From NCBI GenBank assembly GCA_947623455.1, contig OX392529.1, forward strand, positions 61,503,686 through 61,567,685: 64,000 nucleotides of DNA, written 5' to 3'. Positions 1-64,000 of this stretch are shown here, piece by piece. How positions within the stretch are numbered: the stretch's first letter is position 1; each line of letters begins with the position of its first letter. Below the pieces are notes generated by a model. That model did no database searches. It was given only the letters and a program-made list of their open reading frames with translations, and had not been told where the DNA came from. The position numbers and the translations under genes were made by a program. Origin of the DNA: Mimachlamys varia. Its lineage: Eukaryota > Mollusca > Bivalvia > Pectinida > Pectinidae.

Positions 1-171
1 GAAGAAAATACTCAAAAACTGTACTGTGCAATAAGTGGTAATATAATAACATAATTATTCCTTTGCAAATATCCGTTTTTACTGACTTTTTTCAACTCAA
101 GTTTAACAGTATTACCTCAATATACCGCTGCATATTTCAAAATACCGAAAGTTTATCTCCTAAAAACTTAC

Positions 172-235
172 CAAGAGCTGGAGCTTCAGGTGTCTTTATC
201 CTGTCGTCTTCTGGGTGTCGATTTGGTGTCTTACC
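172..235 (-). CDS. TOPBP1: TOPBP1 coding exon 34 (last in the window)
   Basis: Twenty-one codons plus 1 nt reading [20 protein letters not shown], like vertebrate ETPIKDSHLIPTPQAPS before BRCT7. The acceptor AACAG is repeated three times at 49-bp spacing. The gene continues off the left edge. Confidence 0.85.
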
Positions 236-3200
236 CTGTTAAATATCATATCTAACGTCAATATACACAGCAGAAACTTGTACTCTGTTAAATATCATAT
301 GGTACGTCAATATACACAGCAGAAACTTGTACCCTGTTAAATATCATATCTAAATTTAGATTTACACTACCTCAGTAGTCTACATTAGTCTACAGGATAA
401 TCTTTCACTAAAAGTTGAGCAAGAAGCATCCAGGTGGTGGGGTTAAAATCAGATCTGCCTACCATTCCTGATATTAAATATATTTTTTTTAATATATGAT
501 GATTGGTGGGGGTCTCTGAAAAAATCCCCCCATCCCCTCCCATGTGGGTAATTTTGAACAGCCTTTATATATGTAGTTACATGATACTGGAATCAATAGA
601 TGATTGTCATCTTTTTAAAATTATACTTAGGAGCTTAGATATAGTTTTGAACTATTAAATATCAGAGATCAATGAAGCAGCCTTACATATTGAGGTAGGT
701 GTGGTACAGGCTTATCCTCCTCCTCTTCCTCCTCCTCCTCCACCTCGGAGAACTCAGCATCCAGGTAGCCCGGGGGCAGGGATGGGTCCTGTGTAGGGCT
801 ACATGCTCTCTCCAGCTTGTGAGCCAACTTCTCCTCCTCCAGTCTGAGGACAAGTGTAGTTAAACAGTCAACACTTACCTTGTCTATTGAGTCACAACTT
901 AATCAAGGGAACTAAACTATAGGTATGGCCTTGTCCAGGAAATCACAGGTGTAGCATGCATTAAACGATAGTCTTGGATGATGTTGTGCATTATAGTTTA
1001 CCAATGACTACTCTTAACACAGAACCATTATATATTATATACAAAGTGTGTGCCAGACTTACCTGCCTGTGGACCCCATTATATATACAAAGTGTGCTCC
1101 AGACTTACCTGCCTGTGGGCCCCATTATATATACAAAGTGTGTGCCAGACTTACCTGCCTGTGGGCCCCATTATATATACAAAGTGTGTGCCAGACTTAC
1201 CTGCCTGTGGGCCCCATTATATATACAAAGTGTGTGCCAGACTTACCTGCCTGTGGACCCCATTATATATACAAAGTGTGCTCCAGACTTACCTGCCTGT
1301 GGACCCCATTATATATACAAAGTGTGCTCCAGACTTACCTGCCTGTGGACCCCATTATATATACAAAGTGTGTGCCAGACTTACCTGCCTGTGGACCCCA
1401 TTATATATACAAAGTGTGCTCCAGACTTACCTGCCTGTGGGCCCCATTATATATACAAAGTGTGTGCCAGACGTACCTGCCTGTGGACCCCATTATATAT
1501 ACAAAGTGTGCTCCAGACTTACCTGCCTGTGGACCCCATTATATATACAAAGTGTGTGCCAGACTTACCTGCCTGTGGACCCCATTATATATACAAAGTG
1601 TGCTCCAGACTTACCTGCCTGTGGGCCCCATTATATATACAAAGTGTGTGCCAGACTTACCTGCCTGTGGACCCCATTATATATTCAAAGTGTGCTCCAG
1701 ACTTACCTGCCTGTGGACCCAGTTAAATATACAAAGTGTGCTCCAGACTTACCTGCCTGTGGACCCCATTATATATACAAAGTGTGTGCCAGACTTACCT
1801 GCCTGTGGTCCCCATTATATATACAAAGTGTGCTCCAGACTTACCTGCCTGTGGACCCCATTATATATACAAAGTGTGCTACAGACTTACCTGCCTGTGG
1901 ACCCCATTATATATACAAAGTGTGTGCCAGACTTACCTGCCTGTGGGCCCCATTATATATACAAAGTGTGCTCCAGACTTACCTGCCTGTGGGCCCCATT
2001 ATATATACAAAGTGTGCTCCAGACTTACCTGCCTGTGGGCCCTATTACATATACAAAGTGTGTGCCAGACTTACCTGCCTGTGGGCCCCATTATATATAC
2101 AAAGTGTGTGCCAGACTTACCTGCCTGTGGGCCCCATTATATATACAAAGTGTGCTCCAGACTTACCTGCCTGTGGACCCCGTTATATATACAAAGTGTG
2201 ACCAGACTTACCTGCCTGTGGGCCCCCGTTATATATACAAAGTGTGTGCCAGACTTACCTGCCTGTGGGCCCCATTATATATACAAAGTGTGACCAGACT
2301 TACCTGCCTGTGGGCCCCATTATATATACAAAGTGTGACCAGACTTACCTGCCTGTGGGCCCCATTATATATACAAAGTGTGTGCCAGACTTACCTGCCT
2401 GTGGGCCCCATTATATATACAAAGTGTGTGCCAGACGTACCTGCCTGTGGGCCCCATTATATATACAAAGTGTGTGCCAGACTTACCTGCCTGTGGGATC
2501 GTCCCAGGTGATCTGTACACTCTGTGAAGCTTCAGGGCCAGAGTTGTTCTCAAGGGACTTGGCTATTGAGCATAAACACAACACACAATATTACTATTCA
2601 AAGTATTTAATAAGTAAAAGACTGCATTTGTCTGGTGATCCAAACGGCTGAACCGTTTTTACAAGAGTTTCAGTTGAGCATTGACAAGGCCTTCATTAAC
2701 TTTAACAGTTCTGCCAGGATTCATATCCGAAAAAAAAAAGTTACATTTAAAAGCAGACAACCCGGTTGATCTGCATTAATACACTGGCCCAAATATAATC
2801 TTAGCAGTGAAATATTGACATAGACAATTTCTATCTTGTTACCAAAAATAATCTTAGCAGTGAAATACTGACACTGAAATTTTTTATTTTGCTGTAAAAA
2901 ATACCGGTAATCTTAGCAGTGAAATACTGACACTGAATTTTTTATCTTATTGTCAAAAATAATCTTTATAGTGAAATATTGGGATTGCAAACTTTTATCT
3001 TTTTGCCAAAGTCTCGCATCGCAAGTTTAGATGGATAAAGAAGTAGGGCAACATTTCTGTACATGATAAATGCCTTGGCCCACTGTTTTGGCTCTATACT
3101 TACCTCCAGTGCTCTGTCTACTGTTCCTTCGCTCATTCTGGCCCGCCTGCTCATCTGAAGGTACAACATATGAGTGGTCACATTAACAATCCACCTACAG

Positions 3201-6200
3201 AGCTTATGACTACATCATTTCTTAATGTAATTTCCTGCGTATTACTCACACTGAGGTTTAGCCTGCAGGAAGTAAATCCAGCGTTTATGATGCAGCTTTT
3301 GTAAAATACATTCCAGATAGCCTACTACTGTTACTTTCAAACACTGGAACATTCAGTCTTTCTCAATTAAAAACAAAAACAGCAAAATGTCCACCTGGTA
3401 TTGATCTCACATTTGTAACCTTAATGTGGACTTAAATCTATGATTAAGTCATTCTAAAGAACACATAAAGATTTAAACGTATTTGACCTCTGTGATGTTG
3501 AAAGTATGTCAATATCATTTTTATTCGAAGACTTTGCTCCAAGAAGAAAAAAAATTGAGGCCAGTGAGCTAGAAGCTATGAAACCACGGACCCAGGCGAA
3601 CAGCCCACGATCTGTTGATGAAGGGCTACAATCCAAATTCCAATGACGTTCTACATACCTTGGAGACTCCAGCGGTTCTGGCGGGACGAGGGGCGACTGT
3701 GGTTACTGTTGCGTCCCTCCCCAGATAGGTCTCCAGATGTCTCCCCTGACATGTTCATCTGTCCACTGGCTGTTACATCAAATAACCATCACCCACATTA
3801 CAATTAAAGGATATTCATCTGTCCACTGGCTGTTACATCAAATAACCATCACCCACATTACAATTAAAGGATATTCATCTGTCCACTGGCTGTTACATCA
3901 AATAACCATCACCAACATTACAATTAAAGGATATTCATCTGTCCACAGGCTGTTACATCAAACAAGAGGCCCAATGGGCCTGCATCGCTCACCTGGTATC
4001 AATCTCTGACATATATTATAGTGTAACCCTAAAGTCCCCTAAAATCTTTTACTGTAAGACATTTAGAAGAACATCTTAAGATTTAAACATATTTTACCTC
4101 TGTGACCTTATAAGACAAAATCATTTTCATTTTCAAATTTTGTTTGGTTTCATCCCAAAACGCTACAAGCCAAATATCATATCTCTAGGCATTTCGGTTT
4201 ATCAGAAGAAGTCGCTCAAAGCTTTTAACCACTGATTTGACAACTGTTACCTTTAATATGGGTCAAGATCATTTTCCTTCCCAAAGTTTGTCGTGCTTCA
4301 TCCAAGGAACCTTTCAGCCAAATATCATGCTTCTAGGGCTTTTGGTATTTCAGAAGAAGTTGTTTAAAAGTTTTAACAGATTTGACCCCTGTGACCTTGA
4401 ATATAAGTCAAGGTCATTCCTTTTCGCAAACTTTGTTGGGCTTCATCCAAGGAACCTTTCAGCCAAATATCATGCTTCTAGGGCTTTTGGTATTTTAGAA
4501 GAAGTCGTTTGAAGGTTTTAACAGATTTGACCCTTGTGACCTTGAATATAGGTCAAGGTCATTTCTTTTCACAAACTTTGTCGGGCTTCATCCAAGGAAC
4601 CTTTCAGCCACATATCAAGCTTCTAGGGCTTTTGGTATTTCAGAAGAAGTCATTTAAAGGTTTTAACAGATTTGACACCTGTGACCTTTAATATAGGTCA
4701 AGGTCATTTCTTTTCGCAAACTTTGTTGGCCTCATCCAAGGAACCTTTCAGCCAAATATCAAGCTTCTAGGGCTATTGGTATTTCAGGAAAAGTCTTTGA
4801 AAAGTTTTAACAGATTTGACCCCTGTGACCTTGAATATAAGTCAAGGTCATTTCTTTTAGAAACTTTGTCAGGCTTCATCCAAGGAACCTTTCAGCCAAA
4901 TACCATGTTTCTAGGGCTTTTGGTATTTCAGAAGAAGTCGTTTAAAGTTGAAAATAGATTTTACCTCACTGTGACCTTGAATATTGGTCAAGGTCGTTTC
5001 TTTTCGCAACCTTTATTTGGCTTCATCCAAGGAAGCTACCGGTCAAATATGAAGTCTCTAAGCCTGACGGTATTTTAGAAGAAGTTGTTTGAAGGTTTCG
5101 ACATTTTTGACCCCTGTGACCTTGAAATTAGGTCAAAGTGAATTTTTTTCGCAAACTTTGTTCAGCTCCTTCCAAGAAATCTACCCGCCAAATTTCATGT
5201 CACTGGGCCTTTCAGTATTTTAGAAGAAGTCGTTTAAAGGAAAAAGTTGACGGACGCAGGACGGACGACGGACGGACGGACGGACGGACGGACGGACGGA
5301 CGCTGCACCATCACATAAGCTCACTTGGCCCTTCGGGCCAGGTAAGCTAATAACCATCACCCACATTACATATTAAGGATATTCATCTGTCCACTGGCTG
5401 TTACATCAAATAACCATCACCCACATTACAATTGAAGGATATTGATATGTCTACTGGCTGTTACATCAAATAGCCATCACCCACATTACACATATAGGAC
5501 AAAAGTCACTCAGTAAAACTTTATTTACAACCCTTACAAAATTTTCCCATTTTTTGTTTTTTGTTTTTTTTTTATATATAAACTTTATTTATTTTACAAC
5601 AATTATGAAACAAGTTATCCAACTTTTATTAATCACTCTGGTTGGCCTGGATGTTAGCATGACAGGGGGTCTTATTGTGGATAACCTGGAGGAACCCCAT
5701 GTGGTCGGGCAGATGACCCCATACACCAATTTTCACGTCCAATCGGGCATCAAACCCCGGCCGCCTTGGTGAAAAGCAAGTGCGCTATCCACTGCACCAT
5801 CCAAATTTTTTTCTAATTCTTTAAAACTTATCCATTACGATGTAAGAAACATTTCTGAGATTCTAAACATGGCCTGGTAATTTCTTCAGGATTTCATCTG
5901 TCACAGCTTTTTCCGAATTTTAACAAAACCAGCCTTGCAGAAAGTAATCTTATCACTTCGGATATTGAATATCCTAATACTTACAGTTTAGCCTTTTACT
6001 TTTTCTCCTGGTGTTTTTCTTGGCCCTGTAAATAAAGTAGTATGTCATACTAGAGAGAAAACACTGCAGGACCTTCATGACGACATCATAGGTATTGTGT
6101 TTTTTTAAATCTATCACATTCATTATTACCCAAAAGATCCAATAGCATTTTCTTTTCTGAACTCTAGTTTGCACGGATTACAGATAGTGATTTTTCTCTT

Positions 6201-9200
6201 CAAATTATTATACTTTTCCTTTTTTGATCAATTTCGAGGATTATTGTGAAAGTTCCTTAAGACAAAAAATAAACCTGTCCCAGTAAATTGTCTATGGAAA
6301 CTTGAAAACACAACGATATCACTTACTTTGATCCCATCATTTTTTCCAGCTGTTTGGAGAGGACTTCTCGCAGCTCTAAAGTCCCACCAATCTCCAGTCC
6401 ACCCTACAGACAGTCAAAACAAGACCTGACTAGGCAAATATCCACAAAAAATGTTCAGCTTAATGATAGGAAAAGTCCTTGTTGTATTTAAAATTTAATA
6501 TAAACATATCGCACAGGGCACAGTCAAGAGGCAGTATAATATATGTTACTTTCTGCTTGCTGAACCAGTAAGTGGTAATGTTATTTTCTATATGCGGAGG
6601 CAGTATAATATATGTTACTTTCTGCTTGCTGAGGCAGTATAGTGGTAATGTTATTTTCTATTTGAGGAGGCAGTATAATATATGTTACTTTCTGCTTGCT
6701 GAGGCAGTATAGTGGTAATGCTATTTGCTATTTGAGGAGGCAGTATAATATATGTTACTTTCTGCTTGCTGAGGCAGTATAGTGGTAATGCTATTTGCTA
6801 TTTGAGGAGGCAGTATAATATATGTTACTTTCTGCTTGCTGAGGCAGTATAGTGGTAATGCTATTTGCTATTTGAGGAGGCAGTATAATATATGTTACTT
6901 TCTGCTTGCTGAGGCAGTATAGTGGTAATGCTATTTTCTATTTGCGGAGGCAGTATACTATTTGTTACTTTCTGCTTGCTGAGGCAGTATAGTGGTAATG
7001 CTATTTTCTATTTGCGGAGGCAGTATACTATTTGTTACTTTCTGCTTGCTGAGGCAGTATATTGATAATGTTATTTGCTATTTGTGGAGGCAGTATAATA
7101 TTTGTTACTTTCTGCTTGCTGAACCAGTAAAGTGGTAATGTCATTTTCTATTTACGGAGGCAGTATAATATTTGTTACTTTCTACCCATGTAGACAGTAT
7201 AATGGTTCTGTTTCTTTCATCTTGTATCTTTGCAGATATTTTACAGAAGGCATTAGGCCAGTTCAGCAGACTAACAAGACTACTGATATTGGAATTTTAT
7301 GAAAAATTCACAATAACCCAGAATAATGTTTAATTAGTGGCAGTACCGATTCCTTGGTGCCACCTTCGTGTTCCATGGCCTCGTCACCTGACCTCTGTTC
7401 CTCCTGTTTTGGTGACGTTTCTGGCTTAGTCACCTGACCAGGTGAGGCTGCTGATCTTAATGGTGAGATTTCCTGTTTAGTATCAGACTGCTGGTCCTCA
7501 CTTATTGACAGTGCTGATTTAGAATTAATGCTCTGGTCAGGTTTTGTTGATGGCGACAGTCGTTTTGAGGATGAAGTAGATGTAGTAGTGATATTTGAAC
7601 TAAGGTCAACCTCCTCTCCCTTCCTCGACCCAGCTCGCACTGATCGTCGGCTAGCTCGACCAGGTGTCTCTGTTCGCTTACTGGTCACCACAGACTTCAG
7701 ACATACCACAAATACAAACATTAAATAGAGCTAAGAAAATACAAAATTATATAGAGCTTAGAAAATACAAACATTATATAGAGCTTAGAAAATAAAAAAT
7801 TATATAGAGCTTAGAAAATACAAACATTATATAGAGCTTAGACAATTCAAACATTATATAGAGCTTAGACAATACAAACATTATATAGAGCTTAGAAAAT
7901 ACCAAATTATATAGAGCGAACACAATGTGATCCATAATCAATCAAGTGTTTGTAACTTGTGGACTATGGTGAACCCAGTAGTAAATTTATCAAAATAAGG
8001 AAATGACTTTATGACTTCAACAATGCATCTTCTGACGGTCGTACAAAATTGATGCCATATTGGTAATAAAATTTGTTTTCAAAATTTACATTCTTGAGAA
8101 AGCAGTAATATGGAGTGTTGAATTGAAAGTGTAGCTTACCAAGGAGAGATTGGGGTTAAAAGTGTGTGGAAACAGGGACTCGTCAACCCTGGCCATTTGT
8201 TCCTTACACTGAAACACATATCACAAACATTAAGTACCTAAAACACAACACCTACCTAGATTGATAACAAAATTAACATTTTTTTAATTTTATCAATATT
8301 GGCAAAGTCTACTTTCAGAGTTGAGTTTGATTAGTTCAAGATTCCAGGTATTATATACAATCAGGGCTTGCGTTAAAAAATGCCATGCTGCCACATGGCA
8401 ACACTTGTTTTCTTATAGTGACAACAAATTCAAGTTTGGCAATATCTTTTGGCCACATAATTTTTACATACAATAAAATGATTAATTAATAAACCAGTAA
8501 TTTGTTGTCATGACTTAATTTGGCAACTATAACTACTTCATATGTAAGTTGACCGGGCGGGTAAAACCACTGATTCTATCGGGTCTTGGACAATAGGCTA
8601 AGTGGGATCGCCATGCTTCACCAGAAAATTACTGACACTTTTTGCACCACAGTTCATAGTAGGGTATGTAGGAATGACGACTCCTCTCTCCTGTTTTCTC
8701 TACTTTTCCTTCTCTATATACTTTATCCATTCTACTCATTTTCCTATCTTTTCTTATTCTGCTGTAAACCTATCTTCACGGTAGTAAAACGGACCCAAAA
8801 CAACTCAATCAATCAATGAATCAGCTAACACTGTCAGTTTCCTGACTTAACCCAAGCAGGACTGAAAGAATGTAAAGCAACATATATATACATATGACAT
8901 CACAATTAGACTATTTAATAACCAATTTGTTAATTGTCACAGTTGATCATTGTATTCCTACCATTTGTAGCCAGTGTGGTGAGACAATGATCTTGCCCTG
9001 GTCACGAGCCAATCGGAACTCTTTTGTTGTGTCATTTGCACGTCCCTGTAATTGAAAAACAGGTTATACTTGTCTGATGTGTTCTAAAAATAGATTAAAT
9101 TTTAATGAATTCAATCACATTTTCAAATTTAACTAAACTTACATTTTGGTTTGAAGTATGTACATGTATTGCACGAGTTGCCAATCCTCACATGGAGTGT

Positions 9201-12200
9201 TTAACAAGTTCAGCATTCACAACTACCTGTATGTAGCATGCTGATCTATATCTAGATGTAGTGAGTACAGAGTTGTCTGCCCTTACCTGGAAAAGCCCAA
9301 TCAGCCAAAAAAACATTTGCCATTAACTCATTACTGAATTTTCTGCCCTTACAGGGAAAACGTAGTGAATACTGAGTTGTCTGCCCTTAGCTAGAATACA
9401 TTGTGAGTACTTAGTTGTCTGCCCTTACCTGGAATACATAGTGAGTACCAAGTTGTCTGCCCTTACCTGGAATACCTAGCGAGTACTGAGTTGTCTGCCC
9501 TTACCTGGAATACCTAGCAAGTACTGAGTTGTCTGCCCTTACCTGGAATACCTAGCGAGTACTGAGTTGTCTGCCCTTACCTGGAATACCTAGCAAGTAC
9601 TGAGTTGTCTGCCCTTACCTGGAATACCTAGCGAGTACTGAGTTGTCTGCCCTTACCTGGAATACCTAGCGAGTACTGAGTTGTCTGCCCTTACCTGGAA
9701 TACCTAGCAAGTACTAAGTTGTCTGCCCTTACCTGGAATACCTAGCGAGTACTAAGTTGTCTGCCCTTACCTGGAATACCTAGCGAGTACTGAGTTGTCT
9801 GCCCTTACCTGGAATACATAGTGAGTACCAAGTTGTCTGCCCTTAACTGGAATACCTAGCGAGTACTGAGTTGTCTGCCCTTACCTGGAATACCTAGCAA
9901 GTACTGAGTTGTCTGCCCTTACCTGGAATGCCTAGCGAGTACTGAGTTGTCTGCCCTTACCTAGATTACATAATGAATACTGAGTTGTCTGCCATTACCT
10001 GGAATACATAGTGAGTACTGAGTTGTCTGCCCTTACCTGGAAATGAGTGAGTACTGAGTTGTCTGCCCTTACCTGGAATACATAGTGAGTACTGAGTTGT
10101 CTGCCCTTACCTGGAAAACGTAGTGGGTACAGGAATTGTCATATGCCCAGCGGTAGTCGCCTCCAAGGTCGGACACAATGTTGTTGAAATCTGATTGTTG
10201 AGATGAGAGCTTCTTATTGACAACGATGATGACCCCATGAAGGGGAGGAACCTCCTTTTCCACCTTTGCGCCCACCAAAAAATCAATGCAGAGTTTTAGG
10301 GAGAGTAAAGTGAACAGAATTATGCCAAAAATCAAACTGAAAAGTGTTTGTCCTCTGCATAAAAACATTAAAAGGTATCCAGTACAGTGGACTCCACTTA
10401 TCATCACCCCTGTTAATATCACATTCTCCTTTATATCATGGTTTTCCCAAGCACCATTTTTCTCTATATATAATCTATGTAAATTAATTTGGTTAATATC
10501 ATGTATTTTGAAGTGAATTCCTCTTAATATCATGTTTTTTTCACCAATCATATGAAATATCCAGAAAATGATGTCATTTCCATTGATTTCAGATACAACT
10601 TGTACAAAGTGTAAAGAAAATAAAAAATAACCCAAAAAATGATTTCTAATTGAAATAATACTAAGATATATATTGAAACATCTTCATATGTACATTGGAT
10701 TTCTTAGTTTTAGTTATGGAGATTGGAAATACACTAGATTTAGTGGAAAAACATGTTTCTCTAAATGTCACATTCCTGTTAATATCATGTTTTTGTCGGA
10801 CAAATGCAACATGATATAAAGAGGAGTGCACTGTAACAACTATTACAATAGCAGAAGTGCCTAAGCAAAGACAGGTCACATCTATAAACAGGTGTTACTT
10901 TGGATAGGTACTGTCTAAAATCCAATACCTGATGAGCTACATCTTTAGTCTGAAGCATACCAACCTTTACTGGAGTTTTCTCGTCCATGGGCTCGCCTTC
11001 TTCCATGTTCTTCAAACGTTTTTCTATCTCTATAGTGTACAGCTCATCCAAAGGCTACAGAAAACATTAAGCATTACATATTAATGTAACAGATTGATGA
11101 GGAGAAAATCTCCCTGGTCGAGACGGTAGGTAGAGGCTAGTCACTTACCAAGACAACATTCTGTTCAGACTCACCAGACCGGCTATCTATACCTAGCTAC
11201 AGGAAACATACCTTTGGCTATTTATGCATTTTGTTTTCGCGATTAACTGGTTTTCAATATTAGTCTTTGGTTAATGATGTCAAAACCAATTAATCAGTTA
11301 CCCATTGCCAATCTTCATTTTTCCCCATGAAAGCAAAAACGAAAGTGCAATTATTTCATTTCAACTGATTTCATTGACATATTGATGCTAGTTGTCAACA
11401 GGATTGGGCAACAGGCCCAGCCTATATAAGCCCTCTCCATAATAACAATACACTGGTGGCAAAAATGTATATGGAAATATATATATATTAATAAATTAAG
11501 TATGTTATAATGTAGCCCATTAATTAAACAATCAATGAATCTAATAGTTTTTGAATGATAATTATAAATCATAACTGTTTACTGAAATGAAAGTTACAAC
11601 AAACATATATACAGCAGTTCTGTTATATCTATTGCTTATGGAAATATAATCTTATGAATTTAGGCTATTGAATTTTTCAGTAGGAGATAAATAACTCTGG
11701 CCCAGCCAGAAGGTACAGAGTGTAGGCCGCACTGTAATTATAATATATGTGTCCCGACTGTTACTATATAAAGCTAACCTCACACTTACCAAGCTTGTCT
11801 TCCTCCTGCTTGCCTTACGATGCCCCTCTGGGGTCTCCAGCCTGGCAACGACATCCTACAACACAAAGTTCTATTCTCAAATTGCTGTTTGAAGCTATAA
11901 CGTCAAGTACATTATTCTAAGAAATACAGATATTAAGAAAATTATTTCACCAGAGTATGGTAATGAATGTCTAATCCCTTCTATTCATAGAACAAATGTA
12001 TCGTCATACAATAAGTGACTGTTTCTACTTACAGTAAGGTCAAACACGGGGTGGAATTCTTTGTTCAGATCAAGGAAGCGTCCCGGAGAGGGAGTTTGGA
12101 GTCCCGTGCGGAATCTCGATCCACCCTGTGGAGTGGTGTCCACCTCTGCCTGCAGGGCCTAAAATACAATACAGGATTCATAGTGTGTTCTTCCATAAAA

Positions 12201-15200
12201 ACAAGAGGCCTAGAGGGTCTGTATCGCTCACCTAGATTAACATTGGTATCTAGGTAATTGTGGTAAAATATTATCAAACAAGAGATCCCAGATGGATCAT
12301 GGCACCCACCATTGTTTATTTTTCATTCATTCTTAGAAAGATGGATCTTTTCCTTTCTAATTTTAACTTTCATTGATGTATTTAATCTTTCTTCTATGAA
12401 TTTCCATTGAAAATTGACAATAGCTGAAGGAAGGTCTACTGTCAGGAGTTGTTTTGTTTTTATAATCAGTTTCCAAATCCATCTCGTATTTCTTAAACAA
12501 TAACCATAATGTCAGTCAACATACAAGATTGTCGTCTGACGGCTATATTTTTCCCATGGAGCAGTCCAAAAACCATGCTCAACTAGGGACCGAACAGAAC
12601 ATGCTTATGAAATTTGGAAAGAATCCCTCCAGTTCTTCTCAAGAAATAGCGATCACAAACTATCACTGTCAACATCCAAGATGGCTGCCTCTCAGCCATA
12701 TTGTTTATCGGATCTGTCCAAAAATCGATCATTCACAGCTAGGCACCAAGAGGAACCTACATATGAAATTTGAGAATGATCTATCCAGTATACTTCTCAA
12801 GAAATATCGATAACAATCTATTTCTCACAAATCCAAGATGGCTGTCTGTCAGACATTTTGTTTTTCTGATCAATCCCAAAATCAATACAGCACAACAAGC
12901 CACCAAGGGAAGCCTGCATATGAAATTTGGGAAAGATCCATCCAGTACTTCTCACTAATAATGGTAACAAAAATTGTAGACTGAAAGACAAATCCTTGAA
13001 GCATATCTGTATAAATAAAAGTTTTAGTAAATGGGCGAGTATCTCCACTGTTTTCAAGTTCAACTAAGAAATTGTGTCCCCAGGGGTGTGGCCAGACCAT
13101 GACATCAATGCCAATAATACGATCATTATGTTTGACTCTTTATGTCCAGCAACTTTATATATAGTTTTGGGTTGGGGATCTCAACCAATTCAAAGTTGTA
13201 ACACAGGGTTTAAGCCTGCAAGTATGTCTCAGACCGTGGAATCAAATCTAAAATCATGATTTTTTTCTTCTTGGCTCCGCTCCTCAGCCCCCTAGGTGGT
13301 CAGTCCAATCGTTAGCACAATTTTGAATCCTGAGCACCTAGGGATGCTTCCTGCCAAATAAGGTTGATTTTCGATCAGTGGTTATGGAGAAGAAGTTGCT
13401 TAAACCAATATAGCTAAATAACCCTTTCTGGCCCTGCCCCTCAGCCCCTAAGGGGTCAGTCCCACCATTATTACAACTGTGAATCCAGAGCACCAAAGGA
13501 TGCTTCCTGCCAAAATAAGGTTGATTTCCTACCAGTGGTTATGGAGAAGAAGTCTTTAAAAAACTTGTTGACGGACGGACGCCACAGTATTGCATTAGCT
13601 CACCTCAGTCCTTCAGACCAGGTGAGCTGTCACCTCTTCTCCATAACTGTCTGAACGGGATAGAAAATTGACCATACAGTTTTCAGGTATTACACTGGTC
13701 GAAGCCTTACCTTTACCCTCTCGTTTACAGCAGCTCTGTTCAGCCTGCTCACGTTCTCCTTCTGACTGCCCTGGTACGGCTTGTCTACAGCTCGGGACTC
13801 CTCTGTACCAACGTCGGCCTGCCTACTAGTTTCCTTCACATTCTCCAGGACTCTCGCCACTTTACTGGGCCTGGTGCTGTCCCCGGTCGTTTCTTCACAG
13901 TCGAGAGATGAGCTGGTGCGTTTCAGACTCTTTCTACCCCAAGTTTCCTCCACTGGCACATTCACTGTAGAAATGTCATTTGTTGGAACAGCATCCTGCT
14001 TGTCAAAAACGCTGTTCTCTTGTTTAACCTCCACCCTCTCTATAGATGCCTCATTAGACTTTCTATGATCGGATATTTCTACTTCACCTGTCCCTGTGGC
14101 CTCTTCCTCTACCTCCATTTCACCCGAGGCATTAACTTTATTGTCAATATGAAACTCTTCCTCTTTTTCTCTTTTCCCAGACTTGACACAAGCAAACAAC
14201 CACCTAGAATTACACACACACAAAACAAAATTACTACGATGATATCAGTAACTTGTAATGATAACTTCCACTGCATTTGATCTAACTTATTTCTCACTTT
14301 GTAGCAACTGTGCAACATGTTATAACTCAAGCCTTGTAATATTCCATCTGGAGCCCAAGTTTCACATCAAGATTTTTAGTTTGAGAGGGCCAGTACCTGT
14401 TAGACACAGCGGGGATGTTCCATTTCTTGGCGGCCTCGTACTTGGAGCCCTCAGCCTCTCGCACAATGAGGTGTGTACTGGGTTGGAGTCCCTTACTAGC
14501 CTTCCTCACAAAGTAGTCCTGACACCTGGTCACAGTGAAACAAAAGACGGTGATAAATGATATATTACTATTGTATAATAAATGTATGGACACTTGATGT
14601 GATTGAGAATTATGCCTCAGTTCTCACTTTGAGGACCTGACATTTACTTGGATGTGATCTAGATTTACATGGCGGGTGTCCCCCTATGAAGCAGAAAATG
14701 CTTACCCTACCGGTGTAGCATGGTAATTTGAACCCCATGGTAAATTTACCCTGGGGTCAAAATACTATTATGGTAAAATGTAACCCCCCCCCCCCCCCCC
14801 TCTTATTAATATCACTATAATGGGGTTTTTTTCATATATAATTTCACATATTTTTATTAGCATGGGGGGGTGTCATTTCACCTTAATGGTATTTTGACCC
14901 CAGGGCCATTTCACTATGATTCAAAATATCATGCTACACCGGGTATTAAATGAGAATTCTCGTTGGTTTTTCTCAGAGGTACTTACTTGGCACCCATGAG
15001 TTCAGCAATGTGCATCAGACAATCTCTCTCTGTCCCAGAGTAGCCACTGTTGGAGAGATAATAAAGGTTTATCATTTACAAATTAAACTTATTTCAATTA
15101 TGAAACAAGGTATCACAAACAATACAAATCTACACACTTCCCTACATAATGAAGGTTTTAAAGAACATACTCACTTGTATTGTACCTAACAGACTGTAGA

Positions 15201-18200
15201 TACATCGCTCATTATCTATTTAATCCTCAGATTATCTATATTATTGTGGCTATTAATGATTTTATTGTGTCTATTTATTATCAATACACATGTAAGCTAT
15301 TTTCTCCTCAATATACTGTAAACCAACTAATTTTTGCGGTGACTTAATTTCACATTTTCATATGGAACTCTTACTTTGCGGGTATTTAATTTCGCAATAA
15401 ATACTATCATAAATCATATGTACAGTACTCCTACAGCTTGCATACCTCTGAATGAAACTATTTTGGAGTGATTAATTTTCGCGAATACTAATCCACTGCA
15501 AAATACGCAAAAAATTAATCGCACGCAAAAGTAAGTTGGCTTACAGTAGTACACCCGGAATGTTTAAAAACTGGTTTCTCAATTAAGTCGCCATGATACA
15601 TATTCTATATAAACAGTAACAGTGACCTGACATTGGCCCTGGCAGCCTGAAACACAAACTTGTTGAAGGAATTATGATACTTAACCAACATGTAAAGATT
15701 GATGAAAATCGGTTGCTTTATTTGTATCCCATGATAACATTACATATTTAGTTGCAACCATATAATGTTACAATAATATTATGAATTATTTCTAACAAAC
15801 TAGTATCACCCAATATCACATGGTTCATACAGATCTTTTATACCAAAATTCAAGCACTTTTCCAGCACTTTTGAAGCACTTTTTCACAATTTTCAAGATC
15901 ATTTTTTGTCCAAACTTGCAGGGAAAAGGGGTATAATCGACTACTTTGATATTTTGAAATTTTTTTGCGAAGTTTCTAATATATTTTTTTTTTATACATA
16001 AATCTGCATGCTTACAGCTAGTAAGTATGAATTCCAGCATTTTTCAAGGATTTGTGAGAAAATTCCAGCACTTTTCAAGCACTGACCCCAATTCAAGCTC
16101 TTTTTATCTTCTGTATAAACCATGTATTACAACCATATATAACACAAACCGTACCTGACAGACAGAACACAGCCTGCCAGCTGCTGAGGCTCGAGGTTAA
16201 GGTCCAGAGGGTGGTACAGCTCGTTATCATCAGTCATCAAAGTGTCATGCTCAAAACAGATTTGCTGGGGAAAGAAACACATTGCATGAATGGAAAATTA
16301 ACATTGAATTAATGGATAATGAATGTTGCATTAATGGGAAATTAACATTGTATAAATAGAAAATCAACTTTGTATAAATGGAATATTAACCCATATAATT
16401 TATTGATTTTGATTTATTTTATGATGCCATGTCAAAATATGTTTTTTTGCATCAATTTTGCTTCACTGATATACTACAAATGTCTACCCTAGGTTGATTA
16501 GGCTGAACAGTGGTAATTGATATAACATTGTACCAGCCAGGCTTTCGTGATATTATATACTACAGACGTGTACCCTAGGTTGGTTAGGCCAAACAGTGGT
16601 TATATAAACATCGTACCAGCCAGGCATTCGTGATATTATATACTACAGACGTGTACCCTAGGTTGGTTAGGCCAAACAGTGGTTATATAAACATCGTACC
16701 AGCCAGGCATTCGTGATATTATATACTACAGACGTGTACCCTAGGTTGGTTAGGCCAAACAGTGGTTATATAAACATCGTACCAGCCAGGCTTTCGTGAT
16801 ATTATATACTACAGACGTCTACCCTAGGTTGATTAGGCCAAACAGTGGTTATAAAAACATCGTACCAGCCAGGCGTTCGTGATATTATATACTACAGACG
16901 TCTACCCTAGGTGGTTAGGCCAAACAGTGGTTGTATAAACATTGTACCAGCCAGGTGTTCGTGATATAATATACTACAGACGTCTCCCCTAAGTTGGTTA
17001 GGCCAAACAGTGGTTATATAAACATCGTACCAGCCAGGCTTCGTGATATTATATACTACAGACGTCTACCCTAGGTTGATTAGGCCAAACAGTGGTTATA
17101 AAAACATCGTACCAGCCAGGCGTTCGTGATATTATATACTACAGACGTCTACCCTAGGTGGTTAGGCCAAACAGTGGTTGTATAAACATTGTACCAGCCA
17201 GGCGTTCGTGATATAATATACTACAGACGTCTCCCCTAAGTTGGTTAGGCCAAACAGTGGTTATATAAACATTATACCAGCCAGGCATTCGTGATATAAT
17301 ATACTACAGACGTCTCCCCTAAGTTGGTTAGGCCAAACAGTGGTTATATAAACATCGTACCAGCCAGGCGTTCGTGATATTATATACTACAGACGTCTAC
17401 TCTAGGTTGGTTAGGCAAAACAGTGGTTATATAAACATTAATGTACCAGCCAGGCGTTCGTGATATTATATACTACAGACATCTACCCTAGGTTGGTTAG
17501 GCCAAACAGTGGTTATATTAACATCGTACCAGCCAGGCGCTCATGATATAATATACTTCAGACATCGTACCAGCCAGGCGTTCGTGATATAGTATACTAG
17601 ACACGTCTATCCTAGGTTGGTTAGGCCAAATAGTGGTTATAAAAACATCGTACCAGCCAGGCGTTCGTGATATTATAAACTACAGACGTCTACCCTAGGT
17701 TGGTTAGGCCAAACAGTGGAAAATGATAAACATCGTACCAGCCAGGCGTTCGTGACCACTTCACTTGCTGTTCTGTCTACAGGAAATCCGTCCAATGGAA
17801 CAACAGCGTAATCCAGTACCACACGAGCTTTGGGGTCAAATACGCGACCTGTTTAATGTACAATCGTCATCTCAATAATTCAGACATTTTGTAGACACAC
17901 AAGTTAACTTATTAGTAAACATAAAGAACATACCAAGGGATAATTCTGGCATTTAAAACCTATGGGAGAATTTGAGGGATTTTATGGGATTAGCAAAATT
18001 TCTATGAGATTTTTCATTTTAAAGTAATACCATTTTGAATTTTGAACAAGATTTTTAGGAAAAACATTGGTAAAAATCCCTAAATCTCGCCCCCAAAGTG
18101 ATCCCTGCATGATACCCAAAGCAGAAAGCATGCTGGCATTGTTATCAATGATTTCTTTCTTCTTTTGTTTTCTTTGAGAATACAACACACAGTTTCCAGA

Positions 18201-21200
18201 CCTAAGTGGTATTCGAGTCATCATTTAAGGTTACTTCATATGATCACTTACACACGTTTAAATCTTGATTAATGATTTGGAATTTCTTGTTCATCATCAT
18301 ATAAACGTTATGCTACCCAGGATCAAAACAATGTCTGTGATAATGTCTTTAATCAATGGTACACCAAAACCCGTGACCTAACTGAAATGAACATCTTCAA
18401 TGGCGTAACTCACCGCATCTCTCCACTATGAACAGACTAAGCTCCTTTAACGCATCTTCTTCGAAGCCGAAGAACATAAAAGACTTGCCAAGAAATATAG
18501 GTTTGGGGCTTCCTTCCAAGTTGGTGTCTTCTGTAAACAGACCGGGTCAAATCTGGACTGAGATACTCATTCCAACTCAAACTACATATACTCTCTCCAT
18601 CTATCATTTCATACATCAGCTAAAATATAACATACATTAAAGGCCCAATATAAGTAACTTCAGGAAATTTTTCGGGATTCTGAAAAATTACCAAAACAAT
18701 CCAGTTGATAATCATGCAAAAATAAGTCTAAAACGAAGTAAACCTGAGCGGTAAGCGGTAACTAACAAGAAACTCTTGACAAATAAAATCGAAAAAACAG
18801 AAAATAATTGAGGTGGGGCCCACTTCAAAAACAAACCGAAGGTAGAAGACAGTTAAAAATGGACACGTGTTTCAACTGCTTCTGTACCATTAACCGCATA
18901 AGAATTCATCTTGAATATTGTTGATATCAGTTAATCTTAACTAAATCTATAAATATAAGAAGTTATTAGGCTTGATTTTCGCTTCAAATTTTGTCAAAAG
19001 TTATGTATACTGGGCCTTAATAGCAAGTGTAAGACAAATTTCAAAGTCAAGGACATTTTTAATAACTGGCGCTAGTGGGACCAGGATTTTATCAAAGAAA
19101 GAATTTAATATACTAACAGATCAACTACTGAAATATAGCTACTTCCTTGTGAAGTAAGACGGTGGTCCTTTTATTCAGATTTAATTAGAACTGTAAGCCA
19201 CTGGCTAACTTATACTCCCGCTTCCCATAGTTTGAATAAGCACTTAGCACTGGAGTACCAAGCTTTTATCAGATATCTATATATACATGCATGTCATATG
19301 ATATTGGCAATTGTTAGTTCAGAATAAACAATTTATTTTGCATAAAAGGGTTGTAAGTCTCTTAAACGTCATTAAAAGGGGTTTAAATCTGAAATAACTA
19401 CATGTGCCTGTGGGACACTAATGCCCCACTAACACCCAAAGAGTAACGGTTGTTACTAGAATTTTTGTTGTGATTTTTTTTTTTAATTTCCAATGGACAT
19501 GGGAGTAATAACCTACCTGTGACATCCCCCTCTCCAGCAGCCTCCTCCTCTCCCTCCCCTGGGGGTCCCTCTACAGCCTCGGGAGGGGCAGCATTGGGAT
19601 CTTGGGTCTGGTCCTTGTCAAACACCGTGACATCCTGGGATTCTCGCCCTGTCACACATAAACATGGCTAAGACGGCTGATAATTTACAAACCAAGGCAT
19701 GTTCACACTACATGGGAATCCATGTCATACTTATGCCAGCTACATATTCCATGCTGTCAATTTATCATTATTATTATTTTTGAACTTTTAATAAATATTC
19801 AAAAAAGAAAATTTCAGCTAATCTCCTGTGTTATATTTTTTGTTTCATGCCTCAGATATCACATGTTAACATTGAACTCGCAAGCTCAACGACCACGAAA
19901 GTTGGAACTCAACAAACTCATAAATTTTGCGCAGTGATTGGTCATCATTGGCAGCATGCATGTAAAGTACACAGCTTTCATGCCACTCATTTTTGATAAC
20001 AACAAAAACATTACATTCAGGTATGTAGAACTCAGGATTCGAACTTAAACAAAAACATTGTATATTTTTTCTCCACAAAATAACTCTTAAAAGCTACACA
20101 GAAGCCAAAATGAATACTATAAAAGTTTACACACATGGAATTTTTCACTTAGTTACCCTCAAACTGTTCGTAATGCGGAAATTTTCTCACTGTCAGTCAC
20201 GCTAATTTGTACTGTGTGTCTACAATTCTATTACACACTGTTAGAGGGAGAGTAGTGCTGAATATTTGTGTGTGGATATATTCACATGGATTTAATGCAT
20301 TCCAAATAAGCGAAAAATGTCCACATCACAAACACTTCCACTTTTACAGTATAAGATAATTGGTCCTTCTATATTTTGTGTTGCATTTTCTGAAAGTAAA
20401 ATTCTGTATGAAAATGGAAAAGCTATTTGCCATTTTAAAATGAATAGTTTTACACTGTGAATATTCCGTTGGATTATAATAGACAGAAGTTGTGTTTCAT
20501 GCCTCAGATAACACAGGTTAACGTTGAACCTGTGTTTCATAGTGGGAGCACCACAATGGTTTACACAGAGATATGTGTAGAAAGTTTAGGTCCGTAGTTC
20601 TATGAAAGTTGTATTCATGCCTCAGATATCACAAGTTAACATTGAACTCGCGAGCTCAACAACCAGGAAAGTCGGAACTCAACAAACTCTTAAATTTTGC
20701 GCAGTGATTGGTCATCATTGGCAGTTTTGATACGCCTGAATACCACTTCTTTTATTAATACAATCTTGTATTCTTGAAAACATTCAGTTATCTGGATTTG
20801 AAATGGAAGCAACAATATTTCTGCAGCATCTTACTTAACTGAGACAGTATGGAAAGAAAACAAGAAAACCAATTTGTTCCTTTCAAGATACAACTGTACT
20901 GGAAGTGTCAGTGACACAAATGCAACAACTATGACAATGAAACACTGTAAGGACATTTCAACGTGACTAGTGGCCAAGTGAGTTCATAATAAATCTTAAG
21001 TAATCTATCGTCAACCAATAATCAATTTTGATTTCCCAGCCGATTCTGAACACTAGTCAGTCATACCATACCATTTTGTGAAAATTTGTTGAAATTCTCA
21101 AAGTTTAATGTGGTAACAACTCTGGAAAAAATAGTTGGACCTTTACCAAATCGAAACCTAACCAGCATCTTATCATTTTATAACATTTCAATACCCCTAC

Positions 21201-24200
21201 CGTTTAAAGAGTAAATGGGCACAATGAAATCATGACAGCCAAGGGCAACATTATATGCCCCAGCCATTTCATGGTAGGAGCACCCCTAATGGTTTACACA
21301 GAGATAATGTGTTAGAAAGTTTAGGTCTGTAGTTCTATGAAAGTTGTGTTCATGCCTCAGATATCACAAGTTAACATTGAACTCGCGAGCTCAACAACCT
21401 CAAAAGTCGGAACTCAACAAACTCTTAAATTTTGCGCAGTGATTGGTCATCATTGGCAGTTTTGATACGCCTGAATACCACTTCTTTTATTAATACAATC
21501 TTGTATTCTTGAAAACATTCAGTTATCTGGATTTGAAATGGAAGCAACAATAGTTCTGCAGCATCTTACTTAACTGAGAGAGAATGGAAAGAAAAACAAT
21601 TTGCTCCTATCAAGATACTGGAAGTGTCAGTGACAAGTGGCCAACTGAGCACTTAATAAATCTTTAGTAATCTATCTTCAACAAATAATCAATTATGATT
21701 TCCCAACCGATTCTGAACACTAGTCAGTCATACCATACCATTTTTGTGAAAATTTGTTGAAATTCTCAAAGTTTAATGTGGTAACAACTCTGGAAAAAAT
21801 AGTTGGACCTTTACCAAATCGACACCTAACCAGCATCTTATCATTTTATAACAGTTCAATAACCCTACTGTAGAGTAAATTCGCGCAATGAAATCATGAC
21901 AGCCAAGGACAACATTATATGTCCCAGCCATTTCATGGTAGGAGCACCACAATGGTTTACACAGAGATATGTGTAGAAAGTTTAGGTCCGTAGTTCTATA
22001 AAAGTTGTGTTCATGCCTCAGATATCACAAGTTAACATTGAACTCGCGAGCTCAACAACCATGACAGTCGGAACTCAACAAACTCATAAATTTTGCGCAG
22101 TGATTGGTCATCATTGGCAGAGCGATTGTGACTTGTATACCCTGTAACTAATTAATGATTGTTTTTAGATATTCTCAGATAAGTGATACATGTATTTATA
22201 TGCACCAAGATTACCCATATACCTATTGCTGTACTCACATGCTAAAAATGATGCCTGGGTTTCATGACAACCATTTCTAACTGACAACTTCTATCAATGC
22301 CTGTGTTTCACAACAACCATACCTAACTGACAACTCAACCTAGCACTGCCGGGGTCTCAAGACAACCATACCTAACTGACAACTCAACCTAGCATTGCCT
22401 GGGTCTCAAGACAACCATACCTAACTGACAACTCAACCTAGCATTGCCTGGGTATCTTGACAACCATTTCTGACTGACAACTCCTGTTATTGCCTAGGTT
22501 TTGTGACAACCATTCCTAACTGACAACTTGACCTATCACTGCCTGGGTATTGTGACATTCCCTAACCTTGTGACCAGCTTACCAGCGTCCGCCTGTAACA
22601 GGTATTGACTCATGATGTCCTGGGTATTGTGACATTCCCTAACCCCTTGACCAGCTTACCAGGGTCGGCCTGTAACAGGTATTGACTCATGATGTCCTGG
22701 GTATTGTGACATTCCCTAACCCCTTGACCAGCTTACCAGGGTCTGCCTGTAACAGGTATTGATTCATGATGTCCTGGGTATTGTGACATTCCCTAACCCC
22801 TTGACCAGCTTACCAGGGTCGGCCTGTAACAGGTATTGACTCATGATGTCCTGGGTATTGTGACATTCCCTAACCCCTTGACCAGCTTACCAGCGTCCGC
22901 CTGTAACAGGTATTGACTCATGATGTCCTGGGTATTGTGACATTCCCTAACCTTGTGACCAGCTTACCAGGGTCGGCCTGTAACAGGTATTAACTCATGA
23001 TGTCCCGGGTATTGTGACATCCCTAACCTTGTGACCAGCTTACCAGGGTCTGCCTGTAACAGGTATTGACTCATGATGTCCTGGGTATTGTGACATTCCC
23101 TAACCCCTTGACCAGCTTACCAGCGTCCGCCTGTAACAGGTATTGACTCATGATGTCCCGGGTATCGTGACATTCCCTAACCTTGTGACCAGCTTACCAG
23201 CGTCTGCCTGTAACAGGTATTGACTCATTATGTCCTGGGTATTGTGACATTCCCTAACCTTGTGACCAGCTTACCAGGGTCTGCCTGTAACAGGTATTGA
23301 CTCATGATGTCCTGGGTATTGTGACATTCCCTAACCCCTTGACCAGCTTACCAGCGTCCGCCTGTAACAGGTATTGACTCATGATGTCCTGGGTATTGTG
23401 ACATTCCCTAACCCCTTGACCAGCTTACCAGGGTCGGCCTGTAACAGGTATTGACTCATGATGTCCTGGGTATTGTGACATTCCCTAACCTTGTGACCAG
23501 CTTACCAGCGTCTGCCTGCAACAGGTATTGACTCATGATGTCCTGGGTATTGTGACATTCCCTAACCTTGTGACCAGCTTACAAGCGTCCGCCTGTAACA
23601 GGTATTGACTCATGATGTCCTGGGTATTGTGACATTCCCTAACCCCTTGACCAGCTTACCAGCGTCCATCTGTAACAGGTATTGACTCATGATGTCCTGG
23701 GTATTGTGACATTCCCTAACCTTGTGACCAGCTTACCAGGGTCTGCCTGTAACAGGTATTGACTCATGATGTCCTGGGTATTGTGACATTCCCTAACCTT
23801 GTGACCAGCTTACCAGGGTCTGCCTGTAACAGGTATTGACTCATGATGTCCTGGGTATTGTGACATTCCCTAACCCCTTGACCAGCTTACCAGGGTCGGC
23901 CTGTAACAGGTATTGACTCATGATGTCCTGGGTATTGTGACATTCCCTAACCTTGTGACCAGCTTACCAGGGTCTGCCTGTAACAGGTATTGACTCATGA
24001 TGTCCTGGGTATTGTGACATTCCCTAACCTTGTGACCAGCTTACCAGCGTCCGCCTGTAACAGGTATTGACTCATGATGTCCTGGGTATTGTGACATTCC
24101 CTAACCTTGTGACCAGCTTACCAGGGTCGGCCTGTAACAGGTATTGACTCATGATGTCCTGGGTATTGTGACATCCCTAACCTTGTGACCAGCTTACCAG

Positions 24201-27200
24201 GGTCGGCCTGTAACAGGTATTGACTCATGATGTCCTGGGTATTGTGACATTCCCTAACCTTGTGACCAGCTTACCAGCGTCTGCCTGTAACAGGTATTGA
24301 CTCATGATGTCCTGGGTATTGTGACATTCCCTAACCTTGTGACCAGCTTACCAGGGTCTGCCTGTAACAGGTATTGACTCATGATGTCCTGGGTATTGTG
24401 ACATTCCCTAACCTTGTGACCAGCTTACCAGCGTCTGCCTGTAACAGGTATTGACTCATGATGTCCTGGGTATTGTGACATTCCCTAACCTTGTGACCAG
24501 CTTACCAGCGTCTGCCTGTAACAGGTATTGACTCATGATGTCCCGGGTATTGTGACATTCCCTAACCCCTTGACCAGCTTACCAGGGTCGGCCTGTAACA
24601 GGTATTGACTCATGATGTCCTGGGTATTGTGACATTCCCTAAACCTTGTGACCAGCTTACCAGGGTCTGCCTGTAACAGGTATTGACTCATGATGTCCCG
24701 GGTATTGTGACATTCCCTAACCCCTTGACCAGCTTACCAGGGTCGGCCTGTAACAGGTATTGACTCATGATGTCCTGGGTATTGTGACATTCCCTAACCC
24801 CTTGACCAGCTTACCAGGGTCGGCCTGTAACAGGTATTGACTCATGATGTCCTGGGTATTGTGACATTCCCTAACCCCTTGACCAGCTTACCAGGATCCG
24901 CCTGTAACAGGTATTGACTCATGATGTCCTCCATATCTGTGTCCTGGTGGTCAGCCTCTGGTACTTTGTCTTTAGTCACAGGCTCCTTAGCTGTCAACTT
25001 CCTGAAATATTTAAATTAGATCATTTTCCACTGTACAATCTAGCCATCGGACATGTGTCAACTTGATCAATTAATTTTACCATGGCATCTTTGGTGTAGG
25101 TACACAATAACTTATCTGCTGTATTTTAGCATAATGAAAACTAGTACATACTGTCACCATGTTAATTTTATCATTACGGCTCTCCTTCACTTTTAATAAT
25201 TATCTATAAACAATAGGCTGTTAACTTAAATTTGCTTTCATAAAATCTCCTTCATTTACAATATTCCCCAGTATAGTGTACAGTCAAACCTGTCTATAAA
25301 GACCGCTCAAGGGGAGACAGAAAAACGGTCACTATAGACAGGTTGCCTTTATAGACAGGTCGAGATTTTTGGACCAACCACTTTAATTGAAAATGTCATA
25401 AATGACTTGTCATTAAATAGGGCTTTCAGTATAACATTTTCAGAAGTCAAACTTTTTGTTTTGAAATGTATTCTTATAATGTTATTTTTAGGTTTAAATC
25501 TATATTTTTTAAAACATCTTAAAATGGTATGATGAATGCCCTATTAGATAATATTCATGTTCATTTTTTTACATTTGTGAATTCTTGGTTGAGTGTGTTG
25601 TTCTTTTTCTAAAAAAATCATCAAGTCGGAATGATTATGATAGCACCAACCAGGTGAGTCGGCATTCAAGGTTAATAAAACAAACACCTTTGAGTAGGAA
25701 ACTTTGAAAACATAACACAATGCCTCGTTAATTAGGCTTGACATTGATTGACACCTCGCGCGAGTTACGATGCAGATCTGTTGACACCAGCGAAGGCACA
25801 GGTCTAATATATACTGATAATTGAAATAAACGATGTTTTCACGGCAATATCATTCATAAATTATTCAATTAAATCTTACATAAGACTTAATCTTCCACGT
25901 TTTCTATAAAATGAACAATTTTGTAGTCTCTGCGTCTAGACATCGATAGAGTCGGCAGTGTACTGGGTTGACGGTAATTCTGACGATTACGGCCTAACAC
26001 ACGGGTCGCGAACAGTCCTGCATAAACGAGAACACGAATGATGCATCGCTGTTCAATCGTATCATATGACTACACCGATACTGGAAAGCACTACGCGTTA
26101 TTCAGGTTAGGAAATAACCTAGATCGTCGCTATCAGTAGCCAATCAAAATGCAGGATATTGTCGAAAACTGATGCAGCAGTGAATGGGCTCACCGGAAAG
26201 TTTTCACTTGTCATAAAATAGTAATATCTTCAGTCAATGTGTTTTACAACTCATATTTTCAACATTTATAGTATTTTCTTCTAGTGAATCATGTACGCAA
26301 ATACCGGACATTTTGTACGGAGCTGTACATATGCGACGGGTTACCGGAACGGCTGACAGCCAAATGTGAGATCAAAATATGTTCACCCGATCGTGAAATC
26401 GGTCGTTATAGAAAGCGAACTAGCGACCGTCGTTCCAAAATTACCGGTCGTTAGCCACATTAGACAGGTGGTCGTTAAACAGATGATCGTTATATAATGA
26501 AATATCACGGGGAATCTGAAAATCGGTCGTTATAGAAAGCGAACTAGCGACCGTCGGTCCAAAATTACCGGTCGTTAGCCACATTAGACAGGTGGTCGTT
26601 ATACAGATGGTCGTTATATAGTGAAATCTCACGGGGAATCTGAAAATCGGTCGTTATAGACAGGCAGTCGTTATAGACAGGCGGTCGTTAGAGCAGGTTT
26701 GACTGTAATTCTAATCAGAAAATTCCCCAGTATAGTGTAATTCTAATCAGAAAATTCCCCAGTATAATGTGATTCTAATCAGAAAATTCCCCAGTATAGT
26801 GTGATTCTAATGAGAATATTCCCCAGTATAGTGTGATTCTAATGAGAATATTCCCCAGTATAGTGTGATTCTAATGAGAATATTCCCCAGTATAGTGTAA
26901 TTCTAATCAGAATATTCCCCAGTATAGTGTAATTCTAATCAGAATATTCCCCAGTATAGTGTAATTCTAATCAGAATATTCCCCAGTATAGTGTAATTCT
27001 AATGAGAATATTCCCCAGTATAGTGTAATTCTAATAAGAATATTCCCCAGTATAGTGTAATTCTAATCAGAAAATTCCCCAGTATAGTGTGATTCTAATC
27101 AGAATATTCCCCAGTATAGTGTAATTCTAATCAGAAAATTCCCCAGTATAATGTGATTCTAATCAGAAAATTCCCCAGTATAGTGTGATTCTAATGAGAA

Positions 27201-30200
27201 TATTCCCCAGTATAGTGTGATTCTAATGAGAATATTCCCCAGTATAGTGTGATTCTAATGAGAATATTCCCCAGTATAGTGTAATTCTAATCAGAATATT
27301 CCCCAGTATAGTGTAATTCTAATGAGAATATTCCCCAGTATAGTGTAATTCTAATCAGAATATTCCCCAGTATAGTGTAATTCTAATGAGAATATTCCCC
27401 AGTATAGTGTAATTCTAATAAGAATATTCCCCAGTATAGTGTAATTCTAATCAGAAAATTCCCCAGTATAGTGTGATTCTAATCAGAATATTCCCCAGTA
27501 TAGTGTAATTCTAATCAGAAAATTCCCCAGTATAGTGTGATTCTAATGAGAATATTCCCCAGTATAGTGTGATTCTAATGAGAATATTCCCCAGTATAGT
27601 GTGATTCTAATGAGAATATTCCCCAGTATAGTGTAATTCTAATGAGAATATTCCCCAGTATAGTGTAATTCTAATCAGAATATTCCCCAGTATAGTGTAA
27701 TTCTAATGAGAATATTCCCCAGTATAGTGTGATTCTAATAAGAAAATTCCCCAGTATAGTGTGATTCTAATGAGAATATTCCCCAGTTTAGTGTGATTCT
27801 AATGAGAATATTCCCCAGTATAGTGTAATTCTAATGAGAAAATTCCCCAGTATAGTGTGATTCTAATGAGAATATTCCCCAGTATAGTGTAATTCTAATA
27901 AGAAAATTCCCCAGTATAGTGTAATTCTAATGAGAATATTCCCCAGTATAGTGTAATTCTAATCAGAATATTCCCCAGTATAGTGTAATTCTAATGAGAA
28001 TATTCCCCAGTATAGTGTAATTCTAATGAGAATATTCCCAAGTATAGTGTAATTCTAATCAGAAAATTCCCCAGTATAGTGTAATTCTAATCAGAAAATT
28101 CCCCAGTATAGTGTAATTCTAATGAGAAAATTCCCCAGTATAGTGTAATTCTAATGAGAAAATTCCCCAGTATAGTGTAATTCTAATGAGAAAATTCCCC
28201 AGTATAGTGTAATTCTAATGAGAATATTCCCCAGTATAGTGTAATTCTAATCAGAATATTCCCCAGTATAGTGTGATTCTAATGAGAATATTCCCCAGTA
28301 TAGTGTAATTCTAATCAGAATATTCCCCAGTATAGTGTGATTCTAATGAGAATATTCCCCAGTATAGTGTGATTCTAATCAGAATATTCCCCAGTATAGT
28401 GTAATTCTAATCAGAAAATTCCCCAGTATAGTGTAATTCTCACATGTAAAATCATTACCCTTTGATTTTGGGCGACAATGGCAGATCTGACGCAAACCCC
28501 GGACAGAGGAACGGTTGTTCGTCCACAGTTTGTCCCTGTCGGTAACACTCAGCTAGCCAGACTGCTCCGACAACATGGGGCCTGTAACCAAAACAACAGC
28601 CAATCACCCCCCTACATGTAGCTACACAAAATCCCTATTCATATTCATCACCATCCTTTGTAAATGATCTGATGCCTTTGAAATGACTCGGTTAATTGTT
28701 AAATAAAGAATGCCGAAAGATGTCATGTTTCTCCAGCATATTTTTGTTTTCCATGATGTATGCATGCATGTGGAAAGATCATTCACAAAGATAGCAAATA
28801 AGAGGACATCTATTGAAAGTACTTCCAAAACATTGTTTTGCGCATTGTAAAATTACTGGACAATCTTCTGAAAAATGTGATATTAGCGCCAAATGTAAAC
28901 ACATTTTAAAATAGACTGGATAAGTATGGGGTCCAAGAGAACCAGGAACTCCTATATATAATTTTAGATCTGAGATACATCAATGACACACATAACATCA
29001 AAATAATCTTTTTCACAAATTTTTCAATGCTATGATTTTGAAAAGTGAAGAGGATCTAATAGACCCTGCACTGGAATATAAAAATGTTACAATCAGGAAT
29101 TCAAATCAAATGTCTTGCAATGTTGAAAAGTAATTTAATATTTATATACTTACTTTAATGTTGAAAAGTAATTGAATATTTATATACTTACTTTAATGTT
29201 GAAAAGTAATTGAATATTTATATACTATATAATTTTTTGTGCCAATGCAGTCACTTCCAGCTGTCTTTTTTGGCAGATTATTCTTCCAATTACTTTTCGT
29301 AAAAATAAACAGCCAAAAAACACTGTCACACTGTGGTAAATCACTACATTGAAGCATAAAAACATGGACAGAGCTTTAAGTCTACCGTAATAATGAAAAT
29401 TCATATTGGAAATAAAACAGCAGTTCTTGGATCAGGAGTAGAAATAACCAGTTTTTTTTCTGTGTGACCTAAATTCGATTGGGTTAAATGAAGCTGTCTT
29501 ACCTAAATGTTGCTGCTTTGAGAAGGTCCATGTCTTTTTCTACACGCTCCCCAACAATTACATGGCTTACATTCTCATTCAACTGGTTCAGCCTAAATTG
29601 AAATAAATATTTATAATTAACATATACATTTGTATATTAATCAATACAAAGCTGAGGATTTCATAGGAGCTGCCTTATCAGATGGTAACTACTAGTCCTA
29701 AGTCACCTGGCTAATATCTCCATATGTGTGTATGTAATGAGACAGTGCTTTTAACATCTTTTTAAGATCTATCATGTGACCTTGTGATACTGTAGATATA
29801 AACTAAGATCTATCATGTGACCTTGTGATACTGACCGTGTTCCCCCACCAGCGTTGATGACTTTGCGTACTTTCTCTAGTGCTTGTCCTCTAAACCCACT
29901 CAGGAATATCTACAAAATAATACACAGTCACAACATACATCAAGTTATTCTTATTTCAAACAATGATATGATAATCAGTAGGTATGTCTTGGAGAGTGGG
30001 TAGCCCACACTCGTTGAATGATTTGGAGAAAGGTTTGTGGGAGGGGGGATACATACTTTTGCGGGAGGGTATTAAGATATTTTTGGGAAAGTGGATAGAT
30101 GGAAGGTACTTGTTGGAGAAGGAAAAATAATTTTGACAGGATGGAAAAATGTTTTTTGGGGGATGGACAGACATTTTTGGGAGGATTGGAAAATGCTTTT

Positions 30201-33200
30201 TGGGAGATGGACCGATATTTTTGGGAGGATGGAAATGTGTTTTTGGGGAGGATGAGTAGGTATCTTTGGGAGGATGGAAAGATGATTTCATAAGGACAGT
30301 TTGATGTTTCTGGAAGATTCCTACCTTACAACCATCAAGAAAGAGGTCGACAGGGGGTTGTGTCAGGTCTATACCATTGAGTGTGGTGTCTGTATCCTCC
30401 AATGACTTGTGTGTGTGGTTAGTGGTGGTAGCTGCAGTGTCATTGACGTGGTAATTAACCGAAACATTGGCTATACAGCTCAGATCTGCAATGGTGGATG
30501 CTCGTGCTGTTGATAAAAAACAGATTTAAATCGGTTACAATCATCAAAACAATACTTAATGAATAATCTTAAATCAATACTATGACCAAAGTTATCTTAT
30601 ACTAAAAAGAACACTCTACTCCCTTATAATTCTACTCCCTGATAATTACCCAGCAAAAAAAACTCTTACTAAGGGGAACTGAAAAGCTAGAAAGTTCTGG
30701 TCCGAGATCGAACACTCTCTTTTCCTAAACTGCACTTATTCTGGAGAAATTTCTGTTCTGGGGCAGAGATTTTGCCCAGAGATCTATCGTTGGGAACATT
30801 CTTTTTTGGGGCACAGATTTAGCCTGGAGATGTATCTTTGGGAAAATTCTTTTCTGGGGCACAGATTTAGCCCAGAGATCTATCTTTGAGAACATTCTTT
30901 TCAAGAGCACAGATTTAGCCTGGAGATCTATCGTTGGGAACATACTTTTCTAGGACATAGATTTAGCCTGGAGATCTATCTTTAGGAACATTCTTTTCTG
31001 GGGCACGGATTAAGCCGGAGATCTAACTTTGGGAATGTTCTTTTCTGAGGCATAGATTTAGCCCAAAGATCTATCTTGAAGAGTATTCTTTTCTGGGGCA
31101 CAGATTTAGCCTGGTGATCTACCTTTCTCTTTCTCCCTTTACCTGAGATCTAACACACCTACCCATTATTCTTTGATCTATGGCCCGAGACCCAACTATC
31201 CCTCCCTATACTTACTGTGAGGAACATCCTTCTCTGGTGTGGAGGTTTTGGCCTGCGACTTGTCTTCCCTATACTTACTGAAAGGAACATCCTTCTCTGG
31301 TGTGGAGGTTTTGGTCTGTGACTTGTCTTCCCTATACTTACTGAGAGGAACATCCTTCTCCAGTGTGGAGGTTTTGGCCTGCGATTTGTCTTCCCTTTAC
31401 TTACTGTTAGGAACATCCTCTGGTGTGGAGATTTTGGCCTGTGACTTGTCTTCCCTATACTTACTGTGAGGAACATCCTTCTCAGGTGTGGAGGTTTTGG
31501 TCTGTGACTTGTCTTCCACCGTTACTTTGTATTTTTCTGTATCCTGACAGAAGCCCTTCTCTAAGGAATCGTACAACCACGCAGTTTTCACAATGTTCAG
31601 CTTCCACTTTTTCGCAAACTCGTATTTCGTACCTAGTAAATGAAAATTAATATCAAATAGACATAAATGAAGGTAAAGCATTTTTATTACTTACACAAAT
31701 TACTGTATCAATTATTACATGTCTGGGTGTATTTGTGATCATGTTTAAAGCCAAACTTACAATCACAAAATATTACACATTTTTGAAATTTATGAAATAT
31801 GTGACATTATCAAATTAAATTTCAGGTCAGAAAGCGAGAGTTTATATGGCATATACAATTTGATAGTAAAGTTGCAAAACCAAAATTGAAGACAAGTAAG
31901 ACATGAAATTCCCTTTTTGAAATTTTGCACAGAGCATTTAGCTTACAAATGATGCCACAAAGCTTCGTAGATTTTTTTTGAAGACATTTATGTCAAAAAC
32001 AGAGAAACCTGGAGCTATTTGTATGGTAATGTGTATCATATTTCTCCATCATATTGCAAAACTGAGATAAATCAGAATATTGGAGCCTGTTGTTTTATAG
32101 TATTTGCTGTTGTGTAGACACAAACTTCAAAGCTGCCTCATGTTCTCTGTGTCCATAATATACAACCACTTGAAACATACGTTTCTGTCATTACCCATGC
32201 TAGCTGTTGTGTAAAACTCGTTATAAAGTGTGGACACCTTGCCTTCAGTTTTAACTGGTGTTGATTAATATAAACGAACCCTACCTTGAGGGCGCAACAG
32301 AGAAATCTCCAATCAAATGGGTTATATTCTTAGTTGTCTAACCTGAAGTTCTGCCGAGGGGTTGACAATCAAGAATATAACCCGAGGGTTGGAGATTTCC
32401 CTGTCACAACATCAAGGTAGGAGATGATTAGTTTTATCAATGCAACACAATGCTGACTTGGTATGATTGAATTGTTGACTTGGTGTGATTGAAATGTTGT
32501 CGTGAAGTCATTACATTGTTGTCAGCTCGTGCTATCTGTCATAACCTATAGGGGGTGACAGAGAAATCTTTGAACAGATAAAAGAGGAGAAATAAAATCT
32601 GTTAATGATGGGAGAAAATGTTATCTAACCTGACCTGTTCAAATGTCAACCTTAAAACCAACCACCCTTAGGAAGCCAATCCCGCCGTTACTGTAGAAAT
32701 GGTCCTTCAATTTTCTTTGCAAACTTACCTTTTGGCTTATTAATAATTAGATGTGTGCATTCATTGACCTTCATTTCACCTGTGTATTTCCCACCTGAAA
32801 GTAATATCAAGGTCATACAATGGTTTCATTTCCAGCATCAGCTCAAAAGTTTTATACATAACACGTCACAACAAGCTATTATGCATGTTGTAACTACATA
32901 ACTTGCTGCAGATGACAGCAACTGTCATCATCAGACAATTCTACAAGAGTGGTAAGTAAAGGAGGCTACAAAAGTCAACAGAACATGACCTCTCATGATT
33001 GAGACCTGTATCTATAGCAACGTAATTATCCAGAGATCATAATTTAACTCCTTTACATGTACCATATAGGACAAGATAGTAACAGGATTATCATTTTATC
33101 TCGGTATAAATAGAGAACAATATAAAATCTAGTAACCCCCTCACCCTCGGAGTGCAAGAGTTTTACACACTAGTTATATGACAGTCAGATATTGATTAAC

Positions 33201-36200
33201 AGGATTATCATTTTATCTCGGTATAAATAGAGGACAATATAAAAGCTAGTAACCCCCTCACCCTCGGAGTGCATGAGTTTTACACACTAGTTATATGACA
33301 GTCAGATATTGATTAACAGGATTATCATTTTATCTCGGTATAAATAGAGGACAATATAAAAGCTAGTAACCCCCTCACCCTCGGAGTGCATGAGTTTTAC
33401 ACACTAGTTATATGACAGTCAGATATTGATTAACAGGATTATCATTTTATCTCGGTATAAATAGAGGACAATATACAATCTAGTAACCCCCTCACCCTCG
33501 GAGTGCATGAGTTTTACACACTAGTTATATGACAGTCAGATATTGATTAACAGGATTATCATTTTATCTCGGTATAAATAGAGGACAATATAAAATCTAG
33601 TAACCCCCTCACCCTCGGAGTGCATGAGTTTTACACACTAGTTATATGACAGTCAGATATTGATTAACAGGATTATCATTTTATCTCGGTATAAATAGAG
33701 GACAATATAAAAGCTAGTAACCCCCTCACCCTCGGAGTGCAAGAGTTTTACACACTAGTTATATGACAGTCAGATATTGATTAACAGGATTATCATTTTA
33801 TCTCGGTATAAATAGAGGACAATATAAAATCTAGTAACCCCCTCACCCTCGGAGTGCATGAGTTTTACACACTAGTTATATGACAGTCAGATATTGATTA
33901 ACAGGATTATCATTTTATCTCGGTATAAATAGAGGACAATATAAAATCTAATAACCCCCTCACCCTCGGAGTGCATGAGTTTTACACACTAGTTATATGA
34001 CAGTCAGATATTGATTAACAGGATTATCATTTTATCTCGGTATAAATAGAGGACAATATAAAATCTAGTAACCCCCTCACCCTCGGAGTGCATGAGTTTT
34101 ACACACTAGTTATATGACAGTCAGATATTGATTAACAGGATTATCATTTTATCTCAGTATAAATAGGGGACAATATAAAAGCTTGTAGCCCCCTCACCCT
34201 CGGAGTGGATGAGTTTTTTGACATCGTTGCGTTCCTGGGGGTCCAGTCCAGACACCGTTATGACAAGTCCCTTAAAGATTCGACATCTGTACTCGTCTAG
34301 ACCCGAGTCCATTCCATGTACAGCTCTGTAAACAAAGCCATGAAAAAAGAATTTAGAAAATCCAAACAAGGATCACACAAGTTGTCAGTTACTTTCAATT
34401 GAGGTACGTCAGACAAAGGGGATCCTACATTAAATTTGAGAATGATCCGCCTGGTACTTCGAAAGAAATAGCTATAAAACACTTTCATTTTCAAATTAGA
34501 GAATGGCAATCTGTTCGCTATACTAATTTTCAAATCCGTCCGAAAATGGCACAATTCACGACTAGGGACCAACGGGTAACTCCATATAAAATTTGAGAAT
34601 GACCCAGCACTTTTCAGACAAAGTGACAACAAGAATTGTTTACCGGTAAGTGATTTGAATAGCCCACTATCTGCTGATAGGATAAAAATGTCATTTAATT
34701 TACAGAGAAATATTGAAAGCTTTGCTGCTGATCCACAAATTTACATTTGAACAATCTTACTCTGCTACAGCCTCAGCTTTGAAATTATGATCATTTGAAG
34801 ACAACTAAGGCATTTGTTTACTAAACTGCTGTAGTAAAACTTATTTGAACAATCAAAACCATGATCATAATTTGTACTGTGTTTTTTTTTTATAGGTATA
34901 ATACATTTTTTATTGTTTCACTATTACCTGGTCTGTGAGATCTCCCATACTTTGAACACCCATTCCGCGGACATGATCTGTTTCCCGAGACTCGCTGCAA
35001 CCTATAAATAGAGAAAACTGGATGAACAAAGCAGATAATATGTACTTATCTACAAAACAAGGATCCTAGAGGGCCTGTATTGCTCACCTGGATTTTTGTC
35101 TAATCACAAGAAAATCTTTTCAAAAGCAACTTTGCAAATATTTCAATATATTGAGTCTCTTTGGCTTCAGAATGTTCCAAACTAAAACAACGTTGAAATA
35201 CTCTATTCCAACATGCTAATAGTCAAATTTCACCAACAAGGGCCTAATGATATTGTGGAAGACCTTGAAGGTCAAAGTAAAATATTTAGCAACCTGTTGC
35301 TTGTACCTACTAGACCAGTATCATTACTCTGGGCCACCTGAAAATCAGTTGTTTCAAGCTTGTTTTTAAATATTTGACACCTGTAACCTTGAATGTAGAT
35401 CAAGGTAAAAAAACATTCATATTGACCATGTTTACAACAAATTTATCGCTATACTGACCACGTTTACAACAAGTTCATGACTATATTGTAGTGTTTTTAA
35501 TTCTCCACCAAGCACACTATCACTAACATTTCAAATAAATATATATTGTGAATTTCATATACAAATAATGCCTACAAGGTAGAGCCACTGTTAGGTCCGC
35601 TCAGGTAAATATCAACACTAATTAAAAATCACCTATCGTAATGCCAGGCAGTCCTGATTGCCACACCATTTATTTAAAGTATCTTATTTTAAATTCAAAT
35701 ACAATATGTATCACAGCATCACTCAGGGCCCTAGTCATGACACAGTACCGGAACATGTCCTAGATACCTGATACTTCCTGCTGCCCACCTCCCCGGCTAT
35801 CAGGTGGGTAACATCCTCTGTGAAATCCTTTCCAACCATTCCGCCCATTACTTCTATCTTCTCGTGCACCTCATCCTAAAATAGTAAGTTTTAACAATCA
35901 CACACTTACAGTCTACGATGTTAGACAATAGTCCAATGCCATGAAAAGTAATATTCAGTTCGGACCAGTGGAAAGTCCTTGAATTTCAATATATTTGTTA
36001 TAATAAAAACTGCATTTTGCTTGTCTGGACTAGTGCTTGAAAATGTTGATGTCACAGACTGCACATATAGTACCTCATCCTGAAATTGACGGTTAACAGT
36101 CACAGACATTTATAAGATAACTAAGCCAGTAATGATCACTGCCAGAATGTGCTACAAACATTTTAAGTCACATACATAGTCACAGACTGTACCAGTCACA

Positions 36201-38637
36201 TACCAACAGTACCAGAAACTGTAACTACCAGAGCCAAGAAAGCCCATCAAATATTTCATTTTAAATTTCTGCTATTAATCAGTCTGGCTTTTAACTTGTT
36301 CATCCCTTAAGACAAATAAGAAAATTTCCAAATCAAAAGTAGGAATACCATAGTTCATTACAAAAATTCAGGGATCAACGTGTTGAGTATGAACAAATCA
36401 ATGCTGGCAGAAATAGTGGAGTTATCCTCCTGCTATCCTTACCCTGGTTTGTCTTTCAAGGTTGGTACAGCAGGCCACCACATTCCTCATGGCCAGGTTA
36501 TACACCGGACGAGCCTTCCTTGGGATCTCCTAAAACATTTGAAAATAAAAAACTGGCAATAAAAAATATCTTAAAGTAGCTTTCCTTAACTTGAATAGAT
36601 AATTTCTTTTCCACTCTATGCTACAAACCTTTTGTTGGTTAGAATTTATGTGCTCCTCAAAGAGTAATAACCAAAATAGACAACTGTAACAGGAGAGGAA
36701 AAATGCACGGCCAAACCGGGGAAGAACCTGGGACATTCCGAACTTCGACCCCAAGACACACACGAGAACCTATACCACCCTCTGTGAATATATTTTTTTG
36801 GGCGCCAAATATAACAGGAGAGAAAAAATGCATGGCCAGACCGGGGTTTAGAACACAGGACCTTCTGATCTCTAGATAGACGCTCAACAATTGAGCTATC
36901 TGGTCGCCGATGATCGACCCAGTCCCGATCCACTTCACAACAAAGGTAGTTTATACGGCATTACATTTAATTCTAAGGTGTACATAATCCAAAGACACTC
37001 TTAGACCTGTGGCTTTCTTTATCATATTTGTACATCTGTTTTAAATCTTTAGACCAATCAACATAACCCAGGGCTTTACCAGGGGGTTTTGGGAATCGGA
37101 CCCCGAGATCAATTTGGGAAAAATTGATCGACATAACAGCTATTTGGGAAATTTTGACAAACATGATTGCAACAACTAATTACATTTTTTTCTTTTCTAA
37201 ATTATTATTTAAAGCACTGTCAGTTCTCATGACATTTACATTTTTCTTGTTATTTTAATGGCACAGGAGGCTCCTGAAGCATGTAAAACCACCAAAGTTT
37301 TTTTCAAATGTCTGCATTGGATATTTTTAAGAGAAAATTTGGGAAAAGTCATACCTTTTTTAATTGGGATTTGGTCCGTTTACCGGACTTAAAAAGAGGG
37401 GTGATAAAGCCCTGTAACCAGACTTGTGACACTCACCAACTTGTACTCCAAAGATTGAAGGATACACCATGGACCGAGGATCCTACAAACACAAAACAGT
37501 AAAATGTGAAATCTTATTTTTATCTTTCGAATATTACTGATGATTTTTTTCTTCAAGAAATCATTTTAACAGTTACATTAATTTAATACACCATCATTAA
37601 TTTAACACACCAGCTTTCTGCAAATATTCTATTATTCAGTAAAACAGACAAAATTCCAAAAATTGGGCTTTGAAAATTCAAAACTTGCAGCAAAGACTGG
37701 ATGTTCCCCCTTATATAACACTAAAATCAGACTTTGTGTTATTTAATGTAAAGTAAAAGGTTTATTGAAATCTTTTAATCCAAATAAATTATTTGCATTT
37801 CCTAAATGTCGGTAGGAAAATGAACGATTTTGAGAGTAACCATTGAATAGAGACACCAACAAACCTGCAACAAAGACTCTTGACGTGGTCATAGGCTTGT
37901 CCTTCAAATGGGTCAAACAGGTAAACACAGTTCTTCTCCTTCCTTTTCAACTTGAGGCATTCCTTTGGGGATATCCAGACAGGTGCAAAGCCTTCTGACT
38001 TCAGGCTCTGTGAATATTGAATGACATGTCACAAACTCACATCAGGTTTGTTGTAAGTAAACTTTTATCTCATCCCAACACTGCTCATATTCTATTGTAC
38101 AAGTACTTATTGTTTTCCTCAAAACACTAAATTTGTAGCTCGAGTGATCACTCATGCCTGACACACGTGGGTTTTTTCTCCAATATGCCCCTCCCCCTCA
38201 ACACTAATTACAGCCCCCACTCTTAAACCCATCTTACAATTAATGTAGGGTCAGCCTTAACTTGGGACAGCCTTAATCAGTGTCAAATTCTTGAATGAAA
38301 TACCCTCAACATATAACAAAAATGTAATAAAGTTGAGCTACATGGCCCACTGGTCTGGAGGTTTCTCAAAATAGGGGGATTTTCCAATTTAGACAAATAC
38401 AATTGGGAGGCAGGAGAGGGAGTCTAAAACTGGGAGCCTCCCACCTAAATGAGGTCGGTTGGCAAGTATGTTCCTCCATTTCAAGCAGTTTTCTTTTTAA
38501 TTTTGAATGAAAATTAACCTTGTGTGTTTTTATCATGGCTTCACTACCAACACTGTCGCCCTCCGAGTCGGATGTCTTCACACATCGAACTTTAAATTCG
38601 TCCTCCCCCATAGCCACCAAGGGAGGCTTCAGCACTT
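172..38637 (-). CDS. TOPBP1: TOPBP1, DNA topoisomerase 2-binding protein 1 (gene model, 34 coding exons, 3' end off the left edge)
   Basis: TopBP1 is a nuclear multi-BRCT scaffold. It reads phosphorylated partners such as RAD9 and activates ATR-ATRIP at stalled forks and breaks; it also serves replication initiation. Thirty-four exons join in consistent phase with GT-AG borders and give about 1,347 codons against about 1,520 in vertebrates. BRCT7/8 and the stop are missing on the left. Order by residue: BRCT0 about 1-98, BRCT1 101-188, BRCT2 195-285, acidic/Ser-Thr linker, BRCT3 362-440, BRCT4 545-620, BRCT5 622-705, long linker, BRCT6 953-1045, then the ATR-activating region with a WDDP motif near residue 1268. 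The BRCT tryptophans are visible (W173, W267, W679, HWL in BRCT6). Lysines in the AKKW motifs at 255-258 and 667-670 match the phosphopeptide-binding positions of BRCT2 and BRCT5. Many introns contain minisatellites built from the gene's own splice junctions. Identity is from recalled family sequence; exon borders are inferred by eye. Confidence 0.96.
236..352 (-). repeat. 49-bp repeat, 3 copies, carrying the 3' splice site of TOPBP1 exon 34
   Basis: The block CTGTTAAATATCATAT starts at 236, 285 and 334 (49-bp steps). On the gene strand each copy reads ATATTTAACAG, the polypyrimidine-poor acceptor of exon 34. Confidence 0.85.
687..843 (-). CDS. TOPBP1: TOPBP1 coding exon 33
   Basis: One nt plus 52 codons. 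[20 protein letters not shown] continues the vertebrate EERARLASNLQWPSCPTQ region. It then carries a Glu-rich run ([11 protein letters not shown]) and ends in phase 0. Acceptor CCTCAG, donor GTAAGG. Confidence 0.92.
1026..2495 (-). repeat. TOPBP1: 46-bp minisatellite, about 32 copies, carrying the 5' splice site of TOPBP1 exon 32
   Basis: The 46-bp unit (a few 44-bp) contains, on the gene strand, the exon end CCCACAGGCAG followed by GTAAGTCTGG and then an AT-rich stretch. The copy at 2481-2495 is the real junction. Copies differ by single bases (GGACCC/GGGCCC, GTGCC/CTCC) and one subtype lacks 2 bp. Confidence 0.95.
2487..2562 (-). CDS. TOPBP1: TOPBP1 coding exon 32 (ATR-activating WDDP motif)
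   Basis: Seventy-six nt ending [11 protein letters not shown], matching vertebrate EQIIWDDPTAR; the tryptophan there is, as I recall, the residue needed for ATR activation. The donor used is the exon-proximal GTAAGT at 2486. About 31 further copies of it follow in the 46-bp array. Confidence 0.93.
2780..2965. repeat. About 60-bp degenerate intronic repeat, 4 copies
   Basis: The block AATCTTAGCAGTGAAATA recurs four times between TOPBP1 exons 31 and 32 with TTTTATCTT-type spacers. No splice site is included. Confidence 0.75.
3104..3154 (-). CDS. TOPBP1: TOPBP1 coding exon 31
   Basis: A 51-nt exon reading [17 protein letters not shown] in the phase set by both neighbours. It is comparable to the vertebrate Arg/Ser-rich stretch before the WDDP motif. 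The acceptor is CTTCAG and the donor GTAAGT. Confidence 0.78.
3659..3765 (-). CDS. TOPBP1: TOPBP1 coding exon 30
   Basis: Thirty-five codons of Ser/Asn/Gly/Arg-rich sequence ([20 protein letters not shown]). There is a tandem acceptor, AACAG then CCAG four bases later. Only the second keeps phase with exon 29, so 3765 was chosen over 3769. A 60-bp repeat carries copies of this acceptor. Confidence 0.72.
3740..3962 (-). repeat. TOPBP1: 60-bp repeat with the 3' splice site of TOPBP1 exon 30 (4 copies, first part)
   Basis: The 60-bp unit holds, on the gene strand, GATGTAACAGCCAGTGGACA, which is the tandem acceptor plus the first exon bases. Copies start near 3756, 3816, 3876 and 3936. The array is interrupted by the element at 3963-5348 and resumes at 5349. 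Confidence 0.9.
3963..5348. mobile_element. Non-autonomous element with internal ~150-bp repeats, inserted in the 60-bp array
   Basis: It starts ACAAGAGGCCCAATGGGCC and GCTCACCTGG, and ends with GACGG runs then TAAGCTCACTTGGCCC and GGGCCAGGTAAGCT. The inside has six to seven degenerate ~150-bp units with GACCTTGAATAT, GGTCAAGGTCATTTC and CATCCAAGGAACC. There is no transposase ORF. The same family is at 12201-13628, about 35056 and, inverted, about 45235-45540. Confidence 0.75.
5349..5500 (-). repeat. 60-bp repeat with the 3' splice site of TOPBP1 exon 30 (second part)
   Basis: About 2.5 more units continue the array split by the element to its left. The last unit is more diverged (ATATGTCTACTGG). 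Together about 7 copies. Confidence 0.85.
5553..5804 (-). mobile_element. tRNA-derived SINE
   Basis: On the minus strand it begins TTGGATGGTGCAGTGGATAG with a box-A-like GTGCAGTGGATAGCGC and a box-B-like GGGTTTGATGCC. It continues through a GGTTCCTCCAGGTTATCC body to an A/T-rich tail. The tRNA-like 5' part and tail are typical of SINEs in bivalves. Confidence 0.75.
6327..6403 (-). CDS. TOPBP1: TOPBP1 coding exon 29
   Basis: Twenty-five codons plus 2 nt. [18 protein letters not shown] aligns with vertebrate TLEMRENFQKQLQEIMSA in the ATR-activating region. The acceptor is CTGTAG and the donor GTAAGT. Confidence 0.88.
6525..7190. repeat. 70-bp minisatellite, about 9 copies, in the intron between TOPBP1 exons 28 and 29
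   Basis: The unit has two half-repeats, GAGGCAGTATAATAT and GAGGCAGTATAGTGG, around TTACTTTCTGCTTGC. It lies entirely in the intron, about 150 bases from the exon 28 donor. No splice site is copied. Confidence 0.9.
7347..7694 (-). CDS. TOPBP1: TOPBP1 coding exon 28 (disordered region after BRCT6)
   Basis: One hundred sixteen codons rich in Ser, Lys, Thr, Pro and Gln, including [20 protein letters not shown]. Phase 0 fits both sides. The acceptor is CTGAAG and the donor GTACTG is mediocre, so the left border is less sure. A 27-bp A/T-rich repeat array begins about 40 bases upstream of the acceptor. Confidence 0.82.
7733..7915. repeat. 27-bp A/T-rich repeat, about 7 copies, next to the exon 28 acceptor
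   Basis: The unit is AATACAAACATTATATAGAG plus CTTAGAA. The unit nearest the exon runs to within about 20 bases of the TOPBP1 exon 28 acceptor, so it probably copied the intron end. Confidence 0.85.
7916..8960. other. Introns around TOPBP1 exon 27, no further feature recognised
   Basis: Apart from exon 27 this stretch is AT-rich intron. A segment near 8365-8560 (GGGCTTGCGTTAAAAAATGC) looks like an interspersed repeat fragment, but no ends could be defined. Confidence 0.4.
8140..8208 (-). CDS. TOPBP1: TOPBP1 coding exon 27 (end of BRCT6)
   Basis: Twenty-three codons with [15 protein letters not shown], matching vertebrate PESLYPHTYNPKMSL. Phase 0. Acceptor TTTCAG, donor GTAAGC. Confidence 0.95.
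8962..9045 (-). CDS. TOPBP1: TOPBP1 coding exon 26 (BRCT6)
   Basis: Twenty-eight codons, [18 protein letters not shown] then [10 protein letters not shown], matching vertebrate [28 protein letters not shown]. Phase 0 at both ends. Confidence 0.96.
9268..10122 (-). repeat. TOPBP1: 38-bp minisatellite, about 21 copies, carrying the 5' splice site of TOPBP1 exon 25
   Basis: Each 38-bp unit on the gene strand is TATTCCAG followed by GTAAGGGCAGACAACTCAGT and a TACTCGCTAGG spacer. TTCCAG|GTAAGG is the real exon 25 end at 10111. A degenerate stretch (9300-9360) interrupts the left part. Confidence 0.95.
10111..10263 (-). CDS. TOPBP1: TOPBP1 coding exon 25 (BRCT6)
   Basis: Fifty-one codons with [19 protein letters not shown] and [19 protein letters not shown], matching vertebrate BRCT6 (PLHKVVVCVSKKL, LGADYRWSFDETVTHFIYQ). 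Its end and donor GTAAGG seed a 38-bp array on the left. Confidence 0.96.
10385..10833. mobile_element. pogo/Tigger-like MITE with TA target duplication
   Basis: It is 449 bp. The left end CAGTGGACTCCACTTATCAT is an imperfect inverted match of the right end (reverse complement CAGTGCACTCCTCTTTATAT). TA flanks both sides (10383-10384, 10834-10835). Inside are several TTAATATCATGTTTTT blocks. No transposase ORF is seen; family assignment rests on end sequence and TA target. Confidence 0.75.
10965..11054 (-). CDS. TOPBP1: TOPBP1 coding exon 24 (linker before BRCT6)
   Basis: Thirty codons starting [17 protein letters not shown], at the place of vertebrate PLSEVIVKNLQLAL. The acceptor CTGTAG is strong. 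The donor GTTGGT was chosen because it keeps phase 0; the stronger-looking GTATGC four bases on would break the frame. Confidence 0.83.
11149..11196 (-). CDS. TOPBP1: TOPBP1 coding exon 23 (short linker exon)
   Basis: A 48-nt exon of 16 codons reading [16 protein letters not shown]. It has no clear vertebrate match, but both splice sites are good (CTGTAG, GTAAGT) and phase 0 fits both neighbours. It could be alternatively spliced. Confidence 0.7.
11790..11855 (-). CDS. TOPBP1: TOPBP1 coding exon 22 (linker)
   Basis: Twenty-two codons, [19 protein letters not shown], matching vertebrate DALAALETPGRPSQQKRK. Phase 0, acceptor TTGTAG, donor GTAAGT. Confidence 0.9.
12033..12158 (-). CDS. TOPBP1: TOPBP1 coding exon 21 (linker)
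   Basis: Forty-two codons, phase 0 at both ends. [20 protein letters not shown] matches the vertebrate TPSKFLSKDKLFKPSFDV motif in the BRCT5-BRCT6 linker. Confidence 0.9.
12201..13628. mobile_element. Second copy of the ACAAGAGGCC...GACGGACGG element family
   Basis: The left end ACAAGAGGCCTAGAGGGTCT and GCTCACCTAG, and the right end GACGGACGGACGCC, TTAGCTCACCT and CAGACCAGGTGAGCT, match the element at 3963. The inside has ~125-bp repeats around CAAGATGGCTG and ATGAAATTTG, then two ~160-bp repeats around CAGCCCCTA. Non-coding. Confidence 0.7.
13711..14203 (-). CDS. TOPBP1: TOPBP1 coding exon 20 (end of BRCT5 plus long linker)
   Basis: The longest exon, 493 nt. It begins [11 protein letters not shown], the closing BRCT helix (vertebrate WLLETARTGKR), then runs into 150 residues of disordered Glu/Ser/Lys-rich linker with possible phosphorylation and nuclear-import stretches. 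The acceptor is ATTCTAG and the donor GTAAGG. Confidence 0.93.
14397..14525 (-). CDS. TOPBP1: TOPBP1 coding exon 19 (BRCT5)
   Basis: Forty-two codons with [31 protein letters not shown] and NIPAV, almost identical to vertebrate BRCT5, including the phosphopeptide-binding lysine. The donor is GTACTG. Confidence 0.97.
14710..14942. mobile_element. Fold-back MITE with CCGGTGTAGCATG ends
   Basis: CCGGTGTAGCATG at 14710-14722 is the exact inverted repeat of CATGCTACACCGG at 14930-14942. Inner inverted blocks (CTGGGGTCAAAATAC against GTATTTTGACCCCAG) extend the hairpin. A C-run (about 14785-14802) lies in the loop. No coding capacity. Confidence 0.75.
14987..15046 (-). CDS. TOPBP1: TOPBP1 coding exon 18 (BRCT5)
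   Basis: Sixty nt reading [19 protein letters not shown] across phase-1 borders, the first helix of BRCT5. The acceptor is CAACAG and the donor GTAAGT. Confidence 0.9.
15316..15546. mobile_element. Short TA-flanked MITE
   Basis: The left end CTGTAAACCAACTAATTTTT is inverted at the right end (reverse complement CTGTAAGCCAACTTACTTTT). TA flanks both sides. It is 231 bp, non-coding, and its size and target are typical of Tc1/mariner-derived MITEs. Confidence 0.7.
16155..16264 (-). CDS. TOPBP1: TOPBP1 coding exon 17 (BRCT4-BRCT5)
   Basis: Thirty-six codons plus 2 nt starting [10 protein letters not shown], at the place of vertebrate VTCIDYQTLFD, and ending LAGCVLSVS at the opening of BRCT5. The acceptor is CCCCAG and the donor GTACGG. 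Confidence 0.9.
16480..17765 (-). repeat. TOPBP1: About 84-bp minisatellite, about 15 copies, carrying the 5' splice site of TOPBP1 exon 16
   Basis: On the gene strand each unit has ATCACGAACGCCTGGCTG then GTACGATGTTTATA and CCACTGTTTGGCCTAACC. GTCACGAACGCCTGGCTG|GTACG is the real end of exon 16 at 17739. Units vary by single bases and small indels, and one is a partial unit (17540-17580). Confidence 0.95.
17739..17848 (-). CDS. TOPBP1: TOPBP1 coding exon 16 (BRCT4)
   Basis: Thirty-six codons with [13 protein letters not shown] and EVVTNAWL, matching BRCT4 of vertebrate TopBP1 (DYAVVPLLG, EVVTNTWL). Its end and donor GTACGATG form the core of the 16.5-17.7 kb array. Confidence 0.95.
18641..19016. 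mobile_element. TTAA-flanked MITE, copy 1 (piggyBac-like target)
   Basis: TTAA at 18637-18640 and 19017-19020 flanks AGGCCCAATATAAGTAACTT on the left and AAAGTTATGTATACTGGGCC on the right, which are imperfect inverted repeats. It is related along its length to 40095-40440. No ORF of note. Confidence 0.75.
19517..19648 (-). CDS. TOPBP1: TOPBP1 coding exon 15 (linker BRCT3-BRCT4)
   Basis: Two nt plus 43 codons plus 1 nt. It is a Glu/Pro/Gly-rich linker with no recognised motif, placed in the gene by phase, splice sites (TGACAG acceptor, GTAGGT donor) and position. The reading frame continues into exon 16. Confidence 0.8.
19850..22130. repeat. Long tandem duplication (~660-730 bp units) in the intron between TOPBP1 exons 14 and 15
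   Basis: The block CATGCCTCAGATATCACA ... GCGCAGTGATTGGTCATCAT occurs near 19850, 20610, 21350 and 22015. GGTTTACACAGAGATA recurs at about 20559, 21290 and 21954, so full units are about 731 and 664 bp. Copies are around 95 percent alike by eye with short indels. No coding sequence. Confidence 0.85.
22250..22545. repeat. About 50-bp degenerate repeat leading into the 77-bp array
   Basis: The unit ACAACCATACCTAACTGACA with CTCAACCTAGCATTGCCTGG recurs about 5 times. Its CCTGGGTATTGTGACATTCC edge merges into the neighbouring array. Confidence 0.7.
22546..24935 (-). repeat. TOPBP1: 77-bp minisatellite, about 31 copies, carrying the end and 5' splice site of TOPBP1 exon 14
   Basis: On the gene strand a unit is 37 nt identical or nearly so to the exon 14 end (GACATCATGAGTCAATACCT ... 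CCTG), then GTAAGCTGGTCA and 28 more bases ending AATACCCAG. So each unit looks like a mini-exon with its own AG and GT. Variants are GGGTC/GCGTC and CTTGTGACC/CCCCTTGACC. Confidence 0.96.
24892..25001 (-). CDS. TOPBP1: TOPBP1 coding exon 14 (linker BRCT3-BRCT4)
   Basis: Thirty-six codons of acidic linker ending [17 protein letters not shown], which corresponds to the vertebrate DEDLLSQYENG stretch. The last 37 exon bases plus the donor GTAAGC are tandemly repeated about 31 times downstream (22546-24890). Confidence 0.88.
25002..25278. other. TOPBP1 intron, nothing recognised
   Basis: Unique AT-rich intron between exon 14 and the transposon-split 32-bp array. No ORF or repeat seen. Confidence 0.4.
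25281..26705. mobile_element. pogo/Tigger-like non-autonomous element inside a minisatellite, TA target
   Basis: The ends CAGTCAAACCTGTCTATAAA and (reverse complement of the right end) CAGTCAAACCTGCTCTAACG are inverted repeats. TA sits on both sides. The left flank ATTCCCCAGTATAGTGTA and right flank TAATTCTAATCAG rebuild one 32-bp unit of the neighbouring array exactly. Sub-terminal repeats carry GGTCGTTATAGA blocks. 1,425 bp, no transposase ORF. Confidence 0.85.
26706..28440. repeat. 32-bp minisatellite, about 54 copies
   Basis: The unit is ATTCTAATCAGAATATTCCC plus CAGTATAGTGTA. Common variants are GTGTGA/GTGTAA, CAGAA/GAGAA and AATATT/AAAATT. The rare ATAATG variant occurs at 26764 and 27148, 384 bp (12 units) apart, so blocks of units were duplicated. 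It ends about 20 bases from the exon 13 donor. Confidence 0.96.
28459..28581 (-). CDS. TOPBP1: TOPBP1 coding exon 13 (end of BRCT3)
   Basis: Forty codons with [14 protein letters not shown], matching vertebrate RPHVVGAKWLLECF. The donor must be GG|GTAATG to keep the next exon open. A 32-bp minisatellite starts only about 20 bases past this donor. Confidence 0.94.
29125..29232. repeat. 38-bp repeat, 3 copies
   Basis: TGTTGAAAAGTAATTGAATA with TTTATATACTTACTTTAA is repeated three times in the intron between exons 12 and 13. Confidence 0.85.
29503..29592 (-). CDS. TOPBP1: TOPBP1 coding exon 12 (BRCT3)
   Basis: Twenty-nine full codons with [15 protein letters not shown], matching vertebrate FNQLNEDVTHVIVGD. 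The acceptor is ATTTAG and the donor GTAAGA. Confidence 0.95.
29757..29834 (-). repeat. Two-copy repeat touching the exon 11 donor
   Basis: AAGATCTATCATGTGACCTT followed by GTGATACTG occurs twice. The copy next to exon 11 includes most of its GTCAGTATC donor side, so this is an early-stage junction duplication. Confidence 0.7.
29836..29909 (-). CDS. TOPBP1: TOPBP1 coding exon 11 (BRCT3)
   Basis: Seventy-four nt reading [20 protein letters not shown] followed by GGG, equivalent to vertebrate [23 protein letters not shown]. The donor GTCAGT is unusual at +3. Part of the donor-side intron is duplicated at 29757-29793. Confidence 0.94.
30020..30300. repeat. Degenerate GGGAGGATGGA-type repeat downstream of TOPBP1 exon 10
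   Basis: About 9 copies of a 25-30-bp unit around TTTTTGGGAGGATGGAAA lie on the plus strand within the intron between exons 10 and 11. No splice site is included. Confidence 0.75.
30325..30506 (-). CDS. TOPBP1: TOPBP1 coding exon 10 (linker to BRCT3)
   Basis: Two nt plus 60 codons. It is a Ser/Thr/Asn-rich linker ending [11 protein letters not shown], which matches vertebrate EDLLDGCR just before BRCT3. The acceptor is CAACAG and the donor GTAGGA. Confidence 0.9.
30690..31140 (-). repeat. 48-bp repeat, about 8 copies, a diverged relative of the exon 9 array
   Basis: The block GGAACATTCTTTTCTGGGGC with ACAGATTTAGCCTGGAGATC steps every 48 bp (30794, 30842, 30890, 30938, 30986). It aligns with the 63-bp unit of the neighbouring array minus 15 bp that contains the splice donor. 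Confidence 0.8.
31200..31500 (-). repeat. TOPBP1: 63-bp repeat, 5 copies, carrying the end and 5' splice site of TOPBP1 exon 9
   Basis: Donors GTAAGTATAGG (one GTAAGTAAAGG) sit at 31464, 31404, 31341, 31278 and 31215, at 60/63-bp steps. Each is preceded by copies of the exon end encoding [11 protein letters not shown]. All steps are multiples of three. The second donor would add 20 residues in frame; reading past it meets a stop made by the variant AGTAAGTAA. Confidence 0.93.
31465..31632 (-). CDS. TOPBP1: TOPBP1 coding exon 9 (end of BRCT2 plus linker)
   Basis: Fifty-five codons with [20 protein letters not shown] and EKGFCQD, matching the end of BRCT2 including the AKKW lysine. The tail [18 protein letters not shown] is a charged Ser/Thr linker. 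The border chosen is the exon-proximal donor at 31464. Four more copies of the same donor lie at 31404, 31341, 31278 and 31215. Confidence 0.93.
31700..32728. other. TOPBP1 intron between exons 8 and 9, no gene
   Basis: AT-rich intron. A loose inverted pair lies at about 32285-32420 (CCTACCTTGAGGGCGC against CATCAAGGTAGG, with GGAGATTTCC and CAGAGAAATCTCC), perhaps the ends of a small fold-back element. Otherwise nothing recognised. Confidence 0.4.
32729..32794 (-). CDS. TOPBP1: TOPBP1 coding exon 8 (BRCT2)
   Basis: Sixty-six nt encoding [20 protein letters not shown], one of the best-conserved TopBP1 stretches (vertebrate GGQYMGQLKMNECTHLIV). The acceptor is TTTCAG and the donor GTAAGT. Confidence 0.97.
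33060..34215 (-). repeat. TOPBP1: 117-bp minisatellite, about 10 copies, carrying the 5' splice site of TOPBP1 exon 7
   Basis: On the gene strand each unit has AAACTCATGCACTCCGAGG then GTGAGGGGGTTACTAG. The real junction at 34197/34198 reads AAACTCATCCACTCCGAGG|GTGAGGGGG. Steps are 117 bp and copies are nearly identical. Confidence 0.95.
34198..34325 (-). CDS. TOPBP1: TOPBP1 coding exon 7 (start of BRCT2)
   Basis: Forty-two codons plus partial ends, with [20 protein letters not shown] matching the opening of BRCT2. The donor GTGAGG and the last about 20 exon bases are repeated in a 117-bp tandem array just downstream (33060-34200). Confidence 0.93.
34370..34620. repeat. Fragment related to the interior of the ACAAGAGGCC element family
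   Basis: GATCCTACATTAAATTTGAG, AATGATCC and AAATAGC-type blocks match the ~125-bp internal repeats seen at 12560-12960. No ends are recognisable. Confidence 0.5.
34928..35001 (-). CDS. TOPBP1: TOPBP1 coding exon 6 (end of BRCT1)
   Basis: Twenty-four codons plus 2 nt reading [20 protein letters not shown]. It holds the conserved BRCT tryptophan and a lysine aligned with the phosphopeptide-binding lysine of vertebrate BRCT1. The donor is GTAATA. Confidence 0.93.
35056..35612. mobile_element. Partial copy of the ACAAGAGGCC element family
   Basis: It starts ACAAGGATCCTAGAGGGCCT and TTGCTCACCTGG, and contains ACACCTGTAACCTTGAATGT. The right end near CCGCTCAGGTAAATATC is uncertain. It lies in the intron between TOPBP1 exons 5 and 6. 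Confidence 0.5.
35768..35875 (-). CDS. TOPBP1: TOPBP1 coding exon 5 (BRCT1)
   Basis: Thirty-six codons, phase 0 at both ends. It contains the BRCT MGG turn and [14 protein letters not shown], nearly identical to vertebrate BRCT1. A diverged second copy of its acceptor region lies at about 36060-36085. Confidence 0.95.
36443..36529 (-). CDS. TOPBP1: TOPBP1 coding exon 4 (BRCT0-BRCT1 junction)
   Basis: Twenty-nine codons in phase 0. [20 protein letters not shown] matches the RAEHPVYNM...SCTSLE stretch that opens vertebrate BRCT1. The acceptor is TTTTAG and the donor GTAAGG. Confidence 0.92.
36650..36930 (-). mobile_element. tRNA-derived SINE or composite
   Basis: On the minus strand GATAGCTCAATTGTTGAGCG is box-A-like and GTGTTCTAAACCCCGG is box-B-like. 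The GGCCAGACCGGGG / GGCCAAACCGGGG block occurs twice (about 36710 and 36835), so two related bodies lie side by side. Confidence 0.6.
37437..37482 (-). CDS. TOPBP1: TOPBP1 coding exon 3 (end of BRCT0)
   Basis: A 46-nt exon reading [16 protein letters not shown] across the junction, which matches vertebrate RIVGPQVVIFCMHH. The acceptor is TTTGTAG and the donor GTGAGT. It ends in phase 0. Confidence 0.88.
37865..38007 (-). CDS. TOPBP1: TOPBP1 coding exon 2 (BRCT0)
   Basis: Forty-seven codons plus 2 nt. It encodes the BRCT0 core, with [19 protein letters not shown] matching the vertebrate LYICDPFSG region. The acceptor is TTCACAG and the donor GTTTGT is weak. Confidence 0.9.
38519..38611 (-). 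CDS. TOPBP1: TOPBP1 coding exon 1 (start codon)
   Basis: The start ATG is at 38611-38609, followed by [10 protein letters not shown], which aligns with the N-terminus of vertebrate TopBP1. The exon runs up to 38637 behind a TTTCAG acceptor, so 38612-38637 is 5' UTR and at least one non-coding exon lies upstream. The donor is GTTAAT (weak). It ends in phase 0. Confidence 0.85.
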
Positions 38638-38929
38638 CTGAAACAGTGGGGAAAATATGAAACATTATAGAGATTTCACTAAAACACTGTCATGATACAT
38701 TAGTATTATTGTTCAGCTATCCCTATTTTAGATATAGGGCCATTACATGATAATATTTACAATTACTTACACTTTTGCTTATAGTTATCTGTGCTACATA
38801 AATACATGTAACTGATTATTTATAATTAAAACTTCACATTATTAGTCATACAGTTATATTCTGTAACTCAGCGTTACATCTAAAGGCACCCTCTGTCTCA
38901 TTGACAAAAACATTTACCCAGTAAAAAAT

Positions 38930-39035
38930 TTACCTTCAGAAAATAGGCTTTTGCCAAGAAATGGGTCAGACAGGGGTTTGAACCTGGAACCTTCTCAACT
39001 GTAGACAGAGGTTCAGTTAACTAATCAGTAAAAGC
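38930..39035 (-). mobile_element. tRNA-like SINE fragment
   Basis: On the minus strand GGTTCAAACCCCTGTC is a good B box, and a degraded A box lies about 45 bases upstream (TTAGTTAACTGAACCTC). It is too diverged at the acceptor stem for a working tRNA. Confidence 0.5.
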
Positions 39036-40094
39036 ATCCTATCTTTTTGTATAAATGGATTTTGATTCGCAAATCAACCTGTCATTAAAGTTGTGATGCT
39101 AAAGAATGGCACCCTTTATAATTATTGTTCATGAAGTTCTAAAGAACTACATTCATATCATGTATGCGTGTTCATTTCACTTAATGTTACTCCAACAATG
39201 TTAGAGGTTTAACAGGGCGAGATACTTGTAACCTCTAACTGCCCATAGCTGGTTTTCACGATGCTGATGATCAATTTTTCAAAGTTCAGATTTTGAAAAA
39301 AATATAGCGTGTCACATGCATTTAAATGATCAAAAAAGTCCAAATAACATTCCTTTCCATAAATCCATCATGAAATCAGGAGAATTTCGTGTCAAACACC
39401 CAATTTTATACAAATAATGTTTTTCTTATGTCGAAGTAAAGCAGACAACATTGCCGAAAGTGAATTTAAATATTATACGTTTTTGCGGTTAATATAAAAA
39501 ATAGAAATACATACAATGTTCTACAAGCAGAATACAACCAAGTTCTTTCTCATTTCGTTTCATTTATAAACCCCTGTACTAAAATTATAATTTTTATCAA
39601 CTGAGGAAGCCATGTTGAAAAATAAGCCTGAGAGCTGCTTCAGCCACTTGGTCTTGTATTTCGCGTTTTACAGTCCGTAATATTCTATATAATTTTATCT
39701 TTGACGTACATATGGGATCTTAAATACATAAAAAGGTGAGTAGACACTGTTTTTATGAACTGTCAATCATTGTAGTAGGTTTTTCAAGCCGATTTCATTC
39801 CCCTTAAATCGAGGGCGGAATCTGCATCAAAGAATTGGTGCTTCGAAATAAGAGGTCGCAGTCAGCAAAATCATATCCGATAATAAAAAGGCCGACCAGC
39901 AGCCTCTTATGTTACAGGAGTAACTTCATTTGTGCTCTTAATTCATCATTTTGGTAATTAAATTGGATTTAAAGTCTAATGGTTGGCTTCCTTTTACTGT
40001 ATGCACATAGCAAGGTTTGCTTTGAAGCCATCCCTATATCTTTTTTAAGCATACAAACTGAAAAGGACCCCCAAAAAATTAAACTGAAAATTAA

Positions 40095-40440
40095 AGGCCC
40101 AATATACGTAACTTCAGGGAAATTTTACGTGATTCTCAAAATTTCTGAAAAAAATTCAGTTGATATTCATGCAAAAATAAGCCTAAAACGAAGTAAACCT
40201 GAGCAGTAACTAACAAGAAACGCGATCTTGACAAAAAAAATCCGAAGAATTGAAAATGATTCAGGTGGGGTCCACTTCAACAACAAACCGAAGGTAGAAG
40301 ACGGTTCGAAATGGACGCATGTTTACAAATAGCGAGTCTCAACTGCTGCTGTACCGATAACCGCGAAAGAATAAAGTATAATAAGTTATTAAGCTTCATT
40401 TTCGCTTCAGGTTTTGCCGAAAGTTATGTATATTTGGCCT
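40095..40440. mobile_element. TTAA-flanked MITE, copy 2 (piggyBac-like target)
   Basis: TTAA at 40091-40094 and 40441-40444 flanks AGGCCCAATATACGTAACTT and AAAGTTATGTATATTTGGCCT. It shares GGTGGGG-CCACTTCAA, AACAAACCGAAGGTAGAAGA and GTAAACCTGAGC with copy 1. 346 bp. Confidence 0.8.
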
Positions 40441-40559
40441 TTAAACAAAATTTCCTGTTTAATTTTTGTGTTTGCTTGGACTCTGGACTATGAGGTAACA
40501 AATATACAAATAAATTCCTTGGTATGAACTTTTATCACACATAACTATGCCGAGATAAT

Positions 40560-40645
40560 AACTGCATGTGCCATCTCTGGGGCCCCCAACTCGCAACCCT
40601 TGGCTTTCCAGTCTGATGCTCTAGCGACTAAGCTAAACAGAAGTT
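40560..40645 (-). mobile_element. tRNA-like SINE fragment
   Basis: On the minus strand TTAGCTTAGTCGCTAGAGCA (A box) and GGGTTGCGAGTTGG (B box) are correctly spaced but not foldable into a clean tRNA. Confidence 0.5.
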
Positions 40646-42039
40646 ATATTACCTACAGTTCACGCTTTTAATGCAATCTAATCAATGCACATCTTTTCCA
40701 CAAATATTACGGTTAGTGTTAACGTTGATATGACAATACTCAATAGTTCATTACACTTGTAAAAAGCTTGACATTTTCGGTACTTGATCAGGTCGGGGGA
40801 AACTGCAAATCGGGGCGTTTTGCTTGAAGTCCCGTTCGCCCTAGGTTGTTTCTTCCTAATCTTTCCCAATAGGTGATATTTTTACAAAATAATTTATATG
40901 TTATAAGACATACCACTATTATATATATCAAAAATAACGATTTTAAACTAATTTACTAGGTCTATGTACCAGAAAAATCGTGAATAAATCTGTTTATTTA
41001 TATCACGGAGTCGACGACGGATGTAGTTTAAAGTCTGTAAAAAACGGTTTTTAAGCAAAACATATTAAATAGTCATGATGAGCAGCTTGTAACACGATTA
41101 AATATAAACAGGTTAACATGAAAAAATGACATAAGGTATGTAATTATTATGAAAACACCAAACAACATTTTACTTTTAGGGCGAAACAACCAAGGGCGAA
41201 CTGGATTTAGAGCGAAACGACCCGGATTCTATTATACGCCGATTTGCGGTTTTCCCCGACCTGTTGATGTCATTTGTAACAAAACAAATTCCAGTCAAAG
41301 TGTGCGCCATTGTTACAAAGGCCAACAACAACATTCTTCTTGAAAGTTGTTAACAAAATTGGTCGCAACAGTACTGTCCAGGCACTCTTTTGTGCCACTC
41401 TGGGCACTGTTTGAAACTTTTGGATTCCTTATTTGTTTTCATTCATTCTTTTCTACCATTCCCTGCTTCTATACGGTAAATTAATTCAAAACAAATGTGT
41501 TTGTTACAAATAAGGGTAACTTAGTTCTTAATGTCATCTTTTTCAATATCACAGGATATCATACCTAAACAGTTTTCTTCCAGAAAAGTTACATTCTATT
41601 TGGCCTCTGTCATGCAAAGTTTGGGAACACCCGCCATTTTTAGAGTCTCGTGAGTAACGAGATGTCATAGTCACACTTCTTTGATATTTTTATTTCGTGG
41701 AAAAAATGTATCTCTTGTTTTAAAAAACAAATTATATGTTATAAAATAGTCAAAAAGAGAAAATAAATGAGGAAAAATATATTTATAAAGAAAAACACTG
41801 GGAAAATATTAGGTTGTACTAATAGCAAGTTCGTGAAAGTGCACCAACAACCGTTAGGAACTGCACGAGGAAATGGTTTTGTGCAATAAAATAATGATGT
41901 TAAATCTAGCCTAACTAAAAAAAGATGATAAAAAGATCAAAATTGTAGATAATGCTTCAAAAACAACACTCCGTTTTCGTAAAATTCTAAAACCACAATT
42001 TCTTCTTGTTATTGCTGAGTGCTACATTATATCTTTCGA

Positions 42040-42159
42040 CGCCTTTCGGAATACGTCGCGACCTAAAGCGACGCCATATTATTCAGAAAGTGCTTTGTTC
42101 AAGGCTAATAATGATGCGTCGTTTCTTATTAACGTGACAATACAAGAAATTTAATTGGG
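42040..42159 (+). other. SMARCE1: Candidate 5' non-coding first exon of SMARCE1
   Basis: A strong donor (TTGGG|GTAAGTATG) at 42159/42160 is the best partner for the acceptor at 42820. The start is not known; 42040 is a guess. A GCGACGCCATATT block just inside resembles a YY1-type start-site motif. Confidence 0.4.
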
Positions 42160-42504
42160 GTAAGTATGAAAATTAAGGAATTGACAGCCACTTTGCACTA
42201 TATAACAATTGCTTGTGGTGAAGGTAGTGTGTAAAATTGGCATCATTTTTGGTCTTTGTTACCTTAGCCGGTCCAAAATTATTTCCACACTTGAGTGGTT
42301 TCATCCGCATTTGAAGGCTAGAATAGGCACGAGAACTTTGAGTATTAGCTTATTTATTCCGTAGTCAATTATGAAATTCTTAAGCTTTTTGATACAGTCG
42401 ACTCGTTGAGGTACTCTCTCGTTTCAAAAACAAGTTGAAGTTGTTTCGGCCCCAGTAGTGTTGTACAAGATGTGCATTGATTAGCTTGCCTTGCAACCGT
42501 GAAC

Positions 42505-42600
42505 TGTCTAGTGAGCTCAGCTGTAGAGCATCATGCTGGAGAGCTAAAGCCCAAGGGTCGCAGATTCGAGCCCCAACGACGGCACTAAATGTACCTGAAT
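42505..42600 (+). mobile_element. tRNA-like SINE head in SMARCE1 intron 1
   Basis: AGTGAGCTCAGCTGTAGAGC (A box) and CAGATTCGAGCCCC (B box) are about 45 bases apart on the plus strand. No closing acceptor stem, so it is a SINE head or degraded tRNA, not a working gene. Confidence 0.55.
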
Positions 42601-42840
42601 AAGTTTTCCTGTCCTAATTACAGATTTGTACAAGACGTTTCGATTTTTCCCCAAAAATATATCAGACAATCTCAAAGATTTTAAACATTTGAATAGTAAT
42701 TTGAAAAAAAATGCCGGAGAACCAAGTAGTGAAATGTCTTTTGTATTGATTTCAACATGTAAAATTTACCAATGATATAAAGACAGTATCCATTTAATTG
42801 CTGTGTGTTATTTATTGTAGGTTGACTTTTCATTACCAAG

Positions 42841-51542
<8,702 letters not shown>

Positions 51543-52940
51543 GTAAGCATCTTATTCACTGTTGTCACTGTGCATGTAGTTTGTGTGGTTTTAAAAGACA
51601 ACTTCTAGGGGAAATGTTTGGTAAAAAGTACAGGAGCAGCTCGGCTATGGAAGGTAGTGGTACATGTTAATAACTGGGGAGTAATATTTACTGAGGTTCA
51701 CTGTTTAGGAACAGAGGCATGCGGTACAGAGCCTGTGGGAGTAGGGGCTTGGTGTGAGGGTTCTCCCAGGCTACAGCTAGCTACACACTTCAGCAGACCC
51801 TCCGTAATGTACAGATACAAGTGTCTTTTAACAGTACGCAGCATACATATATGTGAAAACCCTGTGATTAAACTCCTACAGCGATGTGGAAATGTGTATA
51901 TTGATGTATGTTAGGATGTTAGACTAGTCATGTGCTTGTCAGACATATTTATACATGAGAATGCTATATGAGCAGATGAGTTGGGAATGAGGTGCATGTG
52001 TAGGGATGGTGAGCATGTTTAATGTACATATAACTAGTGGACAATGTGTATATAGCTCTAGTGCATTCTTCAGTTCTGTGCGTCAAGGAAAATATCACAG
52101 CAACCTACTGTACATTTGGTAAGCAGTATGTTAGTAAATGCTAATTAATAATTTAGTCATGATAGCCTATAGAAGTTGCCTCTAGCTATTCATATATCTT
52201 AAATAAATTTCATGCATTAAAGAAAATATATTAAATACTTTTAACATAAAACTGAGATTTTAATTCTAGTATGTATAAAATGCATTGTGTAAGAACTGAT
52301 TTGAACAAGTTCCATGTTGGTGTGAGAGGTTATAGGTAGTCCAGGTGATGCATGATGTACTTATGTTAGCATGTAGTGGCGACTCTTATACATAGCATTA
52401 GCACATCATACGGCTCCAGCAGATTCATCCTCTTATCTCCTAAAAGGCAACTAGCTATTAAACATTTCTAATGAAAATAATAAAAAAATATAACCACAAA
52501 AAGCTAGGTCATTTGATACACTATTAAAGGTCACAGCCTTGTGTGTAAAAGGAAAGGTCAGAGTTCAGTCTGTAAAATACAAGGTCAAAGATTGCATATT
52601 GCATTGACAGGGAAATGTGTCAGGTTGAAATTGCATGTCAGAGGTAGAAGTTTTACATATAATAAGCTGTAAGATTTCACTGTTATGAGGGAGTAAAGGT
52701 AAGGACCAGTTTCAGTAACTAGGATTCAGTTGATTTGCCATTTTATCATATAAGCAGCATGGTAAGCTTTGTCAGTAATTACGTCCAGTTTCCTCCCCTT
52801 GGTTCCAAACATGGTATCCAGACTCCAGAAATTAATAAGATTTTATATAGAATCACAAAGTTTCAATAAGATTTTAGTAAAGCGTTTTATATATATATAT
52901 AAAGAAAACTATTGTATGATGTTACATTTGTGTTGCAATT
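51543..52940. other. DNA downstream of SMARCE1 exon 14, no firm exon
   Basis: Presumed intron. Several AGGTCAAAG and AAGGTCAAAG blocks at 52520-52590 look like pieces of the GGTCAAGGTCA element family. Nothing else recognised. Confidence 0.4.
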
Positions 52941-52944
52941 TGAG

Positions 52945-53930
52945 TTAACAAAGACAGCAAGTCTTGTCTACCAGTCATTAGGAAAGGTGATAGTAGAGCA
53001 AGTCTACCAGTCATAAGGGACAGTGATAGTAGAGTTAGTCTACCAGTCATTAGGAAAGGTGATAGTAGAGTTAGTCTACCAGTCATTACGGACAGTGATA
53101 GTAGAGTTAGTCTACCAGTCATTACGGACAGTGATAGTAGAGCTAGTCTACCAGTCATTACGGACAGTGATAGTAGAGTAAGTCTACCAGTCATTACGTA
53201 CAATGATAGTAGAGTTAGTCTACCAGTCATTACGGACAGTGATAGTAGAGCTAGTCTACCAGTCATTAGTGACAGTGATAGTAGAGTTAGTCTACCAGTC
53301 ATTAGGGACAGTATTAGTAGAGCTAGTCTACCAGTCATTAGGGACAGTGATAGTAGAGTTAGTCTACCAGTCATTAGGGACAGTGATAGTAGAGTTAGTC
53401 TACCAGTCATTAGGAAAGGTGATAGTAGAGTTAGTCTACCAGTCATTACGGACAGTGATAGTAGAGTTAGTCTACCAGTCATTACGGACAGTGATAGTAG
53501 AGCTAGTCTACCAGTCATTACGGACAGTGATAGTAGAGTAAGTCTACCAGTCATTACGTACAATGATAGTAGAGTTAGTCTACCAGTCATTACGGACAGT
53601 GATAGTAGAGCTAGTCTACCAGTCATTAGTGACAGTGATAGTAGAGTTAGTCTACCAGTCATTAGGGACAGTGATAGTAGAGCTAGTCTACCAGTCATTA
53701 GGGACAGTGATAGTAGAGTTAGTCTACCAGTCATTAGGGACAGATAGTAGAGTTAGTCTACCAGTCATTAGAGAAATCGATAGTAGAGTTAGTCTACCAG
53801 TCATTACGGACAGTGATAGTAGAGCTAGTCTACCAGTCATTACGGACAGTGATAGTAGAGTTTGTTTACCAGTCTTAAGAGAAATCGATAGTAGAGTTAG
53901 TCTACCAGTCATAAGGGACACTGATAGAGC
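52945..53930 (+). repeat. 36-bp minisatellite, about 27 copies, open reading frame through most of it
   Basis: The unit is GACAGTGATAGTAGAGTTAG plus TCTACCAGTCATTACG, 12 codons reading DSDSRVSLPVIT/R. That frame is open from an AG at 52944 to a TAG at 53745, where a 2-bp deletion breaks the register. It would fit the phase of SMARCE1 exon 14, but a repeat of 3n length without a stop is open by default. Coding status is unproven. Confidence 0.9.
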
Positions 53931-56900
53931 CAGAGTTAGCGTACTGGTCCTAAGACAGGTATATCTAGGCTAGAGTTAGTGTACTGGTCTTAAGACAGGT
54001 ATATCTGACCTTGAGCTAGGTATCTGATCCTAGGACAGGTATATTTGAGCCAAAGTTAGCTAACTGGTCCTAAGACAGGTATATCTGAGCTTGAGCTATA
54101 GTTAATTGGTCCTAAGACAGGTATATCTGGGCTAGAGTAAACTAACTGGTCCTAGGACATGTATATCTAGGCTAGAGTTAACTAACTGGTCCTAAGACAG
54201 GTATATCTAGGCTAGAGTTAGCTAACTGGTTTTTGGACAGGTATATCTGGGCTAGAGGTAACTAACTGGTCCTAAGACAGGTATATCTGAGCTAGAGTTA
54301 ACTAATTGGTCCTAGGACAGGTATATCTGAGCTAGAGTTAACTAACTGGTTCTAAGACAGGTATATCTGAGCTAGAGTTAACTAACTGGTCCTAAGACAG
54401 GTATATCTGGGCTAGAGTTAACTAACTGGTTCTAAGACAGGTATATCTGAGCTAGAGTTAACTAACTGGTCCTAAGACAGGTATATCTGAACTAGAGTTA
54501 GCTAACTGGTTTTTGGACAGGTATAGCTAGGCTAGAGTTAACTAACTGGTTCTAAGACAGGTATATCTGAGCTAGAGTTAACTAACTGGTCCTAAGACAG
54601 GTATATCTGAGCTAGAGTTAGCTAACTGGTTCTAAGACAGGTATATCTGAGCTAGAGTTAACTAATTGGTCCTAAGACAGGTATATCTAGGCTAGAGTTA
54701 ACTAACTGGTTCTAAGACAGGTATATCTGAACTAGAGTTAACTAACTGGTCCTAAGACAGGTATATCTGAGCTAGAGTTAACTAACTGGTCCTTGGACAG
54801 GTATATCTGGGCTGGAGTTAGCTAACTGGATCTAAGACAGGTATATCTAAGCTTGAGCTAGCTAACTGGTCCTAAGACAGGTATATCTGAACTAGAGTTA
54901 ACTAACTGGTCCTAAGACAGGTATATCTAGGCTGGAGTTAGCTAACTGGTCCTAAGACAGGTATATCTGAGCTAGAGTTAGCTAACTGGTCCTAAGACAG
55001 GTATATCTGAGCTAGAGTTAGCTTACTGGTCCTAAGACAGGTATATCTGAGCTAGAGTTAGCTAACTGGTTCTAAGACAGGTATATCTAGGCTAGAGTTA
55101 ACTAACTGGTTTTTGGACCGGTATATCTGAGCTAGAGTTAGCTAACTGGTCCTAAGACAGGTATATCTGGGCTAGAGTTAACTAACTGGTTCTAAGACAG
55201 GTATATCTAGGCTAGAGTTAACTAACTGGTTCTAAGACAGGTATATCTGAGCTAGAGTTAACTAACTGGTCCTAAGACAGGTATATCTGAGCTAGAGTTA
55301 GCTAACTGGTTCTAAGACAGGTATATCTGAACTAGAGTTAACTAACTGGTCCTAAGACAGGTATATCTAGGCTGGAGTTAGCTAACTGGTCCTAAGACAG
55401 GTATATCTGAGCTAGAGTTAGCTAACTGGTCCTAAGACAGGTATATCTGAGCTAGAGTTAGCTAACTGGTCCTAAGACAGGTATATCTGAGCTAGAGTTA
55501 GCTAACTGGTTCTAAGACAGGTATATCTAGGCTAGAGTTAACTAACTGGTTTTTGGACAGGTATATCTGAGCTAGAGTTAGCTAACTGGTCCTAAGACAG
55601 GTATATCTGGGCTAGAGTTAACTAACTGGTTCTAAGACAGGTATATCTAGGCTAGAGTTAACTAACTGGTTCTAAGACAGGTATATCTGAGCTAGAGTTA
55701 ACTAACTGGTCCTAAGACAGGTATATCTGAGCTAGAGTTAGCTAACTGGTTCTAAGACAGGTATATCTGAACTAGAGTTAGCTAACTGGTTTTTGGACAG
55801 GTATAGCTAGGCTAGAGTTAACTAACTGGTTCTAAGACAGGTATATCTGAGCTAGAGTTAACTAACTGGTCCTAAGACAGGTATATCTGAGCTAGAGTTA
55901 GCTAACTGGTTCTAAGACAGGTATATCTGAGCTAGAGTTAACTAATTGGTCCTAAGACAGGTATATCTAGGCTAGAGTTAACTAACTGGTTCTAAGACAG
56001 GTATATCTGAGCTAGAGTTAGCTAACTGGTCCTTGGACAGGTATATCTAGGCTGGAGTTAGCTAACTGGTCCTTGGACAGGTATATCTGAGCTAGAGTTA
56101 GCTAACTGGTCCTAAGACAGGTATATCTGAGCTAGAGTTAGCTAACTGGTCCTAGGACAGGTATATCTGAGCTAGAGTTAGCTAACTGGTCCTAAGACAG
56201 GTATATCTGAGCTAGAGTTAGCTAACTGGTTCTAAGACAGGTATATCTAGGCTAGAGTTAACTAACTGGCTCTAAGACAGGTATATCTGAGCTAGAGTTA
56301 ACTAACTGGTCCTAAGACAGGTATATCTGAGCTAGAGTTAACTAACTGGTTCTAAGACAGGTATATCTGAGCTAGAGTTAGCTAACTGGTTCTAAGACAG
56401 GTATATCTAGGCTAGAGTTAACTAACTGGTTCTAAGACAGGTATATCTGAGCTAGAGTTAACTAACTGGTCCTAAGACAGGTATATCTGGGCTAGAGTTA
56501 ACTAACTGGTTCTTAGACAGGTATATCTAGGCTAGAGTTAACTAACTGGTTCTAAGACAGGTATATCTGAGCTAGAGTTAGCTAACTGGTCCTTGGACAG
56601 GTATATCTAGGCTGGAGTTAGCTAACTGGTCCTTGGACAGGTATATCTGAGCTAGAGTTAGCTAACTGGTCCTAAGACAGGTATATCTGAGCTAGAGTTA
56701 GCTAACTGGTCCTAGGACAGGTATATCTGAGCTAGAGTTAGCTAACTGGTCCTAAGACAGGTATATCTGAGCTAGAGTTAACTAACTGGTTCTAAGACAG
56801 GTATATCTGAACTAGAGTTAACTAACTGGTTCTAAGACAGGTATATCTGAACTAGAGTTAGCTAACTGGTCCTAAGACAGGTATATCTGAGCTAGAGTTA

Positions 56901-58325
56901 ACTAACTGGTCCTTGGACAGGTATATCTGAGCTAGAGTTAGTGTACTGGTCTTAAGACAGGTATATCTGACCTTGAGCTAGGTATCTGGTCCTAGGACAG
57001 GTATATTTGAGCCAAAGTTAGCTAACTGGTTCTAAGACAGGTATATCTGTGCTTGAGATAAGACAGGTATATCTGGGCTAGAGTAAACTTATTGGTCCTA
57101 AGACAGGTATATCTGGGCTAGAGTTAACTAATTGGTCCTAAGACAGGTATATCTGGGCTAGAGTTAACTAATTGGTCCTAGGACATGTATATCTAGGCTA
57201 GAGTTAACTAATTGGTCCTAAGACAGGTATATCTGAGCTAGAGTTAACTTATTGGTCCTAGGACATGTATATCTAGGCTAGAGTTAACTAATTGGTCCTA
57301 GGACATGTATATCTAGGCTAGAGTTAACTAATTGGTCCTAAGACAGGTATATCTGAGCTAGAGTTAACTAATTGGTCCCAAGACAGGTATATCTAGGCTG
57401 GAGTTAGCTAACTGGTCCTAAGACAGGTATATCTGAACTAGAGTTAGCATACTGGTCCTAAGACAGGTATATCTGGGCTGGAGTTAGCATACTGGTCCTA
57501 AGACAGGTATATCTGAACTAGAGTTAGCATACTGGTCCTAAGACAGGTATATCTGGGCTGGAGTTAGCTAACTGGTCCTAAGACAGGTATATCTAGGCTA
57601 GAGTTAACTAACTGGTTTTTGGACAGGTATATCTAAGCTAGAGTTAGCTAACTGGTCCTAAGACAGGTATATCTGGGCTAGAGTTAACTAACTGGTCCTA
57701 AGACAGGTATATCTGGGCTAGAGTTAACTAACTGGTCCTAAGACAGGTATATCTGGGCTAGGGTTAACTAACTGGTCCTAAGACAGGTATATCTGGGCTA
57801 GAGTTAACTAACTGGTCCTAAGACAGGTATATCTGGGCTAGAGTTAACTAACTGGTCCTAAGACAGGTATATCTGAGCTAGAGTTAACTAATTGGTCCTA
57901 GGACAGGTATATCTGAGCTAGAGTTAGCTAACTGGTCCTAAGACAGGTATATCTGGGCTGGAGTTAGCTAACTGGTTCTAAGACAGGTATATCTGAGCTA
58001 GAGTTAGCGTACTGGTCCTAAGACAGGTATATCTAGGCTAGAGTTAACTAACTGGTTCTAAGACAGGTATATCTGAGCTAGAGTTAACTAACTGGTCCTA
58101 AGACAGGTATATCTAAGCTAGAGTTAGCTAACTGGTTCTTGGACAGGTATATCTAGGCTAGAGTTAACTAACTGGTCCTTGGACAGGTATATCTGAGCTA
58201 GAGTTAGCTAACTGGTCCTTGGACAGGTATATCTGAGCTAGAGTTAGCTAACTGGTTCTAAGACAGGTATATCTGAGCTAGAGTTAGTGTACTGGTTCTA
58301 AGACAGGTAAATCTGAGCTAGAGTG
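53930..58325. repeat. 40-bp minisatellite, about 108 copies, with higher-order repeats
   Basis: The unit is GCTAGAGTTAACTAACTGGT plus CCTAAGACAGGTATATCTGA. It contains a 10-bp palindrome GTTAGCTAAC in many copies and a donor-like AAGACAG|GTATAT in all. The rare TTTTTGGAC variant shows block duplication: 55111 and 55551 are 440 bp (11 units) apart, and 54511 and 55791 are 1,280 bp (32 units) apart. Confidence 0.97.
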
Positions 58326-58329
58326 GTGT

Positions 58330-59085
58330 TTTTAAACCTACACACAGCCTGGTATTTTTAGATCTAACCGCATGTGTATACTACTGACCACTCACACATT
58401 AACATAATACTAATATATATGTAACCAGCAGTATGTTATTAGGGGATGGCAAACCTGTATCATAATTAAGATCTTGCTCTTTGCTCCTTCTATATATTTT
58501 GTTTTTTTTTCTATTTCAGTTTTGTTCTGTTAACCCTTGTTTTGTTTGTTTCTTTCCTCCTATTTGATTTTCTGTTGACATATATTTTTTTCTGTTATCA
58601 ATCCATATTTTATTTTGTGTTAAAATTACCTCACGTTAGACCTATGTAACTTTGATTTTATCACCTGCCCTTTGAACCCACACTCGTTTTGCACACTTTT
58701 GAAATGGTTAGAGTGTGGTTTCAACCTAAGCTTAATGCCATCACAGGTTTACTATTAATAGATGATCTACAGCATGTGGAGATTTCTGTAAAGGGAGATA
58801 AAAACCATTGATTCTGCCTGTCATTTGGATACAAAGGCGAGCACCACAACCCCTTCTTACTCGGGTCCTCCGAAGCTGAAAATGAAAAACAAAATGTGAA
58901 AAATTGATAAGTCGAAGATCTAAACCAGTTGATAATATTTTACATCATTCTAGTATATTGATTGATATTGTAAAACCTTTTTCTGATTTAATGTAAACCA
59001 TTCCTTTATTTTTGTATCAGGAAATGACTTTTCCTGCGACTGTATTTACTAGTTTCTATTTACTTGTATAAAGAAACCCAGTCAG
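58330..59085. other. Unique sequence between two arrays
   Basis: AT-rich DNA with a T-run and an acceptor-like CTATTTCAG at 58511-58519. Read in the SMARCE1 phase this gives only a few codons before a stop. No gene supported. Confidence 0.4.
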
Positions 59086-59089
59086 GATT

Positions 59090-60055
59090 GTTTGGGACAT
59101 CACCGTTGTGTTGGGGCACAGTCTTGGGCATTAGGGTTGTGTTGGGGCACAGTCTTGGGCATTAGGGTTGTGTTGGGGCACAGTATGGGACATTATGGTT
59201 GTGTTGGGGCACAGTCTTGGGCATTAGGGTTGTGTTGGGGCACAGTATGGGACATTAGGGTTGTGTTGGTGCACACAGTGTGGGACATTAGGGTTGTGTT
59301 GGGGCACAGTCTTGGGCATTAGGGTTGTGTTGGGGCACAGTCTTGGGCATTAGGGTTGTGTTGGTGCACACAGTGTGGGACATTAGGGTTGTGTTGGGGC
59401 ACAGTATGGGACATTAGGGTTGTGTTGGGGCACAGTATGGGACATTAGGGTTGTGTTGGGGCACACAGTCTGGGACATTGGGGTTGTGTTGGTGCACACA
59501 GTCTGGGATATTTGGGTTGTGTTGGGGCACACAGTCTGAGACATTGGGGTTGTGTTGGGGCACAGTCTTGGGCATTAGGGTTGTGTTGGGGCACAGTATG
59601 GGACATTAGGGTTGTGTTGGGGCACACAGTGTGGGACATTAGGGTTGTGTTGGGGCACAGTCTTGGGCATTAGGGTTGTGTTGGGGCACAGTCTTGGGCA
59701 TTAGGGTTGTGTTGGTGCACACAGTGTGGGACATTAGGGTTGTGTTGGGGCACAGTATGGGACATTAGGGTTGTGTTGGGGCACAGTATGGGACATTAGG
59801 GTTGTGTTGGGGCACAGTATGGGACATTAGGGTTGTGTTGGGGCACAGTCTTGGGCATTAGGGTTGTGTTGGGGCACAGTCTTGGGCATTAGGGTTTTGT
59901 TGGGGCACAGTCTTGGGCATTAGGGTTGTGTTGGGGCACACAGTGTGGGACATTAGGGTTGTGTTGGTGTACATAGTCTGGGACATTAGGGTTTGTGTTG
60001 GGGCACAGTATGGGACATTATGGTTATGTTGGGGCACAGTATGGGACATCACAGG
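59090..60055. repeat. 31-bp G-run-rich minisatellite, about 31 copies
   Basis: The unit is GGGCATTAGGGTTGTGTTGG plus GGCACAGTCTT, with 29- to 33-bp variants (GGGACATT, CACACAGT). Each unit has four G-runs of three or more on the plus strand. Confidence 0.95.
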
Positions 60056-62895
60056 TGTATTAGGACACATGTAGTGTGGGGACACTGTTATATTAGGACA
60101 CAAAGTGTAGAGAAACTTGTTTGAGGACACAAAGTGTGGGGACACTGTTTTATTAGGACACACAATGTGGGGACACTGTTTTATTAGAACACACAGTATG
60201 GGGACACTGTTTTATTGGGACACACAGTGTGGGGACATTGTTGTGTTAGGACACAAAGTGTGGGGACACTGTTTTATTAGGACACAAAGTGTGGGGACAC
60301 TGTTGTATTAGGACACACAGTGTGGGGACACTGATGTATTAGGACACAAAGTGTGGGGACACTGTTGTATTAGGACACAAAGTGTTGGGACACTGTTGTT
60401 GTTGTTGTATTAGGACACAAAGTGTGAGGACACTGTTGTATTAGGACACAAAGTGTGAGGACACTGTTGTATTAGGACACACAGTGTGAGGACACTGTTG
60501 TATTAGGACACAAAGTGTGAGGACACTGTTGTATTAGGACACAAAGTGTGAGGACATATTGTATTAGAACACACAATGTGGGGACACTGTTGTGTTAGGA
60601 CACAAAGTGTGGGGACACTGTTGTATGAGGACACAAAGCGTGGGGACACTGTTGTATTAGGACACACAGTGTGGGGACACTGATGTATTAGGACACAAAG
60701 TGTGGGGACACTGTTGTATTAGGACACAAAGTGTTGGGACACTGTTGTTGTTGTATTAGGACACAAAGTGTGGGGACACTGTTGTTGTATTAGGACACAA
60801 AGTGTGTGGACACTGTTGTATTAGGTCACAAAGTGTGAGGACATATTGTATTAGGACACAAAGTGTGAGGACACTGTTGTATTAGGACACAAAGTGTGAG
60901 GACACTGTTGTATTAGGACACAAAGTGTGAGGACACTGTTGTATTAGGACACAAAGTGTGGGGACACTGTTATATTAGGACACAAAGTGTGGGGACACTG
61001 TTGAATTAGGACACAAAGTGTGGGGACACTGTTGTATTAGGACACAAAGTGTGGGGACACTGTAATATTAGGGCACAAAGTGTGGGGACACAGTTGTGTT
61101 AGGACACACAGTGTGGGGACACAGTTGTGTTAGGACACAAAGTGTGAGGACACTGTTGTATAAGGACACAAAGTGTGAGGACAATGTTTTATTAGGACAC
61201 AAAGTGTGAGGACACAGTTGTGTTAGGACATAAAGTGTGGGGACACTGTTGTGTTAGGACACACAGTGTGGGGACACTGTTGTGTTAGGACACACAATGT
61301 GGGGACACTGTTGTGTTAGGACACAAAGTGTGGGGACACTGTTGTATGAGGACACAAAGCGTGGGGACACTGTTGTATTAGGACACACAGTGTGTGGACA
61401 CTGTAATATTAGGACACAAAGTGTGGGGACACTGTTGTATTAGGACACACAGTGTGTGGACACTAATATAAGGACACAAAGTATGTGGACACTGTTGTGT
61501 TAGGACACACAGGGTGGAGAAACTGTTGTTTTAGGACACACAGTGTGGGGAAACTGTTGTATTAGGACACACAATGTGGGGACACTGTTGTGTTAGGACA
61601 CAAAGTGTGGGGACACTGTTGTATGAGGACACAAAGCGTGGGGACACTGTTGTATTAGGACACACAGTGTGTGGACACTGTTGTGTTAGGACACAAAGTG
61701 TGGGGACACTGTTGTATTAGGACACAAAGTGTGTGGACACTGTAATATTAGGACACAAAGTATGTGGACACTGTTGTGTTAGGACACACAGGGTGGAGAA
61801 ACTGTTGTTTTAGGACACACAGTGTGGGGAAACTTGAATTAGGACATAAAGTATGGGGACACTGTTGTATTAGGACACAAAGTGTGGGGACACTGTTATA
61901 TTAGGACACAAAGTGTGGAGAAACTGTTGTTTGAGGACACAAAGTATGGGGACACTGTTTTATTAGGACACACAATGTGGGGACACTGTTTTTTTAGGAC
62001 ACACAGTGTGGGGACACTGTTTTATTAGGACACACAGTGTGGGGACACTGTTTTATTAGGACACACAATGTGGGGACACTGTTTTATTAGGACACACAAT
62101 GTGGGGACACTGTTGTATTAGGACTCACAGTGTGGGGACACAGTTGTATTAGGACACACAGTGTGTGGACACTGTAATATTAGGACACAAAGTGTGGACA
62201 CTGTTGTGTTAGGACACACAGGGTGGAGAAACTGTTGTTTTAGGACAAACAGTGTGGATAAACTGTTGTTTTAGGACACATAGTGTGGGGACACTTGAAT
62301 TAGGACATAAAGTATGGGGACACTGTTGTATTAGGACACAAAATGTGGGGACACTGTTGTATTAGGACATAAAGTGTGGGGACACTTGTATTAGGACACA
62401 CAGTGTGGGGACACTGTTGTGTTAGGACATAAAGTGTGGGGACACTTGTATTAGGACACACAGTGTGGGGACACTGTTGTATTAGGACATAAAGTGTGGG
62501 GACACTTGTATTAGGACACACAGTGTGGGGACACTGTTGTGTTAGGACATAAAGTGTGGGGACACTGTTGTGTTAGGACACACAGTGTGGGGACACTGTT
62601 GTGTTAGGACACACAGTGTGGGGACACTGTTGTGTTAGGACACACAGTGTGGGGACACTGTTGTGTTAGGACACACAGTGTTGGGACACTGTTGTTGTTG
62701 TGTTAGGACACACAGTGTGGGGACACTGTTGTGTTAGGACACACAGTGTGGGGACACTGTTGTATTAGGACACAAAGTGTGGGGACACCTTTGTTGTTGT
62801 ATTAGGACGCACAGTGTGGGGACACTGTTGCATTAGGACGCACAGTGTTGGGACACGGTTGTATTAGGACACAAAGTGTGGGGACACTGTTGTAC
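60056..62895. repeat. 31-bp minisatellite, about 90 copies
   Basis: The unit is GTATTAGGACACAAAGTGTG plus GGGACACTGTT, with AAAGTG/CACAGTG, GTATTA/GTGTTA and an expanded GTTGTTGTT variant. ATTAGG and GTTGGGGCAC/TGGGGACAC correspond in phase with the G-run array on its left, so the two probably share an ancestor. Confidence 0.96.
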
Positions 62896-63609
62896 TGGGG
62901 ACAACATCATTGTCTATAGTCTGGGAACAACATCATTGTTTAAGGGGTGTCAAAAGTTTCTTCGGTGCTGGCATTTTTCCCAAGTGTTCTGCGAACAGCC
63001 TTTCCACAATACTCATCAACAAAATGAGCAGCAGATTTATTTTTCTGGCAGTAGTTTGAGGGATACTTTCTATTGCTGCACTAGGACTACCACTGACCAC
63101 ATACTCCATGTTACACATAGGTGTCAACCTCTGAAACCTCCAATGAGGGAGAAAGTGTGTGAAATGCGACTAAAACTGACACATGGGATATTGAATGGTT
63201 TATGAGCCTACCATGTTACACAAAGTTGTTGGAATACAACTAGATTTCACTTACTAATTGTCATACATATACCTTGTAACCTGACCACCTCCCTTGGTAT
63301 TATACTTGACTATATCTCTACTAGTATTCTCTGTTGTCGAACCCATTTCATTGCCTTGGCTCTTTATAGTACTATCTGGTCATCGAGCTTTAAAGTTGTT
63401 TGGTTATGATATTAGTAATACAAGTTCACACTATCTTTTCTCAATGACATTTTGAAAATATGAAAGATTTTTTTTGTCAGAGGTGGCTATTTCCATTTAT
63501 ATGTTTTCCTTGGTGGATTTCTCTTAGGTCATACATTGCCCTTTGTTTTATTTTCTACCATCTGTTTTATTCTTCTGGTTATTTTCTACCCGCTATTTCC
63601 TTGTTTTAG
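62896..63609. other. Unique sequence after the arrays, no firm gene
   Basis: A short open stretch at 62876-63205 is mostly array edge plus unique DNA with no recognised protein. Nothing else seen. Confidence 0.4.
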
Positions 63610-63860
63610 GCTTTGACACATTACTTCTGCTCTCTGCCTTCTGAGGCAGTACAACAGCCTTGCACTAAATTGCAATAGAGACAGACCAGCCATGCTGGTT
63701 GATCTTGAGAGACTTTCTGTCCCCTGTCTTTTGCCTATTGACTTATAGCTAAAATAACAACCATGTTATATGTTAGCCAAGTCAGATGCATAACATTTTT
63801 GTCATTCATTTTTGCACGAGGGCTTTTATTCCTCACAGATACAATAAAGGATTTTGGGAG
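63610..63860 (+). other. Candidate terminal exon of SMARCE1 with polyadenylation signal
   Basis: A pyrimidine-rich acceptor (CCTTGTTTTAG) at 63609 opens a piece whose phase fits exon 14. It adds about a dozen codons to a TGA at 63642-63644 and is followed by AATAAA at 63843-63848. No protein similarity supports it, and 12 kb of intron would precede it. Confidence 0.25.
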
Positions 63861-64000
63861 ATAAAATGAGAAAGTTCATGAAATTTAGCTGGTAAAACCA
63901 AGGGACAGACTGTTGATTGTATAGATTATATCAACATCAAGTTTAGAATCCGTTTAACATTCTGCAGCATTTCTTTACTAATGTCTCAACATCCTTGCTA

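Follow-up and report, generated by a model that had tools for sequence, protein, structure and literature searches.

Why should the minisatellites of one gene be built from that gene's own splice junctions? The question is raised by TOPBP1 of the bivalve mollusc Mimachlamys varia, in a window of 64,000 nucleotides (the whole stretch of DNA analysed), where eight arrays had been predicted to copy an exon-intron border. Such arrays are very probably 'mirages', tandem duplications that straddle a border, have grown into the intron and are hidden by splicing at the exon-adjacent site, with an enrichment in the donor zone.

Splice-junction arrays in TOPBP1

The gene model, built by tblastn with ten homologs followed by spliced modeling, comprises 42 phase-consistent, stop-free exons with GT-AG introns, and is 39.8% identical to the homolog P0003 in a nearly full-length alignment. 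The whole gene covers 45,088 bp. The window contains E1 to E34 on the minus strand (172..38611, with the ATG at 38611 in E1 and the E34 donor after 172), giving 34 donors and 33 acceptors where 68 junctions had been counted; E35 to E42 lie to the left of the window, in L007. TRF and the homology-based model place a splice junction inside all eight predicted arrays, and their unit lengths of 117, 63, 77, 83, 38, 46, 60, and 49 bp support the independent origins proposed for them.

As expected from the original prediction, donors are hit more often than acceptors (six against two in the window; all arrays below are on the minus strand). The E7 donor lies in 9.7 copies of a 117-bp unit (33080..34217; exon end at 34198) with 20 exonic bp per unit, and the GT is retained in nine of nine copies. 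Five copies of 63 bp surround the E9 donor (31203..31517; exon end at 31465; 53 exonic bp), for which the best-scoring TRF period on the gene is 123, approximately double the unit. The E14 donor is embedded in 31 copies of 77 bp (22542..24930; exon end at 24892; 39 exonic bp), and that of E17, earlier numbered exon 16, in 13.2 copies of 83 bp (16469..17755; exon end at 17739; 17 exonic bp). The TRF consensus unit at E17 contains the exon end and GT, and only two copies give a good alignment with the copy next to the exon. The remaining donor arrays consist of 21 copies of 38 bp at E25 (9332..10130; exon end at 10111; 20 exonic bp) and 31.8 copies of 46 bp at E32, whose donor is CAG/GTAAGT (1036..2497; exon end at 2487; 11 exonic bp).

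The acceptor of E31, earlier numbered exon 30, lies in 3.5 copies of 60 bp (3754..3962; exon start at 3769; 16 exonic bp), and 2.4 further copies of this unit occur in the same intron (5349..5490), with other repeats between the two stretches. The E34 acceptor array is the weakest of the eight, with 2.4 copies of 49 bp and 4 exonic bp (232..350; exon start at 235). A ninth array, of ∼29 copies of 49 bp, holds the E41 acceptor just outside the window (window coordinates -4554..-6006; L007 3994-5446). The partial cases that had been suggested are represented by adjacent, non-straddling arrays: 54 copies of 32 bp begin 18 bp into the intron after E13 (26704..28440), a 27/53-bp array ends 15 bp before the E28 acceptor (7710..7917), a 22/44-bp array ends 14 bp before that of E18 (16279..16390), and a 44-bp array begins 36 bp after the E10 donor (30115..30288).

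The claim that about half of the arrays touch a junction is borne out in the window part of the gene (8 of 16 with a period of at least 25 and a score of at least 200). The chance level, put at one in eight, was somewhat low and is closer to one in six, and the excess over chance is real: across the whole gene, 9 of 19 arrays hold a junction against 3.23 expected (p=0.002) from random seeds on TOPBP1 with extra copies removed and wholly exonic seeds excluded.

Frequency of junction arrays in other genes

TOPBP1 is one ordinary case of a genome-wide recurrence and is not exceptional. In the full exon set, 19 of 115 donors and 5 of 115 acceptors lie within arrays of their own copies. The donor share is thus approximately one in six of the 115 examined, with a 95% interval of 10-25% that ignores the sharing of a gene by several exons. 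Straddled donors number 6 of 41 in TOPBP1, 11 of 60 in kinesins, 2 of 6 at BRCT loci, and 0 of 8 in helicases.

The kinesin-motor sample comprises the first 60 eligible of 131 matches ranked by E-value, with 11 donors and 2 acceptors in arrays; each of the 11 donor arrays yields an alignment of its copies, with no more than nine shown. Matches with internal stops, those on the small contigs C33 and C60, and a cluster on C10 (7.99-8.95 Mb), whose five places with equal or near-equal scores were treated as paralogs, were excluded. Counts are per exon, several exons coming from one gene, and flanks extended 450 bp in 40 cases and 220 bp in the other 20. The helicase exons were picked from the upper part of 92 matches, once matches containing stops, long open frames, and anything on the small contig C63 had been set aside; the absence of arrays from all eight donors and eight acceptors, within short flanks of 170 bp, suggests that the rate may vary between genes.

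Homology and splice motifs served to place the exon ends. For six donors, all array cases (L050, L056, L070, L084, L086, and L087), the position was set by hand in the randomization, since the top-scoring motif there might be weak or belong to an inner copy; at L056 the donor, GC/GTAAGT, has a motif score of only 1.9. The weakest donor case is L070 (7 exonic bp, two aligned copies) and the weakest acceptor case is L049 (two copies).

Donor bias and proposed origin

Comparison with random positions, of the kind that the original prediction had proposed for all genes and run here on the sampled exons, reveals an enrichment at donors only. Arrays straddle 17 donors against 4.36 expected (3.9-fold), a number reached in none of 20,000 random draws, and 5 acceptors against 5.06 expected under random seeding. 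In kinesins alone, the difference between donors and acceptors is modest (11 vs 2, p=0.02). Grouped by how far they lie from the junction (straddling, 0-20, 20-50, 50-100, 100-200, 200-450, and >450 bp), donor-side array edges number 17, 4, 2, 1, 2, 1, and 1, and acceptor-side edges 5, 3, 0, 1, 3, 5, and 1. Base composition explains part of the donor excess, not all of it: the GC weighting is 0.94 in introns and rises to 1.30 at donors.

In the proposed mechanism, an array would start as a tandem duplication whose segment by chance spans an exon-intron border, and would grow into the intron by ordinary repeat expansion, presumably slippage or unequal exchange. The exon-adjacent donor or acceptor would be the one used in splicing, which would hide the extra copies and so let them persist and drift. 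The 5′ splice-site zone appears to gain or keep duplications at about four times the rate of positions drawn at random from the same sequence, unlike the acceptor zone. Acceptor duplications may be weeded out, since splicing would go to an upstream AG first. The donor excess itself may arise because transcribed exon-intron starts are locally fragile, or because duplications occur at an exon-like rate that becomes visible only where splicing conceals the result.

The latter idea, taken alone, requires no donor hot zone: duplication would be frequent near all exons, exonic and many acceptor copies would be purged, and donor copies would survive. It accords with the approximately threefold preference of arrays for units with GC of at least 0.5 and with straddling of acceptors at, not above, the random rate although acceptors involve just as much exon sequence; the randomization also omitted, by assumption, seeds lying entirely in exons. 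Wholly intronic arrays, however, concentrate within 50 bp downstream of donors (six, vs five further out combined) and involve no exon sequence, and we regard survival alone as unlikely, if a serious contender. There is also a bolder proposal, which we advance tentatively and a little short of probable: germline 5′ splice sites would be tandem-duplication hot spots, placing thousands to tens of thousands of donors in self-derived minisatellites, and would form a main engine of intron growth and a natural test, across the genome, of how the spliceosome chooses between as many as dozens of successive near-identical donors.

State of the copied donors

It is improbable that some arrays are coding repeats instead of intronic copies. 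The reading frame continues without a stop across the entire array, or almost all of it, at L086 (33-bp unit) and L043 (45-bp unit), and at E9 it stays open for approximately one further copy, up to a stop near 31397. Yet the unit length is divisible by three in just 4 of 17 donor arrays, which also discards in-frame unit length as a general rule; the L043 repeats would break a conserved P-loop, and protein alignment finds no repeat at E9 in homologs. Homologous proteins are continuous across the E7, E17, E25, E32, and E41 junctions with at most a small gap, and the E25 region is absent from one of six homologs. The donor next to the exon is probably the one used, so that splicing would remove the extra copies.

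Selection for spare donors, which had been offered as a possible cause, would maintain them as redundant sites, for U1 recruitment or for buffering. Most spare copies do carry a donor that differs by no more than 2 bits from the exon-adjacent site (122 of 141 in 17 arrays, including 29 of 30 at E14, 16 of 20 at E25, and 31 of 31 at E32), but none of five does so at L061. When the 17 donor arrays are pooled, donor columns show the same level of variation as the other columns (26 of 153 variable, against 160 of 972; Fisher p=0.91), and the donor window has a mean rank of 0.46 among unit windows (Wilcoxon p=0.75), with no extra conservation over the unit. A strong conservation suggested by ungapped copies vanished with gapped alignment and window ranks, and did not reappear in the pooled test. 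These results make such selection slightly more improbable still than coding repeats. Donors are evenly distributed over positions within the unit (KS p=0.74), so the GT itself does not seem to fix the breakpoints. Unconstrained columns, uniform donor place, and the scarcity of multiples of three together make the copies look inert.

Chance and detection bias

Minisatellites are abundant, 67 arrays occupying 46 kb of the 219 kb scanned; since they form approximately a fifth of the sampled sequence, some must touch junctions by chance, and acceptors do so at just that level. An annotation-free test for donor motifs with a score of at least 9 likewise finds no excess in any large group of 83 arrays: units with the motif number 2 of 40 in neighboring stretches (control 4.9%), 0 of 15 in random ones (3.8%), 2 of 24 in TOPBP1 stretches (7.9%), and 1 of 4 at BRCT loci (10%), and at a score of at least 8, 6 of 24 in TOPBP1 vs an 11% control. 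Most minisatellites here are hence not donor-derived, and the case stands on the exon maps and on whole-genome word counts.

In the whole genome, three spaced copies of the donor word CAGGTAAGT are matched 7862 times vs 175 for the reversed word (45 times), compared with 1054 vs 294 for triples of the GT-broken word CAGGAAAGT and 371 vs 82 for those of the acceptor word TTTTTACAG. Among the places listed, separate loci number 10 for CAGGTAAGT in the first 8.0 Mb of C1 (places <1 kb apart merged), and 3 for CAGGAAAGT (two places 1.9 kb apart merged) and 2 for TTTTTACAG in all 65.8 Mb. Per Mb of C1, CAGGTAAGT loci are ∼27 times as frequent as those of the word with one GT-breaking base change, a ratio unadjusted for word frequency; outside arrays, CAGGTAAGT is the commoner of the two (6 vs 1 in 362 kb). 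These counts, the donor excess at the sampled scale, and its repetition in exons chosen by homology render chance and the detection bias once suspected very improbable. Mobile or introner-like insertions are hardly credible as the repeat source, since, although introner-like elements are listed as one origin of new introns (PMC4974935), junction units consist of the gene's own exon end and those of different loci look unrelated by eye.

Significance

Such arrays provide a natural test of splice-site choice among near-identical donors. This choice, the way minisatellites arise, and the lengthening of introns are difficult to approach one gene at a time, and a rate near one donor in six of the 115 examined would give very many natural replicates. 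Long-read RNA and pedigrees could reveal the copy used, the relation of copy number to splicing noise, and the rate of donor duplication. Repeat masking would hide real exon ends, a warning to gene annotators.

Comparison with known systems

A human interferon-induced gene carries a minisatellite at a donor site and, likewise, its donor lies inside the repeat, although it is a single human case. Human genes in segmental duplications also contain internal tandem repeats at exon-intron boundaries that alter intron structure (PMC2812944). Unlike the arrays here, those repeats belong to recent paralogs, lie in half of the cases within coding exons, and produce alternative transcripts; the part of that report drawn on here does not mention a donor excess. 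The Rogers model of intron gain shares tandem duplication around splice signals, in that case of an AGGT-bearing segment, but creates a new intron within an exon, whereas introns here appear to grow (PMC4974935).

The closest parallel is the lancelet (amphioxus), in which exon-intron boundary minisatellites termed 'mirages' are described in a few genes (PMC3087553, PMC3902484), so that the arrays are not new as a kind. In both systems tandem units span the border at 5′ or 3′ sites, unit lengths differ, and many copies carry AG/GT signals (PMC3902484). The border copy escapes homogenization in the lancelet (PMC3902484), and the exon-adjacent copy of E7 differs from its array consensus at six sites. 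Regular splicing is reported to be undisturbed there (PMC3902484) and would be so here. The present arrays differ in occurring at about a sixth of sampled donors instead of in few genes, in reaching ∼32 copies, and in a measured excess at donors with none at acceptors. They are probably mirages of a known kind, affecting both 5′ and 3′ borders, to which an estimate of prevalence and a donor bias are added, in a mollusc.

Splice-junction arrays in TOPBP1

The genome comprises 975 Mb in 71 contigs, with the window placed at C3:61503686-61567685. TOPBP1 lies on the minus strand and, across the window and 20 kb leftward, is modeled as 42 exons (E1-E42) without stops, extending from window coordinate 38611 to -6476 (45,088 bp; negative values lie left of the window). 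Among named proteins, those of Haliotis, Solemya, and Lingula score best and Mya is represented in the group that follows, so the animal is probably a mollusc. The model shares 39.8% identity with the homolog P0003 in an alignment covering nearly the whole length, and aligns to the Solemya protein in blocks of 49 and 52% identity.

TRF detects 30 tandem arrays in the gene, 26 of which have a period of at least 20. A splice junction lies inside nine arrays, at the donors of E7, E9, E14, E17, E25, and E32 and the acceptors of E31, E34, and E41. The original prediction of eight arrays built from exon borders is borne out by this model, with a junction in six donor and two acceptor arrays. The E41-acceptor array (49-bp unit, ∼29 copies) lies outside the window and is an out-of-sample repeat of the pattern seen within it. 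Six further arrays end at most 40 bp from a junction. Among arrays with a period of at least 25 and a score of at least 200, 9 of 19 hold a junction compared with 3.23 expected (p=0.002; 0.001 to 0.008 under other thresholds), in agreement with the earlier claim that TOPBP1 arrays touch junctions more often than by chance.

At 4168-5490, the E31-acceptor unit reappears past a 145-bp-period array, as if other repeats had grown within, or inserted into, an older E31-acceptor array. Kilobase-long arrays with 36/40-bp and 31-bp units occupy 52966-58324 and 59093-62894, on the right side of the window, and SMARCE1-like HMG-box exons were recognized by eye from open reading frames at 44893-46179 on the plus strand.

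Prevalence across the genome

TOPBP1 is not special among the genes of this genome with respect to junction arrays. A family search of the whole genome supplied kinesin-motor matches, which were used in E-value order with stated exclusions. Arrays straddle 11 of the 60 donors fetched, with aligned copies that repeat the exon end and donor, and two of the 60 acceptors (∼ten copies of the P-loop exon start in stretch L043, two copies in L049). Two donors of six BRCT loci lie in arrays, with 21 copies in stretch L002 and 24 in L004, and none of the six acceptors does; the eight helicase exons have no donor or acceptor in an array. Pooled over 115 sites of each type, arrays hold 19 donors and 5 acceptors (19 versus 5, binomial p=0.007), in samples that are small, come from one assembly, and include several exons per kinesin gene and some hand-set exon ends.

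The BRCT exon at L004 1-1554, with its copies of exon end and donor, bears by eye a putative likeness to REV1. In stretch L020, a 48-bp × 23.8 array (2430-3574) has a unit carrying a strong donor motif (score 11.4), and may represent a further donor array, in a gene still unmapped. In stretches L001-L006 and L009-L028, minisatellites (67 arrays, period at least 20, score at least 100) cover ∼46 kb out of 219 kb, or one fifth of the sequence sampled. Five kinesin places with equal or nearly equal scores lie within 1 Mb at C10:7.99-8.95 Mb; they either were duplicated locally in recent time or are a feature of the assembly. The small contigs C33 (9806-10723) and C60 (3089-4021) carry long, strong kinesin matches, one with two stops, and are possibly DNA of another organism.

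In the whole genome, three exact donor words, CAGGTAAGT, 20-50 bases apart, give 3497 + 4365 matches compared with 63 + 112 for the reversed pattern. The GT-broken word, CAGGAAAGT, gives 787 + 267 versus 255 + 39, and the acceptor word, TTTTTACAG, 151 + 220 versus 55 + 27. Since such matches overlap inside arrays, separate loci were also counted from the places listed (∼100 per word). Among these, the donor word has 10 loci in the first 8.0 Mb of contig C1, and the broken and acceptor words have three and two in all of C1. Outside arrays, the donor, broken, and acceptor words occur 6, 1, and 7 times in an exon-rich sample of 362 kb, so word frequency partly explains the donor/broken contrast, though not the donor/acceptor contrast; the latter is indicative, since a single word captures acceptors less fully than it does donors. 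A rough extrapolation from the 8 Mb suggests ∼1200 perfect-consensus donor arrays alone genome-wide.

Donor excess over random placement

The null model places one-unit seeds randomly after extra copies are removed, with wholly exonic seeds excluded, for 46 arrays in TOPBP1 and 56 merged kinesin stretches. Seventeen donors lie in arrays compared with 4.36 expected (kinesin 11 versus 2.49; TOPBP1 6 versus 1.86), while the five acceptors match the 5.06 expected (kinesin 2 versus 3.18; TOPBP1 3 versus 1.85). The predicted overlap beyond random positions stands for donors and not for acceptors. Arrays favor GC, which accounts for some but not all of the donor excess, with a resulting weight of 1.30 at donors versus 0.94 for intron windows. 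Array edges concentrate at the donor and thin within ∼50 bp, whereas the acceptor side has no comparable slope beyond the first 20 bp. Straddling and non-straddling arrays number 17:11 on the donor side versus 5:13 on the acceptor side (Fisher p=0.04). Counting against a donor bias, donor motifs scoring at least 9 show no excess in array units at large.

State and origin of the copies

The array copies behave like inert intron. Across the 17 donor arrays, donor columns are not less variable than others (26/153 versus 160/972, p=0.91), the place of the donor within the unit is uniform, and four of 17 units are divisible by three. Homologous proteins continue across the junctions of E7, E17, E25, E32, and E41, and hence the exon-adjacent site is, judged from sequence, most likely the one used.

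In the simplest account, a random tandem duplication would straddle an exon-intron border, the array would grow into the intron, and splicing would shield the extra copies. A donor duplication would keep the first donor in place; an acceptor duplication would place additional AGs upstream and is expected to do harm in more cases, which would explain the lower number of acceptor arrays. Such harm does not explain the approximately fourfold donor excess over random; candidate sources, one of which is required, are a mutational cause acting locally and a duplication rate like that of exons.

The titles and abstract openings that make up most of the open-licence literature consulted contain no report of such arrays in a mollusc, and this partly viewed literature offers no counterpart to the prevalence estimate or the donor bias. 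The arrays are probably of a known kind, the mirages, lancelet minisatellites that span exon-intron borders (PMC3087553, PMC3902484), in what is likely a new phylum for them.
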